From Chitinophagaceae bacterium (GTDB lineage Bacteria > Bacteroidota > Bacteroidia > Chitinophagales > Chitinophagaceae): a stretch of 64,000 nt of DNA. The notes under the pieces were generated by a model. The model was not told the DNA's origin. It did not search any database and saw only the letters and a list, made by a program, of their open reading frames with translations. Position 1 is the first letter of the stretch; each line of letters begins with the position of its first letter. Below, piece by piece: positions 1 to 64,000 of the stretch. The stretch lies in assembly GCA_003168265.1 (NCBI GenBank), contig PMSV01000023.1, positions 508,001 to 572,000 of the forward strand, given 5' to 3'. Made by a program: the position numbers and the translations under genes.

Positions 1-1798
1 GTATGAGCAGGAACTGGAATTTATTCATTGGCAGGTTATAATCATGGATAATGGCTCCTAGCTGAAGCCCATCATAATAATTATATCCGAATGCGGGCAA
101 AATGGAAATATAATCGTAACTGGTGCTGTTATTGAGATTGAAAAGAAAGGCAGGTTTCAATTTTCGGCCGTTGGCGGGCGGGGTTAAAGCCCCTTTCCGA
201 TTCAATAGGGAAAATATACTGTCTGTTGAAGAGGTGGGATTTGGGGCGAATATATTGCGGAAATCACCTGGCATGGGATGACCGAATTGCCAGAGCTGAT
301 AGTATGTCTTTATGGAACTCAGGAATTGATTCTTTCCCTTTTCATTTTCCAACAAATCCAGCCATTCTGAGGTTTTCCAGGTTGGAACCAACCTGTAATT
401 CAAATTATTAAAATCAACAGTTGCGGTTTGTATCGGTTGATCCTCCTTGAAATCTTCAATTGATTGCAAAAGCAGCAGGGAAAGATCAGAAGGTATTTTT
501 CGTTGAAGCCAATTTTGCCGACCCTGAATGTCTGGCTGTTTTATATTCTGGGCAAATAATTCATTCAGACCCTCAGTCATCCATAAATACTGGGTTTCAT
601 CTGTTGCAAGTGCAGTATGAAACCACTGCAGGCCGACCATTTTGTTTATGACATAATAAAGACTGGCCGGAGCAGCGGTTGCCGGAACGCAGGTTAATCC
701 GGGGAACTGATAGCGGCTGTTCGTTCCAAATTTTGCCTCTGTTACGGTCAGTTGGTCATAGGGATAATCTCCCACCTGATCGCTGTAATAAAGAAGGGAC
801 TCTTTGATATATAAGAGAATTTTTTTCCAAACATCAGCCTGCTCGGACAAATAGCAGACCTGAATAGCAATTTGTTTGCCGGAAGGAAGCCTCACGCTAT
901 CAAGAGCGACGAAAAAATTCCGGTCTGCCAGCCAGGCAAAATCATCAGCCTTGTCTAAGACATAGTGAATTGTCTTTGTTTTTTGCAAGGGTAAAGGCTG
1001 GGGCGCAATTTGCTGAGCCAGGGGCTTTTTATAGGATTTACTTTGATAAACTCCAGATTTTGATTTTGGAATAGAAGAAGGGGCCGGTTCCGATTTTTGT
1101 TCTGCTTTGCTGGAAGCTTTAATACTGAGCCATTGAGCCTCTTCCGGATTCTTAAGATTGCCGCTGGCAGCCACAATATAATCTGCAGGAACTGTGATTC
1201 TTACATCGAAACTTCCGAATTCGCCATAATACCCTCCCTGGCTTAAATACGGTTGTTCGTGCCACCCGCTGGCATCATAGACTGCCGGTTGTGGAAACCA
1301 ATGAGTGATTTGGTAGGATTTTCCTTCACGTCCGAATCCTGAAAAATTATAGGGTAATTTGATATGAAAGGGAGTGGTTATTTCTATTTGTTGACCAGGG
1401 GAAAGCGGCCGGGGTAATATCAGTTTAGTGATTTCCAGATAAAGAGGATGATCCTCCGTTCTTGCCTGTATTCCATCAACCCTGAAATCAAGCCGGTTGA
1501 TATAACCACGATGGTCCTTATCCGAAAAATAGAATCCTGTTTTGCCTGATAAAAGCTGCTGCTCGCTAAAGGCGCTGCGATCGGTTTTAAATGCATCCGG
1601 CCATAGATGAAACCAAATAAAATAAAGAGTGTCAGGAGAATTATTCTTATAATTAATGGATATAAACCCGTCCAGACTTTGCTCTATGTCATTTAAGGAA
1701 ACATCAATCCGGTTATCTGCCCGTTGTTGCCAACGGGGTAATTGGGCAAATGAAGCGAATGGTGACCAATAAAATAAAATGAGCAGTATTTTCTTCAC
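1..1798 (-). CDS. M1-family (gluzincin) metallopeptidase-like protein, zinc site degenerate, 3' end outside window
   Basis: Translating the minus strand from a GTG at 1798 gives about 599 codons without a stop, running off the left edge. It starts 13 nt after the sugar-transferase stop, so it is probably cotranscribed. Residues 1-19 form a signal peptide ending FASFAQ. An M1-type N-terminal domain follows, with the recognisable stretches WFPQPAVYD and GSFDVRITVPADY. Where M1 enzymes carry HExxH-x18-E, this protein reads K386-M387-V-G-L390 then Q-W, with E409 at exactly the expected spacing. Both zinc histidines and the catalytic glutamate are therefore replaced. The region after about residue 530 looks like the beta-rich C-terminal part seen in large Bacteroidota members. 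Family assignment is good. Loss of peptidase activity is inferred from the motif. Confidence 0.8.
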   Translation of the reverse strand, partial: MKKILLILFYWSPFASFAQLPRWQQRADNRIDVSLNDIEQSLDGFISINYKNNSPDTLYFIWFHLWPDAFKTDRSAFSEQQLLSGKTGFYFSDKDHRGYINRLDFRVDGIQARTEDHPLYLEITKLILPRPLSPGQQIEITTPFHIKLPYNFSGFGREGKSYQITHWFPQPAVYDASGWHEQPYLSQGGYYGEFGSFDVRITVPADYIVAASGNLKNPEEAQWLSIKASSKAEQKSEPAPSSIPKSKSGVYQSKSYKKPLAQQIAPQPLPLQKTKTIHYVLDKADDFAWLADRNFFVALDSVRLPSGKQIAIQVCYLSEQADVWKKILLYIKESLLYYSDQVGDYPYDQLTVTEAKFGTNSRYQFPGLTCVPATAAPASLYYVINKMVGLQWFHTALATDETQYLWMTEGLNELFAQNIKQPDIQGRQNWLQRKIPSDLSLLLLQSIEDFKEDQPIQTATVDFNNLNYRLVPTWKTSEWLDLLENEKGKNQFLSSIKTYYQLWQFGHPMPGDFRNIFAPNPTSSTDSIFSLLNRKGALTPPANGRKLKPAFLFNLNNSTSYDYISILPAFGYNYYDGLQLGAIIHDYNLPMNKFQFLLI

Positions 1799-1811
1799 TC
1801 TTTGGAGTTGT

Positions 1812-3239
1812 TTATTGGCCTTTTCCTTTAAAGATGATTCGGATGGTGTGGAACATGATTTTCAGATCCAGGGCGAGGGAAATATTCTCGATATAAATCA
1901 AGTCATATTTCATCCGTTCAATCATCTCTTCAACGTTTTGGGCGTATCCATATTGCACCATTCCCCATGAGGTCAGGCCTGGTTTAACTTTTAAAAGATA
2001 CCGGAAATAAGGCGCCTCCCGCAGAATTTGGTTTATATAGAATTGCCTTTCCGGCCTCGGCCCAACAAGGCTCATTTCTCCCTTTATGATATTCCATAAT
2101 TGGGGAAATTCGTCGATCCGCCATTTGCGCATGGTCTTACCCCATTTGGTCACGCGTTCATCGTTCATCGAGGACAATTGGGGTCCGTTCTTTTCGGCAT
2201 CATAAACCATGGACCTGAATTTGTATATGCGAAATTTCTTTCCCTTAAAACCCACCCGGTCCTGTGAGTAAATGATCGGGCCCGGAGAAGAGAATTTCAC
2301 TCTTAAGGCGGCATATAATATCAATGGTGAAAAACTCAATAAGGCAATTATGGAAAGGACTACGTCAATAAGCCTTTTGAGATTTTGTTGCCAGTCAGGA
2401 ATCAGACCGGTTTGTATATCCGAAAGCACTGCACCGAATACATTGCTTGTTTTTACGGAGCCGGAAAGGATATCGATTATATTGGGGACAATTTTGATTT
2501 CAACATCTTTTTCAGATAACCGATCGATGATATTTTCAACCTGTACCTTTTCTGATTTCTCCAGCGCAACCACGACCAGGGCGATGTCAAAGCGATCGAT
2601 GGCTTTTTCCATTTCCGACAGGGACCCCAGGAGTTTGAGGTGCTTGCCAATTCCGTTATGGTGATGATCGTTACTCAGGTAACCGGCGTAATGGTATCCC
2701 ACAGAAAGCAGACCACTATTGGTTTCCTTGTATGTCTTGGATATAATCGAATGGCTGCCCACCAGCAAAGCATTGAATTGTACAAGCCCTTTTTCGATCT
2801 GTTTTTTCACTTTTTGAAGGATGATCCATCTGCCAAGCAGCGTGAAAAAAAATTCAGATCCTAAAAATGTGAAATAAGCCTTATAGTAATACCTGTAGTC
2901 CGTTTGGGGATCATTAATGACAATTGAGAAAAAAATCACTGTACAGCCGATCATGGTGCATATAAAGGTGATCGTAATCTCATTCAGCCTGGATTTTTTA
3001 TAAAGGGATTGATAGGAGCCGATGATAGCGTAAAGCATCAACCAGCAAATCGGGATTAGAACTAGGCCCTGCCAAAACCTCGCGTTGAGGTAAATGCCAT
3101 TGTCAATCGTGCGGATGGGTTCGCCCAGCAGGGAACGTCTGGTGAAATAAAGAATGATCCAGGTAATGACGGATGCGATATAATCGCTGAAAATATACCA
3201 GTCAATATGAACCTTCTTTGATTTTGACATCCCACGCAT
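1812..3239 (-). CDS. Undecaprenyl-phosphate sugar phosphotransferase (exopolysaccharide priming transferase)
   Basis: The 475-residue protein has several membrane segments in its first 130 residues, a central Rossmann-like region, and a C-terminal bacterial sugar transferase domain from about residue 285. That domain carries the family hallmarks: an entry helix, KFRSM, DEFPQLWNI and SLVGPRPE. Proteins of this WcaJ/WbaP type transfer a sugar-1-phosphate from a UDP-sugar to undecaprenyl phosphate at the inner membrane, which starts exopolysaccharide or O-antigen repeat units. The specific sugar cannot be read from sequence. Its start abuts the stop of the upstream oxidoreductase (3240), so the two are translationally close. 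The fourth codon is also ATG (3230) and could be the real start. The M1-like gene follows 13 nt downstream. Confidence 0.9.
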   Translation of the reverse strand: MRGMSKSKKVHIDWYIFSDYIASVITWIILYFTRRSLLGEPIRTIDNGIYLNARFWQGLVLIPICWLMLYAIIGSYQSLYKKSRLNEITITFICTMIGCTVIFFSIVINDPQTDYRYYYKAYFTFLGSEFFFTLLGRWIILQKVKKQIEKGLVQFNALLVGSHSIISKTYKETNSGLLSVGYHYAGYLSNDHHHNGIGKHLKLLGSLSEMEKAIDRFDIALVVVALEKSEKVQVENIIDRLSEKDVEIKIVPNIIDILSGSVKTSNVFGAVLSDIQTGLIPDWQQNLKRLIDVVLSIIALLSFSPLILYAALRVKFSSPGPIIYSQDRVGFKGKKFRIYKFRSMVYDAEKNGPQLSSMNDERVTKWGKTMRKWRIDEFPQLWNIIKGEMSLVGPRPERQFYINQILREAPYFRYLLKVKPGLTSWGMVQYGYAQNVEEMIERMKYDLIYIENISLALDLKIMFHTIRIIFKGKGQ

Positions 3240-4220
3240 CTAGTTTGAAATCGTATTGTGTTTTATTTTTTGCAGAATTTGGTGAGCAACATCCATTGCT
3301 CTGAAACCGTCAACTTCCGAAACAACGGTTGGAGTGTTGTCTAAGATTGCATCCCGAAATTTTTCAAGCTCCATTTTGATCGCATTCACTTCGGGTATCT
3401 GCGGATTACTGATTGAAAGCGTTTTTTTCCCTTGTGTTGTTTCAATATCAAATGAAAATGAATCAATGTCTTCCGGCGATTTTAATCGTATGATTTCCGT
3501 CTTCTTGTTCAAAAAATCCATTCCTATATAGGCGTCTTTTTGGAACAATCTTATTTTTCTCATTTTTTTCATTGAAATCCTGCTGGAGGTCAGGTTGGCT
3601 ACGCAGCCGTTGTTGAATTCAATCCGTACGCTGGCAATATCCGGGGTATCTGTCATTACGGCTACGCCATTGGCTGATATACTTTTTACATCACTTCTGA
3701 CAAGACTCAGTATAATATCAATATCGTGAATCATGAGATCCAGTATAACGCTCACTTCCGTACCCCTCGGATTGAATTGGGCCAATCGGTGAACCTCAAT
3801 AAACATGGGGGAAAGAGGCAGGTCCCGTATGGAAAGGAAGGCCGGGTTGAATCGTTCAACATGCCCCACTTGCAACTTTATATTGGATTCCCTGACCAAC
3901 TGAACCAATTCCTTGGCTTCAGCCATACTGTGGGCAAGGGGCTTTTCGACAAAAACATGCTTTCCTTTCCGGATAGCTTTCTGGCAGATTTCGAAATGAT
4001 GGTTGGTTGGAGCTATGATATCCGCTGCGTCGCAATTGTCCAGTAACTCGTCTACATCTTCAAATCGCTTTAAAGCATATTTATCTGCTACCTCCGAAGC
4101 TGTAACGTCATTTGGATCAAAAAATCCCGCCAATTCTATAGCTTTTATCTCCTGCCAGTTGTTCAGATGGAATTTCCCTAAATGCCCAACACCGAATACC
4201 CCAACTTTAAGCATACCCAA
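3240..4220 (-). CDS. Gfo/Idh/MocA family NAD(P)-dependent oxidoreductase
   Basis: The 326-residue protein begins with a dinucleotide-binding fold (G10-V-G12-H-L-G15) and has the family's EKPLA motif near residue 94, where the conserved Lys-Pro lies near the nicotinamide. A C-terminal alpha/beta substrate domain follows. Members oxidise or reduce sugars, often nucleotide sugars such as UDP-GlcNAc derivatives. Direct adjacency to a sugar transferase suggests a role in making the sugar precursor for a surface polysaccharide, but this is inference. The start may be ATG 4220 or the third codon (MLKVG, 4214). A TATATTTG box matching the Bacteroidota -7 element lies at 4233-4240 on the minus strand, without a good -33 partner. 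Confidence 0.88.
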   Translation of the reverse strand: MGMLKVGVFGVGHLGKFHLNNWQEIKAIELAGFFDPNDVTASEVADKYALKRFEDVDELLDNCDAADIIAPTNHHFEICQKAIRKGKHVFVEKPLAHSMAEAKELVQLVRESNIKLQVGHVERFNPAFLSIRDLPLSPMFIEVHRLAQFNPRGTEVSVILDLMIHDIDIILSLVRSDVKSISANGVAVMTDTPDIASVRIEFNNGCVANLTSSRISMKKMRKIRLFQKDAYIGMDFLNKKTEIIRLKSPEDIDSFSFDIETTQGKKTLSISNPQIPEVNAIKMELEKFRDAILDNTPTVVSEVDGFRAMDVAHQILQKIKHNTISN

Positions 4221-4282
4221 ATCTTTTTAGGTCAAATATAGTCATTATAAAAAAAGAGAATTTGAAGAAGATGGTCCACTTT

Positions 4283-5194
4283 TTAGAGTGTTTCCTTTAC
4301 ATTTTCGAAGCTGGTCTTTACATTGCCATGCATGACGCCCCTTTTCTGGAGGGTTTTCATTTTGGGAAGGGGGAAGAAGCCGCGTTGCAATACCTTGCGA
4401 ATTGTAAGGATGGCAATCGGAATAAAGAGAAATAGGGTTATATAAAAATAGAGGTCATACATGCGCAGGAAATGAACCCTAAGAGAAATAGTGTCCGACT
4501 TCTTTTTGCCTAGTATCAGGTCTAATATCTTTTTAAAAGCAGGCATGATAACCGGGATTTTTTCCCAATTGGTGTACCGAACATCTTCATATCGATAGGA
4601 GGTATCGTAGCCTTTTGGCAATTGCTGGCTGTAATAAGGCCAATTGGCCTTGACATTATCAAAACTGGCTAAACCACCACCAGGCCTGACAAAACAAAGA
4701 TCATAAAGAGGATCGAGTACGATCCATTTACCATTTACGTTGACTTCGATAATGTTGTGGGAAGCATAATTCCCATTGGCCTTCATCTGGTCAATTCGCA
4801 CCGGGAAATGATAGTTCTGAAGGATCCTGGCAAGCACAAATGAATAGCTGCCACAGGCTCCATTTGCTGTCATCAGATCTACTGTGGCAGGATGGAAGAA
4901 ATCTGTTTTTATCCCTTCCAGGTCCTGGGTGCTATTCGCAAAAACCTTAGACCTGTTTCCCATAATCGTGCTGCAGGTCTCCATGATCTTAACAAGCACC
5001 GAATCCTTGTTATCGTTGTCATCGATTCTCCGGTCAATACTTTTCTGGATAACCTTAAAAAGATTATTCTCGTAATTACTTTCAATCTTGAAATAGAAAA
5101 GAGAGGCGAGTAAAAAACCGTTGAAAAAACAAAGGAAATACAGGCTTGCGAAAAATCTCCTGATCCATCTGAATAATCTTCTGAACATATACAA
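4283..5194 (-). CDS. Membrane-anchored transglutaminase-like (cysteine-protease fold) protein
   Basis: The 303-residue protein has one transmembrane helix near the N-terminus (about residues 15-36) and another near 245-265. Between them lies a transglutaminase-like core with a plausible Cys-His-Asp triad: C114 in NGACGSYSF, H146 in ASHNIIEV and D161 in VLDPLYD. Bacterial members are usually proteases or amidases, not crosslinking enzymes. The core is predicted to sit outside the cytoplasm. It lies upstream of the oxidoreductase/sugar-transferase pair, separated by 62 nt, and may belong to the same envelope polysaccharide locus. A good Bacteroidota-type promoter sits at 5225-5255. A second in-frame ATG two codons in could be the true start. 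The substrate is unknown. Confidence 0.75.
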   Translation of the reverse strand: MYMFRRLFRWIRRFFASLYFLCFFNGFLLASLFYFKIESNYENNLFKVIQKSIDRRIDDNDNKDSVLVKIMETCSTIMGNRSKVFANSTQDLEGIKTDFFHPATVDLMTANGACGSYSFVLARILQNYHFPVRIDQMKANGNYASHNIIEVNVNGKWIVLDPLYDLCFVRPGGGLASFDNVKANWPYYSQQLPKGYDTSYRYEDVRYTNWEKIPVIMPAFKKILDLILGKKKSDTISLRVHFLRMYDLYFYITLFLFIPIAILTIRKVLQRGFFPLPKMKTLQKRGVMHGNVKTSFENVKETL

Positions 5195-5224
5195 TTAAAT
5201 AGATTCAATCCGGTTCCCAATCTA

Positions 5225-5255
5225 CAAATTTACAATTAATATGACAGAATTAAAA
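5225..5255 (-). promoter_or_regulatory. Bacteroidota-type promoter of the transglutaminase-like gene
   Basis: Read on the minus strand, TTTT (5255-5252) is followed by exactly 19 nt and then TAAATTTG (5232-5225). This matches the Bacteroidota sigma-ABfr consensus TTTG-N19-TAnnTTTG with one mismatch in the -33 element. It leaves a leader of about 25-30 nt before the start at 5194. Confidence 0.55.
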
Positions 5256-5369
5256 GGGCCAGAAGCCATTTTCACAAACCAATCATCCTGTCATTGGAAA
5301 CAAAAGGATATATGGAATTAAGATTTTAGTTAAACCTGACACTAATTGCATATTTAAACGGACAGCTTT

Positions 5370-6605
5370 TCAAATTAGTATATCCAATGAATCCTTGATT
5401 ATAAATACACATTCTTCTATTTCCTCCCGATTGATGATTAGTGGTGGAGCAAGCCTGATCTTGTCCCCATGAGTCGGTTTTGCCAACAAACCTCTTTCCT
5501 TCATTTCAAGGCAAAGGTCCCAGGCTGCTTCAGGATTCTTATGTGATATGACAATTGCATTTAGCAGCCCTTTCCCACGAATTGCGCATATATGGGGGGA
5601 ATCAATTTCCCTGATTCTTTTTCTCAATAATTCTCCCATTGAGTGAGCATTTTCGGTCATTTTTTCATTTTTGAGCACTTCCAAAGAGGTTATGGCAACC
5701 CTGCAGGCCAAAGGATTGCCTCCGTAAGTGGATCCATGTTCCCCTGGTCTGATGCAAAGCATGATCTTATCATCTGCAAGAACCGCTGACACAGGAAGGG
5801 TGCCCCCGCTCAAAGCTTTTCCAAGAATCAAAATATCGGGTCTGACCCCTTCATGATCACAGGCCAGCAACTTACCTGTTCTACCCAGTCCTGTTTGAAT
5901 CTCATCCGCAATGAAAAGAACCGAGGCATTTTCACAATATTGCTTTGCTTTTTTCAAATATCCTTCATCTGGCACCACGACACCGGCTTCGCCCTGGATG
6001 GGTTCAACCAGGAACCCGGCTACGTTTTTGTCACTGAGTGCCATTTGAAGGGCATTCAGGTCATTAAATGGAATGATCTCAAAGCCAGGCATAAATGGAC
6101 CAAATCCGAAATAGGAAACCGGATCACTGCTGAATGAAATTACAGTTCCTGTTCGTCCATGAAAATTGTTTGCGCAAACCAGGATTTTGGCCTTGTTCTC
6201 AGGTATACCTTTAACGGTATATCCCCAGCGGCGGCAAAGTTTGATGGCAGTTTCAACTGCTTCAACGCCTGTGTTCATGGGCAAAACTTTCTCATACCCG
6301 AAATAGGCCGTTATATATCTGGCATATTCCCCCAGAAGAGCACTATGGAAAGCTCTTGAAGTCAAAGTCAGTTTCCGCGCCTGGTCAATCAGTGAATCAA
6401 TAATTTCCGGATGACAATGACCCTGGTTAACGGCCGAATAACCGCTGAGAAAATCAAAATATCTTTTCCCTTCCACATCCCAGACATGTACGCCTTTTCC
6501 CCTGGTCAATACTACAGGAAGCGGATGATAATTATGGGCCCCAAACTGTTCTTCCAGTTCAAGATAAAATTTGGTTTGGTCAGCAATAGCCGAAAGAATA
6601 TGCAT
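5370..6605 (-). CDS. rocD: Ornithine--oxo-acid aminotransferase
   Basis: The 411-residue class III PLP-dependent aminotransferase is near the usual OAT length. PLP-binding features are visible: the D234-E235 pair in [14 protein letters not shown], and the Schiff-base lysine K263 in [10 protein letters not shown]. The N-terminal stretch [13 protein letters not shown] is typical of ornithine delta-aminotransferases, not acetylornithine or GABA enzymes. The enzyme converts ornithine and 2-oxoglutarate to glutamate semialdehyde and glutamate, linking arginine and proline metabolism. It stands alone between two intergenic gaps of about 170 nt. Family placement is firm. OAT over acetylornithine aminotransferase rests on the N-terminal motif. 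Confidence 0.92.
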
Positions 6606-6778
6606 TTTAGAATAATTAAAATTGAGGATAATAATGCGACGGGAATAAAATTCCCTAACAATGAAGTCCTTTTAGCTTTGATGATGGTCTAAAAAATCCA
6701 GATTGCTGTCCAAAAAGTCGGGTATGAAGGGGAAATGCTTTATGACTATAATATTTCAGCCAATATAGTTATTTTATT

Positions 6779-7585
6779 TCAGATAAGCCAGGTTTTACAA
6801 CCTGGGAATACGGGATTTTGCTGAATTGTATTTTCCTGGAAAATTCCATAGATCACAGATCCGCTGCCGCTTAAAGATGCATAAATGGCCCCGGATTCGT
6901 AAAGGCGCTTTTTTATAATTTTCAATTCAGGATATTTTTTCAAAACCGGCTCGTCAAAATCATTAAATAACCCGGTTTTCCACTCTGTAATGGGCCGGTT
7001 GATCATTTTTTTTAAATCATTGTTCCCAGAATGAGGGGACACCTGTGTAAATGCCCAGGAAGTTCTGATATGGATGTTCGGATAGACCAAAAGAAACCGG
7101 TATGCCGATAAATCAATCTCCAGGGGGTCCAGGATTTCACCCCGGCCACTGGCATGGCAGGCCTGATTCAAAATGAAGAAGGTACAATCACTGCCCAGTT
7201 GTGCAGCATAGTTTATTAATTTTTTCTCGCTTAGACCTAATTGAAACAGCTTATTCAACAGTTTGAGCATGTATGATCCATCCGAAGAGCCCCCACCCAA
7301 ACCTGCGCCCATGGGAATACATTTATGCAGCCAAATGGAAAGGGTGGTTATCTTCGGAAAATCCTTTTGGAGGAGACGATAAGCCTTAACGCACAAATTG
7401 CTTTCTGCCTCCCCATCTATGAAAATACCTGATTGGTGAAACTGAAAATTGACTGATTCAACAGCCTCCAATGCATCGTGAAGGCCAATAGGGTAGTAGA
7501 TGGTTTCCAATTCATGGTATCCATCCGATCTTTTGCCCTTGACGATGAGTCCGAGGTTTATTTTGCAAATGGGAAATTCGATCAT
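6779..7585 (-). CDS. ispE: 4-diphosphocytidyl-2-C-methyl-D-erythritol kinase
   Basis: This 268-residue GHMP kinase phosphorylates the 2-hydroxyl of CDP-methylerythritol, a step of the MEP isoprenoid pathway. K8 and N10 fit the substrate site, the glycine-rich ATP loop is PMGAGLGGGSSDG (about 91-103), and D133 in LGSDCTFF is the catalytic aspartate position. It begins 24 nt after the amidohydrolase stop and is probably cotranscribed with it, though no functional link is obvious. The product feeds polyprenyl diphosphate synthesis, represented elsewhere in the window at 15109-16071. Confidence 0.95.
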   Translation of the reverse strand: MIEFPICKINLGLIVKGKRSDGYHELETIYYPIGLHDALEAVESVNFQFHQSGIFIDGEAESNLCVKAYRLLQKDFPKITTLSIWLHKCIPMGAGLGGGSSDGSYMLKLLNKLFQLGLSEKKLINYAAQLGSDCTFFILNQACHASGRGEILDPLEIDLSAYRFLLVYPNIHIRTSWAFTQVSPHSGNNDLKKMINRPITEWKTGLFNDFDEPVLKKYPELKIIKKRLYESGAIYASLSGSGSVIYGIFQENTIQQNPVFPGCKTWLI

Positions 7586-7609
7586 GACTTGACCTTCAGT
7601 TAATTTGGC

Positions 7610-9265
7610 CTATTTTTTCTTATAAACCTCTTTTCCGTTTACAATAGTCCTGAGGACGGTAATATCCCGGATTTTTTCAGGGGCAATATCCAGAATATCA
7701 TCGGACAAGACCACAAAATCCGCCAGAAATCCGGTTTTAAGTTGGCCCAATCGCCGTTCCTGAAAAGAAGCATAGGCGTTGTTGACTGTATAACAGCGAA
7801 GAGCATCCTCAACACTTATTTTTTCTGAAGGAAACCAACCTTCTGGATTTTTATCATCCAGGGTCCTGCGAGTCACTGCAGCATAGATACCGGCGATGGG
7901 ATCAAGGGGGGCTACGGTCCAATCCGAACCAAATGTCATACGTGCGCCAGTTCCGAGCAAGGTCTTAAAAGCATAGGTCCTGCTAAGACGGTCGCTATCC
8001 AGCCTTTTATATGCCCATTTCCCATCATCTATCAGATGATAGGGCTGCACCGAAGGAATCACCCCCAAAGACGCAAATTTGCCAAGGGCCTCCTTACTTA
8101 GATGCTGTGCATGTTCCACGCGGAAACGATGGTCCTTTCCAGGGTTTCTTTTTTCAGCCTCCTGGTAAACACTCAAAATAAAATCGTTCGCACGATCTCC
8201 GATAGCATGTGTGGTACAGTGAAGGCCTGCTGAATCTGCCTTGATTATCCATCTCCGAAGATCGTTGGTATCGGTCACTTGCAAGCCTGTCTTGCCAGGC
8301 GCGTCCAGATAGGGTTTATAAAACCAGGCAGTGGTGGATCCGAGGGATCCATCTACAAAACCTTTGAGGCCGCCCCAATAAAGCATATTGTCACCCCATC
8401 CTTCTTTCTTGACAAAGGAATCCAATTTCTCCCAATCCCGAAGGGGCACAAAAGCATAGATTCTTAACCGAAGAGCATTTGCAGCACGCGCTTTTCTATA
8501 GGTAGCTAATTCAGCCCATCCCCCCAGACTACTCATGTCATTCACTTCTGTCACACCGTGTTCAAGAGCTTCTTCTTCTGCCCGCTGGAGAAACTGGTCT
8601 AATTCGATCTGAGAGGGCAGGGGGATAAATTTTTTTACAAGTGCTGTTGCATCGTCTCTTAGAACTCCTGTTGGTTCTCCTGAATGCGGAACCCGGACGA
8701 TTTCTCCCCCGGGCGGATTCGGAGTATTGCGATCGATCCCAGCCAGTTTTAGGGCCAATGAATTGGCAAGCGACATATGTCCATCATAGCGTTCAATGAA
8801 AACAGGATGATCTCCGGTTATGCTATCGATCCAGGACCTGGTTGGGAGCTCTCCGCCCCAGGCTTCATGGTCCCAATCCCCACCCATGATCCAATGAATT
8901 TTAGGGTGAGTGGAAATATAGTCCTTAAGTGTTTTAATGAATTCTGCCTGCGTTTTTGCCTGCCTTAGATTAACGCTGGCCAACTGATATCCGCCCGCGA
9001 GAAAATGGGTATGGTTGTCCGTGAAACCTGGCACCACCATTTTGCCGTCAAGGTCTATGATCTCGGTCTTCGGACCTTTAAAATTGGAATAATCGTTTCC
9101 GACATAGAGGATCAAACTGTCCCTGGTTGCAACGGCGGTCGCCCGGTCATTAGTCGAATCACCAGTCCAGATTCGGGCATTGATATAGATGCGATCCGCT
9201 TTTTGTCGGGAATTACAGCTTGATAATACATACAAAAAAACCAGAAGGAAAAGACTGTACCTCAT
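7610..9265 (-). CDS. Amidohydrolase family lipoprotein (YtcJ/amidohydro_3 type)
   Basis: The 551-residue protein starts with a lipoprotein signal (LSSC, Cys17) and continues as a full-length amidohydro_3 enzyme. The beta-strand-1 metal motif is present as H85-T-H87 in VPGFTDNHTHF, and a late aspartate ligand is visible in FGSDWTVAPLDP. YtcJ-like enzymes hydrolyse amide or imide bonds, but natural substrates are mostly unknown. It would act in the periplasm or on the outer membrane as a lipoprotein. Three other amidohydrolase-type sequences (58.8-63.5 kb) occur in the window, but they belong to a different subfamily. The downstream neighbour is ispE, 24 nt away. Confidence 0.88.
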   Translation of the reverse strand: MRYSLFLLVFLYVLSSCNSRQKADRIYINARIWTGDSTNDRATAVATRDSLILYVGNDYSNFKGPKTEIIDLDGKMVVPGFTDNHTHFLAGGYQLASVNLRQAKTQAEFIKTLKDYISTHPKIHWIMGGDWDHEAWGGELPTRSWIDSITGDHPVFIERYDGHMSLANSLALKLAGIDRNTPNPPGGEIVRVPHSGEPTGVLRDDATALVKKFIPLPSQIELDQFLQRAEEEALEHGVTEVNDMSSLGGWAELATYRKARAANALRLRIYAFVPLRDWEKLDSFVKKEGWGDNMLYWGGLKGFVDGSLGSTTAWFYKPYLDAPGKTGLQVTDTNDLRRWIIKADSAGLHCTTHAIGDRANDFILSVYQEAEKRNPGKDHRFRVEHAQHLSKEALGKFASLGVIPSVQPYHLIDDGKWAYKRLDSDRLSRTYAFKTLLGTGARMTFGSDWTVAPLDPIAGIYAAVTRRTLDDKNPEGWFPSEKISVEDALRCYTVNNAYASFQERRLGQLKTGFLADFVVLSDDILDIAPEKIRDITVLRTIVNGKEVYKKK

Positions 9266-9331
9266 GACAGTTAATTTTTAAAATCTGATTGGTCTAGCGA
9301 AACTAAAGAACGTCAATTGCTCCTAAATAAA

Positions 9332-9356
9332 AAATCCTTCACACATGGAAGGATTT
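9332..9356 (-). terminator. Rho-independent terminator of the RRM gene
   Basis: The perfect 9-bp stem aaatccttc/gaaggattt with a 7-nt loop is followed, reading the minus strand, by a run of T. It lies 27 nt beyond the RRM gene stop. Confidence 0.8.
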
Positions 9357-9382
9357 GGAATAAGATGCATAGATCTTGTGGA

Positions 9383-9748
9383 TTAATAGTCACGGTCATA
9401 ACCACCACCGCCGCCGCCGCGATTGTAGCCGCCTTTTTTATATCCACCGCCACCGCCGCCACCGCCGAAGCTTCTTTTCTTGAATCCGCCTCCGCCTCCG
9501 CCTTGCTGTTTCGGCTGAGATTCGTTAACGATGATTTTGCGGCCCATGACCTCTGTATCATAGAGGCTGGTGATGGCCTGTTGGGCTTCGTTGCTGTCTT
9601 CCATCTCGACAAAGCCGAAACCTTTGCTGCGGCCTGAGACCTTGTCCTTTACGATTTTGGCAGACGAAACGGTGCCATGTTGTTCAAATAGGCTTCTCAG
9701 ATCCTCATCGGTCATTTGCCAGGAGAGGTTGCCAACGTAAATGTTCAT
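9383..9748 (-). CDS. Glycine-rich RRM RNA-binding protein
   Basis: The 121-residue protein has a single RNA recognition motif in residues 1-80: RNP2 is IYVGNL at 3-8 and RNP1 is KGFGFVEM at 42-49. A low-complexity tail of Gly runs with interspersed Lys, Arg, Tyr and Phe follows, ending DRDY. Such small RRM proteins, related in layout to cyanobacterial Rbp and plant glycine-rich proteins, bind single-stranded RNA and are often cold-induced. The tail resembles sequences that drive RNA condensation, which is inference. It is monocistronic, with its own terminator downstream. The 40-nt upstream leader is AT-rich and no clear promoter box was found. Confidence 0.93.
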   Translation of the reverse strand: MNIYVGNLSWQMTDEDLRSLFEQHGTVSSAKIVKDKVSGRSKGFGFVEMEDSNEAQQAITSLYDTEVMGRKIIVNESQPKQQGGGGGGFKKRSFGGGGGGGGYKKGGYNRGGGGGGYDRDY

Positions 9749-9997
9749 GTAATAAAGATTATAAATGAAAAAAACTGACTCGGAATTCTTAGCTACAATA
9801 AACTGAGGTTACTAACTGAAAAGGAAGTTGCGACAGCATACAGTATGGCTTTAAAATAACTGAGTTATTGTAAAGATAGGATTTTTTATCACTTTTAGAA
9901 ATTTTCCCAAAATTATCAGCCGCCTCAAATTGACTGGTAAAAACTCCTTTTTGTAATAAATTCCGGGTCCAAAATGCAGGAATTGTCCAAAAAATAA

Positions 9998-10022
9998 AAA
10001 AGCCATGGGTCACGTGGCTTTT
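9998..10022 (-). terminator. Rho-independent terminator of the ribosomal protein operon
   Basis: An 8-bp stem aaaagcca/tggctttt with a 9-nt loop lies 24 nt beyond the rplI stop. On the minus strand it is followed by a T-rich run (tttttatttttt). This marks the end of the rpsF-rpsR-rplI transcript. The rest of the 9749-10045 gap shows no further gene. Confidence 0.75.
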
Positions 10023-10045
10023 CAGGTATTTTTTTCAGGAGATTT

Positions 10046-10498
10046 TTATTCAGCTACTACTTCAAATTCGATTTCAATTTCATTGCCATTGCCAAAATCA
10101 ACTTTAGCCTTATAACTTCCCAATTCCTTGACTTCGTCCAGGATCTGGATTCTGCGACGGTCCACTTCGTAACCCTTTTGGTCACGGATCGCACGGGCTA
10201 ATTGCACTGAGGTTACACTTCCGAAAATCTTCCCGCTAGTGCCGGTCTTGGCTCCAATTTTCAGCGGGCCTTCTTTCAGCTTGGAAGTTACCTGGTTTAA
10301 TTCAGCCAATAATTTTTCCTCCTTCTTATGCCGCTGCTTCAATTTTTCCTCTAGTTGCTTAAGATTGGAAGGGTTGGCTTCTATTGCTAACTTTTTAGGG
10401 ATCAGGTAATTACGTGCATAACCATTTTTCACACTGACTTTTTCGTGTGCGGCTCCCAGGTTGTCTACATCCTGTATTAATATAATTTCCATTATCAA
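10046..10498 (-). CDS. rplI: 50S ribosomal protein L9
   Basis: The 150-residue protein has the L9 N-terminal RNA-binding domain (DVDNLGAAHEKVSVKNGYARNYLIP), a long connecting helix rich in Lys and Glu, and the C-terminal domain. L9 binds 23S rRNA at the base of the L1 stalk and helps maintain frame. It is the last gene of the rpsF-rpsR-rplI operon and is separated from rpsR by 115 nt that carry a short tandem repeat. The start could be either of the first two methionines (MIMEII). The assignment is secure. Confidence 0.97.
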   Translation of the reverse strand: MIMEIILIQDVDNLGAAHEKVSVKNGYARNYLIPKKLAIEANPSNLKQLEEKLKQRHKKEEKLLAELNQVTSKLKEGPLKIGAKTGTSGKIFGSVTSVQLARAIRDQKGYEVDRRRIQILDEVKELGSYKAKVDFGNGNEIEIEFEVVAE

Positions 10499-10580
10499 TT
10501 TGTTTGTTCACCTTTTCCCAATCTAGCCTTAGGCTATACTGTCACCTGACGAACAGGATTAGGGTGAGTGTTGACTAAAC

Positions 10581-10613
10581 TATTTTCTAAATATTTTCTA
10601 AATATTTTCTAAT
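10581..10613. repeat. 11-bp tandem repeat, three copies, between rpsR and rplI
   Basis: The unit tattttctaaa is present three times in direct succession, the last copy differing in its final base, directly after the rpsR stop (minus strand). On the transcribed strand this is an A-rich unstructured spacer. It may arise from slippage or may enhance rplI translation. No function is demonstrated. Confidence 0.85.
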
Positions 10614-10880
10614 CTATTTCAAAAGATCCGTAACATAGGGCAACAGCGCCATTTGTCTTGCTTTTTTCACAGCATCGGATACCTTACGCTGGTATTTTAA
10701 CGAGTTACCCGTAATTCGCCGGGGTAATAATTTTCCCTGCTCATTCAGGAATTTTTTCAGGAACTCGGCATCTTTATAATCAATGTATTTGATGCCATAT
10801 TTTTTAAACCGGCAAAATTTCTTGGCGCGCTTCTCCGGTTTAATAGCTGTGAGATACTTGATTTCATTTGCTTTTGCCAT
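10614..10880 (-). CDS. rpsR: 30S ribosomal protein S18
   Basis: The 88-residue protein has the diagnostic S18 core [13 protein letters not shown] followed by [11 protein letters not shown] and the basic C-terminal helix ending in VTDLLK. S18 binds S6 and 16S rRNA in the platform of the 30S subunit. It lies 2 nt after rpsF, as expected for the conserved S6-S18 pair, and before rplI. No cysteine zinc-ribbon variant is present. The assignment is secure. Confidence 0.97.
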
Positions 10881-10882
10881 GA

Positions 10883-11236
10883 CTATACCTCCGCTATTTT
10901 GTTTCCTGTTGGTACGCCGCTTCTTTTTCTGGCATTGTACTCGACGGCGTATTTATCGAGTTTGGTAACCATGGAACGCAGGATGGATTCATCCCGGAGA
11001 ATCTGGATGTCCAGTTTCTCATTGAAGTCGGATGGCGCACTGTACTCCAGAACCCAGTACAAGCCTGTGGTTTTTTTCTGGATCGGGTACGTCAGTGATT
11101 TTAGTCCCCATGGTTTATCGTGCAGAACCTGACCTCCATTGTCTTTGACAAAAGCCAGGTATTTTTTCTGAGTGGATTTGTATTCCTCTTCAGAAAGCAC
11201 GGGAGTAAAAATCACCATCAATTCATAATTGCTCAT
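10883..11236 (-). CDS. rpsF: 30S ribosomal protein S6
   Basis: The 117-residue protein starts [12 protein letters not shown] and contains the S6 stretch [20 protein letters not shown]6 forms a heterodimer with S18 on the 30S platform. It is the first gene of the rpsF-rpsR-rplI operon. The ssb gene that sits between rpsF and rpsR in many bacteria is absent, as is usual in Bacteroidota. An exact Bacteroidota promoter lies 46-76 nt upstream. Confidence 0.97.
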
Positions 11237-11281
11237 TTAATACCGTGATTTTGGTGAATAATTTGGTTTAAAAATGGGCTG

Positions 11282-11312
11282 CAAAAGTAAGGCTTTAACT
11301 GCATAAGGCAAA
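11282..11312 (-). promoter_or_regulatory. Consensus Bacteroidota promoter of the rpsF operon
   Basis: On the minus strand TTTG (11312-11309) is followed by exactly 19 nt and TACTTTTG (11289-11282), a perfect match to TTTG-N19-TAnnTTTG. It is the best promoter in the window and supports the phylum call. Confidence 0.85.
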
Positions 11313-11467
11313 ATTGAACATTGGAATCTTCCCATGATTACCGGACAGACTCTTTGTCAGACTTTCACCTATGGCATTTTCTTTGATATTTGGGCTCGGA
11401 AAAACCGCCGGTCTTCCTGCAATATAGATCGCCCGGAGGAATTTGTTAGTGAGTATAACTTAAATAT

Positions 11468-13366
11468 TTGAAAATCAACAACATTATGTCAAAAGGTTCG
11501 ATTCGGGTAAGTACGGAGAATATTTTTCCAATTATTAAAAAATTCCTTTACAGCGATCATGAGATATTCCTGCGGGAACTGGTGAGCAATGCCATTGATG
11601 CCACCCAGAAATTAAAGACGCTTTTTTCACTTGGAGAGGCAAAGGGGGAAATCGGGGACCTCAGGATCGTGATCAAATTGAACGCAGCGGAAAAAACGAT
11701 TAGTATCTCGGACAGGGGAATTGGCATGAACGCAGAAGAGATCGATAAATACATCAACCAGGTGGCTCTTTCCGGAGCAGAGGAATTCGTGAAAAAATAT
11801 AAGGGACAAAATGAGCACAATATCATAGGAAAATTCGGCCTTGGTTTTTATTCTGCATTTATGGTCAGTGAAAAAGTGGAGGTATTGAGCAAGAGCTACA
11901 GGGAAGGGTCAAAGGCCGTTCACTGGGATTGCGATGGTAGCCCTGAATTCAATATTGAAGAGGCTTCAAAGCAAGATCGCGGAACCGATATCGTCCTCCA
12001 TATCAACGAAGAAAGCAAGGAGTTTCTGGATGGTTCCCGCCTTAAATCCATTCTTTCCAAGTTCTGCAAATTCCTGCCAATACCAATTTATTTCACAGAC
12101 TCTGCCGATTCAGGCGAGAAGGAAGGAGAGGAGAAACCAATCAACAATACCAGTCCCATCTGGATAAGGAAACCTTCGGAACTCAGCAAGGAGGATTACG
12201 AAAAATTTTACCAGGAACTTTATCCGTTCAGCGAAACACCTCTTTTTTGGATCCATCTGAATGTGGACTATCCTTTCAACCTGACAGGAATTCTTTATTT
12301 CCCCCGCATAAAGCAAACCTATGAGATACAAAAGGACAAAATCCAGCTCTATTGCAATCAGGTGTATGTGACGGATGAGGTGAAAGATATTGTGCCTGAA
12401 TTCCTGATGCTATTGCATGGAGTGATCGATAGCCCGGATATCCCCTTGAATGTAAGCCGGAGCTATCTGCAAGGCGATCCGAATGTGAAAAAGATCAACA
12501 ACCATATCACTAAAAAAGTCGCAGATAAATTGGAAGAGATGTTCAGGAACGAGAGAAAGGAGTTCGAAGAAAAATGGGATAGCCTGGGTCTTTTTGTCAA
12601 GTACGGAATGATGACTGATGATAAATTTCTCGAAAAAGCGAACAAATTCCATATCATGGAGGACGCTGAAGAGAAAAAATTCTACACGTTAGAGGAATAC
12701 AGGAACGAAACCGAAGCCTTGCAAAAGAACAAGGAAGGGAAATTAGTTATCCTTTATACCACAAATCCCGTTCAACAGCATAGTTATATCAAACACGCCC
12801 AGGAAAAGGGCTATAAGGTGGTAAGATTGGAGACATTGGTAGATGCGGGTTTCATAAACCAAATGGAAATGAAATGGGAAAATGTTCATTTCACCAGAGT
12901 GGACTCTGAAATAACTGATAACCTGATAGATAAAGCGGAAATTACAAATACAGTGCTTAGCACAGAGGAAGAAGGGAAATTGAAAGAATTATTCAATTTC
13001 CAGGTACCAGATCTCCATTTGAATGTGGAGATCAAAGGCCTTAATCCGGAATCTGCTCCTGTCATTGCGACAAGACCGGAATTTATGCGTAGAATGAAAG
13101 ATATGGCTGCCCTCCAGGGTTCTATGGGAGGGTTTTACGGAAATATGCCGGATGAGGTCAATCTTACTGTTAATGGGAACCATCCTATTTTTCAACAGGT
13201 CCTGAAAGAGGCTGATAACGATAAACAATCCAAGATCGTCCATAACCTTGCAGATCTTGCCCTTTTATCCCAGGGCTTGCTGAAAGGAAATCAATTGACG
13301 GATTTTATCGGACGCAGTATCGATCTGCTCGAAGGCTCGAAAGGGAAGATCATACTGGAAGCATAG
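11468..13366 (+). CDS. htpG: Molecular chaperone HtpG (Hsp90)
   Basis: The 632-residue bacterial Hsp90 has the N-terminal GHKL ATPase domain (RELVSNAIDA, the ISDRGIGM turn, and a lid ending in GKFGLGFYSAFM), a middle domain with the conserved NVSRSYLQ region, and a C-terminal dimerisation domain. It lacks the eukaryotic MEEVD tail, as expected. The open frame extends to a TTG at 11468, but the ATG at 11486 (MSKGSIRVSTEN) matches the usual N-terminus and is preferred. Its 3' end overlaps the convergent recJ by 17 nt. It is probably stress-regulated, though no CIRCE-like repeat was found in the 230-nt upstream gap shared with rpsF. Confidence 0.97.
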   Translation: MKINNIMSKGSIRVSTENIFPIIKKFLYSDHEIFLRELVSNAIDATQKLKTLFSLGEAKGEIGDLRIVIKLNAAEKTISISDRGIGMNAEEIDKYINQVALSGAEEFVKKYKGQNEHNIIGKFGLGFYSAFMVSEKVEVLSKSYREGSKAVHWDCDGSPEFNIEEASKQDRGTDIVLHINEESKEFLDGSRLKSILSKFCKFLPIPIYFTDSADSGEKEGEEKPINNTSPIWIRKPSELSKEDYEKFYQELYPFSETPLFWIHLNVDYPFNLTGILYFPRIKQTYEIQKDKIQLYCNQVYVTDEVKDIVPEFLMLLHGVIDSPDIPLNVSRSYLQGDPNVKKINNHITKKVADKLEEMFRNERKEFEEKWDSLGLFVKYGMMTDDKFLEKANKFHIMEDAEEKKFYTLEEYRNETEALQKNKEGKLVILYTTNPVQQHSYIKHAQEKGYKVVRLETLVDAGFINQMEMKWENVHFTRVDSEITDNLIDKAEITNTVLSTEEEGKLKELFNFQVPDLHLNVEIKGLNPESAPVIATRPEFMRRMKDMAALQGSMGGFYGNMPDEVNLTVNGNHPIFQQVLKEADNDKQSKIVHNLADLALLSQGLLKGNQLTDFIGRSIDLLEGSKGKIILEA

Positions 13367-15083
13367 TATTGAATTCTATTGTTTGAATCCTCATATCAAT
13401 CACTTTCAACTGAAGCTTTTTTTGTCCATTCCATTCGTTTTCATCCAGAGTGAAAACGATATCCAGTGGTTTTCCGGATAATAAGAGGGTAAATTTTTCC
13501 GACATATTGAAGCCAATTCCGGTTAGAGTTAATCCGTCCTGTACCAGTGAAAATCGAATATGCCGTTCTTTGACGATCCTGGAATATCCTGATTCATTTA
13601 CGCTTCTTACTATAAACACGGGTTTTCTGTTTTCGGGACCGAATGGTTCCATTTGCAGAATAATCCGATAAAAGGAATCTTTGATATCCCTGAAATGAAT
13701 TTCAGCATCAATCAGAATCTCAGGGATTAACATATGCGGTTCGAGCCTGGACGAAACCACCTCTTCAAATTTCATCCTGAATGCCTCTATTTTTTCCGGC
13801 AATAAGGTTAGTCCGGCTGCGGCAAAATGCCCCCCATAACCAAGTAAGGTTTCACGACATTCATGAATGGCTTCATATAAATTAAAGCCTTTGACGCTTC
13901 GGGCGCTTCCGGACAAAACTTCGCCGCTTTGGGTAAGGACTACGGTAGGACGATAATATTTTTCAATAAGCCTGGAGGCGACGATGCCTACGACTCCTTT
14001 ATGCCAGTGAGGCTGGTAAACGACGGTCGATTTATTTTTATATGCATACTGGTCTCGTTCAATAATGGCTAAGGCTTCCTCAGTAATACTTGCATCCGCT
14101 TCCTTTCGATCTGAATTGTCCGAATGAAGCATTTTTGCATAAGCCTGCGCTTTTTCAGGGGTTTCAGCGACAAATAGCTGAACTGCCTTACTTGCATCGT
14201 CCATCCGGCCCGCAGCATTGATCCTGGGGGCTATCATAAAAACCAGATCATGAAAATGAATTTCATGCTCAATTCCGCTAAGGCCTGCGAGGGCACGTAT
14301 ACCGAAATTAGGCCGATCATTTGCTTTTTTGAGACCATGATAGGCAAGTATCCTGTTCTCGCCATTTAGGGGTACTATATCCGCTGCTATAGCCGTAGCG
14401 ACCAGATCGAGATACTGATTGGCGACCACCTGAGGGTCCAGGTTTAATTGATGGCAAAGGGCAATGATCAATTTATATCCGATACCGCAACCACAAAGTT
14501 CTTTGTATGGATAAGGACATCCGATTTGCTTGGGATTGAGAATTGCTATGGCAGGAGGAAGGACCGAATCGGGGAGATGATGATCACAAACAATAAACTC
14601 TATTCCTTTTTCTAAAGCATATCCGATCAGGCCGGCGGATTTGATCCCGCAATCAAGGGCAATAACCAATTGGAAACCATTACCGGATGCAAAATCAATT
14701 CCTGCAGTTGAAATTCCGTAGCCTTCCCGGTACCGATGGGGTATATAAAAATCGACAATATTAGAGTCAAAATATTTCTTCAGAAAGTCATAAACACAGG
14801 CTATTGAGGTGGTTCCGTCCACATCATAATCTCCATACACCAGTATTTTTTCACGCCTATCACGAGCCTGGAGGATTCGATTTACTGCTAAATCCATGTC
14901 CTTCATCAGCCAGGGGTCATTCAACAGATTAAGGTCAGGCCGAAAAAAGGCCTTAGCTTCTTCAAAATTCCGGATTCCTCTTTCTGCCAGTATGCGGGTG
15001 ATTGCCGGGTGAATGTGCAATGATTCCTGCAATCCTTTCGCTATTGTTTCTTCAAATTCAGTGATGGTCCATTTCTTATTCAT
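13350..15083 (-). CDS. recJ: Single-stranded-DNA-specific exonuclease RecJ
   Basis: From the ATG at 15083 (MNKKWTITEF) the protein has about 577 residues, normal for RecJ. The DHH phosphoesterase motifs are clear: YGDYDVDGTTS, ALDCGIKS and VCDHHLPD, followed by the DHHA1 motif GGHFAAAGLTL and an OB-fold tail. RecJ degrades 5'-ended single strands with manganese or magnesium in recombination and mismatch repair. The open frame extends upstream to 15176, but that would overlap the prenyl synthase gene and adds unconserved residues. The start lies 26 nt after the stop of the upstream prenyl synthase, suggesting cotranscription. The last 17 nt overlap the 3' end of htpG. Confidence 0.95.
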   Translation of the reverse strand: MNKKWTITEFEETIAKGLQESLHIHPAITRILAERGIRNFEEAKAFFRPDLNLLNDPWLMKDMDLAVNRILQARDRREKILVYGDYDVDGTTSIACVYDFLKKYFDSNIVDFYIPHRYREGYGISTAGIDFASGNGFQLVIALDCGIKSAGLIGYALEKGIEFIVCDHHLPDSVLPPAIAILNPKQIGCPYPYKELCGCGIGYKLIIALCHQLNLDPQVVANQYLDLVATAIAADIVPLNGENRILAYHGLKKANDRPNFGIRALAGLSGIEHEIHFHDLVFMIAPRINAAGRMDDASKAVQLFVAETPEKAQAYAKMLHSDNSDRKEADASITEEALAIIERDQYAYKNKSTVVYQPHWHKGVVGIVASRLIEKYYRPTVVLTQSGEVLSGSARSVKGFNLYEAIHECRETLLGYGGHFAAAGLTLLPEKIEAFRMKFEEVVSSRLEPHMLIPEILIDAEIHFRDIKDSFYRIILQMEPFGPENRKPVFIVRSVNESGYSRIVKERHIRFSLVQDGLTLTGIGFNMSEKFTLLLSGKPLDIVFTLDENEWNGQKKLQLKVIDMRIQTIEFNTMLPV

Positions 15084-15108
15084 AGATAAAATTGAGAAAG
15101 AGCCGGAA

Positions 15109-16071
15109 TTAATATTTTCTCCCGGTGGTAAACTGGACGAGTTCTTCAAGGCCTTTTCGGGTTTCACTGTCTTCAAATTCTGTTAACAACTGCATGGCTT
15201 CATCCCGGTATCGGTTCATTACCCTGATGCTGTATTCGATACCGCCCGCCTCTTTCACTTTACTTAATATATATTGGACTTTTTCAGGGTTCTTATTCTG
15301 GTTCCTGAGTATGTAGATCAATTCCCTGCGAAGGGGTCTTTGGGCCTGGTTGATGGTATAAATCAGGGGCAATGTGATCTTTTTCTCCTTAATGTCATTT
15401 CCTGTTGGTTTACCGATTGAATCATTTCCATAATCAAAAAGGTCATCCTTAATTTGGAATGCAATCCCGGTCTTTTCTCCGAATAACCGCAACTTGTCTG
15501 TTAAGGCTTCGTTTTGACTGCTGGAATAAGCACCAGCAGCACAAGCTGAGGCAAGCAAGGAGGCGGTTTTATAACGGATGATATTCAGGTAAGCATCCTC
15601 ATCCAGATTGAGTGCCCGCGATTTCTCCATTTGGGAAAGTTCCCCTTCGCTCATTTGGCGAACTGCTTCAGAAAGGATTTGCAGGATCCGAAAATCCCGG
15701 TGATCGAGGGATAGAAGCATGCCCTTAGCCAGCAGATAGTCACCTACTAACACCGAAATCTTTGATTTCCAAAGGGCATAGGTGGAAAAAAAGCCCCTTC
15801 TTTCGTAGGATTCGTCAACCACATCGTCATGGACAAGGCTGGCGGTATGCAATAATTCAACCAGAGAAGCCGCCCGGTAAGTGGAATCATTGATCTGCCC
15901 GCAAAGCCGCGCAGAAAGCAATACGAACATTGGCCTTAATTGCTTCCCCTTCCTGTTTACAATGAATCGCATGATCCTGTCCAGCAAAGGAACCTGGCTT
16001 TTCATGGCATCGCGGAAGGTTTTCTCAAAAACCACTAATTCCTCTTTAAGTAAATTCTGTGACAGTTTCAT
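15109..16071 (-). CDS. Polyprenyl diphosphate synthase (trans-isoprenyl, octaprenyl/heptaprenyl type)
   Basis: The 320-residue protein carries the first aspartate-rich motif D82-D-V-V-D86 in LVHDDVVDES, the second D209-D-L-F-D213, and the GKQLRP substrate loop near residue 42. These enzymes chain-elongate farnesyl diphosphate with IPP. In a menaquinone-using Bacteroidota member this most likely supplies the quinone side chain, consistent with mqnB/mqnD in the window. Chain length cannot be read by eye. It is the first gene of a probable operon with recJ. A conserved leader with a 13-codon upstream ORF immediately precedes the start (16072-16158) and is shared with the flippase gene at 44002. 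Confidence 0.93.
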   Translation of the reverse strand: MKLSQNLLKEELVVFEKTFRDAMKSQVPLLDRIMRFIVNRKGKQLRPMFVLLSARLCGQINDSTYRAASLVELLHTASLVHDDVVDESYERRGFFSTYALWKSKISVLVGDYLLAKGMLLSLDHRDFRILQILSEAVRQMSEGELSQMEKSRALNLDEDAYLNIIRYKTASLLASACAAGAYSSSQNEALTDKLRLFGEKTGIAFQIKDDLFDYGNDSIGKPTGNDIKEKKITLPLIYTINQAQRPLRRELIYILRNQNKNPEKVQYILSKVKEAGGIEYSIRVMNRYRDEAMQLLTEFEDSETRKGLEELVQFTTGRKY

Positions 16072-16158
16072 CCGAATATCTCTAGTTTTTCTGTTTGCCC
16101 GATGGAACCTCGCCTATTAATTTCCCCTGTGTGGTAAAACGCTCATGCTCGGTTTCAT
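16072..16158 (-). promoter_or_regulatory. Conserved leader element, copy A (upstream of polyprenyl synthase)
   Basis: This 87-nt stretch on the minus strand runs up to the start codon of the polyprenyl synthase. It aligns along its whole length with 43917-44001: the first 18 nt are identical (ATGAAACCGAGCATGAGC), and the last part, GGCAAAC then AAAAACT then GATATTC then GATGAA, is nearly identical. Overall identity is roughly three quarters by eye with two or three small gaps. It contains the 13-codon upstream ORF at 16117-16158. The rest of the 16072-16362 gap holds AT-rich sequence that must include promoters for both this gene and the OmpA gene. Confidence 0.75.
16117..16158 (-). CDS. Candidate 13-residue leader peptide (upstream ORF) MKPSMSVLPHRGN
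   Basis: A 13-codon ORF begins at ATG 16158 and ends TAA at 16119-16117, 45 nt before the polyprenyl synthase start. Its first six codons (MKPSMS) are identical at nucleotide level to an upstream ORF in front of the flippase at 44002, whose peptide is MKPSMSNFAHTREK. Later codons differ but keep a His and an Arg. The second TAG codon directly follows the TAA. Translation is not proven. Because the 3' part of the leader is also conserved, the RNA itself may be what matters. Confidence 0.4.
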   Translation of the reverse strand: MKPSMSVLPHRGN

Positions 16159-16362
16159 AAATGTTAAAAATGGCAAATTACTATTTTGGGCTTATTTCAG
16201 GCCAAAGCATCTTATTTTATATTTTCTTTGTCTAACAAGGGGTTAATCCACATTTTATTTGTTTTGTGTATTCAAATAAATTTGGATTTTTAACAGCTAT
16301 TTACAATTTTTGCACATTAATTCTTAGGACGGTTAAACCAAACATTCACATAAACTTCACTT

Positions 16363-18027
16363 ATGGCAAGTAAAAAGTACGCATTAATTGGTGCGATTCT
16401 ATGCCTTTCTGTGTCACTTTCATTTGCACAGGTGGGCGGGAGCTATGATTTGCGGGATTCTTCTCTCATACCAGCCAAACGAATGCCTCAGCACAACGAA
16501 TTCTTAAATAACTCCTATCCTTTTCCGGCTGAACCCCGTAATCAATGGGAAGTTGGTTTGAATGGCGGTTTCCCGTTCGGTGAAACATCCGTAAGATATT
16601 GGGGCCCAACAGGTGGCTTCGGCATCCATGCCAGAAAGGCTCTTGGTTATGTTTTCTCCTTACGCGGGGAATTTGACTGGATGAGGATAAAAGGCCTGAA
16701 CTTTGAGCCTTCTTCAGATTTCGCTAATAATCCGGCCTGGACTGCACAGGGATATACCCCCGGCGTAGACCATGTCTTTTATAATTACCGCTCTACGATC
16801 AATGAACTGAGCATCCAGGGACTTATCACTTTGAATAACCTGCGCTTCCATAGGGCTAAAACAGGTTTCAATGTGTATGGCTTCGCCGGATTTGGCCTTA
16901 CCCGCTACAATACATTTGTCGATACGCATGATGCCAGTGGAAACTACGCAACCGCTTTCGACAACCTTTTCAACCAGATCGGAGGAAGCAATTTCACATA
17001 CGGCAACAGGCATACGATTAAAAAGGATCTGAAGTCCATTATGGATGGGAAATTCGATACTCCTGCCCAGACCGACCCGGGTCAACCCAAATTGGGCGGC
17101 TGGCCTGTGTACCCCGTTTTTGTGGTGGGTGCCGGAGCTGAGTTCAAACTGAACAACAAATTCAATCTGGCTCTTGAGTATAAACAGAGTTTTCTCAGAT
17201 CCAGCCTGTTAGGTGGTCAGGAATGGCAGGAAAACGGAACTACCCAGACTGCCCTGGCTTCCCATTGGGACAGTTACAGTTATGCCAGTGTTGGCATCAA
17301 CTATAATATTGGTAAAAAATCTGTTGAACCTCTCTGGTGGCTTAACCCTTTGGATTATGCCTATAGCGAAATCAATGCCCCGCGCCATATGAAGCTCCCC
17401 AAACCGGTTTTGGATGATTCCGATGGCGATGGCGTTACCGACCAGTTCGACCTTGAACCAAATACTCCGAAGGGCTGCCCTGTTGATACTCATGGCGTTA
17501 GTCGCGATACTGATGGTGATGGCGTTCCGGATTGCAAGGACAAAGAATTGATCACTCCGACGATTTGTCAGCCGGTTGATGCAGATGGTGTCGGTAAGTG
17601 TCCGGATCCGCAATGCTGTAAGGACCTAAAAGCGTATATTGATTCCGCCGGTCCTCTGGGGCATGGAAAATGTAGCATCGGTGACCTTCCCAGCATCACT
17701 TTCAAGGGTCGTACCGTGAGCCTGACTAAAGATGGTAAGGCCCTGCTCGCAAGCATCGCTGAAAAAATGAGAAATAACCCCAATTGCAAGGTTGCAGTAA
17801 TAGGTTATGGCGAGTCGAACAAGAGCGCACAACAGCTTAGCTGGGATCGCGTGAACGAAGTAATTAAATACCTCGTTGAAAAAGAAGGTATCAGCGCAGA
17901 CCGCTTTATCTTCCGCTATGGCCAGACCAATGGTGATGAAAATACGATCGACCTGAAAGATGGTACCGGTGAAGAAGGTCCGAATACCGTTCCTGCTCCT
18001 CATCCGAATCTGAGCAAGAAAAAATAG
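16363..18027 (+). CDS. OmpA-family outer membrane protein with thrombospondin type-3-like repeats
   Basis: The 554-residue protein has a signal peptide (1-22, ending SLSFAQ), a beta-barrel-like region from about residue 55 to 320 with alternating hydrophobic strands, acidic calcium-binding repeats (DSDGDGVTDQFD and DTDGDGVPDCKD, about 350-395), and a C-terminal OmpA domain (about 440-535) that would bind peptidoglycan. Four cysteines near 405-430 flank the linker. Such proteins anchor the outer membrane to the wall. The gene has its own terminator and probably its own promoter, so it appears monocistronic. The family is clear; a specific role is not. Confidence 0.92.
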   Translation: MASKKYALIGAILCLSVSLSFAQVGGSYDLRDSSLIPAKRMPQHNEFLNNSYPFPAEPRNQWEVGLNGGFPFGETSVRYWGPTGGFGIHARKALGYVFSLRGEFDWMRIKGLNFEPSSDFANNPAWTAQGYTPGVDHVFYNYRSTINELSIQGLITLNNLRFHRAKTGFNVYGFAGFGLTRYNTFVDTHDASGNYATAFDNLFNQIGGSNFTYGNRHTIKKDLKSIMDGKFDTPAQTDPGQPKLGGWPVYPVFVVGAGAEFKLNNKFNLALEYKQSFLRSSLLGGQEWQENGTTQTALASHWDSYSYASVGINYNIGKKSVEPLWWLNPLDYAYSEINAPRHMKLPKPVLDDSDGDGVTDQFDLEPNTPKGCPVDTHGVSRDTDGDGVPDCKDKELITPTICQPVDADGVGKCPDPQCCKDLKAYIDSAGPLGHGKCSIGDLPSITFKGRTVSLTKDGKALLASIAEKMRNNPNCKVAVIGYGESNKSAQQLSWDRVNEVIKYLVEKEGISADRFIFRYGQTNGDENTIDLKDGTGEEGPNTVPAPHPNLSKKK

Positions 18028-18051
18028 TCCAATCTCCGGACTAAGTTTATA

Positions 18052-18090
18052 AAAGGAGGGTGTATCAATTCGATGCACCCTCCTTTATTT
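18052..18090 (+). terminator. Rho-independent terminator of the OmpA gene
   Basis: The stem aaaggagggtg (18052-18062) pairs with caccctccttt (18076-18086) around a 13-nt loop and is followed by a short T-rich stretch. It lies 25 nt after the stop. Confidence 0.85.
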
Positions 18091-18133
18091 ATACATTCCT
18101 TAACTTGTTGGATTTGGGCCAGATAGGAATTAC

Positions 18134-18164
18134 TTTCATTTTTGCTTAAATACAGTTAGTTTTG
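18134..18164 (+). promoter_or_regulatory. Bacteroidota-type promoter of the bamD operon
   Basis: TTTC (18134-18137), 19 nt, then TAGTTTTG (18157-18164) fits TTTG-N19-TAnnTTTG with one mismatch. The start codon at 18173 is only 8 nt beyond the -7 box, so the transcript may be leaderless or nearly so. Confidence 0.6.
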
Positions 18165-18172
18165 CAAACTTT

Positions 18173-19045
18173 ATGAGAAGTTTTTTGCTTTTATTTCTTG
18201 GTGCCTGCTTGCTCTCCTCCTGCAACTTCTATAACAATACCCTGCATTCTCTGGGGTTATCAGACCGTCCTGCAGGTGAGAAGAGCTTTACTAAGGTTAT
18301 GAAGAGCAAGGACGTGGATTTCAGACTCCGTATGGCTGAAAAGTATTACATGAGGAAGGATTACAATAAGGCCCAGCAACTGTATCAGGATCTTTTCCCG
18401 ATACTGAAGGGAAGCCCTAAATTCGAAGACCTTTATTATAAATTTGCCTTTTGTTCTTTTTACCTGAAGGATTATGCCAATGCAGAAAATCTTTTCAAGG
18501 GATTTGTGGAGGTTTTCCCTTCAAGTGCGAAAGCTGAAGAAATGGATTATATGCGGGCCTATACGTTTTTTATGCAATCACCCCGCTACGAATTGGATCA
18601 GACCAATACAACCAAGTCCATGGGTTTCATGCAGGCATTTATCAATACCCACCCCGGATCCCCGAAGATCAAGGATGCCACAGAGATTATCGACAAATGC
18701 AGGGCAAAATTGGAATTAAAGGACTTTAAGAACGCCGAACTTTATTATAACATGGGGCAATATAAAGCGTCGGGCTTAGTTTTTAATTTATTAATGAATA
18801 CCTACCCGGATTCTGAAAAAAGCGACATATACAAGCTTTTTCTGATAAAGTCGGATTTCGAATATGCCAGTTTTAGCATTGAAGAGAAGAAAGGAGACCG
18901 GTTCCAGCAGGTAATAGTGGATTGCAATGATTTTCTGGATCGCTTTCCTGACAGCAAATTATCCAGTGAAGTAAAGGGATATATGACGACAACTCAAAAC
19001 AATTTAAAAAATCTGAAAAATGAGCAGGTTAAGAAGGCAAGTTAG
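18173..19045 (+). CDS. bamD: Outer membrane protein assembly factor BamD
   Basis: The 290-residue lipoprotein has a signal ending in LLSSC (Cys17), followed by tetratricopeptide-like helical repeats with the Bacteroidota BamD pattern (RLRMAEKYYMRKDYNKAQQ, then YYKFAFCSFYLKDYANAE). BamD is the essential lipoprotein of the BAM complex that folds beta-barrels into the outer membrane. It is first in a gene run rpoZ-coaBC-DUF4835 that recurs in Bacteroidota. Its 3' end overlaps the next gene by 26 nt. Confidence 0.93.
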   Translation: MRSFLLLFLGACLLSSCNFYNNTLHSLGLSDRPAGEKSFTKVMKSKDVDFRLRMAEKYYMRKDYNKAQQLYQDLFPILKGSPKFEDLYYKFAFCSFYLKDYANAENLFKGFVEVFPSSAKAEEMDYMRAYTFFMQSPRYELDQTNTTKSMGFMQAFINTHPGSPKIKDATEIIDKCRAKLELKDFKNAELYYNMGQYKASGLVFNLLMNTYPDSEKSDIYKLFLIKSDFEYASFSIEEKKGDRFQQVIVDCNDFLDRFPDSKLSSEVKGYMTTTQNNLKNLKNEQVKKAS

Positions 19046-19364
19046 CGCAGGCAGCACCGCAAATGTTGTGGAAACCAAGAATCTGACGGATATAAAGGGT
19101 AAGACGGGCAATCTGTATGAATCCATTGCCATCATTGCCAAAAGAGCAAACCAGATCAATATCTCCCTGAAAGAGGAATTGCATAATAAGCTGGAAGAAT
19201 TTGCCACTTATACTGACAGCCTGGAAGAGATCCATGAAAACAAGGAGCAAATTGAGATTTCCAAGGCATATGAAAAAATGCCCAACGCTCCTTTGTTAGC
19301 TACCCAGGAATTTATGGAGGACAAGATCTATTTCAGGAAGAACGAAGATGATTTGTTTAGCTAG
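19020..19364 (+). CDS. rpoZ: DNA-directed RNA polymerase omega subunit family protein
   Basis: The 114-residue protein has the omega-type core NLYESIAIIAKRANQIN, with an acidic helical tail and the motif NAPLLATQEFMEDKIYF typical of the Bacteroidota omega proteins often found between bamD and coaBC. It would aid assembly of the core RNA polymerase. The start overlaps the bamD end by 26 nt, implying translational coupling. The first ten residues are basic and not conserved, so a slightly later start is possible. A terminator follows. Confidence 0.82.
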   Translation: MSRLRRQVSAGSTANVVETKNLTDIKGKTGNLYESIAIIAKRANQINISLKEELHNKLEEFATYTDSLEEIHENKEQIEISKAYEKMPNAPLLATQEFMEDKIYFRKNEDDLFS

Positions 19365-19387
19365 TGGGCTCGTCAAAAAGATGACTG

Positions 19388-19420
19388 TGCGGCGGTAAAT
19401 TCCGTCGCATTTTGCTTTTT
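19388..19420 (+). terminator. Rho-independent terminator after rpoZ
   Basis: The 8-bp stem tgcggcgg/ccgtcgca (one G-U pair) has a 6-nt loop and is followed by TTTTGCTTTTT. It lies between rpoZ and coaBC, so coaBC may rely on read-through or a local promoter. Confidence 0.75.
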
Positions 19421-19462
19421 GGCACTTCCTGCTATTATTATCAATAAGGAAAAAAACGCAGG

Positions 19463-20674
19463 TTGCTAAAGGATAAAAAAATATTACTCGGGATCACCGG
19501 AAGTATTGCTGCCTATAAGTCCTTGCTGTTGGTGAGAATGCTGCTAAAGGCCGGAGCTGAAGTCCGGGTGATCATGACTCCTTCTGCGAAAGATTTTGTG
19601 ACTCCTCTCTCTGTATCCACCTTATCCAAAAACCCTGTTCTGGAAAACCTTTCTGAGGCTGGCTCCTGGGCCAATCATGTAGCCTTGGGCAACTGGGCTG
19701 ATCTTATGCTTATCGCGCCTTTAAGTTGCAATACGCTCTCAAAAATGGCAAATGGACTTTGTGATAATCTCCTGATCGCGGTTTATTTATCTGCAAGCTG
19801 TCCTGTTTTAGTAGCTCCTGCAATGGATGAAGACATGTGGAAGCACCCTTCTACTGTAGCCAATCTGGAAAGAATCAAATTATTCGGAAACAGGATTATC
19901 CCGGTAGGCAATGGAGAACTCGCCAGTGGACTATTTGGGGAAGGCAGGATGGCCGAACCGGAGGATATACTGGACTTTATCTTTCAGTCTCTTTCTGAGG
20001 CTTCGAACCTAAGTGGAACCCTTTCTGGGAAAAAAGCACTGGTTACGGCCGGTCCGACTTATGAACCCATCGATCCTGTGCGTTTCATCGGAAATCATAG
20101 CTCGGGCAAAATGGGCATTTCGATTGCCAGGGAATTGTCAAATCGCGGGGCTAAGGTTAAGCTTGTCTTGGGACCTACGGAAATTGACCTACCCGAATCA
20201 ACCGGTTTGAGAATAATAAGGGTTCAGTCCGCCGACCAGATGTACGATGCCTGTATTAGGGAATTTCCTGATTCCGATATTACCGTGATGGCGGCCGCCG
20301 TTGCTGATTATAAACCCATTTCTGTTTCGGGACTAAAGATCAAAAAGACAGCGGAGGATTTTAGTTTGAAATTGACGAGGACCAGGGATATCCTGAAATC
20401 GCTTGGAGAAATAAAGAAAGCAGGCCAGGTCCTTGTCGGCTTCGCCCTTGAGAACAGCAATGAAAAAAACTATGCCCTGCAAAAATTAAGATCCAAGAAT
20501 GCCGATATGATCGTGCTGAATTCCCTTAATGATCGGGGAGCCGGTTTTGGCCATGACACAAATAAGATCACTGTGTTTGAAAAGGAGGGTGCTGAAACTC
20601 CCTTTCCTCTCCAGGACAAACAACAAGTTGCAAAGCATATCGTTGATAGAATTGTAAACAGGCTATATGCGTAA
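19463..20674 (+). CDS. coaBC: Bifunctional phosphopantothenoylcysteine decarboxylase/phosphopantothenate--cysteine ligase
   Basis: The 403-residue fusion makes 4'-phosphopantetheine in CoA biosynthesis. The N-terminal flavin-dependent CoaC domain shows GSIAAYKS, the active-site histidine in SWANHVALG and PAMDEDMW. The CoaB domain begins near residue 190 with AGPTYEPIDPVRFIGN and HSSGKMG. The start is a TTG preceded by an A/G-rich site (aaggaaaaaa). No ATG fits, since the Rossmann strand begins at residue 6. It is last-coupled to DUF4835, which starts 8 nt before its stop. Its product also supplies the carrier-protein cofactor needed by the synthetases at 47-58 kb. Confidence 0.95.
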   Translation: MLKDKKILLGITGSIAAYKSLLLVRMLLKAGAEVRVIMTPSAKDFVTPLSVSTLSKNPVLENLSEAGSWANHVALGNWADLMLIAPLSCNTLSKMANGLCDNLLIAVYLSASCPVLVAPAMDEDMWKHPSTVANLERIKLFGNRIIPVGNGELASGLFGEGRMAEPEDILDFIFQSLSEASNLSGTLSGKKALVTAGPTYEPIDPVRFIGNHSSGKMGISIARELSNRGAKVKLVLGPTEIDLPESTGLRIIRVQSADQMYDACIREFPDSDITVMAAAVADYKPISVSGLKIKKTAEDFSLKLTRTRDILKSLGEIKKAGQVLVGFALENSNEKNYALQKLRSKNADMIVLNSLNDRGAGFGHDTNKITVFEKEGAETPFPLQDKQQVAKHIVDRIVNRLYA

Positions 20675-21587
20675 ATTCCTTATTTTATGCGGTTTTTTTT
20701 GTGCCTTTTTCAGGGAAGGACTGGCCCAGGAACTTCAGGCTACGGTGACTATCCTTTCCAACAGAGTACCCAATACGGTTGACCATAAGATCTTCAACAC
20801 GCTCCAAACGGCTCTCTATAATTTTATGAATAGTTCCAAATGGTCCAATGAGACCTTTCAGACTAACGAGAAGATCGTCTGCAATTTTTCTCTGAATATC
20901 AGTGCGGCTCTGGATAACAATGAATTCCAGGCCTCGCTGATCGTCCAGGCGGCCCGTCCTGTTTTTAACTCGACCTACCAGAGCCCACTTGTCAACTACA
21001 TGGATAATAATGTCATCTTCCGTTATGTAGAATATCAGCCCATCGAATTCAGCGACAACAGGGTCCAGGGAACCGAACCATTTGCGGCCAATCTGCCGGC
21101 TATTTTTGCTTTTTATGCCTACACGATTTTGGGTCTGGACTTTGATTCCTTTGCATTGCGGGGCGGCGATCCCTATTTCCAGAAAGCGGAAAATATTGTA
21201 AACAATTCTCCGGAGAGTAGTACCATCCTGGGCTGGAAGCCTTTTGACGGGACGAGGAACCGCTATTGGTTGATGGAAAACCTTGTTGACAATAAATATA
21301 CCCTGATTCATGATGCCTTTTACAACTATTACCGGCAGGGGCTTGACCAGATGTATGATAAGGAAAATAATGCGCGTGCGGGGGTATTGAACGCTCTCAA
21401 CCAATTAAATACCGTTAATACGGAGACACCGAATACAATGATCCTGGACTTTTTTTTCCAGGGTAAGTCCAATGAGATTTCCAAGGTATTCAAGAGAGCC
21501 GATCCGGATGAAAAGAACAGGGCTCTCGATTTGCTTACGCGTTTGGATATCAGCAATGCCAATTTTTATAAACAAGACCTTCAATGA
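20667..21587 (+). CDS. DUF4835 family secreted protein (annotated in some databases as type IX secretion protein PorD)
   Basis: The 306-residue protein has a signal peptide (1-20, ending GLAQ) and the full DUF4835 layout: N-terminal ELQATVTILSNRVP, central YVEYQPIEFSDNRVQGTEPF, and RNRYWLMENLVDNKYTLIHDAFYNYYRQG. The family is restricted to Bacteroidota and normally sits directly after coaBC, as here, with an 8-nt overlap. From memory it is named PorD in some annotation sets and linked to type IX secretion. No T9SS core gene is in this window, so that link is not tested here. Confidence 0.88.
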   Translation: MRKFLILCGFFCAFFREGLAQELQATVTILSNRVPNTVDHKIFNTLQTALYNFMNSSKWSNETFQTNEKIVCNFSLNISAALDNNEFQASLIVQAARPVFNSTYQSPLVNYMDNNVIFRYVEYQPIEFSDNRVQGTEPFAANLPAIFAFYAYTILGLDFDSFALRGGDPYFQKAENIVNNSPESSTILGWKPFDGTRNRYWLMENLVDNKYTLIHDAFYNYYRQGLDQMYDKENNARAGVLNALNQLNTVNTETPNTMILDFFFQGKSNEISKVFKRADPDEKNRALDLLTRLDISNANFYKQDLQ

Positions 21588-22078
21588 GCAGGGCATTATT
21601 ACCTGTAACTTTTTTTTGCCTGTTTTTTCTTTGCTGTACCAACAAAGACAAGGTGCCAGCGAATATTCTCCCAAAAGACAAGATGCAGGCTCTGATCTGG
21701 GACCTGGTGCAGGTGGATGCATACAATAAGCAATATTTGAGCAAGGACAGTATCAAAAAAAAGGAACTTTCCCTTGAAACGATGGAGTGGTATGACGAAG
21801 TATTTCGTTTCCATCATACCAGCCGTGCAGAATTTGATAAGAGTTACCGCTTTTATTTGAGCAATCCAGCTCTGCTTAAGCAAATCCTCGACAGTGCAAC
21901 AGTGATGGCTAACCGAAGACAGAATGAGGCTCTTAAAGTACCGCCTGCCGGTTCCCATCCACCCTTGCCCAAACCGGCAACTCCCAATCCTATTAAGAAA
22001 CCTTCCACCCCGATTCCAGGGATTCCATTCCGAAAAGGCCCTCCGGGCCGGGGAACGCTCCCAGCAGTGCGCAATTAA
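21584..22078 (+). CDS. DUF4296 domain lipoprotein with proline-rich tail
   Basis: The 164-residue protein has a lipoprotein signal (FFLCC, Cys at about 17-18) and a DUF4296 helical domain in residues 25-115 with the family feature LIWDLVQVDAYNKQYL. The last 45 residues are rich in Pro, Lys and Gly and look disordered. DUF4296 is a Bacteroidota family of unknown function. The ATG overlaps the DUF4835 stop (ATGA), so the two are translationally coupled. Confidence 0.8.
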   Translation: MSRALLPVTFFCLFFLCCTNKDKVPANILPKDKMQALIWDLVQVDAYNKQYLSKDSIKKKELSLETMEWYDEVFRFHHTSRAEFDKSYRFYLSNPALLKQILDSATVMANRRQNEALKVPPAGSHPPLPKPATPNPIKKPSTPIPGIPFRKGPPGRGTLPAVRN

Positions 22079-22146
22079 TCTTTCGCTGCGGGTCCAAAAG
22101 CTGCAAAAAATTTCTTTATTGTATTTTTACCTGATAATACGATTGC

Positions 22147-22848
22147 ATGAACAAAGTCTTTGCTAATGCGGACCAGGCTCTGGCCGAAATTTCGGATGGA
22201 GCAACCATCATGTTGGGAGGTTTTGGCCTTTGTGGCATCCCGGAAAACTGCATCGCTTCTCTAAGAAAAAAAAAGATTCACAACCTAACCTGTATTTCCA
22301 ATAATGCAGGAGTGGATGATTTTGGGCTTGGCCTCCTTCTTAAGGAGAGACAGATCCGCAAGATGATCAGTTCCTATGTGGGTGAGAATGCCGAATTTGA
22401 AAGACAATTGCTGAATGGCGAACTTGAGGTGGACTTGATTCCTCAGGGAACCCTGGCTACCCGGATTCAGATGGCAGGCATGGGAATCCCAGCCTTTTTC
22501 ACTCCGGCAGGTTATGGGACGGAGATTGCGGAAGGTAAGGAGAACCGCGAATTCAACGGTAAAATGTATTTGATGGAGATGGCATTACATGCTGATTTTG
22601 CATTGGTTAAGGCATGGAAGGGGGATAGGTTGGGAAATCTCATATTCCGCAAGACTACGCGCAATTTTTCGACGTCCATGGCTAAGGCAGGGGATACGAC
22701 AATTGCCGAAGTGGAACTACTTGTTGAACCTGGTGAACTCGACCCGGACCAGATCCACGTTCCGGGAATTTATGTACATCGGATATTTCAAGGAGCTGGC
22801 TATGAAAAGAGAATTGAAAGGAAAACAGTGAGAATAATTAAAAATTAA
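22147..22848 (+). CDS. scoA: 3-oxoacid CoA-transferase subunit A
   Basis: The 233-residue protein has the class I CoA-transferase alpha-subunit glycine-rich loop [11 protein letters not shown] near residue 24 and the [13 protein letters not shown] region. With subunit B (12 nt downstream) it forms a succinyl-CoA:3-oxoacid CoA transferase type enzyme that moves CoA from succinyl-CoA to acetoacetate or a related acid. The length matches the usual 230-240 residues. The pair stands apart from the coaBC group by 68 nt. Confidence 0.92.
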
Positions 22849-22860
22849 AATGATACTGCT

Positions 22861-23520
22861 ATGGCTTTGGATAAATTTGGAATCGCTCAGAGAATCGCGA
22901 AAGAATTGGAGGATGGCATGTATGTGAACCTCGGTATCGGGATACCTACACTTGTCGCTAATTATATTCCAAAAGGCATGAGCATCATGTTGCAATCCGA
23001 GAATGGGATGCTGGGCATGGGCCCCTACCCAACGGAAGAGGAACTGGATCCCGACCTGATCAACGCCGGAAAGGAAACAGTGACTGTTTTAGCCGGGGGG
23101 TCCTTTTTCGACAGCTCGGAGAGCTTCGGAATGATCCGCGCCGGGAAGGTCCAGCTTACTGTGCTCGGGGCAATGGAGGTATCGGAAAATGGAGATATTG
23201 CGAACTGGAAGATCCCGGGCAAAATGGTGAAAGGAATGGGCGGTGCAATGGACCTGGTCGCCAGCGCCAGAAAGATCATTGTTGCCATGCAACATACTAA
23301 TCCCAAGGGGGAGTCCAAATTACTGCCAAAATGCACACTTCCTTTGACAGGTGTCCGTTGCGTCAAGAAGATCGTGACGGACCTCGCTGTTCTGGAAATT
23401 ACTCCGGATGGATTCAAATTACTAGAGAGGGCGCCGGGTGTTACAGTGGATGAAATCCGCAGAAAAACTGCCGGAAAATTGCATTCAAATGATGAAGTCC
23501 CTGAAATGAAATTGGACTAG
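22861..23520 (+). CDS. scoB: 3-oxoacid CoA-transferase subunit B
   Basis: The 219-residue beta subunit has the catalytic glutamate E47 in the conserved SENGMLGMG loop, which forms the covalent glutamyl-CoA intermediate. The strands [13 protein letters not shown] and [13 protein letters not shown] are typical of SCOT beta chains. It is cotranscribed with subunit A. The gene ends 8 nt before a convergent membrane-protein gene. Confidence 0.94.
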
Positions 23521-23528
23521 GTTATTTC

Positions 23529-24206
23529 TCAGTTCCCAGAACCCTCCTTTCCCGAAGTTCCTGAACTAGACAGGATAGCTGCTAAAAAATAGAAAAAATA
23601 GCGGGCGAGATGATTTACAGCCCAGAGTGTGTCGTTATCGGAATAGGCTGTTTTGCCAGGACCCAGATCTGAAAGGCCGAAGCCTTGCATCAGGATGGCA
23701 ATTGAAAAATAAAAAAGGGATCCGATCGAGATCCAGAATAGTGGCTTTGTCAAAATTTGCAGGTTATCGGTCTGTGCCAGGATAAGGATACAGAAAAGGC
23801 TGATTCCGAGTATCAGTAAATCCTGGAATTGGTCAGCAGGAAGATTTTGCCGGTCAAAACCCTGAAAAAGGCGAATCGTCATGAAGATGGAGAGATATAT
23901 GGAGATAAACAGAATGGCTGCCTGACGCAATTTTCCATTGAACATTCCACGGGAAATGAGGACAAGAAATAAGAAATCGAAAAGGGAAAAGATATTCTTG
24001 ATGGTCTGTTGGGTGGATGGGTTGTTGTGCTCATCAATAGTTTGCAGAACTCCGCGTATAAAATTCAAAAGACAGATGATCATCAGGAAATTCAAGACTT
24101 CGAGCCGGTAATTTTTACGAATTAGGATAACCAGGACCGGTAAAAGGGGGATGATCAGTAAGAAAATATTAAAAAGATCCAGGTATATGTTACCGGTTTT
24201 AATCAT
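23529..24206 (-). CDS. Uncharacterised polytopic membrane protein (about seven helices), paralog of 25843-26520
   Basis: The 225-residue protein is mostly hydrophobic, with about seven predicted transmembrane helices and short loops, no signal peptide, and no catalytic motif visible. It has the same length and helix pattern as the protein at 25843-26520. The two flank a sensor kinase/response regulator pair in the same orientation. This arrangement suggests they work as membrane sensory partners for the kinase, which itself has only one helix and no sensor domain. That role is inference. The protein matches no family I can name. Confidence 0.7.
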   Translation of the reverse strand: MIKTGNIYLDLFNIFLLIIPLLPVLVILIRKNYRLEVLNFLMIICLLNFIRGVLQTIDEHNNPSTQQTIKNIFSLFDFLFLVLISRGMFNGKLRQAAILFISIYLSIFMTIRLFQGFDRQNLPADQFQDLLILGISLFCILILAQTDNLQILTKPLFWISIGSLFYFSIAILMQGFGLSDLGPGKTAYSDNDTLWAVNHLARYFFYFLAAILSSSGTSGKEGSGN

Positions 24207-24278
24207 GGGGCAGTTTGTTTCGGCAAAACCGGTTTTTCATAGCCTACGAAGATATCGGATAAACAGGGGGTTCGACGA

Positions 24279-24935
24279 CTAATCGATCAAATTGTTTTTA
24301 ACAGCGAAAAATACCAGACCGGCCGTGTTCTTTGCCCCGAAACGCTCCATGAGCCGGTCTTTGATGGCTTCCACGGTTCGCGGACTAACTTCCAGTTTCT
24401 GTGCGATTTCCTGTGCGGTAAACTCCATGCAGATATACTTGAGCACATCTCTTTCCCTATCGGTGAGCGTTACCTCTATGTTCAGGTTAGGAATCACTTT
24501 TGTCCGGGAATGGGATTTTTTAAGTAAGATCCGATTCACGAAATTGTTCAGGTAATACCCTTTTGTGGCAACTTCAATAATGGCTTTCTTAATTTCTGAA
24601 GGATCGGCGCTTTTCAGTAAGTAACCATTGGCACCGATCTCCATCATGTGGCTGACAAATCGTTCATCTTCATAAATGGTCAGGGCCAAAATATGAATAT
24701 TGGGATATTGTTTTGCTACGATTTTTGTGGTTTCAATTCCGTCCTTCAAGGGCATCCTCAGATCCATCAGGATCACATCCGGCTCAGAGGCTTGAAGGCC
24801 ATCGATCAATTCCTGCCCATTTTCAGCCTCTTGAACAAACTTGATATTGCTGTAAGGCCGAAGTGAGAGTATGACTCCTTTCCTAAATATTTTATGGTCG
24901 TCAGCAATGGCTACTTTTATAACACTCATAAGCAT
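24279..24935 (-). CDS. NarL/LuxR-type DNA-binding response regulator
   Basis: The 218-residue protein has an N-terminal receiver domain with the acidic pair in ADDHK, phosphoacceptor D58 in ILMDLRMP and the conserved Lys in LLKSAD. A C-terminal LuxR-type helix-turn-helix follows, with SPRTVEAIKDRLM. It lies 43 nt after the histidine kinase gene and is the probable cognate partner. It is clearly related to the two regulators at 27444 and 28810, sharing the tail pattern G-A/S-K-x-x-AGLV. Confidence 0.93.
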   Translation of the reverse strand: MLMSVIKVAIADDHKIFRKGVILSLRPYSNIKFVQEAENGQELIDGLQASEPDVILMDLRMPLKDGIETTKIVAKQYPNIHILALTIYEDERFVSHMMEIGANGYLLKSADPSEIKKAIIEVATKGYYLNNFVNRILLKKSHSRTKVIPNLNIEVTLTDRERDVLKYICMEFTAQEIAQKLEVSPRTVEAIKDRLMERFGAKNTAGLVFFAVKNNLID

Positions 24936-24978
24936 CTTTTAGCACGATCTGGTTAAAGATACGTAGATTTAATAATCA

Positions 24979-25809
24979 CTAGGATGATGCATTTGAATTC
25001 TCTTTAATTAATTCAATTGTTACTTTGAAATAGGTCTGGGAAATGTCTTTTTCGAAGAATATCTTCCCATGAAGGACTCTTAAACGACTCTGAATATTCT
25101 TCAAACCCAGGCCTACCGAACTCTTGTTGAGCTTGTCAAAATCTGCCTGTGTCAGTCCCCGGCCATCGTGGTGGAGACGAACGAAAAATTTATTATTATT
25201 TGTGTTTTGGGTCAGGTGAATGAAACTGGCGTTACTATGTTTGAGAATGTTATTGACCAGTTCCTGGATTACTCTGAATATGATGAGTTCAGTCTCGGGC
25301 TGAAGCCTCTCCCTGTAGTCATGAAAGCGGGCAGTGGCATTCATGCTGCCCGAACTGCTGATCTTCTGAAAAAGGTCATTGACCGCGGATTCAAGCCCGA
25401 AATTCTTAAGGGTGGGCGGCATGAGGCTATGCGAGATGTTGCGGATCAGTTGGATGGTATCGTCGATGATTTGCTTTGCATTGTAGATGCTCTGGAGTTG
25501 GGTGGTCTTATCCAGGTTGACAAGGTTTTCATTGAGGTAAAGCCTTGCGGTGGCAAGCAAGGGACCCGCATCATCATGCAGATCGGCTGCTATTCGCTGT
25601 CTTTCTTCTTCCTGCAGCTTAATCGAAGCATTCAGGAGCATTTTTTGCTGGTCATATTCCATTTTCTGAAGCTGCATCTGGAATCGAATGACTTTACGCT
25701 GATGGAAAATTATGAAAACGATCAGCCCAATCGTTAGACCAAGCATGGCAATAGTCCCGAAAAAAAGCACCATTGGCACATTGTTACCGGATATCTGTAG
25801 GAAGATCAT
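24979..25809 (-). CDS. NarX-type sensor histidine kinase (HisKA_3/HATPase)
   Basis: The 276-residue kinase has one N-terminal transmembrane helix (about 13-35), a short coiled coil, and the dimerisation motif EEERQRIAADLHDDAGP with phosphoacceptor H78. The ATPase domain shows the N box QELVNNILKHS and the glycine motif SVGLGLKNIQSR. It lacks any extracellular sensor domain, so it must sense through its helix or a partner, perhaps the adjacent seven-helix proteins. It is transcribed with its regulator downstream and the 25843-26520 gene upstream (33 nt away). It is the only kinase in a locus with three related regulators. Confidence 0.93.
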   Translation of the reverse strand: MIFLQISGNNVPMVLFFGTIAMLGLTIGLIVFIIFHQRKVIRFQMQLQKMEYDQQKMLLNASIKLQEEERQRIAADLHDDAGPLLATARLYLNENLVNLDKTTQLQSIYNAKQIIDDTIQLIRNISHSLMPPTLKNFGLESAVNDLFQKISSSGSMNATARFHDYRERLQPETELIIFRVIQELVNNILKHSNASFIHLTQNTNNNKFFVRLHHDGRGLTQADFDKLNKSSVGLGLKNIQSRLRVLHGKIFFEKDISQTYFKVTIELIKENSNASS

Positions 25810-25842
25810 GGGTATTTCAGCAGGGGTTTGGGTTTGTGAATA

Positions 25843-26520
25843 TTAAAACGGCGTTTCAAAGGGATTCGTATCGTAGGATTCGAAACTCAAGTGTTTGTTC
25901 GCGTTTCGTCCGGCGATCAGAATGGCAATTGAAAAGCATATATTTTTAATGATCTCGAATGTTGCGTTTGCGCCTTCCCAAAGAGAACTATGAGTCTTAT
26001 CCTTCATGTCCGAGGTATAAAGGAAGATAAACAGGGTTCCTGAATAGAAAATCGTACAGCCTGTCACTATCCAGAATTTGTGGGATTGGTAAATGATCAA
26101 TTCTTCGGGCTGGTTGATCTGCTCGTAGTAAAAAATGATTGAATAGGTAAGGATCAACAGTGCAATAGCCAGCGTGGAAATAAAATCAAAACGGGTTGTG
26201 CTAAAAATTAATATAATGATGAGAAATAGAACCATCAAACAGGAGATGAATATTATTACTCTCCTTGTATTATCCCTTCGTATGCAGAGATAAAAAATGG
26301 AAGAAAAAAGGAATAATTCGCAAATGGAAAATACATGGAGCAGAAAAACGGCATTGTTTCGGAAAATACTAGCGGAAATTCCAGAAAGGAGAACCAGGGC
26401 CGTATAAAAACAAAGAACCCTTAACTCTGGAATCTTGGCGGTTTTTTTGAAACGGACAAAAAACAGAATTAAGGGCAAAATTTCGAAAAATAGACCAACA
26501 ATAGATAAAAATGTTAACAA
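25843..26520 (-). CDS. Uncharacterised polytopic membrane protein (about seven helices), paralog of 23529-24206
   Basis: The 225-residue hydrophobic protein has about seven helices and charged loops, without recognisable catalytic motifs. It is first in the probable operon with the histidine kinase and the response regulator. A TATATTTG box fitting the Bacteroidota -7 element is at 26541-26548 on the minus strand, without a matching -33. Pairing with the kinase suggests signal input, which is inference from position only. Confidence 0.7.
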   Translation of the reverse strand: MLTFLSIVGLFFEILPLILFFVRFKKTAKIPELRVLCFYTALVLLSGISASIFRNNAVFLLHVFSICELFLFSSIFYLCIRRDNTRRVIIFISCLMVLFLIIILIFSTTRFDFISTLAIALLILTYSIIFYYEQINQPEELIIYQSHKFWIVTGCTIFYSGTLFIFLYTSDMKDKTHSSLWEGANATFEIIKNICFSIAILIAGRNANKHLSFESYDTNPFETPF

Positions 26521-26869
26521 TTTTTGTTAAAATATTAACTCAAATATATAACATTCATTGTTATCCTATTGGTTAATCTATTCACACTCAAATTTTTCGA
26601 ACCAGTTGGGGTGCCGAAAAATCTTAGTGCCCTGATTTAGGACCAAGGCCAAATAATGGGGAAGCTGAGTTTTTTGTTAGTCATGTCCAGAAAATTTTTG
26701 TGGTGAAAATTGTTATTAACAGCAGCAAATAACCCCCAAAAACATCCCTGACAAACAGTGGTATGTAGTGATAAAAATCAATACCAGAGTACAATTACTT
26801 AACTGATAGTAGATTTCCTAGCTTTCGGAGGTAAACTTTGCAGTAAAGTTTGCGTATATATTCGCGATA

Positions 26870-26912
26870 ATTACAGTATTTTTACTAATATTTACAAAGT
26901 AAAAACCGTAAT
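26870..26912. repeat. Strong imperfect inverted repeat (hairpin) in the intergenic region
   Basis: The left arm attacagtatttttact (26870-26886) and right arm agtaaaaaccgtaat (26898-26912) are reverse complements apart from two extra or mismatched positions, around an 11-nt loop. There is no T-run on either side, so it is not an obvious terminator. It could be a regulator-binding dyad or part of a structured RNA. Confidence 0.65.
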
Positions 26913-27101
26913 TCTAAACGGAGAATTAACATTTTTTCACAATGGGGGCAAAAATGTGAATAATTCAGGAAATTGAGGTTTTGACGGCTGAGAGTGAACT
27001 AAATAGCTCGGAAGAGTTGATAGGAGAGGATTAATTTCGACGAGGGCCTTAGAGGTTTGGAAGTACGAGATGCATGTTATCTTGCGTTTTCTAAAAAAAG
27101 A

Positions 27102-27215
27102 GAAGTTGATTGACAGGTGGTTTTTGAAGTTTGGTCTTCAAGGATATTGAAATTATTTACTGGACGGTAAATGGGACATTGGATGGTTTCAGAACTAACC
27201 CGTGCAATCAACTTC
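27102..27215 (+). repeat. Inverted-repeat-bounded element, copy 1 (upstream of response regulator 27444)
   Basis: The perfect 11-bp inverted repeat GAAGTTGATTG / CAATCAACTTC (27102-27112 and 27205-27215) encloses 92 nt. The interior shares blocks with copy 2 at 28436-28546: GGATATTG, CTGGACGGT and GGACATTGGATGGTT. Inside are further short hairpins, ttgaag/cttcaa (loop tttggt), atttac/gtaaat (loop tggacg) and ggtt/aacc just before the closing arm. Similarity continues beyond the repeat to about 27290 (gtgca-agagca, gtatttact). It ends 228 nt before the regulator start codon. It could be a structured leader RNA or a small RNA. Confidence 0.75.
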
Positions 27216-27443
27216 GAAGGCAAATTTAGATGCAGTCAATAATCTGTGCAAGAGCAGATTTGACCGATTTGAAGGTTACGGTATTTACTTATTTATAGGT
27301 AGATTTTCTATAGACTTTTTGTGATATTTTCGTATTTGCCTGAGTAAGTTTCGCAATTATTCACGGAGATATATAAACGTATTTTAATTTTTTAGAGAAA
27401 AATTGAATAAGCTGACCAAATTTACGTCAAAAACCTGCCCTGT

Positions 27444-28103
27444 ATGAGCACTGAATTGGTAATCAAGATTGCTATTGCCGATGACCACAAGATTTTCCGG
27501 GATGGAATCCGGATGGCTCTGAAAAACAAAGAATATCTTAAGGTCCTATGGGAGGCGGATGACGGTAGAGACCTCATGCATAAGATCAAGTTGAAAGAGC
27601 CCGATGTATTGTTGATGGATATTCGCATGCCTGAGGTGGACGGCATCAACGCGATAGGTATGCTCCGTAAAGAATATGAGGAGTTGAAAATTATCGTATT
27701 GACGATGTACGATGACCAGGAAATGATTTCCAAGATGATGGAAATGGGCGCAAATGCTTATTTGACCAAAACCACCGACCCGGAAGAGATTTACCAGGCT
27801 ATTCTGACTTGCATGAATGATGATTTTTACTTCAATGACCTGGTTAATAAGGCAGTTCTTTCCAAACTTCAAACTAAGCGGCAGGTCCGCCAGTTTTATC
27901 CAAATCCGGTTAAGTTTTCCGAAAAAGAGATCCGCATCCTGAAATTGCTTGCTGATGATAAGACGACGGAGGAGATTTCCAAGGAGGTCTTCCTGAGCCC
28001 CCGTACGATCGAAACGATCCGGCAGAATATGAAGTCGAAAGTGGGCGCCAAGACGATTGCAGGCCTGATCATGTATGGGATGAGGAATAAACTGATCGAT
28101 TAA
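27444..28103 (+). CDS. NarL/LuxR-type DNA-binding response regulator
   Basis: The 219-residue protein has a receiver domain with phosphoacceptor D59 (LLMDIRMP) and a LuxR-type helix-turn-helix (SPRTIETIRQNM). There is no kinase gene beside it on the plus strand, so it is an orphan or shares the kinase at 24979. It is closely related to the regulator at 28810; both end in a receiver/HTH pattern with AGLIMYGMRNKLI-type tails. Its long upstream region carries a structured element that is also present before the 28810 gene, so the pair probably arose by duplication with its control region. Confidence 0.93.
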   Translation: MSTELVIKIAIADDHKIFRDGIRMALKNKEYLKVLWEADDGRDLMHKIKLKEPDVLLMDIRMPEVDGINAIGMLRKEYEELKIIVLTMYDDQEMISKMMEMGANAYLTKTTDPEEIYQAILTCMNDDFYFNDLVNKAVLSKLQTKRQVRQFYPNPVKFSEKEIRILKLLADDKTTEEISKEVFLSPRTIETIRQNMKSKVGAKTIAGLIMYGMRNKLID

Positions 28104-28140
28104 GCAAACGGAAGGTGCAGGACAATTTCCAAAAAAAGAA

Positions 28141-28164
28141 AGCCGGAATTTATTGATTCCGGCT
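28141..28164 (-). terminator. Terminator-like hairpin oriented for a minus-strand transcript
   Basis: The 9-bp perfect stem agccggaat/attccggct has a 6-nt loop. On the plus strand it is followed by aacttc, not T. On the minus strand it is followed by TTCTTTTTTT. It may serve the plus-strand regulator as a bare hairpin, but its intrinsic-terminator polarity points at an unannotated minus-strand RNA coming from 28165-28800. Confidence 0.5.
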
Positions 28165-28435
28165 AACTTCAAGGATGCGATCAAGTTTAATGAGTTAATG
28201 CCAATAATTTCTACAATTTTCAAAAGGAGGGGACTCAGGGGAAAAGGCGCTCATTCCAGGCAGCGCAAATAATGCATCAATGGGTAGCAAATCAGACGAT
28301 GTCATTTGGAACGGTTAAAAACAGGAACAGAGGACAAAGTACCAAAGGGCGTATCAAAGGATTTATAGGACGAACGGTGTTTTTCTGAAGGGTGGTAATA
28401 TAAGCAGTATAGGGAGGAATTAAATCTTAAAAAGA

Positions 28436-28546
28436 AAGTTGATTGACATTGGATTTTACCTGGTTTCAACGGATATTGGAAAATCTTTCTGGACGGTTAT
28501 CTAAGGACATTGGATGGTTGAGGCTATTTTCCTCGTCAATCAACTT
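28436..28546 (+). repeat. Inverted-repeat-bounded element, copy 2 (upstream of response regulator 28810)
   Basis: The perfect 12-bp inverted repeat AAGTTGATTGAC / GTCAATCAACTT (28436-28447 and 28535-28546) encloses 87 nt. It shares the blocks GGATATTG, CTGGACGGT and GGACATTGGATGGTT with copy 1. A GAGG/CCTC hairpin (loop ctatttt) sits just before the closing arm, where copy 1 has GGTT/AACC. Similarity continues downstream to about 28620. The flanks show no target-site duplication and there is no transposase. Confidence 0.75.
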
Positions 28547-28809
28547 CTGCAACAAAAGTATATTGGAAAGGGATGGTGCACAAGAGCATAACTGCCCTAT
28601 TTTCAATATGCAGTATTTACTCCAGGGTTCGTAAAATGTACAACCGGGCACACGAAAAAATACGCGCTTATCTTCGTAATTTAGTATTCTGAGCTTGAGC
28701 CTTCATGGATTTATCGGAGAGCAGATTCGTAATTTCCCTAGGCACATGATGCAATTTTTCTGTCATTTTTCAGTTAATAGTAATGTTAAAGTCGTAAAAC
28801 TCAAACCTC

Positions 28810-29481
28810 ATGAAAAGTCCTGACCAAGGTGATACCATCAAAGTGGCCATTGCCGATGACCACACTTTATTCCGTGCCGGAGTGAAAACCGCTCTTTCTA
28901 TTAAAAAGGATATCGAATTAGTTGCAGAGGCTGATAATGGCATGCAACTGCTGAACCTGCTTAAACATATCGAGCCTGATGTCATTTTACTGGATATACA
29001 GATGCCGATCATGGACGGGATACAAACCCTGCCTGAGATCCGCAAACTCTATCCTCATGTCAAGGTGATCATCCTTTCCATGCACAATGATCAGTCGATG
29101 ATCTCCAAATTGATGGAGATCGGGGCAAACTCCTATCTGACTAAAAACTCAGACTCCGAAACAATCTACCAGGCGATCAAGACCTGCTATGAACAGGAAT
29201 TTTTCTTCAATGAACTTACCAATAAGGCCCTCCTTAGCGGCCTCCGCACTAAGAGAACAGACGGACATTCTTTTCATGAAGCCATGCTTACGGAAAAGGA
29301 ATTGACGGTCCTGAAGTTGATGTGTGAGGAAAGAACAACCAAGGAAATCGCAGATATTGTGGAGATCAGCCCAAGAACGGTGGAAGCCATCCGGGATAAG
29401 CTGAAGACCAAGACGGGATCAAAATCCATGGCCGGTTTAGTGATGTATGCCATAAAGAATAAGATCATTCAACAACAATAA
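28810..29481 (+). CDS. NarL/LuxR-type DNA-binding response regulator
   Basis: The 223-residue protein has a receiver domain with phosphoacceptor D62 (LLDIQMPIMDG) and a LuxR-type helix-turn-helix (SPRTVEAIRDKLK). It is a paralog of the regulator at 27444 and has the same kind of long, structured upstream region. There is no adjacent kinase on its strand. A strong terminator follows at 29510. The target genes are unknown. Confidence 0.93.
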   Translation: MKSPDQGDTIKVAIADDHTLFRAGVKTALSIKKDIELVAEADNGMQLLNLLKHIEPDVILLDIQMPIMDGIQTLPEIRKLYPHVKVIILSMHNDQSMISKLMEIGANSYLTKNSDSETIYQAIKTCYEQEFFFNELTNKALLSGLRTKRTDGHSFHEAMLTEKELTVLKLMCEERTTKEIADIVEISPRTVEAIRDKLKTKTGSKSMAGLVMYAIKNKIIQQQ

Positions 29482-29509
29482 TTTCTGCGGCCTTTTGAAA
29501 TTAGTTTTG

Positions 29510-29530
29510 CCCCGGGTGACCGGGGTTTTT
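29510..29530 (+). terminator. Rho-independent terminator of response regulator 28810
   Basis: The 6-bp GC-only stem ccccgg/ccgggg with a GTGA tetraloop is followed immediately by TTTTT, 28 nt after the stop. Confidence 0.9.
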
Positions 29531-29583
29531 AGTTTCCAGCCAAAAGGGCCTAGTGGTTTATGGGGAGGCTCTAAAAAAGGAGG

Positions 29584-30402
29584 TTAGCCGATGATGGAAA
29601 TTTCATCTTTTGAGGCAGTATTATAAGTATTCATCAGAATATCGATGGCCTTTCTTCCTTCTTCCCCGAGGGAAAGGGAATAATGGTTTACATAGAGATC
29701 GATATGTTGTTTCATCACTTTTTCACTCATTTCCCTGGCATGTTGTTTTACGTAACCGGACAGGATAGGATAATTTGCATAGGAGACGGCAATACTTTTT
29801 TTAATGAGGGCATTGATCCGGATGCCTATCAATTGATCAAATTCTTTTTTCAGGACTATTCCGCCTAGCGGGATTGGCGCACCTGTTTTTTCTTCCCAGT
29901 TTTTGCCTAGGTCCATGATCTTTACGAGTCCCTTTTGCTGATAGGTAAAGCGGTTCTCATGGATGATAACACCGGCCTGGACCTTCCCGTCCAGGACGGC
30001 CCCCTCGATATCCGAAAAAAGCATATATTTTTTTTGCAGGGCTTTAGGAAAGGCGAGGGAGAAAAGCAGGTTGGCGGTTGTGTTTTCACCAGGTATTGCG
30101 ATTATGGATTGATCGATTTCTTCCGGATCTGTTTGCCTTTTAGCTATCAGCAGGGGCCCGACCCCCATTCCTAGTGCGCCTCCGGATTCCAGTAAATGAT
30201 AGCGATGGGAAATGAGGGGAAGCACTCCATAACTTATCTTGGTAATGTCGAGCCTGCCTTTGATTGCCCATTCGTTGAGTGTCTGGACGTCTTCGAGGAC
30301 TGGTTCGAATTCAAATGGCCCCGTATCAATACCGCCGTTGACAAGGGCATCAAAGATGAAAGTGTCATTGGGGCAGGGGCTATATCCTAATTGTAGTTTC
30401 AT
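29584..30402 (-). CDS. mqnD: 1,4-dihydroxy-6-naphthoate synthase (menaquinone futalosine pathway)
   Basis: The 272-residue protein begins with the MqnD/MqnA-type hallmark LGYSPCPNDTFIFDAL and contains the periplasmic-binding-like fold segments ISYGVLPLI, GVGPLLIAK and IPGENTTANLLF. MqnD converts cyclic de-hypoxanthine futalosine to 1,4-dihydroxy-6-naphthoate. It overlaps mqnB upstream by 4 nt (ATGA), which firmly ties the two to one pathway. The start-proximal Cys-Pro-Asn-Asp motif separates it from MqnA. Confidence 0.93.
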   Translation of the reverse strand: MKLQLGYSPCPNDTFIFDALVNGGIDTGPFEFEPVLEDVQTLNEWAIKGRLDITKISYGVLPLISHRYHLLESGGALGMGVGPLLIAKRQTDPEEIDQSIIAIPGENTTANLLFSLAFPKALQKKYMLFSDIEGAVLDGKVQAGVIIHENRFTYQQKGLVKIMDLGKNWEEKTGAPIPLGGIVLKKEFDQLIGIRINALIKKSIAVSYANYPILSGYVKQHAREMSEKVMKQHIDLYVNHYSLSLGEEGRKAIDILMNTYNTASKDEISIIG

Positions 30403-31025
30403 ATATTTTCTATTACTGATTGGAGCGCTTCATGCAGAGAAGTTAAGGATTCCTGCATTTTCCATTTGGATTTGTCCCTCTCGCCGATCAGATTGGACAC
30501 TGCGCGGATCTGAAGGAATGGGATTTTTTCCAGCAGACAGGTATAGTGAAAAGCTGCCCCTTCCATGGACTCAATCAGTATCTCATTTTCTTCCTCTAGT
30601 ACAGGGCCCGAACTGATTTGATTGACGGTTTTTCCTGAAGCTTTTTGTAGTCCAATCTGAGGAAATTCCGCCAGATACGGGTTGGGAAGCTTTCCCTGCC
30701 TGAAGGGAAATTCATCCGCGCCGGCGAGCCCCATTTCAAAAAGACTTTTAAATTGGCCTTTTTCCAAAACGCCCAGATCGGAGAAATAATCCTCGCGTAT
30801 GATATAAGTTTCACTGATCCGACCTTTATCATTGACTCCGCCGATACCAGCCTGAATGGCAAGATTCGGACGATCCTCGATTATCTTTCGGGTGAGGTGA
30901 TAGGCAGTAGAGACCATTCCTATTCCAGTAATCAAAAAACTGATTCTTAGGCCCTGGCCAGAGCGAATCAAACCGGCCTGATGATTCAATTCCATAGCGG
31001 TTGCTGCCATAATGAGTACATGCAT
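30399..31025 (-). CDS. mqnB: Futalosine hydrolase
   Basis: The 208-residue nucleoside-phosphorylase-fold enzyme has GIGMVSTAYHLT, AGIGGVND and the substrate-binding SMEGAAFHYTC motif with the catalytic acidic residue. It removes hypoxanthine from futalosine to give dehypoxanthine futalosine. The pairing with mqnD by a 4-nt overlap distinguishes it from MTA/SAH nucleosidases of similar fold. It is divergent from the pterin genes, with 61 nt between. Confidence 0.92.
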   Translation of the reverse strand: MHVLIMAATAMELNHQAGLIRSGQGLRISFLITGIGMVSTAYHLTRKIIEDRPNLAIQAGIGGVNDKGRISETYIIREDYFSDLGVLEKGQFKSLFEMGLAGADEFPFRQGKLPNPYLAEFPQIGLQKASGKTVNQISSGPVLEEENEILIESMEGAAFHYTCLLEKIPFLQIRAVSNLIGERDKSKWKMQESLTSLHEALQSVIENI

Positions 31026-31065
31026 GACACAAATATCGTAATCATGGGCATTTAATCTGATAACT

Positions 31066-31073
31066 TAAATTTG
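31066..31073 (+). promoter_or_regulatory. Possible -7 box for the pterin operon
   Basis: TAAATTTG matches the Bacteroidota -7 element TAnnTTTG exactly and lies 13 nt before the start at 31087. The -33 position (31043-31046, catg) matches poorly, so this is tentative. Confidence 0.4.
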
Positions 31074-31086
31074 CAAAAACCTTCGA

Positions 31087-31506
31087 ATGGTATATCTGAC
31101 CAGAGTGGAGCATTTCAATGCGGCCCATAAATTATATAATGGATCCTGGACCCGGGAGCGCAACGAGGAAGTTTTCGGAAAATGTGCCAATGAGAACTGG
31201 CATGGCCACAATTATGAACTGCATGTGACGGTGAAGGGGAATCCGGACGCGGAAACGGGTTTTATTTATGATGTTAAAAAACTCAGTATCCTGATCAATA
31301 CCGCTGTGATTGAAAAACTGGACCATAAGAATCTCAATCTGGATGTGGATTTTATGAAGGGGAAGATGTGTTCCACCGAGAACCTTGTCCTGGCCATCTG
31401 GCATGAGCTTGAACTAAATCTGCCTTCGGGTGTTCATTTGCATGGCATTCAATTATATGAGACCCCCCGAATTTATGTGGAATATTACGGGGAACCCGAG
31501 GCCTGA
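31087..31506 (+). CDS. 6-pyruvoyl/6-carboxy-tetrahydropterin synthase family protein (copy 1)
   Basis: The 139-residue T-fold enzyme has zinc ligands H14, H39 and H41 (HGHNYELHV), the catalytic cysteine C33 in FGKCANEN, and the Asp-His pair in LDHKNLN. A substrate-anchoring Glu lies in LYETPR. Members act on 7,8-dihydroneopterin triphosphate to give 6-pyruvoyl-tetrahydropterin (biopterin route) or 6-carboxytetrahydropterin (queuosine route). A paralog follows 18 nt downstream and folE after that, so this operon makes a pterin from GTP. No queC, queE or queF is present, so which branch is unclear. Confidence 0.9.
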   Translation: MVYLTRVEHFNAAHKLYNGSWTRERNEEVFGKCANENWHGHNYELHVTVKGNPDAETGFIYDVKKLSILINTAVIEKLDHKNLNLDVDFMKGKMCSTENLVLAIWHELELNLPSGVHLHGIQLYETPRIYVEYYGEPEA

Positions 31507-31524
31507 TCCTTAAACAATAATACA

Positions 31525-31935
31525 ATGAACGAAGTGGCGGTTTTTCGAAGAGAGCATTTCAACGCGGCGCATCGCTTGTTCAATCCTTCCTGGGATCAGA
31601 AACAAAATGAGGAAGTGTTCGGTAAATGCAGCAATCCGAACTACCATGGGCATAATTATGAATTGGAAGTGAAATTGGTGGGGAAACCGGACCCTCAGAC
31701 CGGCTATGTTTATGATCTGAAAAAACTCTCTGAACTGGTCCAGTCAGAGGTCATTGAAAAATTCGATCATAAAAACCTAAACCTTGATACACCCTATTTT
31801 GTTAACTTGAATCCGACGGCGGAAAATATTTCCGTGGTTATCTATAACCTGCTTAGAGAGAAAATTGACGAAAGCCTGGAATTGAAGATCCGGTTATACG
31901 AGACAGAAAGAAATTTTGTGGAATATCCTGCCTGA
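31525..31935 (+). CDS. 6-pyruvoyl/6-carboxy-tetrahydropterin synthase family protein (copy 2)
   Basis: The 136-residue tandem paralog of the previous gene also keeps a complete active site: H16, C35 in FGKCSNPN, H41 and H43 (HGHNYELEV), and FDHKNLN. The two share the pattern NEEVFGKC and YDLKKL/YDVKKL and are roughly half identical by eye. Both copies look catalytically competent, unlike many duplicated PTPS genes that have lost the cysteine. The next gene is folE, 22 nt away. The retention of two complete copies suggests distinct products or a heteromeric enzyme, which is inference. Confidence 0.9.
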   Translation: MNEVAVFRREHFNAAHRLFNPSWDQKQNEEVFGKCSNPNYHGHNYELEVKLVGKPDPQTGYVYDLKKLSELVQSEVIEKFDHKNLNLDTPYFVNLNPTAENISVVIYNLLREKIDESLELKIRLYETERNFVEYPA

Positions 31936-31957
31936 TCCGGATCTTAAATAATTAGAC

Positions 31958-32554
31958 ATGGGTTATAAAAAAGTAGACCATTACGATGAAGAAATCACAA
32001 GCGGGCTGATGAAAAATTATTCGGGCAGCCTTTCCCTATTGGGTGAAGACCCCGCCCGGGAAGGGCTCCAAAAGACTCCGGAAAGGGTTGCCAAAGCGAT
32101 GCAGTTTTTGACTCAGGGATATCAAATGGATGCCCGTGCGATCCTGGATTCCGCTAAGTTCCATGAGGAGGTGAGTGAGATGATCATTGTGAAGGATATC
32201 GAGCTCTATAGCCTTTGCGAACACCATATGCTTCCTTTTTTCGGGAAGGCCCATGTAGCTTATATACCGAACGGATGGATCACAGGATTGAGTAAGATTG
32301 CAAGGGTAGTGGATGTCTATGCGCGGCGCCTCCAGGTCCAGGAGCGGCTTACCACGCAGATCCTCGATGCCATCAAAGACAGCCTTCAGCCACTCGGAGT
32401 GGCCGTGGTCATTGAGGCTTCTCATTTATGCATGATGATGCGTGGAGTACAAAAACAAAACTCGGTGACGACTACTTCGGCTTTTTTTGGAGAATTCCAT
32501 AAGGATAAGACAAGGAGTGAATTCATCAAATTGATTTCTCCAAAATTGCACTAA
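31958..32554 (+). CDS. folE: GTP cyclohydrolase I
   Basis: The 198-residue enzyme has zinc ligands C87 and H90 in [17 protein letters not shown] and a second Cys in [37 protein letters not shown] is split across residues typical of type IA cyclohydrolases. It converts GTP to dihydroneopterin triphosphate, the substrate for the two preceding synthases, so the three genes form a coherent pterin operon. Confidence 0.96.
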
Positions 32555-32657
32555 AAAATAAGATTAGATAGCATTCAGATTCATCAGGTGGGAGCTAATT
32601 TTTTCTTTGCCGTACCGCTACTTTGATTCATATTTGCCCTCTCAATATTTCAGGTCT

Positions 32658-33548
32658 ATGAAGCATGCCTATATTTTTCCCGGACAGGGTTCGCAGTTTC
32701 CCGGCATGGGGAAAACCTATTACGAGAACAGCGCTTTTGGGAAAAAACTTTTTGAACAGGCCAATCATATTCTGGGTTTCAGGATATCGGATATCATGTT
32801 CAATGGAAATGAGGAAGACCTGAAACAGACCAATGTTACCCAACCGGCTGTATTTTTGCATTCAGTCATTGCATTCAAGAGCATTGACAATGCCAAACCG
32901 GATATGGTGGCAGGACATTCCCTTGGCGAATTTTCCGCCCTGGTTGCCATCGGAGCGTTGAGTTTTGAAGACGCCCTTCAATTGGTTTCGGTACGTGCCC
33001 AGTCCATGCAAAAAGCTTGCGAGATCCGGCCTTCCGGCATGGCTGCGGTTATTGGATTGGATGATAAAAAAGTGGAAGAGATTTGCAAGGAAGTTGAAGA
33101 CCAAACCGGAGAGATTGTCGTGCCCGCCAATTACAATTGCCCCGGTCAGTTGGTGATCAGCGGGTCATTGGAAGGTATCGAACTGGCCTGCGAGAGGCTT
33201 AAAGCTGCCGGAGCGAAAAGAGCGCTGGCATTGCCCGTGGGGGGTGCATTTCACTCGCCGCTTATGTATCCTGCAAAAGAGGAATTGAAAAAAGCCATTG
33301 AAAAAACGACATTTTATCCGCCTAAGTGCCCCATTTATCAGAATGTGGCAGCCAAGGCCGTTGTCGATAAGGAAGAGATCAAAAAAAACCTCGAAGAACA
33401 ACTCACGGGGGCTGTACGCTGGACCCAAAGCATACAGGCCATGATCGCCGATTCGGCTTCCAGTTTTACTGAAGTGGGACCGGGAAAAGTTTTACAGGGC
33501 CTCATAATTAAGATCAATAAGGAAGCTAATGCGGAGTCGGTAGGTTGA
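32658..33548 (+). CDS. fabD: [Acyl-carrier-protein] S-malonyltransferase
   Basis: From the ATG at 32658 (MKHAYIFPGQGSQFPGMG) the protein has 296 residues, normal for FabD. The active-site serine lies in GHSLGE (Ser88) and the histidine in GGAFHSPLM. It loads malonyl units onto ACP for fatty acid synthesis. The open frame extends to 32607, but the extra 17 residues are not FabD-like. Its acyltransferase domain is homologous to the AT domain in the hybrid synthetase at 47410, but it is a housekeeping enzyme, since it stands next to folE and not in the cluster. It converges with a GNAT gene 12 nt away. Confidence 0.94.
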   Translation: MKHAYIFPGQGSQFPGMGKTYYENSAFGKKLFEQANHILGFRISDIMFNGNEEDLKQTNVTQPAVFLHSVIAFKSIDNAKPDMVAGHSLGEFSALVAIGALSFEDALQLVSVRAQSMQKACEIRPSGMAAVIGLDDKKVEEICKEVEDQTGEIVVPANYNCPGQLVISGSLEGIELACERLKAAGAKRALALPVGGAFHSPLMYPAKEELKKAIEKTTFYPPKCPIYQNVAAKAVVDKEEIKKNLEEQLTGAVRWTQSIQAMIADSASSFTEVGPGKVLQGLIIKINKEANAESVG

Positions 33549-33560
33549 TCCTGAAGTTAT

Positions 33561-34022
33561 TCAGATATCGGTTTCAATATCGATCGCACAGTTAGTCCAT
33601 TCATCGTCAAATCGGGCCTGGTATTTTTTGTAAAAATTAATGGCTGGCTCATTCCATTCTAATACCTGCCAGACTATGCCTGAAAAATTTTTCTCTCTGG
33701 CTTCGAGGATCAGGCGGTCCATCAATAATTTGCCCAGTCCTTTACCCCTGCTTTTTTCCGTAACAATAATATCCTCAAGGTACATGCGCTGCCCTTTCCA
33801 TGTGCTGTAGCGGATATAATAGAGTGCAAATCCCTGGATCATTCCATCAATTTCTGCGACAAAGGCCCACCAGACGGGCTTGGGTCCAAAGCCGCTTTGC
33901 CGGAAATGTTCAAGCGTGACTGTGACTTCCTGTGGAGTTTTTTCATATTCTGCGAGTTCTCTGATCAATTCCAACATGCGCGGACAATCTTCTGAACCTG
34001 CTTCTCGGATCTCGGTGCTCAT
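33561..34022 (-). CDS. GNAT family N-acetyltransferase (spermidine/diamine acetyltransferase-like)
   Basis: The 153-residue protein has a GNAT fold with the acetyl-CoA loop RGKGLGKLL and the preceding strand MYLEDIIVTEKSRGKG, a layout shared with SSAT2/thialysine-type acetyltransferases. LEWNEPAINFYKK is the characteristic C-terminal motif. The natural substrate, a polyamine or other amine, cannot be fixed. It starts 13 nt beyond the end of the upstream serine hydrolase gene (34036-35862), so the two are likely cotranscribed. Confidence 0.87.
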   Translation of the reverse strand: MSTEIREAGSEDCPRMLELIRELAEYEKTPQEVTVTLEHFRQSGFGPKPVWWAFVAEIDGMIQGFALYYIRYSTWKGQRMYLEDIIVTEKSRGKGLGKLLMDRLILEAREKNFSGIVWQVLEWNEPAINFYKKYQARFDDEWTNCAIDIETDI

Positions 34023-34035
34023 TGTCCTGATCGCT

Positions 34036-35862
34036 TTATTTTTTTTGGTTTTCTACTTTGACCGCCTTGAATGTTCCGTTGGGCTGTATTGATAATAACT
34101 CAATGGGCTGGCCCTTGCTATCGAGGTTGAACTGTACAGTGAAACCGCTGAGGTTCTTTATGCTGAATTTGTCCTTGTCGATGGGGATAAGTTCGTATTC
34201 GGGCTGCCCGGGGACAAAGAGGCTAAGTGTTTTTTCCCCTTTGATTGAAATCTTCATAATGATGCCGCTTAAGCTATAGTCCCCGACGTATTTCAGGAGG
34301 CTATCCCGGCTGATCTCTTTAGCTTTTGGGGTCTTTGTGAAGGAGATGGCCTTGACGGTAGGCTCCAGGGCTATTTCAAGGCTTTGGATTTCTCCGGCGG
34401 CATTCATCTGGAATTGGACCAGCGTATTGTTGTCAGCCGTATCATAGCCGTCCTTTGGATCTTTTTCGAGTACGTTGAATATATCATATTGATGATGGCG
34501 GAGCCAACAGATCTTTGTGCCTAAAAAGGCAAATAAACTGTCATGCTCGTACCTTAATTCAATGTTTCCAAAAGCGGGGTTGCCGTAATTCCCTTCATAG
34601 TCCTTCCATTCATGGGTTGCAGGGAGATTCTTTTCGACGGGTTTGATCTTGTTCTTTTTTGCATCGGCTTCTTCTTTCTTGGCCTTATCGACCGTCTTTT
34701 TGAGCTCGGTGTTCCAGTCTTTATGGCTCAAGTGAAGCATACGGTCGGCGATCAGGTTGCGGACGATAGAGGGAACGACGGAGCCGTTCTGGTTAGAGAG
34801 CACGATGATCCCGATGCTGTCACTTGGGAAAAAGCTGGTGCTGGCTGAAAAGCCATCGATATTGCCGCCATGTTCAACGCGGTAATGGCCCCTGTAGGAT
34901 GCAAGAAACCAGGCAAAACCATAGTTTGCCAGATAAATATCAGGGTTTTCTTTTTCAGGCAGGCCTGCGCCGATAACCATCTGTGATCCGATGGCTTCAT
35001 TGCGATGGGTCTCCGGTATGATTTGCCTGCCTTCGTATTTGCCATTGTTGATCCATGTGATCACCCAATGGGCCATATCTTCTACCGAACTGTTGATGCT
35101 CCCTGCCGGCCCCATGGCGTTGATATGATAATAGTCGAGCTTTTTGATGATGCTGTCTTGTTTGAGGCCATAGCCTGTGGCGGCCTCTCCGCTTTCAACA
35201 AGATCCTCAATGGAGAAGTCGGAATGGCTCATGCCAAGTGGTTGAAATATCTTTTCGCGGACATTGTCTTCCCATTTTTTTCCTGTTATTTTTTCAACCA
35301 GGGCACCCTGGGCAAGAAACATGAAATTATTGTATTGCCATTTTTCGCGAAGCCCGGCAGATGGTTCCATATAGCGAATGCGGCGGATGAGGCTATCACG
35401 GGAGTCAGTGGGAAAATAATACCAGCTATAATCATAACGGGGCAGCCCGGTCCGATGGCACATCATATCACGAAGCGTGATATGTTCGTTCATTTCTTCT
35501 TTATAGAACTTAAGATCGGGAAAATATTCCCGGACAGGCTTATCATAGTCCAGTTTTCCATCATGCACCAGCATCCCTATCAGCGAAGAGGTAAATGCCT
35601 TTGTACAGGAACCGATCGCAAAAAGGGTTTGGGGTGTTGCCGGGATCTTTTTCTCATAGTCGCTATAACCGAAACCTTTGGAGTAAACGACCCTGTCTTT
35701 TTCAACTACTGCTACGGCAAATCCTGCGGCATGCCATTCCTTAAGCACCCGGGCCATGGCGGTATCGAGCCCGGAAAAACGGCGGTCTTCGGTGGATTTG
35801 TGTTTTTGGCCGTAAGTAATCAGACTTGAAATAAGCAGAAGAAGGGAGACAATCTTTCTCAT
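34036..35862 (-). CDS. Secreted serine hydrolase of the beta-lactamase/class C fold with DUF3471-type C-terminus
   Basis: The 608-residue protein has a signal peptide (1-19, ending ITYGQ) and a class C beta-lactamase/D-aminopeptidase-like domain from about 30 to 390, with the SxxK motif S85-C-T-K88, a Tyr-x-Asn motif in QYNNFMFL, and the third-box equivalent HGGNIDGF. The C-terminal 200 residues form beta-rich domains resembling DUF3471. It would act in the periplasm on an ester or amide, perhaps a D-Ala-containing peptide. It is not necessarily a beta-lactamase. Confidence 0.9.
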   Translation of the reverse strand: MRKIVSLLLLISSLITYGQKHKSTEDRRFSGLDTAMARVLKEWHAAGFAVAVVEKDRVVYSKGFGYSDYEKKIPATPQTLFAIGSCTKAFTSSLIGMLVHDGKLDYDKPVREYFPDLKFYKEEMNEHITLRDMMCHRTGLPRYDYSWYYFPTDSRDSLIRRIRYMEPSAGLREKWQYNNFMFLAQGALVEKITGKKWEDNVREKIFQPLGMSHSDFSIEDLVESGEAATGYGLKQDSIIKKLDYYHINAMGPAGSINSSVEDMAHWVITWINNGKYEGRQIIPETHRNEAIGSQMVIGAGLPEKENPDIYLANYGFAWFLASYRGHYRVEHGGNIDGFSASTSFFPSDSIGIIVLSNQNGSVVPSIVRNLIADRMLHLSHKDWNTELKKTVDKAKKEEADAKKNKIKPVEKNLPATHEWKDYEGNYGNPAFGNIELRYEHDSLFAFLGTKICWLRHHQYDIFNVLEKDPKDGYDTADNNTLVQFQMNAAGEIQSLEIALEPTVKAISFTKTPKAKEISRDSLLKYVGDYSLSGIIMKISIKGEKTLSLFVPGQPEYELIPIDKDKFSIKNLSGFTVQFNLDSKGQPIELLSIQPNGTFKAVKVENQKK

Positions 35863-35908
35863 ATTGTTGTATTAGTTCGGGTAGGTAAAGATAATTATTT
35901 GAATCGGT

Positions 35909-37240
35909 TCATGAGCCTGGCTTCTTACCCTTCTTATAGAGGAATATGCCAAGGTAGATAAGGGAGGAGATGGCCAGGAATGCCAGGGTTCCGTAAATTT
36001 CCATGAGGCTGAGCTGGAAGAGCAACCAAAAAATGATGAGGGTGGTGAGCAGGGGTATGACCCATCCTCCGGGCATTGAAAAACCTTTTTCCGCACGACG
36101 CTTTTTATTGAGCTTGATCTTCCAGGCGGCCCAGACGACTCCAAGATAGACAAGAAGTATGGCTGTACTCGCAAGCAGGATGAGTTGCTTGAAATTGCCG
36201 ATCAGTGACATGCACAGATCAGCAGCGCAATAAACGAGGACAGACCAGTAGGGCGTGAAAAATTTTTTATGGGTCTTGAAAAGCAAGTGCGGATAGATCC
36301 CATCGCGGGCTCCGGCAAACAACATCCTTGAACTGCCGAGTACCTCGCCGCTGACGGAACCGAGAATGGAGAAAAACATACCAAAGGAGATCAGGAAGAG
36401 GCCGGACCAACCAATTGCCCTGTTGGCAACTTCAGCAAGCGGAGCCTCCTTAAACTGGGGGAGAGCAGCTCCTAAGATTCCCTGGGAAACGATTTGAATA
36501 AGCAAATAGATGACCAGTACGGAGATGATGCCGGCGATGATGCCGATGGGAACGGTCCTGGATGGGTTTTTGAATTCTCCGCCATTGCTGACGGCGACTT
36601 CGATGCCAGTAAATGCAAAAAATAATATCATAGTCCCTTCTCCTATTTCATGGAGGCTGGGAATATGACTCCAATGGAGATTGGAGATCTGTACATGTCT
36701 TGCGCCTAATACGATCAATAGGATCAGTGGGATGAGTTTGGCCGCCGAAGTCAGGTAGATAAGGCGCAGGCCCTGTCGCGTGCCTCGTATATTGATATAG
36801 GCCAGGCCTGAAAAAAGAAGAATATAGATGCTGTCCTGGTAAAGTATGCCGTCTTTAAAAGGAAGGAAATAGAGCAGGATGGTGGCAAGGACCTTGGCCC
36901 CTGCTGAATCAGCGAAGACACAGCTTGCCAAATAGATGATATTGGCCAGGAATCCCGCATAGGGGCCGAATGCGTCTTCGATATAGACATAGGAACCGCC
37001 ACTGATCTGAACCTTGCTTCCGACTTCTGCAAAACAAAGGGCGATCAGAAAGATTACAATGCCACAAACGAAAAAGCATAGGATGGCTGCAGCTCCGAGG
37101 TTTTCCGCCGCCAGTGCGGGCAGGGTAAAGATCCCGGTTCCAATGGTCAGGTTGACGATGGATATGGCCAGGCCGGTGGGGCCAATCTCTCGTTTGAGTA
37201 GTTCTTTCGGATGGCTCCGGGCCAGGGGAATTTCTGACAT
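35909..37240 (-). CDS. APC family amino acid permease
   Basis: The 443-residue protein has twelve hydrophobic segments and the APC signature in TM1 (IVNLTIGTGIFTLPALAAE). The unwound-helix GTGIF segment is where substrate amine and carboxylate bind. It most resembles the amino acid/polyamine/organocation type of LAT and AdiC relatives. The substrate is unknown. It is transcribed singly, with the next gene 46 nt downstream. Confidence 0.9.
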   Translation of the reverse strand: MSEIPLARSHPKELLKREIGPTGLAISIVNLTIGTGIFTLPALAAENLGAAAILCFFVCGIVIFLIALCFAEVGSKVQISGGSYVYIEDAFGPYAGFLANIIYLASCVFADSAGAKVLATILLYFLPFKDGILYQDSIYILLFSGLAYINIRGTRQGLRLIYLTSAAKLIPLILLIVLGARHVQISNLHWSHIPSLHEIGEGTMILFFAFTGIEVAVSNGGEFKNPSRTVPIGIIAGIISVLVIYLLIQIVSQGILGAALPQFKEAPLAEVANRAIGWSGLFLISFGMFFSILGSVSGEVLGSSRMLFAGARDGIYPHLLFKTHKKFFTPYWSVLVYCAADLCMSLIGNFKQLILLASTAILLVYLGVVWAAWKIKLNKKRRAEKGFSMPGGWVIPLLTTLIIFWLLFQLSLMEIYGTLAFLAISSLIYLGIFLYKKGKKPGS

Positions 37241-37436
37241 TTCAATTTTTTATTCGGTTTTTTCGATTCCGTTTTTTTCATTTCGGACTAACCCAGAGAT
37301 GATGCGAATTAAATGTAAAGGATTTTCAGCATATAACGGTCGGGGATGTTCGTATTAAAGATTGGCAATCCTTTATGGGTGGTTGAGGAAACCAGAGGTT
37401 ATTTGGTAATTTGTCTGTTCATCAATATTTAGGACT

Positions 37437-38387
37437 ATGCAAACTATTATAGGAGCAGGAGGATCTGTGGGAATCCCACTTGCTGCCGAGCTTAATCTGT
37501 TAAGCAAAAAAATCCGGCTAGTGAGCCGGAATCCCCGAAAATTAAATAATGAAGATGAACTATTTCCCCTTGATATAAATAATTTGGGGATGATCAGGGA
37601 GGCAGTGAAGGGCAGTGAAGTCGTCTATGTGACAATCGGATTTCCTTATAACCTGAAGGACTGGCAAAGGATCTGGCCTCCCTTTCTGAAAGCGGTTATT
37701 GATGCCTGTGAGCTGGAGGATTCTAAAATGGTTTTCGTGGATAATGTTTATATGTACGCGAAATCAGCGATCGGTCATATGAGGGAGGATTCTCCCATTG
37801 ACCCGCCTTCCCGAAAGGGGCTTGTACGCGAAGTGCTTCATAATTTGATCATGGAGGCTGCGGGAAAGAAAAGAATTGAGGCAATTATTGCAAGAGCTGC
37901 GGATTTTTATGGGCCGACAACACCGAACAGCATATTTTCCCAGGCGGTCTGTCCGAACCTGCTGAAGGGGAAAAAGGCGCAGGCTTTCGGGGATATCGAC
38001 AGGGTGCATAGCTTCACTTTTACGCCGGATGCGGGAAAGGCGGTAGCAATGCTGGGAAATACTAAGGATGCCTATAACCGGGTTTGGCACTTGCCTACAA
38101 CTGCAGGGAAACTGACCATGAGAGAATGGATCGGATTGATCACCCTGGAGATGATGAAGGAAGGGCTGGTTAAAAAAGAGGTGGGGATCCAGACTGTTCC
38201 GGCCTGGATTGTGAAATTGCTGGGGATCTTTGTTCCGGCAATGAAGGAGTTTCCGGAAATGTTTTATCAGTATGAGCAGGATTATTTTTTTGAAAGCAAT
38301 GAATTCACTTTAAGATTCGGCATGGTGGCAACGGATCCACAGGAGGGAGTGAGGAGGATGGTGGCGGCCCTGAAGAAGCCGGTTTAA
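37437..38387 (+). CDS. NAD-dependent epimerase/dehydratase family protein (extended SDR)
   Basis: The 316-residue Rossmann-fold protein has the nucleotide loop GAGGSVG at residues 5-11 and the YMYAK segment in the place of the YxxxK catalytic pair. It resembles atypical SDRs that act on sugars or quinones. The family is clear, but substrate and reaction are not. The last 4 nt overlap the convergent hydrolase gene. Confidence 0.85.
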   Translation: MQTIIGAGGSVGIPLAAELNLLSKKIRLVSRNPRKLNNEDELFPLDINNLGMIREAVKGSEVVYVTIGFPYNLKDWQRIWPPFLKAVIDACELEDSKMVFVDNVYMYAKSAIGHMREDSPIDPPSRKGLVREVLHNLIMEAAGKKRIEAIIARAADFYGPTTPNSIFSQAVCPNLLKGKKAQAFGDIDRVHSFTFTPDAGKAVAMLGNTKDAYNRVWHLPTTAGKLTMREWIGLITLEMMKEGLVKKEVGIQTVPAWIVKLLGIFVPAMKEFPEMFYQYEQDYFFESNEFTLRFGMVATDPQEGVRRMVAALKKPV

Positions 38388-39187
38388 TATTTTGAGCCAG
38401 GTTTGGCCCAGGGAAGGGAGAGGAGCCAGTATTTTACAAGCGCCGGCCAACGGGCGATGTCAGGGCTATTGAACTCGCGGATGCCGAAACCGTGGCCGGT
38501 TTCAGGGATGACATGCAGATGACTTGTAAGTGTAGCTTTCTTAAAGCTATTATATAGTTCTACTGATTCTTCGACAATCGGGTGGTCCTCGGCCCCGGCT
38601 AATATGAACAGGGGCGGGGCGGACGGACTGGGTTTGAGAAGCCTGGGTTGAGAGGCATAGACGAGGACGATGAAGTCGGGGCGTGTTGATTCATCGTCTG
38701 GGTCCATGGCGGTTAATGAGGCCAGATCTCCCCCGGCCGAGAAGCCAATCAGGCCGATGCGATGGGGATCGATCTTCCAGCGTTCGGCGTTTTGTCTGAG
38801 GATCCGGATGGATTTTTTCATATCGGCAATTGAGTCTTCCAAGCAATGGTTTTGTTCTTGTTCCTGAGATAACCGGTATTTGAGGACAAAGGAGGCGATG
38901 CCCAATTTGGAGAAGGTCTGTGCAACTTCATGGCCTTCGTGCCGGATCCATAATTGCCGGTGGCCACCGCCGGGTGCGATGATGATGGCCATGCCTGTGT
39001 TGAGTACTTCTTGTGGGAGCCAGATGCTGAGGGTGGGATGTTGGATATTTTTTATTACCTGCTTTTTAGAATGGGGGCCTGAGGGCCGCTGGCCTTTCGT
39101 CAATTTTTCCGGATACAGGTAGATCTCTTCAGGCCTGTTGCGGGCGGTAAGTTTAATACCCAAACGACTTTTTAACCAGGAAAACAT
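38384..39187 (-). CDS. Alpha/beta hydrolase (esterase/lipase, carbohydrate-esterase-like)
   Basis: The 267-residue protein has the oxyanion segment APGGGH near residue 71, the nucleophile elbow GFSAGG with S150, an acid in GAEDHP, and a histidine in ETGHGFG. It matches BD-FAE/Axe2-type esterases that deacylate carbohydrates or xenobiotic esters. No signal peptide was recognised, so it is probably cytoplasmic. The neighbours give no hint. Confidence 0.87.
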   Translation of the reverse strand: MFSWLKSRLGIKLTARNRPEEIYLYPEKLTKGQRPSGPHSKKQVIKNIQHPTLSIWLPQEVLNTGMAIIIAPGGGHRQLWIRHEGHEVAQTFSKLGIASFVLKYRLSQEQEQNHCLEDSIADMKKSIRILRQNAERWKIDPHRIGLIGFSAGGDLASLTAMDPDDESTRPDFIVLVYASQPRLLKPSPSAPPLFILAGAEDHPIVEESVELYNSFKKATLTSHLHVIPETGHGFGIREFNSPDIARWPALVKYWLLSLPWAKPGSKY

Positions 39188-39302
39188 ATGGTAAAGATAG
39201 AAATCCCTGAGATGGGATTGGAATGCTTTATGATGCAGATGGGGAGCAGTTAGTATAAAAATTCATACATTGCCGGCTCCAGATTTCACTCAATAATTTT
39301 CT

Positions 39303-39617
39303 ATGAAGTGGGTTATACTTGGACTGGGTATCTTCTTTGAGGTCTTGGGAACAATCTGCATGAAGTATGCAGACGGGTTTACCCGATTTTGGCCTTCGGT
39401 CCTGGTTTTCGTATTCTATGGCATCAGCCTGGTGGCCCTGGTCTTCGTACTAGAGAAGATGCAGGTGAGTGTGGCTTATGCTATCTGGTCGAGCGCGGGA
39501 ACGGCTCTGATCGCCGTGATCGGCATGTTCTTTTATAGGGAGCCCGTTACATGGATTAAGGCCTTGTCGCTGCTTCTGATTCTGCTTGGGATTTTGGGCC
39601 TTGAGCTTTTTGAATAA
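39303..39617 (+). CDS. SMR family small multidrug resistance (EmrE/SugE-like) transporter
   Basis: The 104-residue protein has four transmembrane helices and the essential membrane-embedded glutamate E13 in the first helix (GIFFEVLGTICMKYADGF), followed by YAIWSSAGTALIAV. It would exchange protons for cationic drugs or guanidinium as a dimer. It is 6 nt upstream of the thioester-reductase-like gene, so it may be cotranscribed with the biosynthetic cluster and could export or detoxify. That is inference. Confidence 0.88.
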   Translation: MKWVILGLGIFFEVLGTICMKYADGFTRFWPSVLVFVFYGISLVALVFVLEKMQVSVAYAIWSSAGTALIAVIGMFFYREPVTWIKALSLLLILLGILGLELFE

Positions 39618-39623
39618 ACGTTT

Positions 39624-40787
39624 ATGAATGTTTTTATTACCGGATCCACAGGATTTTTGGGCGGGGAATTGCTGGTGAGCCTGTCTAAGAGAACCGATAT
39701 AGATAGGATCTACTGTTTTATCCGGCCTGGAAACGATACTTGCGCACTTGACAGATTGAAAAAAGTGTTTTATATCCACAATGACTTTTTTGATGAATCC
39801 AGGATTTTTCCCATTGCTGGTAACCTTTTTGATCCCCATCTTACGGAGTCCCTAAAGGCCAATAAAATATTGAACGACACGGATGTCATTATCCATAGTG
39901 CCGCTAACACTTCTTTTTCGAGGATTTACGATGACATGCTGGAACAAGTGAATATTGCTGGTCTGGAGAAGCTCTTGATTTGGGCAAAGCATTTACCGGA
40001 ACTGAAGACTTTTGTTTATATCGGCACGGCGACGATTTGCGGAAGTAATATCCGTGCCCGGGTGGTTCATGAAGAGGAATCTCCGAATGCGAAGGCTAGT
40101 CACCTGGTGCGTTATACCTATACAAAGATGCAGGGCGAATTGCTGGTGGACCGTCATTTGCCTGCAGAAAAGGTTTTAATCGCGAGGCCTTCGATCATCA
40201 TGGGAGATAGCAGGCCAATCATTCCCCGCTCGCCTGTGATTCTCTGGGCAGTGGCTACGATCAATCAATTGCGTCTTATTCCAGTGAATGAAAAAGCGAT
40301 GCTGGATATGATTCCTGTGAATTATGCCGCAGATTCGATTGTTGAACTTTTAATGGCAGAGAGAAAGCATAAGGTATACCATATTTCTTCGGGAGTGAGT
40401 GGTGCCACTTCAGCACAAAAACTTTCGGTTTCGCTGGCAGCCCATTTTTCGGACCTTCCCACTTTCCGTTTTATCGATAAATCCTTTCTGAAGGATATTA
40501 AATTATGGGCTAAGAACCGGCTGAAACCGGAGAACCCCCTTTTTGATTTTCGCCTTTACCTGGATTACTGGAATTCCTGTTTTACGGATCCCGGTGCCGT
40601 GAGGATATTACTTGCCGGACTTGAGCCTTACCTGGAATTCATGGAGCTGGGGCAGGCTTTTGATAACGGGCGATTGCTAGAAGATGCGCCGGCAGTGAAA
40701 CAATCTATCCCGGCGGAAATATTTATTAAGAGTTGCATGCCCTTTATCGGAAAGATCAATTTGCTTGAGGGAGCATTGGATCCTTGA
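39624..40787 (+). CDS. Stand-alone thioester-reductase/fatty-acyl-reductase-like SDR
   Basis: The 387-residue protein has the nucleotide loop GSTGFLGG (residues 7-14), a conserved T135 in VYIGTATICG, and Y164-x-x-x-K168 in YTYTK. The N-terminal layout (FIRPGND, then IAGNLFDP and HSAANTSF) is typical of NAD_binding_4/thioester-reductase domains, which release carrier-bound acids as aldehydes or alcohols. It stands at the left border of the hybrid NRPS/PKS cluster and might act in trans on the product, though the cluster also has a TE. Alternatively it is an independent acyl reductase. It starts 6 nt after the SMR gene. Confidence 0.8.
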   Translation: MNVFITGSTGFLGGELLVSLSKRTDIDRIYCFIRPGNDTCALDRLKKVFYIHNDFFDESRIFPIAGNLFDPHLTESLKANKILNDTDVIIHSAANTSFSRIYDDMLEQVNIAGLEKLLIWAKHLPELKTFVYIGTATICGSNIRARVVHEEESPNAKASHLVRYTYTKMQGELLVDRHLPAEKVLIARPSIIMGDSRPIIPRSPVILWAVATINQLRLIPVNEKAMLDMIPVNYAADSIVELLMAERKHKVYHISSGVSGATSAQKLSVSLAAHFSDLPTFRFIDKSFLKDIKLWAKNRLKPENPLFDFRLYLDYWNSCFTDPGAVRILLAGLEPYLEFMELGQAFDNGRLLEDAPAVKQSIPAEIFIKSCMPFIGKINLLEGALDP

Positions 40788-40894
40788 CAGTAGAGTTGGT
40801 CCCTTTGGAATGGGGTCCTCCTTTTGGCCGGATTGGACAATTTGTCTATTTTTCATTCTAGTTTACTCGAGACCGGATTTATAAATTTCTTGCC

Positions 40895-42157
40895 ATGGAA
40901 AATGTTTCTCGCCCTGCATCAACTGATAAAAAATACCTTGTTCCGTTGATCCTGGTTACTTCCCTTTTTTTTCTTTGGGGCTTTGCTTATGGGCTGCTGG
41001 ATGTCCTAAACAAACATTTCCAGATGACTTTGAAGGTGACGCCGGAGCGCTCGACGCTTTTGCAGGCGGCCTATTTCGGGGCTTATTTCCTGATGGCCTA
41101 TCCGGCGGGACTTTTTATGAATCGTTTTGGATATAAGAAAGGCATTATCGGTGGGCTTTTGTTCTATGCCCTGGGAGCCTTTCTTTTTTACCCTGCTGCG
41201 GAGAAGGCTTCTTTTGAATTTTTCCTGATTGCCCTTTTTATACTGGCTTCAGGACTGGCCTGCCTGGAAACGGCGGCCAATCCTTATATAACGGTCCTGG
41301 GCGAACCTCGTACTTCGGAGCACAGGTTGAATCTTTCCCAATGTTTTAACGGAGTGGGCGCTTTTCTTGGACCCTGGCTGGCTTCCGAGGTTTTCTTCGG
41401 TGGCAAGGAGCAGGGAGGCAACCTGCAAAGCGTTCAGGTGGTTTATATCGTGATTGGTTCAATGGTCCTTGTAGTAGCGGGTCTTTTTTTCAGGACTCCA
41501 CTGCCGGAGATTCGGGAGAGCGAGATCGTTTCGTCTGCAGATTTGGATGTGAAGCCGCTGATGCATCACCGAAATTTTACAGGCGGAGTGGTGGCTCAAT
41601 TTTTTTATGTAGCGGCCCAGGTGGGGGTTGCGGCCCTTTTTGTGAACTATTGCACGGAGTCGGGCAATCGCATTTCGAATTCAGATGCGGCAAGGCTTCT
41701 TTCAGTCAGCCTGGTCCTTTTTACAGTGGGGCGTTTTGTAGGAACTGCTTTAATGAGAAAGATTTCTCCTCATAAATTGCTCAGCTCCTATGCTTACATC
41801 AATATCATTCTTTGTGTTCTCGTGATGTGGAACTGGGGCTGGTTCTCCATTGGAGCTCTGATGGTGGTTTTCTTTTTTGAGAGCATTATGTTTCCTACCA
41901 TCTTCGCTCTGGGCGTTAAGGACCTGGGACATCATACGAAAAGAGCTTCTTCTTTTATCATCATGGCGATCGTTGGCGGCGCAGTGGCTCCAAAGATCAT
42001 GGGAATGCTGATCTCGGCTCGTTATTCTACCGCTTTCTCATATATTGTACCGCTGATCTGTTTTGTGGTTGTGGCCTGGTACGGCTGGTCAGGTTTCCGC
42101 GTAAAGGGTGGCAGTGATTTGGCAGGTGGTAGCCTAAAGATCGGTGGCGTGCATTAG
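40895..42157 (+). CDS. MFS transporter of the FucP (L-fucose:H+ symporter) type
   Basis: The 420-residue protein has about 12 helices, with the FucP-type hallmark FFLWGFAYGLLDVLNKHFQ in helix 1 and GLACLETAANPYITVLG in helix 4, where FucP places substrate- and proton-coupling residues. FucP-like carriers import sugars with a proton. In a cluster this may import a sugar, or the gene may be unrelated. It is followed by a 77-nt gap before a polytopic protein. Confidence 0.88.
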   Translation: MENVSRPASTDKKYLVPLILVTSLFFLWGFAYGLLDVLNKHFQMTLKVTPERSTLLQAAYFGAYFLMAYPAGLFMNRFGYKKGIIGGLLFYALGAFLFYPAAEKASFEFFLIALFILASGLACLETAANPYITVLGEPRTSEHRLNLSQCFNGVGAFLGPWLASEVFFGGKEQGGNLQSVQVVYIVIGSMVLVVAGLFFRTPLPEIRESEIVSSADLDVKPLMHHRNFTGGVVAQFFYVAAQVGVAALFVNYCTESGNRISNSDAARLLSVSLVLFTVGRFVGTALMRKISPHKLLSSYAYINIILCVLVMWNWGWFSIGALMVVFFFESIMFPTIFALGVKDLGHHTKRASSFIIMAIVGGAVAPKIMGMLISARYSTAFSYIVPLICFVVVAWYGWSGFRVKGGSDLAGGSLKIGGVH

Positions 42158-42234
42158 CAAGTTTTCTTATTTCAAATCGGGATATACAACTTTCCGCCAA
42201 GGGCTGACGTTGTAGTGCAGTCAGAATCAATTTA

Positions 42235-43905
42235 ATGGAAGGTTTTCAACCAAATTTAAGGTTTTCAGGGCCGGGTCGTTCCAGAAGCCGTTCCGGGCGA
42301 TGGATAGTCCTACTGGTCTGTTTTGTGATGCTGGGCATGGCTTTTTTCCAGTGTTACAGAACGACAAAGAACCTGGATTGGGCAGCCGATTCTGATTTTG
42401 ACCGGGATATCAGTTTTGTTCAGGGCAGCCTTTCGGGCCACTATGGACATGATCCTAGTTATAAGGGGGAATGGCTTTGGTATAATCCTCTTCTTTTTTC
42501 TGTCGAGACCGTAATTTCAAAATGGACTTCACTGCCTGCGCATGTCGTGGCGACCCGCGCTGGCGTTTTCCTGAATGTATTGGGCGGGATTTTCTTCTTA
42601 ATTACAGTTTCTGAATTATTTGGACTGGAGATCGGCCTCGGTGCTCTTCTTTGTTTTCTTTTTCTCGTTTCTGGTAATATTCCGGGATGGGGGGCAGCTA
42701 CCTTGAGCCCCTGGCTTTACCCGGTTTGCTTTTCACAGTTTCTTTTTTATACTAATATTCTACTTTGTTATCTGGCTTTCAGCACGGAGAGGCTGGGCTG
42801 GTTTGCCTGCCTGGGCCTTAGTCTTGGGATTAGTTTTTTGAGTCATACTGCGCCGACGATCCTGATCATTCTTATCCTAATTACGGTGCAGTTGCCGAGG
42901 ATCTGGAAGGCAGCATTTAATGATAGAGGAGCGGATCGGGTGAAGTTATATCTTGTTCAGGGACTTTCTTGTTTCCTGTTTTTTGTTTTGGCTGCCATGC
43001 CCCTTCTTTATTATCTGGTGGGCAAGTACCATCTGCATATGGTCAACCGGGCAACTTTTGAATATACCGAAGGTATTTTTATCGTGAGCCATTTTAAGGC
43101 GATGCTGAAAGCGAATTTTTCTGTCGCGCTTGTGGTGGCAGCACTAGGACTTATCTGGTTTCATCTGAATTCGGAGAAAGGCTTGATCCGCAAGATCATC
43201 TATGGCTGGCTGGGCTGGACGCTGTTGATGTATTTTTATTCGACAGCCGTTTCGGTGTTTGATAATAAATGGCATATACATCTCCCGGGCACCGTACCTT
43301 CCTTTCATTATTTCTTTTACCTGAAGGCACTGGAGTCGGTGTTTTTCGGAATGGGGATCTACGGAATTTTTAATTGGGTCTGGATAAATCTTTTCAGAAG
43401 GAAGCTGCGTTCTTATAATAATTATCGTTTGATTGCCTATAGTTTGGTAGTATTGGCATGTGCAGGGCTTTATTTTCCGGTTTATAGCAAGCGGGCTGAT
43501 TTTACTATGATGAGGGACCAGGCCCTTGCCAAAGCGGGGCAACTGAATAAAATGGAAGTATATAATTTTCTCATGAATCATAGCTTAGAGGAGGATGTAG
43601 TGCTTTGCGATAAGGATCCTTCGCTGTTCCCCGTGATGACGACGGGTCGGAAAATGGTCTCGACCGCATTCACTTTTTCGAATCCCTTTGTGGATTTTGA
43701 CCGAAGGGAGAATGACAGGGACAGTATGCTGAATTATGCGAGGTCGGGGACTCCAGTGGCAGCGAGCGGACTATTTGGATTTTACGGAGTGAAGTTGGTG
43801 TTGCTAGAAAATAATGATGCGGGTAAGCCGTTTATTGAATCAAACCTTTGTAAGAAATTGGTTTTCAGGAATAAGTCTTATTCTATCTATCAATGGTCTA
43901 ATTGA
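42235..43905 (+). CDS. Polytopic membrane protein, possibly GT-C-type glycosyltransferase
   Basis: The 556-residue protein has an N-terminal cytoplasmic stretch, then about eleven hydrophobic segments. The first extracytoplasmic loop contains acidic clusters (DWAADSDFDRD), as in GT-C glycosyltransferases, followed by WLWYNPLLFS. The C-terminal 150 residues form a soluble extracytoplasmic region. I do not recognise a specific family. The flippase follows, so the two could act on a lipid-linked sugar. It ends 11 nt before a conserved leader with a short upstream ORF. Confidence 0.65.
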   Translation: MEGFQPNLRFSGPGRSRSRSGRWIVLLVCFVMLGMAFFQCYRTTKNLDWAADSDFDRDISFVQGSLSGHYGHDPSYKGEWLWYNPLLFSVETVISKWTSLPAHVVATRAGVFLNVLGGIFFLITVSELFGLEIGLGALLCFLFLVSGNIPGWGAATLSPWLYPVCFSQFLFYTNILLCYLAFSTERLGWFACLGLSLGISFLSHTAPTILIILILITVQLPRIWKAAFNDRGADRVKLYLVQGLSCFLFFVLAAMPLLYYLVGKYHLHMVNRATFEYTEGIFIVSHFKAMLKANFSVALVVAALGLIWFHLNSEKGLIRKIIYGWLGWTLLMYFYSTAVSVFDNKWHIHLPGTVPSFHYFFYLKALESVFFGMGIYGIFNWVWINLFRRKLRSYNNYRLIAYSLVVLACAGLYFPVYSKRADFTMMRDQALAKAGQLNKMEVYNFLMNHSLEEDVVLCDKDPSLFPVMTTGRKMVSTAFTFSNPFVDFDRRENDRDSMLNYARSGTPVAASGLFGFYGVKLVLLENNDAGKPFIESNLCKKLVFRNKSYSIYQWSN

Positions 43906-43916
43906 TTAGCGAATAC

Positions 43917-43961
43917 ATGAAACCGAGCATGAGCAATTTCGCTCACACAAGGGAAAAATAA
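43917..43961 (+). CDS. Candidate 14-residue leader peptide (upstream ORF) MKPSMSNFAHTREK
   Basis: The ORF runs from ATG 43917 to TAA 43959-43961, 40 nt before the flippase ATG and 11 nt after the preceding gene's stop. It shares MKPSMS and a similar length with the upstream ORF before the polyprenyl synthase. It could act in translational coupling or attenuation. Expression is not shown. Confidence 0.4.
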   Translation: MKPSMSNFAHTREK

Positions 43962-44001
43962 GCGAGCTTTCTGGCAAACGGGAAAAACTGAAGATATTCA
44001 G
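43917..44001 (+). promoter_or_regulatory. Conserved leader element, copy B (upstream of flippase)
   Basis: This 85-nt stretch ends at the flippase start codon and aligns with the leader at 16072-16158 (minus). The first 18 nt are identical and the last 30 nt nearly so. In copy B, TGAGC/GCTCA can form a small hairpin over the ORF's fifth to tenth codons; copy A lacks this pairing, so the hairpin is not conserved. The stretch contains the 14-codon upstream ORF at 43917-43961. Confidence 0.75.
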
Positions 44002-45351
44002 ATGAATTCTACTAATAAACGTTACTGGCTAAAGTCCGGGACCCTAAACCTGCTCCTGAATGTGCAGAACCTGATCTTTGGTTTTGGCAGTTTTTTCCTG
44101 CTGATAAGGATTCTTAACAAGCATGATTTCGGTGTCTGGGCGCTTTTTGTTGCGACGACAACGATTTTTGAGACGGCAAGAAATGGATTGCTGCAAAACG
44201 CATTGATCCGGTTTTTGTCAGCTTCGAAGAAGGAGCATCATGCCCCTATTCTTTCGGCTTCTTTTTTTATCAGCGGGATTTTGACAGTTTTTTGCATTGC
44301 ATTAAATTTTTTACTTGCGGGTTATCTTTCGAAGATTTGGCATAGCGAGGTCCTTGTCCGGATGTTCTATGTCTATAATATTGCTTATATCTTCCAGGGG
44401 ATACTTTTCCAGTTCCAATGGATCGAGCAAGCTCATCTGAGTTATTACGGGACTGTTGTTTCGAATATGGTCCGCCAGGGACTGTTCTTTAGCTTTGTGC
44501 TTTTTTCCTTTATATTTTTTCCGGGGATTTCGCTCTTGACACTTGTCTATGTGCAGGTTGGTTGCCTTTTTTTTTCCATGACCGTGGAGTATTTTTTTGC
44601 GAGAAGGCATTTGTCGTTTTCCCTGGATGTCCAAAAAAAATGGGTGCTGGAATTGTTTCATTTCGGAAAATATGCTTTCGGAACCTATATCAGTGCGATC
44701 CTTTCCAATACGATCAATCAGATGATGCTTGGCGCGATGGTTTCGGCGGATGCGGCTGGGGTCTATAATGTGGCGCTGCGGGTTACCAATATCGCTGATA
44801 TTCCGACCAACGCGATCAGTACAATCGTTTTTCCGCAGAGTGCCCGGCGATTTGCGGAGCATGGCCAGGGTGCCGGGAAATATATGTTTGAAAAATCGGT
44901 GGGCACAATACTCGCACTGCTGATTCCGGTGATGGCCCTTCTTTTTATTTTTCCGCATATCGTCGTTAATCTTATCGCAGGCCATAAATACTCAGATACC
45001 ATACCCTTAATCAGGATCATTGTTTTGACCTGCCTGATCAATCCTTTTCAAAGACTTTTCGGAACGATCCTGGATTCGATGGGCAAACCGAGGGTGAATT
45101 TCATCGTGATCACGCTTTTTGCACTGGTGAACCTGACACTCACTTATTTTTTTATCGGTTGGTTTAATATTATCGGTGCAGTTTATGCAACTTTAATAGC
45201 GGACCTGGCCTTTCTCCTTGTCAGTCAGATTATCCTATGGAGACTGCTGGGAGTGAATTTTTTCTATCCTTTTATATATGCAGTGAGATTCTACCCGGAA
45301 TTTTATGAGCAGTACGTAAAACCTGTTTACAGGAAGCTGAAAAGGGCCTGA
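44002..45351 (+). CDS. Oligosaccharide/lipid flippase of the MOP (Wzx-like) superfamily
   Basis: The 449-residue protein has twelve to fourteen helices, with the polysaccharide-biosynthesis flippase pattern at the start (LNLLLNVQNLIFGFGSFFLL) and the central YAFGTYISAIL and MMLGAMVSADAAGVYNVA segments. Wzx-like proteins move lipid-linked oligosaccharides or related amphiphiles across the inner membrane. Its place directly before the oxygenases and megasynthases suggests export of a lipid-like or glycosylated product, which is inference. Its leader is duplicated at 16072-16158. Confidence 0.87.
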   Translation: MNSTNKRYWLKSGTLNLLLNVQNLIFGFGSFFLLIRILNKHDFGVWALFVATTTIFETARNGLLQNALIRFLSASKKEHHAPILSASFFISGILTVFCIALNFLLAGYLSKIWHSEVLVRMFYVYNIAYIFQGILFQFQWIEQAHLSYYGTVVSNMVRQGLFFSFVLFSFIFFPGISLLTLVYVQVGCLFFSMTVEYFFARRHLSFSLDVQKKWVLELFHFGKYAFGTYISAILSNTINQMMLGAMVSADAAGVYNVALRVTNIADIPTNAISTIVFPQSARRFAEHGQGAGKYMFEKSVGTILALLIPVMALLFIFPHIVVNLIAGHKYSDTIPLIRIIVLTCLINPFQRLFGTILDSMGKPRVNFIVITLFALVNLTLTYFFIGWFNIIGAVYATLIADLAFLLVSQIILWRLLGVNFFYPFIYAVRFYPEFYEQYVKPVYRKLKRA

Positions 45352-45390
45352 AAAGGAGAATTGGCCTAAAAAAAGGAGATCAGCTTGAAT

Positions 45391-46287
45391 ATGCAAAAGA
45401 TTGTTTATACATTGGAAATGCTAAACCCCGTTAAAATGGAAGTGCAAAAAGTTGAGAACCTTTCCTATAAAGATTTCATGAACGAGTTCTATAAGCCCGG
45501 GTTGCCGGTGGTCTTTAAGGATGCATCGAAGGCCTGGAAAGCGAGAGATCTGTTTACTCCTGATTATTTCAGAAAAAATTACAGCGATAGAAAAACCGTC
45601 GTGAATGAAAAGGAATACACGATGGGTGAATTACTGGACATGATCGAGAACAGTTCAGAGTCCAACCCTGCTCCTTATCCGTGTAAGTTCGATATTCCTT
45701 CCAAAATTCCGGAATTGCTTCCGCTTATCAGGCCACTCGGCATGAACTATGCCGTTCCAAACTGGTTTCAGAGCAAGATGTTTCCTTCGGTTGTAATTGG
45801 AAACCAGACGGAATTATTTCTAGGTAGCCCGGGGGGAAAATTTCCTGTCGCCCATATCGACTATTTTCATACCAATGCCTGGGTGACCCAGCTTTATGGA
45901 GAAAAGAATTTCATTGTCTATCCAAGAGGACAGGATGAATTCATGTACCCCAAACCAAACAATCAATGGGAATCAGAAGTCAATATTTTCAATCCGGATT
46001 ATGAGAAGCATCCCAAATACCGGAATGCGACTCCGATCACCGTGACGATCAAACAGGGAGAGACGATCTTCGTGCCCTGGGGTATCTGGCATAGCGCTGA
46101 ATCTCTGACACCCAGCATTTCCGTGATATTTGACCAGATCAACGGCAGCAATTATGATGATTATGTGAATGATGTCTGGAATTATAAGAAAGACGGCAAC
46201 CGGATGAAGGCCCTTGCGGTTCTTGCCTATTGCCGTATGGCGAAATATTTCTGTAAGGTTGGGGATTTGTTCGGAAGCGTTCAATAA
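45391..46287 (+). CDS. Cupin_8/JmjC-type Fe(II)/2-oxoglutarate-dependent oxygenase-like protein (copy 1)
   Basis: The roughly 298-residue protein has a JmjC-like cupin core with the iron triad His-x-Asp in VAHIDYFHTNAW (H155, D157) and a distal His in WGIWHSAESL (H234), all present. The family includes hydroxylases of peptides, lipids and carrier-bound amino acids. It lies directly before the synthetase genes, so hydroxylation of a carrier-bound or released residue is plausible. The start is uncertain: AAGGAG at 45373-45378 supports ATG 45391 or the TTG at 45385, while the paralog's N-terminus would fit a start at 45436. The next gene is a paralog, 13 nt away. Confidence 0.82.
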   Translation: MQKIVYTLEMLNPVKMEVQKVENLSYKDFMNEFYKPGLPVVFKDASKAWKARDLFTPDYFRKNYSDRKTVVNEKEYTMGELLDMIENSSESNPAPYPCKFDIPSKIPELLPLIRPLGMNYAVPNWFQSKMFPSVVIGNQTELFLGSPGGKFPVAHIDYFHTNAWVTQLYGEKNFIVYPRGQDEFMYPKPNNQWESEVNIFNPDYEKHPKYRNATPITVTIKQGETIFVPWGIWHSAESLTPSISVIFDQINGSNYDDYVNDVWNYKKDGNRMKALAVLAYCRMAKYFCKVGDLFGSVQ

Positions 46288-46300
46288 TTAAATAATTTTT

Positions 46301-47140
46301 ATGCAGGTAGAAAGAGTCGATAATATCAGCTATGAGGAATTTATGGAGAGATTCTATAAACCGGGGATTCCCTGTGTTTTTAAGAGCGCTTCAAAAGTCT
46401 GGAAGGCAAATGGCCTTTTCAGTCCCAATTATTTCCGCGAAAATTTCGGGGGTAAGACCATCGTAAAGGAAGGAAGAACCTATACGATGAAGGAAGTGAT
46501 GGATCTGGTAGAGAACAGCACGGAGGAAAAACCTGCTCCCTATCCTTTTATATTTGATATTCCAACGGTTTTACCTGAAGTCATTCCACTGTTGAGCCCG
46601 CTGAACCTGGGCTATGCGAAACCGAACTGGCTGGAGAGCAAATGGTTTCAAAGAGGTTATTGGGGCAGCGCCACGGAGGTATTCGTAGGGGGACCCGGAG
46701 GAAGGTTTCCCTATGTTCACCTTGACTATTATCACCTCAATGCATGGATCAACCAACTTTACGGGGAGAAACGCTTTACTGTTTTCCCTAAAGGACAGGA
46801 GAAATTCCTTTACACGAGGCCGGATGATCCCTGGAGATCGGATATCAATATTTTTGAACCGGATTATGAAAAATTTCCTCTTTATAAGAACGCCACGCCA
46901 ATCCATTTTACTGTAGGAGCGGGAGAGACCCTGTTTATTCCTTTCGGGACCTGGCATACTGCCTATTCCCTGGGGCCCACGATCTCAGTCGCTTTCGATC
47001 AGCTAAACGCAAAGAATTTCAGCGCTTTTATGAAAGACGTATGGGCTTTTAAAATCCAGGAAGGAAGGGCCAGGGCTTTGGCTCTTTATGGTTATGCCTG
47101 GCTGGCAGGACAGAGCTGCAAACTGAGCCATAATTCATAA
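46301..47140 (+). CDS. Cupin_8/JmjC-type Fe(II)/2-oxoglutarate-dependent oxygenase-like protein (copy 2)
   Basis: The 279-residue paralog of the previous gene is roughly half identical by eye. The iron triad is complete: H140 and D142 in VHLDYYHLNAW, and H219 in FGTWHTAYSL. The shared blocks NAW-x-x-QLYGEK and the YENATPI/YKNATPI region mark a recent tandem duplication that kept activity in both. Distinct substrates or positions of hydroxylation are possible. It ends 269 nt before the hybrid synthetase. Confidence 0.82.
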   Translation: MQVERVDNISYEEFMERFYKPGIPCVFKSASKVWKANGLFSPNYFRENFGGKTIVKEGRTYTMKEVMDLVENSTEEKPAPYPFIFDIPTVLPEVIPLLSPLNLGYAKPNWLESKWFQRGYWGSATEVFVGGPGGRFPYVHLDYYHLNAWINQLYGEKRFTVFPKGQEKFLYTRPDDPWRSDINIFEPDYEKFPLYKNATPIHFTVGAGETLFIPFGTWHTAYSLGPTISVAFDQLNAKNFSAFMKDVWAFKIQEGRARALALYGYAWLAGQSCKLSHNS

Positions 47141-47344
47141 TTTTTTTTATTTAGCCGGATGCAGGTTTAATGATATTTTCATTTTTTTAATAGATTGAGT
47201 ATTAGCCATTCTGTAGATTTTAGGAGGGCGTTTAATCATATCCCTTTTATTAATAAGAATTTGCGCCCTTAGAATGTTAGAAAAATCTTGATCTTTTTGT
47301 CGGTTAAAATCGTTTATATACAATAATAAGCCTGCTTTTTGGGT

Positions 47345-47352
47345 TAAATTTG
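47345..47352 (+). promoter_or_regulatory. Possible -7 box for the megasynthase genes
   Basis: TAAATTTG fits TAnnTTTG exactly, 57 nt before the start at 47410. No -33 TTTG lies 19 nt upstream, so it may be a weak or activated promoter. The 269-nt gap (47141-47409) holds no other recognisable signal. Confidence 0.3.
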
Positions 47353-47409
47353 TGTTTGTTAATTAATTGTGAACGGACAGTTTGGATTATAGTATTCTTT
47401 TAGTGATGC

Positions 47410-50400
47410 ATGAGTCAGAACGATTATAAAAAAAGCCTATCCCTATTGGATCTTTTTGCGGATTCTGTTATGAGATTTGCGCAGGGAGAGGCTGTGTGGT
47501 GCAATGGCAAAAGCATCAGCTATGCTAAGCTTGATGAGTTGTCGGATGAGATTTGTCAGAGGGTGCTTGAGGTTTCAGAATCCAGCCAAATTTTCGGGAT
47601 CAGTACGAGCCGGTGTATTGAGGAGATTGCGGGATTGATCGGTATATTGAAGGCGGGAAAGGCTTATTTGCCTCTGGATATTGGGCTCCCGCGGGAGCGC
47701 GTGGCCCAGATTATTAAGGATTCGGGTATTGATGGATGCATAGTTAATGATCAAGAAGAAGAAGGATTATTTAAGAGCCTTGGAATAAGGGTGCTGGGGC
47801 GGGAAAGAAAAGACAAATCTGCAGGAAATAAGAAGTCAGTTCCCGGTAAACTGGCCTATGTTTTATATACTTCGGGTTCGACCGGAAAGCCCAAAGGAGT
47901 TTTAATGGGAGAGGCCGCGATGATCAACCTAATTCAATGGCAGCAGCGGCATTCATCGGCAGGAGCGGGAACGAGGACCCTGCAATTTGCACCTTTAAGT
48001 TTTGATGTTTCCTTCCAGGAAATATTTTCCACGCTTACGACAGGAGGAACGCTAGTGCTTATCGATGACGATACCAGGCTGGATCCGCAACGGTTATTAG
48101 GGTTCCTGCGGGAGCAGAAGGTCAGCAGAATATTTGTTCCGTTCGTGGCGCTTCAATATTTGACGGAGGCTGCTGCGGCCAGTGATAATGCGCCGGATAA
48201 TAATGTTCTGAACAATAATGCACCTGAGGGTCTCACCGAAATAATGACTGCAGGAGAGCAGCTAAAAATAACTTCACAGGTCAGGAAATTCTTCGACAGG
48301 CTTCCAAAATGTAAGCTCTATAATCAATACGGTCCCACTGAATGCCATGTGGTGTCAGAATCAGTACTGTCAGGAAATACCGGCCTTTGGCCGGACCTAC
48401 CGAGTATCGGAAAAGCGATAGACAATACAGAGCTTTTCATATTAGATGAAAATCTAAAACAAGTCAGTGAAGGAGAGACAGGAGAACTCTGCATAGCAGG
48501 AAAATGCCTGGCAGAAGGATACTTAAATCAACCATCACTCACAAGGGAAAAATTCATAGAATGGGAAGATCCAAAAAAACAAAGGATCAGGATCTATAGA
48601 ACAGGGGACCTGGCCAGGAAGGAAGCAAACGGAGAAGTAGAATTTCTAGGTAGAAAAGATGATCAGGTAAAAATAAGGGGATATAGGATCGAACCCGGTG
48701 AAATAGAGGTCCTGCTAAACAGACAGGAAGGAATACTGCAGGCAGTCGTAATAGCCAGGGAGGATATACCTGGACAAAAAAGACTAGTGGCTTACTTAGT
48801 CCCTTCAACAGAAAAAAAAGACATTAAAAAAATCCGTAAGGCCATAGAAAAGGAATTGCCTGATTATATGATGCCCTCGGCATTTATCTGGATGGACCAG
48901 TTGCCAAAGACCGGCAGCGGAAAAATAGACAAGAAATCATTACCCAAACCGGAGATCAAAAGACCCGAGCTGGGAACAGCTTATAAAGCGCCTGTTACAG
49001 AAAAAGAAAAAACAATAGCTAAAGTCTGGGCTGAACTCCTTCAAATCGATAGGGTCGGAGTAAAGGATAATTTCTTTGAATTAGGAGGGAACTCCCTGCT
49101 GGCACTCAGGACTGTTACTGAATTGAGAAATGCAAAAGGATTAGAATTGCCTGTAACAAAGATCTACCAGTTTCCAAGCGTGGAGGGAATTGCTGATTTT
49201 CTCGAAGGGAAAACAGAGATACGGCAAAAGGAGAAAAAGAACAGCAGGAACAGCGGCGAAGGCAATAATAGAGAGATAGCGGTGATCGGTATGGCGGGCC
49301 GCTTTCCGGGAGCTGAGAATATCCAGGCTTTCTGGAAAATGCTGGTAGAAGGAAGGGAAGGGATCAGGTTTTTCACAAAGGAAGAATTGAGCCCCTTTAT
49401 AGAAGAAGAAATTAAAAAAGACCCGGATTATGTGGCAGCGAGGGGAATTCTGGAAGGGACCGGAGAATTCGACGCTGCTTTCTTTCATATCAATCCCAAA
49501 ATGGCGGCCCTTATGGATCCACAACAGAGATTGTTCCTTCAAACAGCCTGGGAAGCCCTGGAATCGGCCGGGGTAGTGGCCCGTCGTTATGAGGGCCTGA
49601 TCGGAGTCTATGCCGGAACGGGAAATAATAGCTATTATATCAACAATGTTTTGCCGAATAAGGAGCTGACCCAGCAAGTGGGACCCTTTAATGTGATGGC
49701 GGCCAACGAAAAGGATTATGTGGCTTCCCGGACGGCCTATGAATTAAATCTTAAAGGCCCCGCCGTAAGTGTTTATTCGGCCTGTTCGACCTCCTTGCTT
49801 GCAATCGCGCAGGCAGCGGAGAGTTTAAGGGAGGGTCATTGCGATATAGCGCTAGCCGGCGGAGTTGCGGTCACCAGCCCGATCCATAGCGGTCATATTT
49901 TCCAGGAAGGTGCGATGCTGAGCCGTGACGGCCATTGCCGCTCTTTCGACGAGAAGGCATCAGGAACGGTCTTCAGCGATGGGGTGGGGATCGTCGTATT
50001 GAAGAGATTAGAAGATGCAAGACGAGATGAGGACCTGATCTATGCAGTGATCAAAGGCGCAGGAGTAAATAATGACGGCGGCGGAAAAGGAAGTTTTATG
50101 ACCCCGAGTGCGGAAGGGCAGGCGGCTGCGATCAGGATGGCCCAGGAAGACGGGGCAGTGGATCCTGCAACAGTTTCCTATATCGAAACACATGGAACGG
50201 CAACGCCTTTAGGAGACCCGATCGAGATCGAGGGTCTGAGTATCGCCTTCGGACAGCAGGTCCGCAAACAATATTGCGCAATCGGATCGGTTAAGAGTAA
50301 TATCGGTCACCTGACGGCTGCGGCAGGGGTTGCGGGTTTTATTAAAACGGTTCTCTCCCTCTATACCAAAAAGATACCTGCTTCCATTCATTTTCAAAAA

Positions 50401-53400
50401 CCTAATCCGAATATTGATTTCGCGAACAGCCCTTTTTTCGTGAATGACCGATTGAGGGATTGGGAGATGGACGGCAAGGCAGAAAGAAGAATTGCGGGTA
50501 TAAGCTCTTTCGGCGTGGGCGGGACAAATGTGCATTTGGTCGTGGAAGAGTTTGAGGTCGGATTAATTAATAGTGTTCCGTCCAGGAAACCTGCATTTTT
50601 ATTTAGATGGAGCGCGAAATCAGAATACAGTTTGAAGGAGATGGCGGGGAGGCTGGCGGATCATTTGGAAAATAATGAGGGTTTTAACCTGGCCGATATT
50701 GCTTATACCCTTCAAACTGGGAGGGAATCCTTTCCCTTTAGGAGGTTTGTGGTGGCTGCAGAAAGGGGGGAATTAATCCGGAAATTGAGGGCGGCATTGG
50801 TTTCCCCTTCTGAATCGGGGCAATTGAAGGAAATCGGGGACGAGATCGTTTTTTCTTTCCCGGGACAGGGATCGCAATACCTGAATATGGGCAAGCAGGT
50901 CTATCAGAATGAGCCGCTTTTCAGGGCGGCTGTGGATGAATGCGCGCTTTTGTTGGAGCCGGTGATGGGAGAAGATATCAGAGAGCGGATTTTTGCAATT
51001 GGTGAACAAGCTGCGGAAGAGATTGGGAATACCTATTATACCCAGCCGGCTTTATTTGTGATCGAATATGCGATAGCGAGACTTTGGATGAGCTGGGGGA
51101 TCAGGCCTATGGCTTTTATAGGTCATAGCATCGGGGAATTCGTGGCGGCTCATTTATCCGGGATATTCAGCCTGGAAGACGGGCTGAAATTGATCGCGAC
51201 CAGAGGCAGGTTGATGTCCGAACAACCGAGAGGGAGCATGTTGGCAGTGAGGGCGACTTTCGAAGAGATTGAGAAGTTCCTGAGCGGCGATCTATCGCTT
51301 GCGGTGGTGAATAGCCCGGGTTCCTGTGTTGTGGCTGGACCAACCAGTTCAGTCGAACTGCTTTCTCAGAAACTGAATGGGCTGAAGATTTCAAACCGGG
51401 TACTTGCGACGAGCCATGCTTTCCATTCCAAAATGATGGAACCGATCGTTGAGCCTTTTGAAGAGGTCGTCGCGGGCATTAAACTAAATATTCCGAGAAT
51501 TCCGATCGTTTCTACAGCAACGGGTGAATGGCTTAAGGATGAAGAAGCGATGAGCCCGGCCTATTGGGCCGGACATCTGAGGTCACCGGTATTGTTTGCC
51601 GCTGCGGTCAAAACTTTGGGTCAGGGTGGTAAGAAGATCGTGATAGAGTCGGGGCCGAAAAATGTAACAGCTTCCCTTATACGTCAACAGTCCGGTAATT
51701 ACTTAGCGGTGATTGCCAGCTTAGACATACAGGAGGGAATGAGCGAATATGATTCCATTCTGAGAGCCATGGGCCAACTCTGGTTACTGGGGATCGATAT
51801 AGATTGGGATAGGTATTATGAGAATGAGAGGAGGATTAGGGTGAACCTTCCAGGCTATGTTTTCGATAAGACCCTCTATTGGGTGGATCCTCCTGTATCA
51901 GGAGGCGTAATGCCGACTGTGACCGTTGAAAATAATTCAATTCAAACCAGTCAAATGAGAAGGGACGCCCTTATTGAAAAAATTAAAGGGGTGCTGGAGA
52001 ATGCTTCCGGCATCGATATGCAGGGAGCGAGTGAGGATATGAATTTTATTGAGATGGGTTTTGATTCTCTCCTGATCACCCAGGTGGCGCTGAACCTGAA
52101 AAAAGAATTCAGGGCTCCGGTGAGTTTCAGGCAACTGAACGAAGAATACAGTAACCTGAACAGACTTGCAGGTTATCTGGAACAGGTCTTGCCGAAGGAG
52201 GAAGATCCAAGACCGGTTTCCATTAAACAGCAACAGGCTATGACAGGAAATAATTCAACTGTGATTGGATTGATCTCTCAACAGATGCAATTACTTGCTC
52301 AACAGGTTGCTCTTTTGCAAGGCGAGGAACAGGCTTTGCCGGTAAAGAAGGCCGGGAACGCCGGTCTTAGTGCCGAGGAAATCGCGGAGTTGAAGAAACC
52401 TTTTGGGGCGACGGCAAAGATTGAACGACAGGATTTGCAACTTAGTGGGAAGCAGGAGGAGTTCATAGGGAATTTGATTCGGGAGTACGCCGCCAAGACC
52501 GCGGAGAGTAAGAAGTACAACCAGCAGAACAGGGCGACGATGGCGGACCCAAGGGTTGTAACGGGCTTCAGGCCAGGGACAAAGGAGATCGTTTATTCGA
52601 TCGTGGTTAATCGCTCCAAAGGGAGCCGCCTCTGGGACATCGACGGCAATGAGTACATCGACGCCCTGAATGGATTCGGGTCGAATTTTTATGGATACCA
52701 GCCGGATTTTATAACCAGGGCCATCCAAGAGCAGATCGAAAAGGGTTATGAGATCGGCCCCCAGCATGAACTTTCCGGACCGGTATGTAAGTTGATCTGT
52801 GAATTTACGGGGCAGGACAGGGCGGCGCTTTGCAATACGGGATCGGAAGCGGTGCTTGGTGCGATGCGGATTGCGCGGACGGTGACGGGCAGATCGACGA
52901 TCGTTGCCTTTTCGGGTTCCTATCACGGGATCTTGGACGAAGTGATCGTGAGGGGTACAAAAAATTTAAAATCATTTCCTGCGGCTCCGGGCATCACAGC
53001 GGAGGCAGTACAAAATATGCTGATCCTGGAATATGGGACAGAGGAGTCCCTCAGAATCATTAGTGAAAGAGCTGATGAAATCGCGGCAGTGCTGGTGGAA
53101 CCTGTTCAAAGCAGGAGACCGGAATTTCAGCCGGTCGAATTTTTGAAAGAGCTCAGGGAGATCACATTGAAATCAGGAACGGCACTGATATTTGACGAAG
53201 TGATCACGGGTTTCAGGATGCACCCGGCGGGCGCACAGGGTCTCTTTGGAATCAGGGCAGATATCGGCGCTTACGGAAAAGTGGTCGGCGCCGGGATATC
53301 CATTGGGGTTATTGCCGGCAAGAGCCTGTTCATGGATGCACTGGACGGAGGTTTCTGGCAATTTGGAGATGGTTCGGTCCCGGAATCGGGCGTCACTTAT

Positions 53401-53964
53401 TTTGCGGGGACTTTTGTGAGGCATCCGCTTGCCCTGGCGGCTTCAAAAGCTTCTCTGGATTATATGAAATCGAAGGGGCCTGCTCTGCAGGAGGGGGTCA
53501 ATGCGAAGGGGAAAAGGCTGGCGGACCGGTTAAATGGTTTTTGTGAGCGCCATGGACTACCCATTTTTTTGACTCAATTCGGGTCTTTGTGGAAGATAAA
53601 ATTTAAGGAAGAGATTCCTTTCAGCGAGTTGATTTTTGCACTGATGCGCCTGAAGGGGATTCATATATTGGATGGGTTTCCCTGTTTTATGACAGAGGCG
53701 CATAGCCCGGAAGAAGTAGATCGGATCGCGCAGTGTTTTGAGGATAGCGTAAGTGAGATGACGGAGGCTGGTTTTTTTGTAAAAAATGACTCAAAAAACG
53801 GATTGAACGGACATGCACTAACTTCGAAGAATGGGAAACATGTTAAAGATTTGATGGATGATCCTCCTATTGCGGGTGCAAGACTGGGTAAGGACCGGGA
53901 TGGCAATCCCGCCTGGTTTGTTGCGGATCCGAAAAGGCCGGGGAAATTTTTGCAGGTTAAATGA
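47410..53964 (+). CDS. Hybrid NRPS-PKS with aminotransferase: A-PCP-KS-AT-ACP-AMT
   Basis: This 2184-residue enzyme has the following domains. A (1-515): YTSGSTGKPKG, NQYGPTE, RTGDLARKE and the terminal catalytic lysine in SGKID; the code read by alignment is D-V-Q-F-M-A-Q-V-V, near the proline type. PCP (525-600): GGNSLL. KS (620-1045): C792, H928, H967. AT (1140-1440): S1240 in GHSIGE and a HAFH motif (H1336, H1339), predicting malonyl-CoA. ACP (1515-1590): S1553 in GFDSLL. GSA-type class III aminotransferase (1710-2120): K1957. No KR, DH or C domain is present. It would build a beta-amino acyl chain from the primed amino acid plus malonate. The C-terminal tail ends in a GARLG-to-GKFLQV linker-like motif. 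The Asn-rich stretch at about 258-272 in the A domain is unusual. The stop is a TGA in frame with the next gene. Confidence 0.93.
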   Translation: MSQNDYKKSLSLLDLFADSVMRFAQGEAVWCNGKSISYAKLDELSDEICQRVLEVSESSQIFGISTSRCIEEIAGLIGILKAGKAYLPLDIGLPRERVAQIIKDSGIDGCIVNDQEEEGLFKSLGIRVLGRERKDKSAGNKKSVPGKLAYVLYTSGSTGKPKGVLMGEAAMINLIQWQQRHSSAGAGTRTLQFAPLSFDVSFQEIFSTLTTGGTLVLIDDDTRLDPQRLLGFLREQKVSRIFVPFVALQYLTEAAAASDNAPDNNVLNNNAPEGLTEIMTAGEQLKITSQVRKFFDRLPKCKLYNQYGPTECHVVSESVLSGNTGLWPDLPSIGKAIDNTELFILDENLKQVSEGETGELCIAGKCLAEGYLNQPSLTREKFIEWEDPKKQRIRIYRTGDLARKEANGEVEFLGRKDDQVKIRGYRIEPGEIEVLLNRQEGILQAVVIAREDIPGQKRLVAYLVPSTEKKDIKKIRKAIEKELPDYMMPSAFIWMDQLPKTGSGKIDKKSLPKPEIKRPELGTAYKAPVTEKEKTIAKVWAELLQIDRVGVKDNFFELGGNSLLALRTVTELRNAKGLELPVTKIYQFPSVEGIADFLEGKTEIRQKEKKNSRNSGEGNNREIAVIGMAGRFPGAENIQAFWKMLVEGREGIRFFTKEELSPFIEEEIKKDPDYVAARGILEGTGEFDAAFFHINPKMAALMDPQQRLFLQTAWEALESAGVVARRYEGLIGVYAGTGNNSYYINNVLPNKELTQQVGPFNVMAANEKDYVASRTAYELNLKGPAVSVYSACSTSLLAIAQAAESLREGHCDIALAGGVAVTSPIHSGHIFQEGAMLSRDGHCRSFDEKASGTVFSDGVGIVVLKRLEDARRDEDLIYAVIKGAGVNNDGGGKGSFMTPSAEGQAAAIRMAQEDGAVDPATVSYIETHGTATPLGDPIEIEGLSIAFGQQVRKQYCAIGSVKSNIGHLTAAAGVAGFIKTVLSLYTKKIPASIHFQKPNPNIDFANSPFFVNDRLRDWEMDGKAERRIAGISSFGVGGTNVHLVVEEFEVGLINSVPSRKPAFLFRWSAKSEYSLKEMAGRLADHLENNEGFNLADIAYTLQTGRESFPFRRFVVAAERGELIRKLRAALVSPSESGQLKEIGDEIVFSFPGQGSQYLNMGKQVYQNEPLFRAAVDECALLLEPVMGEDIRERIFAIGEQAAEEIGNTYYTQPALFVIEYAIARLWMSWGIRPMAFIGHSIGEFVAAHLSGIFSLEDGLKLIATRGRLMSEQPRGSMLAVRATFEEIEKFLSGDLSLAVVNSPGSCVVAGPTSSVELLSQKLNGLKISNRVLATSHAFHSKMMEPIVEPFEEVVAGIKLNIPRIPIVSTATGEWLKDEEAMSPAYWAGHLRSPVLFAAAVKTLGQGGKKIVIESGPKNVTASLIRQQSGNYLAVIASLDIQEGMSEYDSILRAMGQLWLLGIDIDWDRYYENERRIRVNLPGYVFDKTLYWVDPPVSGGVMPTVTVENNSIQTSQMRRDALIEKIKGVLENASGIDMQGASEDMNFIEMGFDSLLITQVALNLKKEFRAPVSFRQLNEEYSNLNRLAGYLEQVLPKEEDPRPVSIKQQQAMTGNNSTVIGLISQQMQLLAQQVALLQGEEQALPVKKAGNAGLSAEEIAELKKPFGATAKIERQDLQLSGKQEEFIGNLIREYAAKTAESKKYNQQNRATMADPRVVTGFRPGTKEIVYSIVVNRSKGSRLWDIDGNEYIDALNGFGSNFYGYQPDFITRAIQEQIEKGYEIGPQHELSGPVCKLICEFTGQDRAALCNTGSEAVLGAMRIARTVTGRSTIVAFSGSYHGILDEVIVRGTKNLKSFPAAPGITAEAVQNMLILEYGTEESLRIISERADEIAAVLVEPVQSRRPEFQPVEFLKELREITLKSGTALIFDEVITGFRMHPAGAQGLFGIRADIGAYGKVVGAGISIGVIAGKSLFMDALDGGFWQFGDGSVPESGVTYFAGTFVRHPLALAASKASLDYMKSKGPALQEGVNAKGKRLADRLNGFCERHGLPIFLTQFGSLWKIKFKEEIPFSELIFALMRLKGIHILDGFPCFMTEAHSPEEVDRIAQCFEDSVSEMTEAGFFVKNDSKNGLNGHALTSKNGKHVKDLMDDPPIAGARLGKDRDGNPAWFVADPKRPGKFLQVK

Positions 53965-53973
53965 ATTTTTATT

Positions 53974-56900
53974 TTGAGACAGGAACATGGACCATATGAA
54001 TTAACTGAAATCGATTTCGATCCTTTTGAAGACCGGGTGATCCAGCGGGTGGCTCCTGCCATTGAGCCGCAGATGGAGATCTGGGTTTCCTGCATGATGG
54101 GAGGCGATGACGCGAACCGTTCTTATAACGAGTCTGTGATGCTTTACCTGAACGGGAGGGTCGATACTGTGAAATTGGAACTGGCTCTGGGAGCTCTTGT
54201 GGAGAGACATGAGGCTTTGAGGTCCTGTTTTAGCGGAGATGGCAGACAGGTCATCATATATGAGGGGATTGATTTTGCAATCCGGCGAATGGACCTGGGG
54301 GAGCTGGATAAGCAAGGGCAGGTAGCGGCCCTGGATGATTTTGCCAAAGAGGATGCCAATAAGGCCTTTGATCTTTTTAATGGCCCGCTGTTCCGTTTTG
54401 CATTGATTAAATTATCGGACAAGCGATGGGTTCTGAAGATCACGGCCCATCATATTGTCTGCGATGGATGGTCGCTGGGTATCCTGCTCCAGGACTTGGG
54501 GAAATTATATAGCGGCAAGCCTGCGGTTTTGCCGGATGCCAGATGTTTTAGCCAGTACGCGATGGAGCAGTGGGATTATTCGGGAACAGAAGAATTTGCA
54601 AGTACTGTCGATTATTGGATAGATCAATACAAGGAAATTGTGCCTGTGCTGAACCTGCCGACTGATTTTGAGCGGCCGACAGTGAGAACCTATAAGAGTC
54701 ACCGGGATGATTTTGCGATCAATGGAGATCTTTCCGCCCGGGTGAAGGCCATGGGCGCGAAGGCGGGTTGCAGTTTTGTGACCACACTGCTTTCGGCTTT
54801 CGAAATTTTCCTCTTTAGATTGACTGGACAGCCTGAACTGGTTTTAGGATTGCCGGCGGCGGGGCAATCTGTTACGGGTAACGAGGCCCTGGTAGGGCAT
54901 TGCGTGAACCTATTGCCGCTTCGCTCTAAGGTGAAGGGCGAGGAACCATTTTTGGATTATCTGAAAGCAAGGAAGAAACAGCTTTTCGACGATTACGAAC
55001 ATCAGCGATTCACCTTTGGTACTTTGCTTAAAAAATTGAATATTCAAAGGGATCCTTCCAGAGTACCCCTTGTGCCCGTGGTTTTCAATATCGACATGGG
55101 CCTGGATAACGGGGTTTCTTTTGAGGGGATTGAACACAGACTTGGTTATACGCCGAGAGAATACGAAAATTTTGAATTGTTCCTGAACGCGAGCGGCTCC
55201 GAAAAGCTGCTGGTTCTGGAATGGTCCTATAATACCCAACTTTTCAAGGCTTCTACGATCGCGCGCATGATGGATGAATTCACGAGCCTGCTGGAATTTA
55301 CTTCGAGTCATCCTGATACCAGGATCCAGGATATACCGAAAGGAAGGGAAGATGAGCTATGGAAGAAACTCAAGGATTGGAATGATACCCGCGTTGAATA
55401 TCCCAGGGACCTGACCCTAGTGGATTTATTTGAAAAAAGCGTAGAGCTGCACCGCGAAAAGATCGCATTAAGGTTCGGAAAGAAGGCCTATACCTATGAG
55501 GCTCTGAATGAAGTAGCCAACCGGTTTGCGGCCATGTTGAAGGAGGAGGGTATCGGATGCGGCAAGCTAGTCGGAATCTCCGTTGACCGCAGTGCGGAGA
55601 TGGTGGTAGTGATGCTTGGGATTGCGAAGGCAGGTGCTGCTTATTTGCCTCTGGACCCCCTTTTCCCACAAAAAAGAATTGAGTTCATGCTGGCTGACTC
55701 AGCGGCGAATCTGCTGATCAGTTCAAAAAAATACAAGGGAAGATTCGGACCGTTGGTCAGAGAGATCCTGGTGGAAGAGGTCTGGCAGAAACTGGATAGA
55801 TGGAAGGGTGAGAATGGAAGTGTTTGCGGTAGTAGGGACCTTGCCTACCTGCTTTATACTTCGGGTTCGACAGGCAATCCCAAAGGAGTGCAGATTGAGC
55901 AGCATAGCCTTGTGAATTTTTTATTGAGCATGAAGAATAAACCGGGTATAAAGGCTTCGGACCGGTTGCTCGCAGTGTCGACGATCTCATTTGATATCGC
56001 AGGATTGGAAATCTACCTGCCACTGATCAGCGGTGCAGAACTCGTGCTCGCAGATTCAGAGTCTGTGAAGGATGGCCGAATGCTGCTGGACTTGATCGGA
56101 GAAAGGGAGATCAGCATTATGCAGGCGACTCCTTCGACTTGGCGGATGCTGATCGAAGCGGGCTGGGAAAAAAAGCTTGCTTTGAAAGTGCTCTGCGGAG
56201 GCGAGGCATTGCCGAGAGACCTGGCAGAAAATTTGATAATTCGTTCCGAAAGTGTTTGGAATATGTATGGACCAACGGAAACGACTATCTGGTCAGCAGT
56301 CAGCGAAGTGGCCGCAGATGAACCGGTGATCTCGATCGGCAGACCGATCGACAATACCCAGATCCTTATTCTGGATGAACATGGAAAGCCGGTTCCTGAA
56401 GGTTCGGTGGGGGAGATCTATATAGGCGGAGAAGGTGTGGCGCGCGGCTACCTGAACCGTCAGGACCTGAACGGAGAGAAATTTCTGGAGGAAATGTTCC
56501 CGGGACCTATAACAGGAAGGTTTTACCGGACCGGGGACCTTGGGAAATGGATGGAGGGCGGATTATTGCAATGCCTGGGAAGGATTGATCACCAGGTGAA
56601 AATCCATGGATACCGTATCGAACTTGAAGAAATAGAACAGGCTTTGCTGAAACAGGAGGGGATCAGGCAGGCGGTTGTAACAGCAAGCCAGGACAGATTG
56701 AGGGCATTTATTGTTTCAGACGGGGATAATTCACCTTCAATCGTCGGGCGCTGGAAACAGTGCTTATCTGAATCCCTACCCGCTTATATGGTTCCTGCTG
56801 ATTTTACCCCGCTGGATCAAATTCCTTTGACACCGAATGGAAAGATCGACAGGGAATCACTCATGAGATTGGCTGGCCCCGCGGGTGGAACAGTTAAGGA

Positions 56901-58017
56901 AAGGATCGAACCGAGAACGGATACGGAAAAATTAATCGCCGGGATATGGAAATCTGTACTGGGAATCCAGACAATCGGCGTGAAGGATGATTTTTTTGAA
57001 ATGGGAGGTCATTCCCTGATCGCCGTGCAGGCCATGACCCAGCTTGAAAAACAAACAGGCAGGAGATTACCCCTGGCCTCCCTTCTCGAAGCTCCTACGA
57101 TTGAAAAACTTTCGCGTCTTCTTCTATTAGAGGAAAGCGCTGTACAGGATGATCATTCGCTTGTGACCATTAAAGCTAACGGAAAGAAAATACCTCTTTA
57201 TATCGTTCATGGCTTTGGTATGAATGTGCTTTTGTTCAATTATATCGCCAGAAATATGGATGCGGATCAGCCTGTCTTTGCATTGCAGGCAAAGGGGCTG
57301 CATAGGGGTGCAGCACAGCTTCCTGACAATATGGAAGGGATCGCAACGGAATATCTTTCCGAGGTTCTCAAACGAGATCCGAACGGACCGTATGCCCTGG
57401 CCGGTTATTCTTTTGGGGGCATCATCGCTTTTGAAATGGCCACGCAATTAAGGGCCATGGGTAAAGAAGTAAAAATGCTGGCGATGTTCGATACCTATGC
57501 CGATAATTCTACTTATTTCGATCCTTATCTGCAAAATATCAAAAAGAAGGTCGGCAGGCAATTTCCCAAATTATTATTCATTGTCCGCTCGCTTTTCATC
57601 CAACCCAAAAAGACCATCTTGTATCAACGAGACTTTGTGAAAAATAAAGTCAGGAGCGTATTGGGCAGAGCCGATATTTATGAAGATGAAGGAGCAAGTC
57701 TGGATCCCACCCTGGCTCAGAAATACGATCACGCCTATATGCATTACAAGATGAGCCCTTATAATGGAACCATCGATCTTTTCAGGGTTAAAAACAGGCT
57801 CTATTATTTAGATGATCTTGTTTACCTGGGATGGAAACCCTTTGCCCGGAGAGGAGTCAAGGTGTACGAGATCGGCGGAGATCACAAAACCTTTCTTTAT
57901 CCCCCTCACGATAAGGCTTTTGGAAAAATATTGCAGGAAGTCCTGGATCAACATGCCGCCGAACCTGACAACACGAATTACTCAGACGGAGGAATTCCCT
58001 TTCTCAAAGTCGTTTGA
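53974..58017 (+). CDS. Non-ribosomal peptide synthetase C-A-PCP-TE
   Basis: The 1347-residue synthetase has a condensation domain (about 1-460; H159-H160 to D164 in HHIVCDG), an adenylation domain (about 470-960; YTSGSTGNPKG near 628) whose code reads D-I-L-Q-L-G-M-I-W, close to the glycine type, a PCP (S1014 in GGHSLI), and a type I thioesterase (about 1065-1345; S1146 in GYSFGG, D1173, H1304 in GDHKTF). It condenses the upstream beta-amino acyl unit with glycine and releases it. The start is TTG, three codons after the upstream TGA and in the same frame. The first ATG would cut the C domain's first motif, so TTG or a non-standard start must be used. Confidence 0.9.
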   Translation: MRQEHGPYELTEIDFDPFEDRVIQRVAPAIEPQMEIWVSCMMGGDDANRSYNESVMLYLNGRVDTVKLELALGALVERHEALRSCFSGDGRQVIIYEGIDFAIRRMDLGELDKQGQVAALDDFAKEDANKAFDLFNGPLFRFALIKLSDKRWVLKITAHHIVCDGWSLGILLQDLGKLYSGKPAVLPDARCFSQYAMEQWDYSGTEEFASTVDYWIDQYKEIVPVLNLPTDFERPTVRTYKSHRDDFAINGDLSARVKAMGAKAGCSFVTTLLSAFEIFLFRLTGQPELVLGLPAAGQSVTGNEALVGHCVNLLPLRSKVKGEEPFLDYLKARKKQLFDDYEHQRFTFGTLLKKLNIQRDPSRVPLVPVVFNIDMGLDNGVSFEGIEHRLGYTPREYENFELFLNASGSEKLLVLEWSYNTQLFKASTIARMMDEFTSLLEFTSSHPDTRIQDIPKGREDELWKKLKDWNDTRVEYPRDLTLVDLFEKSVELHREKIALRFGKKAYTYEALNEVANRFAAMLKEEGIGCGKLVGISVDRSAEMVVVMLGIAKAGAAYLPLDPLFPQKRIEFMLADSAANLLISSKKYKGRFGPLVREILVEEVWQKLDRWKGENGSVCGSRDLAYLLYTSGSTGNPKGVQIEQHSLVNFLLSMKNKPGIKASDRLLAVSTISFDIAGLEIYLPLISGAELVLADSESVKDGRMLLDLIGEREISIMQATPSTWRMLIEAGWEKKLALKVLCGGEALPRDLAENLIIRSESVWNMYGPTETTIWSAVSEVAADEPVISIGRPIDNTQILILDEHGKPVPEGSVGEIYIGGEGVARGYLNRQDLNGEKFLEEMFPGPITGRFYRTGDLGKWMEGGLLQCLGRIDHQVKIHGYRIELEEIEQALLKQEGIRQAVVTASQDRLRAFIVSDGDNSPSIVGRWKQCLSESLPAYMVPADFTPLDQIPLTPNGKIDRESLMRLAGPAGGTVKERIEPRTDTEKLIAGIWKSVLGIQTIGVKDDFFEMGGHSLIAVQAMTQLEKQTGRRLPLASLLEAPTIEKLSRLLLLEESAVQDDHSLVTIKANGKKIPLYIVHGFGMNVLLFNYIARNMDADQPVFALQAKGLHRGAAQLPDNMEGIATEYLSEVLKRDPNGPYALAGYSFGGIIAFEMATQLRAMGKEVKMLAMFDTYADNSTYFDPYLQNIKKKVGRQFPKLLFIVRSLFIQPKKTILYQRDFVKNKVRSVLGRADIYEDEGASLDPTLAQKYDHAYMHYKMSPYNGTIDLFRVKNRLYYLDDLVYLGWKPFARRGVKVYEIGGDHKTFLYPPHDKAFGKILQEVLDQHAAEPDNTNYSDGGIPFLKVV

Positions 58018-58018
58018 T

Positions 58019-58753
58019 ATGTCCTGGCTATCTATTCAAGAAATCCCCCTGGTCCAATGGACAAAAGAAGAAAGCTTTCCTTTTAAGACCATTCCGGTTT
58101 GTGATTGCTGGAAAATTTCCATTCCGGGGCTTGAGGGGCTTGTAGTGAATAAAGAACCTATATTAGTTAGTGATGAGTTGGAGAGGGCGCAGCGGTATTT
58201 TCAGGAGAAAGACAGATTAAGATTCAAATTATGCAGGATATCTCTTAGGATCCTGCTCGCGAAATATCTGCAAACTGACCCGGCGTGCCTGGTGTTCAGG
58301 GAGGGCCCTAATAAAAAACCTTTTTTCAATGATGAGTTGCATTTCAATGTAAGCCATAGCGAAGAGATGATCCTGATCACGGTTTCTTCAAAACCAGTCG
58401 GGGTGGATGTTGAAAAAATCAGATTCCGTTTTCCCCTTGAAGAATTGATCAGGGAAATCGCCAGTCCGGAAGAATTGGAAATCTACAGAGAGAGCTCCGA
58501 TACTTTGGATTTTTTTTATTATCTCTGGACACGCAAAGAATCCCTGCTTAAGGCAAGTTCCAAAGGCATTGAAGATTCCCTGAATCGATTGAATGTGCTT
58601 GACGGGAGAAGGACGCTCCCTGCTGAACTTATTGGCTCTGATCAGGATTGGTTTATAGGGAGCTTTAAAATGAATGGGGATTATCGGGGCTGCATCGCCA
58701 GTTCCTATCCGCTCGAAGATTGCCGTTTCCTGGATGCTTCGGGTTTTCTTTAG
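58019..58753 (+). CDS. Sfp-type 4'-phosphopantetheinyl transferase
   Basis: The 244-residue protein from ATG 58019 starts 1 nt after the synthetase stop, so it is translationally coupled to the thioesterase gene. The magnesium motif GVDVEKI (D130, E132) and W170-x-x-K173-E174 in WTRKESLLKA are complete, and HFNVSHSEE is the typical substrate-binding strand. It attaches phosphopantetheine to the PCP and ACP domains of the two synthetases. An upstream extension of the open frame overlaps the synthetase and is not supported. Confidence 0.93.
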   Translation: MSWLSIQEIPLVQWTKEESFPFKTIPVCDCWKISIPGLEGLVVNKEPILVSDELERAQRYFQEKDRLRFKLCRISLRILLAKYLQTDPACLVFREGPNKKPFFNDELHFNVSHSEEMILITVSSKPVGVDVEKIRFRFPLEELIREIASPEELEIYRESSDTLDFFYYLWTRKESLLKASSKGIEDSLNRLNVLDGRRTLPAELIGSDQDWFIGSFKMNGDYRGCIASSYPLEDCRFLDASGFL

Positions 58754-58755
58754 TT

Positions 58756-58797
58756 GCCTATTTCTTTTCCCAGACTTTCGCTCCATTGACATAAACG
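58756..58797 (-). pseudogene. Possible minus-strand relic of an amidohydrolase C-terminus
   Basis: Read on the minus strand, the codons give FVYVNGAKVWEKK followed by TAG. The V-N-G-x-x-V/K-x-x-x pattern is typical of the last strand of amidohydrolases (compare IVNGKEVYKKK at the end of 7610-9265). The relic is only about 14 codons, so chance cannot be excluded. Confidence 0.35.
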
Positions 58798-58811
58798 AAG
58801 AATATGCAAGC

Positions 58812-58985
58812 CGTGGCCCTCTCGAGAAAGGGAAGGATGCCAATATCGTCGTGAGCGATGGGAATATACTGGACATTCGGACGAGTCAGGTCAGTCTCGC
58901 ATTCATCCAGGGCAGGCAGATCGATCTAGACAATAAACAAAAACAGTTGTTCAGGAAATACATGAATAAATATGGGTTGAAATAG
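58812..58985 (+). pseudogene. 3' fragment of an amidohydrolase gene
   Basis: About 57 codons in the plus strand read GPLEKGKDANIVV, NILDIRTS, AFIQGRQIDLDNKQKQL and end in NKYGLK*. They match the final part of the complete gene at 62230-63537 (GSIEPGKDANILI, DILDMRTS, AFIQGREVSLENKQVQL, KYWLK*) at about two-thirds identity. Nothing upstream in this frame matches, and no start codon with sense is present. It is the relic of a third member of this amidohydrolase group, left at the right border of the synthetase cluster. Confidence 0.8.
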
Positions 58986-59069
58986 AGCCATTGATAAAAT
59001 ACTCATTTGTGCTATGGGCAGAGTTCGTTAAATTCGGATTTCTATCATCAATTACTAAAACTAACACAC

Positions 59070-62000
59070 ATGAGGAGTTTATGCCTCAGGCTGCCGGGAA
59101 AGTATTCTATTTTCCTGGTTCTCCTGTTCAACTTCATAGTTCTGAAAGGCCAGCAACCTACATTCCCTGTCAATGGTGTGGCCGATCCGAGAAATGCCTG
59201 CTATGCATTGCTGCATGCAACCATTGTAAAGGATGGAAAGACCACCCTTAAAAATGCCATATTGATCATACGCGAAGGAAGGATCGCGGAGGTATCTGAA
59301 AATGCGGCGATCCCCAAAGACGCTGTCACGGTTGACTGCAGCGGCAAATTCATTTATCCCTCCCTGATCGATATCTATAGCGATTACGGAATACCCACCC
59401 CCGAACGTCCAAGAAATGGATTTGATTTTCGCGCACCTGCTCAATTCGGCAGCAATACCAAAGGCGCATTTGGCTGGAACCAGGCAATCAAACCTGAGAC
59501 CGATGGGTCCAAAATTTTTGTGACCGATGATGCAAAAGCAAAGCTCCTTCGCGACCAGGGCTTTGGCGCCGTCCTCACTCATCAGAAAGACGGCATCGCA
59601 CGCGGAACCGGCATCTTTGTCACACTCTCTTCGCAAAGAGAAAATCTGGTCATCCTGAAGGAGAGGGCTTCCGCTCACTATTCATTCAGCAAGGGCAGTT
59701 CGACCCAATCCTATCCAAGTTCCATGATGGGCACAATCGCAATTTTGAGACAAACCTATCTGGATGCGCAGTGGTATAAGAGTAAGCCCGAAAAAGAGGG
59801 ACTCAATCTTAGTTTACAAGCATGGAATGATAATCAAAACCTTCCCCAGATCTTCGATGCCAATGATAAATGGAATGACTTGCGGGCAGATCGCATAGGG
59901 GATGAGTTTGGCGTCAAGTACATAATAAAAGGGGGGGGCAATGAATACCAACGTATCGATGATATCGCATCAACTAAGGCGAGCTATATTATTCCTCTCA
60001 ACTTTCCACAGGCAATGGATGTGGAAGATCCCAATGATGCACGCTTTGTAGAACTATCCACCATGAAGCATTGGGAACTTGCACCATCCAACCCCGCCGC
60101 ACTGGAAAAGGCGCATATTAAATTTTGTTTGACCGCAGCCGATCTCAAAGATCCAAAAGAGTTCTGGACCAATTTAAGAAAGGCCATCGATAACGGCCTT
60201 TCAGAAGAAACGGCCATGGCTGCCCTGACAGAGATTCCCGCCAAATTGCTCGGGCTCTATGACCGGATCGGCAGCCTGGAAACAGGTAAGATCGCGAACC
60301 TGCTCATCACCAGCGGCCCACTGTTTGCCGAGAAAACGGTGATTCTGGAAAACTGGATACAGGGAGAAAAATATTCAATACACGACGAGGAATGGAATGA
60401 TATTAAAGGAACCTATAGCCTTGTTATTAATAGTTCTTCCGGAACTTCCAACTATAGCCTGGAGATCAAGGGCAATAATAATGCGACCGTGACGGGGAAG
60501 GATAGCCTGCCTACCAAATTCAGCTTTGACGGCAAACTTGTAAAGCTAAGTTTCTCCCCAGTTTCCGGGAGAAGGCCAGCTCCAAGTCATGACAGCACGG
60601 CCCCTATGCCAAGAAACCGGATAGGGAGCAGGGGGGGAGCCGAGGTCTTATTATGCGGCGTTATGACAGGAAAGGAAATCTCCGGCAACGGTGTCGATAC
60701 AGCCGGTAACAATGCAATCTGGTATGCGAGATTTGTAAAAACAGAAACAGAAAGCAGCGACAGCACGAGAAAAAAGCCAATTCTCAGATTAGGAAAGGTT
60801 CTCTATCCTTTTGACGGTTATGGTTGGGAGGAATTGCCTAAACAGGAAACGATCCTGATCAGGAACGCGACAGTCTGGACCAACGAAGCGGAGGGAAGCC
60901 TTGAAAACACAGATGTTCTGGTTCAGAATGGAAAGATTGCGAGGATAGGAAAGAGCATAACCGAGCCCAATGCAAGAACCATTGACGGTAAGGGTAAATT
61001 CCTGACGGCAGGCATTATCGATGAACATTCCCATATCGCGGCATCATCGATCAACGAAGGAGGTCAGTCCGTAACTTCAGAAGTGCGTATTGCAGATAAT
61101 CTGAATCCCGAAGACTTGAATATATATCGTCAACTCGCCGGAGGCGTCACTTCCTCACATATACTGCATGGATCAGCCAACACGATCGGAGGACAAACCC
61201 AACTCATTAAGCTTCGCTGGGGTGTGGACGATGAGGGCCTTAAGTTCAGAAACTGGGATCCATTTATAAAATTTGCACTCGGTGAAAATGTAAAGCGCAC
61301 GACCTCCACCAATAACACTCGTTTTCCGGACACCAGGATGGGTGTTGACCAGGTGCTCGTGGACGCATTCACAAGGGCGAGGGATTATGAGAAAACTTTT
61401 GAGGTAGCAGAAGCCAATAACAGGAAAAAAGGCGCCAAACCCATCGTCGTTAGAAGGGACCTTGAACTGGATGCGCTTGTTGAGATCCTGCAACACAAAA
61501 GATTCATCACCTGTCATTCCTATGTACAAAGCGAGATCACTGATCTCATGCGCGTAGCTGAACAATTTGGATTCAGGATCAATACATTTACGCATATACT
61601 TGAAGGTTATAAGGTGGCCGATAAAATGAAAGAGCATGGCTCCAATGCTTCCACCTTCTCTGACTGGTGGGCCTATAAGACAGAAGTGCAGGACGCCATC
61701 GCTTATAATGCCAGCATCATGCAAAAGATGGGACTCAATGTCTGCATCAATTCCGATGATGCCGAACAGGCCAGGCACCTGAACCAGGAAGCGGCTAAGA
61801 GCGTGAAATACGGTGGAATGAGCGAGGAGGATGCCTGGAAAATGGTTACGCTGAATCCGGCAAAGGCACTTCATGTGGCAGACAGGGTGGGCAGCATCAA
61901 GGTCGGCAAGGATGCAGACCTTGTGCTTTGGAGCGACAATCCCCTCAGCATTTATGCAAAACCGCTGAAGACGATCGTGGATGGAACCCTGTATTTCGAT

Positions 62001-62219
62001 GTGGTAAGGGATTCAGTCGTGAGAAAATACATTGCTTCTGAGCGGAACCGCCTAATCCAAAAAATACTCAATGAGAAGAAATCAGGCGCTTCCATGCAAG
62101 CGGCGGGTCCCAGTTTTCATGTACTCCTGAGCTGTGGGGACCATGAGCATCATGACGGGCTCATTACTGTTGATATCAGTGATGAAGACACAGAAGCAGA
62201 ACAAACTCTAAACAAATAA
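59070..62219 (+). CDS. Secreted two-domain amidohydrolase family protein
   Basis: From ATG 59070 (MRSLCLRLPGKYS) the protein has 1049 residues with a signal peptide ending near LKGQQ. It holds two amidohydrolase domains: an N-terminal one (about 40-430) whose beta-strand-1 motif is degraded to IDIYSDYG instead of HxH, and a C-terminal one (about 600-1020) with the intact pair H653-x-H655 in DEHSHIAA, later histidines in TCHSY and THILEG, and the aspartate in NSDDAE. So only the second domain looks metal-competent. It is the first of a tandem pair with 62230-63537, 10 nt apart. The open frame extends to 59007, but the signal peptide fixes the start. The substrate is unknown. Confidence 0.85.
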   Translation: MRSLCLRLPGKYSIFLVLLFNFIVLKGQQPTFPVNGVADPRNACYALLHATIVKDGKTTLKNAILIIREGRIAEVSENAAIPKDAVTVDCSGKFIYPSLIDIYSDYGIPTPERPRNGFDFRAPAQFGSNTKGAFGWNQAIKPETDGSKIFVTDDAKAKLLRDQGFGAVLTHQKDGIARGTGIFVTLSSQRENLVILKERASAHYSFSKGSSTQSYPSSMMGTIAILRQTYLDAQWYKSKPEKEGLNLSLQAWNDNQNLPQIFDANDKWNDLRADRIGDEFGVKYIIKGGGNEYQRIDDIASTKASYIIPLNFPQAMDVEDPNDARFVELSTMKHWELAPSNPAALEKAHIKFCLTAADLKDPKEFWTNLRKAIDNGLSEETAMAALTEIPAKLLGLYDRIGSLETGKIANLLITSGPLFAEKTVILENWIQGEKYSIHDEEWNDIKGTYSLVINSSSGTSNYSLEIKGNNNATVTGKDSLPTKFSFDGKLVKLSFSPVSGRRPAPSHDSTAPMPRNRIGSRGGAEVLLCGVMTGKEISGNGVDTAGNNAIWYARFVKTETESSDSTRKKPILRLGKVLYPFDGYGWEELPKQETILIRNATVWTNEAEGSLENTDVLVQNGKIARIGKSITEPNARTIDGKGKFLTAGIIDEHSHIAASSINEGGQSVTSEVRIADNLNPEDLNIYRQLAGGVTSSHILHGSANTIGGQTQLIKLRWGVDDEGLKFRNWDPFIKFALGENVKRTTSTNNTRFPDTRMGVDQVLVDAFTRARDYEKTFEVAEANNRKKGAKPIVVRRDLELDALVEILQHKRFITCHSYVQSEITDLMRVAEQFGFRINTFTHILEGYKVADKMKEHGSNASTFSDWWAYKTEVQDAIAYNASIMQKMGLNVCINSDDAEQARHLNQEAAKSVKYGGMSEEDAWKMVTLNPAKALHVADRVGSIKVGKDADLVLWSDNPLSIYAKPLKTIVDGTLYFDVVRDSVVRKYIASERNRLIQKILNEKKSGASMQAAGPSFHVLLSCGDHEHHDGLITVDISDEDTEAEQTLNK

Positions 62220-62229
62220 TTGGAATAAT

Positions 62230-63537
62230 ATGAAAAAAGTAATTTTCTTTCTTCTCTTAATATCCTCTTTGAGTCTGAGGGCCCAGGACGATATTTATCC
62301 GGCAAAAGACTATAAGGGCAGGATATTCATCATTCACGGTACCGTACATACGGGAACGGGGCAGGTCATCGAAAATGCCACGATCGAAGTGAACAATGGC
62401 AAAATCGTGGGAGTGGGCCAAAGCAATAACGCTCCGACGGGAGATGCGAAAATAGTGGATGCAGGCGGCAAACAGGTCTATCCCGGCCTCATACTTTCAC
62501 AGACGGATATTGGATTGAAAGAGATCGCCAGCGGTGTGCGCGGATCGAACGACTACCTGGAATTAGGAGACCTGAATCCCGATATCCGTTCCATTGTGGC
62601 CTATAATACGGATTCCAAAATCACCGGCACCCTCAGGGCCAATGGGATACTGCTCGCCTGCGTTGCACCTGAAGGAGGAACAATCAGCGGATCTTCCAGT
62701 GTAGTTCAACTCGATGCCTGGAACTATGAAGATGCAGCTTACAAAAAAGACAATGGGATCCGGCTCAACCTGCCGAGCTTTCTTGCCCGGCCCAATCGCA
62801 TGGCGCTATTTCTCGGCCTACCGGCCGAACATACAGACCCAACCAAACAGGCCCTTGATAAAATGGAAGAGATCAAATCATTCCTCAGGCAGGCTAAAGC
62901 TTATATTGAAGAAGGAACTCATACAGAGACCAATCTCAAATTCGAAGCCGTTCGCGGACTTTTCGACAAATCCCAGAAACTTTTCGTGTATGGCGATCAG
63001 GTTAAGCAAATGCTGGCGGCAATTGATTTAAAAAAGGAATTTGGTTTAGAAGTCACGATCGTAGGCGGAAGCGAAAGTTTTTTAATTGCAGATCTTTTGA
63101 AAAAGAATGAGATCTCCGTCATCCTGCAACAAATGCATGAACTACCGGCGACTGATGATGATGACTATGACCAACCCTTTAAGACGCCTGCTATTTTACA
63201 GCAGGCCGGTGTTCTGTTTGCCATCAACGATTCCCACGAAGAGAGCCGCTACCGCAACCTGATGTTCAATGCGGGGACTGCGGCAGCTTATGGATTGACT
63301 AAGGAGCAGGCCCTTCAGGCCATCACGCTCAATGCGGCCAGGATACTCGGCATTGATGATCGTACAGGAAGCATAGAACCCGGGAAGGATGCCAATATAC
63401 TGATCTGTGAAGGAGATATACTGGACATGAGAACCAGCATCATCGACAAGGCTTTTATTCAGGGAAGGGAGGTGAGCCTGGAAAATAAACAGGTCCAGTT
63501 GTATGAGAGGTATAAGTATAAGTATTGGTTGAAATGA
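62230..63537 (+). CDS. Secreted amidohydrolase-like protein with degenerate metal site
   Basis: The 435-residue protein has a signal peptide (1-19, ending SLRAQ) and an amidohydrolase fold. The strand that normally carries HxH reads YPGLILSQTDIG. A late Asp/His pair is in NDSHEES. Loss of the first histidine pair suggests it is not a standard metallohydrolase. It is 10 nt after the two-domain gene, the usual tandem arrangement of this family, and may act as its partner. The C-terminus matches the relic at 58812-58985. Confidence 0.82.
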   Translation: MKKVIFFLLLISSLSLRAQDDIYPAKDYKGRIFIIHGTVHTGTGQVIENATIEVNNGKIVGVGQSNNAPTGDAKIVDAGGKQVYPGLILSQTDIGLKEIASGVRGSNDYLELGDLNPDIRSIVAYNTDSKITGTLRANGILLACVAPEGGTISGSSSVVQLDAWNYEDAAYKKDNGIRLNLPSFLARPNRMALFLGLPAEHTDPTKQALDKMEEIKSFLRQAKAYIEEGTHTETNLKFEAVRGLFDKSQKLFVYGDQVKQMLAAIDLKKEFGLEVTIVGGSESFLIADLLKKNEISVILQQMHELPATDDDDYDQPFKTPAILQQAGVLFAINDSHEESRYRNLMFNAGTAAAYGLTKEQALQAITLNAARILGIDDRTGSIEPGKDANILICEGDILDMRTSIIDKAFIQGREVSLENKQVQLYERYKYKYWLK

Positions 63538-63704
63538 GGGGGAATGAACCATTCCGGGAATCGCCCCAATCAGATTACTTCCCAATTCTGAGTTTTTTTT
63601 ATATTACCCGTCATAATTGCTCAAAACATTGCAATGATTCCATTTATCAGCGGGGCTCTGTTTAAATCAATATTTAACTATTTAATATTTTAAATGCAAA
63701 AGCT

Positions 63705-64000
63705 ATGGAAAAGATCAATCAAAGAATCTTATTTATCTATTCGGTTTTGGCCACCTTGGTTTTGATCTTTGTCGGGGTTACCTTTATAAAAGACAAATAC
63801 TCCCAAATCCAAACATTTGACCAAATACAGGCACAACAAATAAAAATTGTAGAGCCCGACGGTACTCTGCGAATGATCATATCCAATTCAAAAAAATTAC
63901 CAGGTGTGATTGTGCATGGAAAAGAAGTGGAGAAAGTGGATCGGCCCCAGGCAGGCATGCTCTTTTACAATGATGAAGCATCGGAGGACGGAGGTTTAAT
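63705..64000 (+). CDS. Membrane-anchored protein of unknown function, 3' end outside window
   Basis: The first 98 codons read from ATG 63705: a short cytoplasmic stretch, one hydrophobic helix (about residues 9-26), then an extracytoplasmic region with a beta-rich pattern (EPDGTLRMIISNS, GVIVHGKEVEK, GMLFYNDEAS). Proteins with this N-terminal pattern are widespread in Bacteroidota but uncharacterised. The upstream 170 nt show no clear promoter. No function is assigned. Confidence 0.7.
   Translation, partial: MEKINQRILFIYSVLATLVLIFVGVTFIKDKYSQIQTFDQIQAQQIKIVEPDGTLRMIISNSKKLPGVIVHGKEVEKVDRPQAGMLFYNDEASEDGGL

Follow-up and report, generated by a model that had tools for sequence, protein, structure and literature searches.

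The question raised by this locus is what a two-protein hybrid NRPS/PKS line would make, and whether its product is released as a small molecule or becomes part of the cell surface. All coordinates are positions in the window, i.e. the whole 64,000-nt stretch of DNA that was analysed, and the features of the line, with the PPTase and the genes described upstream from 40895 on, are located on the + strand. A tRNA scan of the window found none, and an Rfam scan of it gave no match.

Domain organization of the assembly line

Both megasynthases are uninterrupted open reading frames according to the ORF calls on the window. The first, a hybrid NRPS/PKS of 2184 aa (47410..53964), has the Pfam domain order A-PCP-KS-AT-ACP-AMT. 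Its adenylation domain A1 (47452..48954) is followed by PCP1 (49012..49203) with GGNSL, a ketosynthase (49270..50559) with ACSTSL, ETHGTATPLGD and KSNIGH, a malonyl-type acyltransferase (50848..51672) with GHSIGE and HAFH, the latter being a malonyl marker in AT domains, an ACP (52012..52224) with GFDSL at residue 1550, and a class III PLP-dependent aminotransferase of the MycA type (AMT, 52597..53670; Aminotran_3, 160 bits). Pfam recognizes two PP-binding stretches in this protein and, at E≤0.001, no KR, DH or ER between AT and AMT. The first megasynthase is matched at near full length, with 50–66% identity, in nine further genomes of the window's family, and the protein is therefore not a product of chance or misassembly.

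The second protein, an NRPS of 1347 aa with a TTG start (53974..58017), has the Pfam domain order C-A-PCP-TE. The condensation domain (54043..55335; 287.6 bits) contains HHIVCDG and has tyrocidine synthetase 3 (2jgp) as its top PDB match; it precedes adenylation domain A2 (55429..56844), PCP2 (56932..57123) with GGHSL and a type I thioesterase (57193..57933; PF00975, 78.6 bits, and PDB matches) with GYSFGG. The thioesterase looks like an ordinary type I enzyme and could simply hydrolyse or cyclise. Active-site motifs are intact wherever searched for, namely Cys/His/His of the KS, GHSIGE and HAFH of the AT, Lys of the AMT, HHIVCDG of the C domain and GYSFGG of the TE, and a motif search located the carrier serine in all three carrier domains.

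A 4′-phosphopantetheinyl transferase (PPTase, 58019..58753; ACPS, 52.4 bits) completes the set, its score of 98 bits against the HetI model being below the model cutoff of 370. The ATG at 58019 directly follows the NRPS stop at 58017 and is probably the true start, in place of position 57812.

Substrate codes and predicted product

The codes of both A domains were read off an alignment. The canonical proline code is DVQFIAHVVK, from which the A1 code DVQFMAQVVK differs at two positions. This deviation speaks for a residue other than proline, such as pipecolate or another cyclic amino acid, which would give a different β,γ-diamino acid joined to glycine; we consider such an assignment unlikely. 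In its favour, the available text of PMC12283262 states that Pro-like codes are used for azetidine carboxylate as well and that several non-proteinogenic residues are indistinguishable from their parents by code. Against it, the A1 code includes Val236 and Gln239, both of which are stressed there for Pro A domains and were seen in 59 of 71 (PMC12283262). Moreover, DVQFMAQVVK is the commonest starter code among the related loci (36 of 82, with DVQFIAQVVK in six more), and nothing in the cluster has a Pfam match pointing to synthesis of an unusual amino acid. The PDB ranking of A1, with linear gramicidin synthetase entries first and tyrocidine synthase 2 next at 372 bits, does not settle the substrate. 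Judged by its code, A1 most likely loads L-proline. The A2 code, DILQLGMIWK, is identical to that of four MOX-containing Gly domains in the available text of PMC12283262; Pfam finds no such inserted domain in A2, which is predicted from its DILQLG-type code to activate glycine.

The closest match of the AMT is the aminotransferase of mycosubtilin synthase MycA, whose structure is solved (6kfu/6kfm, 398 bits, E about 1e-118, ~460 residues aligned), and the PLP-lysine region is conserved between the two. Domain matches, motifs, codes and the MycA match support the first-pass annotation on the domain order, the Pro-like and Gly-like A domains, malonyl as the extender and the predicted conversion of the ketone to an amine.

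Substrates, reactions and product, as assigned by homology, would be the following. A1 would load its amino acid, most likely L-proline, onto PCP1, and KS-AT-ACP would extend this residue by one malonate, leaving the β-ketone in place. The in-line AMT would convert the ketone to an amine, yielding the 3-amino-3-(pyrrolidin-2-yl)propanoyl (β,γ-diamino) thioester, which C-A2-PCP2 would join to glycine before the TE frees the product. The predicted core product is 3-amino-3-(pyrrolidin-2-yl)propanoyl-glycine. By calculation its linear form (C9H17N3O3) would have an [M+H]+ of 216.134 and a cyclised form one of 198.124, with 15.995 added for each hydroxylation. Reductive release by the short-chain dehydrogenase (SDR) encoded upstream was considered and not adopted, because its thioester-reductase score of 109 bits lies below the family cutoff of 213.

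The family across Bacteroidota

In a genome scan for relatives the best 80 of at least 581 loci were kept; all 80 belong to Bacteroidota, as judged by record titles, and they fall into several families. The layout A-PCP-KS-AT-ACP-AMT is seen in 79 of these 80 and C-A-PCP-TE in 77, and within a single family 46 of 201 genomes have an AMT match; the arrangement is thus not as uncommon as had initially been claimed. Within the genus long PKS matches are present in 12 of 33 genomes, and phylum-wide the AMT is matched in 14 of 392 genomes at E≤1e-250. Three strains of Pedobacter cryoconitis (M2T3, S3M1 and Xaverov 94) also have the line, and genetic tools are reported for other strains of that species (PMC12181424). 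Of 82 related loci, 58 include an ORF from a PPTase-type cluster; at 57 of these it comes second after the PKS.

On a KS+AMT tree at least 14 changes of starter class are needed, the classes being the analysis's own and the Gly-like one including codes such as DILQLCMIYK without an established substrate. The window locus pairs with a locus carrying an Asn-like starter, and both A domains switch type repeatedly in the family. To judge from these sequences, it is a family that keeps its KS-AT-ACP-AMT core and exchanges its A domains, and it is best read as an uncharacterised, modular, MycA-like family that would make β-amino-acyl dipeptides. In the open-access literature, searched in part with narrow terms and judged by title and start of abstract, no paper describing the family was found.

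Neighbouring genes and cluster boundaries

Immediately upstream of the line two genes encode Cupin_8/JmjC-like proteins, putative Fe(II)/2OG hydroxylases. The first (45385..46287; 89.2 bits), with an uncertain TTG start, has HID at 157 and WHS at 235; the second (46301..47140; 76.4 bits) has HLD at 140 and WHT at 218. The two oxygenases of the first-pass annotation correspond to these Cupin_8 proteins, which have HxD...H motifs. One or both probably act as hydroxylases of the product or of its target, and the core product is possibly hydroxylated by the two. Copies of the second cupin with 69–76% identity occur in seven other loci of the genus (one truncated at the end of a contig), making eight of ten with the window.

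Further upstream lies a Wzx-type polysaccharide flippase of the MOP superfamily (44002..45351), found with 53–60% identity in six other loci of the genus (seven of ten with the window). Together with a FucP-family MFS transporter (40895..42157; NCBIfam fucP, 332.9 bits, above cutoff) it bears out the transport genes noted earlier. As exporters, both would suit a free, secreted β-amino-acyl dipeptide, either hydrolysed or closed to a lactam by the TE; this was the view of the first-pass annotation and is held here to be somewhat unlikely. The standard TE with GYSFGG, the transporter genes adjoining the line and the match of the flippase to MatE, weak but over cutoff (28.9 bits), are consistent with it; however, the flippase scores highest against polysaccharide-synthesis families (Polysacc_synt_3, 81.4 bits; Polysacc_synt, 75 bits).

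Between transporter and flippase a polytopic membrane protein is encoded (42235..43905) that has no Pfam or NCBIfam match and is predicted from its structure model to be a glycosyltransferase of the GT-C fold. The AlphaFold model is of moderate confidence (mean pLDDT 68, pTM 0.67), and all 19 PDB matches at E≤0.001 are entries containing an oligosaccharyltransferase, PglB or archaeal OST, AftA or ArnT (TM 0.36–0.47 by query, rmsd 11–18). A homologue adjoins five of the ten PKS loci of the genus with readable upstream sequence, the window counted.

Membership of the FucP-type gene is uncertain: it also stands between the SDR and the polytopic gene in genome G282 and is missing at that position in G311. 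The SMR (39303-39617) and SDR (39624-40787) genes were rejected as cluster genes. They stand together in G127 and G312, genomes of the same genus that gave no PKS match at E≤1e-100, contrary to the earlier inclusion of the SDR; therefore 40895 or 42235 is the probable left boundary. The downstream amidohydrolases (59007-63537) were likewise rejected, the first being matched in six of seven genomes of the genus tested, among them G127, G312 and G035, all without a PKS match. SMR, SDR and amidohydrolases probably lie outside the cluster.

Among the ten proteins at 39624-62219 no Pfam match to an initiating sugar transferase or to a glycosyltransferase was found, the one predicted GT-C fold resting on the moderate model. 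No Pfam match to a Wzy polymerase is present in the window's cluster, but Wzy proteins are diverse and the polytopic protein at 42235 falls into none of the families. No gene for attaching the peptide to a sugar was identified.

Glycan genes around related loci

GT2 glycosyltransferases made up 31 of the 139 flanking ORFs scanned, compared with at most one of 140 control ORFs, an upper bound set by a listing of the 25 commonest protein families; the flanks span several bacterial families and the controls one, and the related loci are not independent. The flank set comprised 350 ORFs around 78 loci (at most two upstream and three downstream of each, megasynthases and PPTases excluded), of which 140 were drawn at random and 139 scanned after one long ORF was dropped. 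As controls, 20 random 12-kb stretches were taken from nine genomes in the window's own family, and 140 of their 169 ORFs were scanned.

In the relative G098 a one-strand run of twelve genes is found around the line, in the order OEP, Wzc-like, GT2, Wzy_C, Wzx, unknown, GT11, GT1, PKS, NRPS, GT2, GT2. The Mucilaginibacter locus L101 reads PKS, NRPS, PPTase, small ORF, sugar transferase, OEP and AAA_31 protein, and the Spirosoma locus L085 reads GT2, OEP, GNVR-like, PKS and NRPS with Wzx nearby, its Wzc-like protein matching Pfam GNVR below cutoff. Cluster labels such as GT2c, Branch and Wzc were assigned by eye, some being checked with Pfam. In accordance with a free dipeptide, six glycan-type ORF clusters are all absent from the flanking DNA examined at 32 of 84 loci; the GT2 excess and the presence of Wzx and Wzy_C in the G098 run argue against it.

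Alternatively, the line may be unrelated to glycans, both having gathered in variable genomic islands of surface-glycan and biosynthetic genes, which we regard as doubtful. The patchy PKS distribution in the genus would suit such islands, as would a membrane GT2 gene that adjoins Pedobacter and Mucilaginibacter loci: 68 of the 155 genomes that lack the PKS have it as well, and in 23 of the 46 that carry the PKS it lies more than 20 kb from the PKS or on another contig. Nevertheless, all 46 PKS genomes have this gene (Fisher p 4.5e-14 for co-occurrence, uncorrected for descent), 21 of them within 12 kb of the PKS, and the glycan gene sets differ among several lineages, some sharing the strand of the PKS.

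Many of the loci are found within glycan operons or next to them; together with the flippase and the predicted GT-C enzyme of the window, this makes it likely that the dipeptide is attached to a surface glycan or built together with it. The explanation favoured here, a two-protein MycA-type line that would join proline and malonate, install the amine, add glycine and release by the TE, with such a glycan link, stands at about an even chance of being right. Glycan attachment is its least secure part. From gene context the dipeptide may decorate a sugar instead of serving as a free antibiotic, and this context had been missed in the first-pass annotation, whose domain order, codes, malonyl choice and amine step are supported, whose claim of uncommonness is not, and whose SDR probably does not belong. 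More tentatively, and short of an even chance, the exchangeable-A lines of Bacteroidota would make cationic β,γ-diamino-acyl dipeptides that are covalently attached to lipid-linked repeat units of surface glycans. This would amount to a nonribosomal way of decorating capsules or O-antigens, in which exchange of A domains alters surface charge or antigen.

If the glycan link holds, lines usually counted as orphan natural-product clusters would be cell-surface chemistry in several Bacteroidota families, and their products would escape screens of culture extracts. Should the product prove to be free, the family would still provide a small natural set for A-domain exchange studies, with one conserved KS-AT-ACP-AMT core and many starters; it would be useful for making β,γ-diamino acids, and the predicted product has a clear mass to search for.

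Comparison with known systems

MycA, subunit A of mycosubtilin synthase, shares the in-line class III PLP aminotransferase with the window line, and there too KS-AT-ACP precedes the AMT and a C domain follows it. MycA starts from a fatty acid supplied by an acyl ligase-ACP, whereas the window line starts with an amino-acid A-PCP, and its product would therefore be a β,γ-diamino acid. Also unlike MycA, a single residue is added after the AMT, directly followed by the TE.

With Wzx/Wzy surface polysaccharide clusters the window shares the flippase and the predicted GT-C enzyme, and the G098 homologue is surrounded by OEP, Wzc-like, Wzy_C and Wzx genes; by Pfam, however, the window's cluster has no recognisable Wzy or initiating transferase. 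To our knowledge such clusters normally lack NRPS/PKS genes.

The puwainaphycin-type FAAL hybrid synthetases are likewise hybrid NRPS/PKS lines and make a β-amino fatty acid, but according to the available text of PMC4219810 they use a fatty-acyl starter, form a lipopeptide and come from a cyanobacterium. Hybrid NRPS-PKS clusters of Pedobacter and Bacteroidota have been counted by antiSMASH (PMC12181424, PMC10609062, PMC9248904), and two studies put the share of hybrids among Pedobacter clusters at 12% and 17%. The available text of these papers does not single out this family, its aminotransferase, product or glycan context. The family of the window is probably among the Pedobacter and Bacteroidota hybrids counted by antiSMASH.

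Domain organization of the two megasynthases

In a genome of 4.30 Mb, the hybrid NRPS/PKS (hereafter PKS, window 47410-53964, + strand) is a single open reading frame of 2184 amino acids, followed by an NRPS of 1347 amino acids (53974-58017, + strand), likewise a single frame. Pfam matches in the PKS are AMP-binding, two PP-binding stretches, ketoacyl-synthase, acyltransferase and Aminotran_3, those in the NRPS Condensation, AMP-binding, PP-binding and Thioesterase; no KR, DH or ER domain was matched in the Pfam scan. Active-site motifs are intact wherever they were searched in both megasynthases, and the acyltransferase carries the motif HAFH, which we take to denote a malonyl-type domain. 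The PPTase frame (58019-58753, + strand) overlaps the 3' end of the NRPS and likely starts at the ATG at 58019, directly past the NRPS stop. All genes claimed in the first-pass annotation were recovered by ORF calls and Pfam.

The PKS acyltransferase region also matched a stand-alone acyltransferase about 14 kb upstream (32607-33548; Acyl_transf_1, 142.7 bits), probably the housekeeping FabD. A further NRPS-like ORF on the contig of the window (G000:C8:38402-40168) matches A-PCP at 34% identity.

Distribution within the Bacteroidota

When 294 genomes of the same family were searched with the PKS (E<=1e-100), 33 matched, many in single domains only; the match is near full length and in one piece in ten genomes including that of the window, and in two pieces in five more. 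Within the genus, 16 of 33 genomes gave a match; long matches were obtained in 12 of these, one being that of the window, and the remaining 11 share 58-66% identity with the window PKS. A genome scan with the alignment of the in-line aminotransferase (AMT) yielded at least 581 relatives, and the best 80 are all Bacteroidota by title, including Pedobacter, Mucilaginibacter, Parapedobacter, Hymenobacter, Spirosoma, Larkinella, Puia and others. The layout had been called uncommon, but among these best 80 of at least 581 A-PCP-KS-AT-ACP-AMT recurs in order at 79 loci and C-A-PCP-TE at 77. The loci falling short are L079, a 3.1-kb contig, L117, which reaches a contig end, and L123, in which none was seen. 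Among 80 such PKS frames in these loci HAFH occurs in 75, the AMT lysine motif in 79 and the KS cysteine motif in 77, and the TE motif in 68 of the 77 subsequent NRPS frames (absent from nine), the KS cysteine and TE counts depending on our own spelling of the motifs. The AMT was matched in 16 of 392 genomes of a phylum sample at E<=1e-150 (14 of these at E<=1e-250) and in 46 of 201 genomes of one family at E<=1e-200.

In the available text of three papers (PMC12181424, PMC10609062, PMC9248904), hybrids account for 12% of Pedobacter clusters in one study and 17% in another, only 23% of Pedobacter clusters show any MIBiG similarity, and Bacteroidetes hybrid clusters differ from those of other phyla; within that text on Pedobacter and Bacteroidetes clusters the present PKS/NRPS family is not described.

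Two variant loci were observed. In L028/L029 (G119:C1 1475000-1509900) two related lines stand in tandem, one with A-PCP-KS-AT-ACP-AMT plus C-A-PCP-TE and Thr-like codes in both A domains, the adjoining one Pro-like, devoid of an aminotransferase and followed by a two-module NRPS; their comparison would show the contribution of the AMT. In L035 (G237:C1 221000-240900) a shortened PCP-KS-AT-ACP, without starter A domain or AMT, precedes C-A-PCP-TE with the code DILQLGMIWK.

Predicted substrates and exchange of A domains

Alignment gives the code DVQFMAQVVK for the starter domain A1 and DILQLGMIWK for A2 of the NRPS. According to PMC12283262, Val236 and Gln239 are found in 59 of 71 proline domains, and DILQLGMIWK is the code shared by four MOX-containing glycine domains; no inserted domain was matched in A2 of the window. 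Judged by these codes, proline is the probable substrate of A1, and glycine very probably that of A2.

Across the relatives, 36 of 82 starter codes are DVQFMAQVVK and six DVQFIAQVVK, the remainder being Asp/Asn-like (D.TK), Thr-like (DFWNIGMVHK) or without assigned type. The other A domains start with DILQ in 57 of 84 cases. Twenty of 81 rows show a large insert in the second A domain; in L025 this insert scores above the Methyltransf_12 cutoff, which suggests N-methylglycine for this domain. Minimum changes of A class were counted on a quickly built KS+AMT tree (83 rows): at least 14 are required for the starter class, for which 4 would be the lowest possible number and shuffling gives a mean of 33.6, and 13 for the second A class. 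As judged from these counts against the shuffled mean, A types are clustered by descent, yet change repeatedly at both positions. The Pro-like window and the Asn-like L067 form a pair on a starred branch of this tree.

Surface-glycan gene context

Upstream regions are readable at ten same-genus PKS loci, window included; G242 offers no more than about 1.7 kb, and G303 and G300 are unreadable. A Wzx-type flippase (44002-45351 in the window) is found at seven of the ten, a cupin close to cupin 2 (46301-47140) at eight and the polytopic protein (42235-43905) at five. SMR (39303-39617) and SDR (39624-40787) also stand side by side in G127 and G312, genomes without a PKS match. Pfam matched nothing in the polytopic protein. 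Modelled from five sequences (pLDDT 68), it looks similar to GT-C enzymes: the 19 PDB matches at E<=0.001 are without exception from oligosaccharyltransferase-containing entries, PglB, archaeal OST, AftA or ArnT, with TM-scores <0.5 and large rmsd. In G282 the flippase position is occupied by a protein (L022:7427-8929) with a match to Sulfatase (45.7 bits), a family including phosphoethanolamine-transferase- and LtaS-like enzymes.

Among 139 sampled flanking ORFs, Glycos_transf_2 was matched in 31, against at most one of 140 control ORFs drawn from nine genomes; FkbM methyltransferase (5), Cupin_8 (4), OEP (4) and Polysacc_synt (3) follow. G098 harbors a twelve-gene run on one strand: OEP, Wzc-like (AAA_31 match, Wzz just short of its cutoff), GT2, Wzy_C, Polysacc_synt, unknown, GT11, GT1, PKS, NRPS, GT2 and GT2. 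Mucilaginibacter L101 shows the order NRPS, PPTase, small ORF, bacterial sugar transferase, OEP and AAA_31 protein, and Spirosoma L085 has GT2, OEP and a GNVR-like protein (match below cutoff) ahead of the PKS, with Polysacc_synt downstream on the opposite strand. The PPTase cluster lies alongside 58 of 82 loci; of six glycan-type ORF clusters, one or more are present at 52 of 84 loci and none at 32. The surface-glycan association recurs in several lineages with differing gene sets.

In one family a membrane GT2 gene is present in 46/46 PKS genomes versus 68/155 without PKS (Fisher p 4.5e-14, descent ignored). Its distance from the PKS is at most 12 kb in 21 of the 46 and at most 20 kb in 23; in the other 23 it is farther off or on a different contig. 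Occurring also without PKS and at such distances, it is not dedicated to the PKS.

Attachment of the dipeptide to a surface glycan, or its assembly with one, and a product unrelated to glycans are about equally probable. No gene for joining peptide to sugar was found among the genes analysed. In the G098 run the 317-aa protein between flippase and GT11 (L023:5792-6742), which has no Pfam match, is a candidate linking enzyme. The window TE looks ordinary: an NRPS thioesterase (7crn, 78.6 bits) is the top-scoring PDB entry. Weaker matches include the TE of Pks13 (46 bits), which transfers an acyl chain to trehalose and may serve the window TE as a precedent only.

Predicted reaction order and comparison with MycA

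The AMT segment matches the solved mycosubtilin synthase aminotransferase (6kfu, 6kfm) at about 398 bits, with the PLP-lysine region kept; the runner-up group, glutamate-semialdehyde aminomutases, remains far lower (<=177 bits). Owing to this match, a transamination step is placed in the expected order, which we infer from proline loading to release: prolyl-PCP would be formed and extended by one malonate to a beta-ketone, the AMT would transaminate this ketone to a presumed beta,gamma-diamino acid, and coupling to glycine would precede release. The chemistry predicted in the first-pass annotation stands, with small corrections. The assembly line is presumably MycA-like, but an amino acid takes the place of the fatty acid of MycA.
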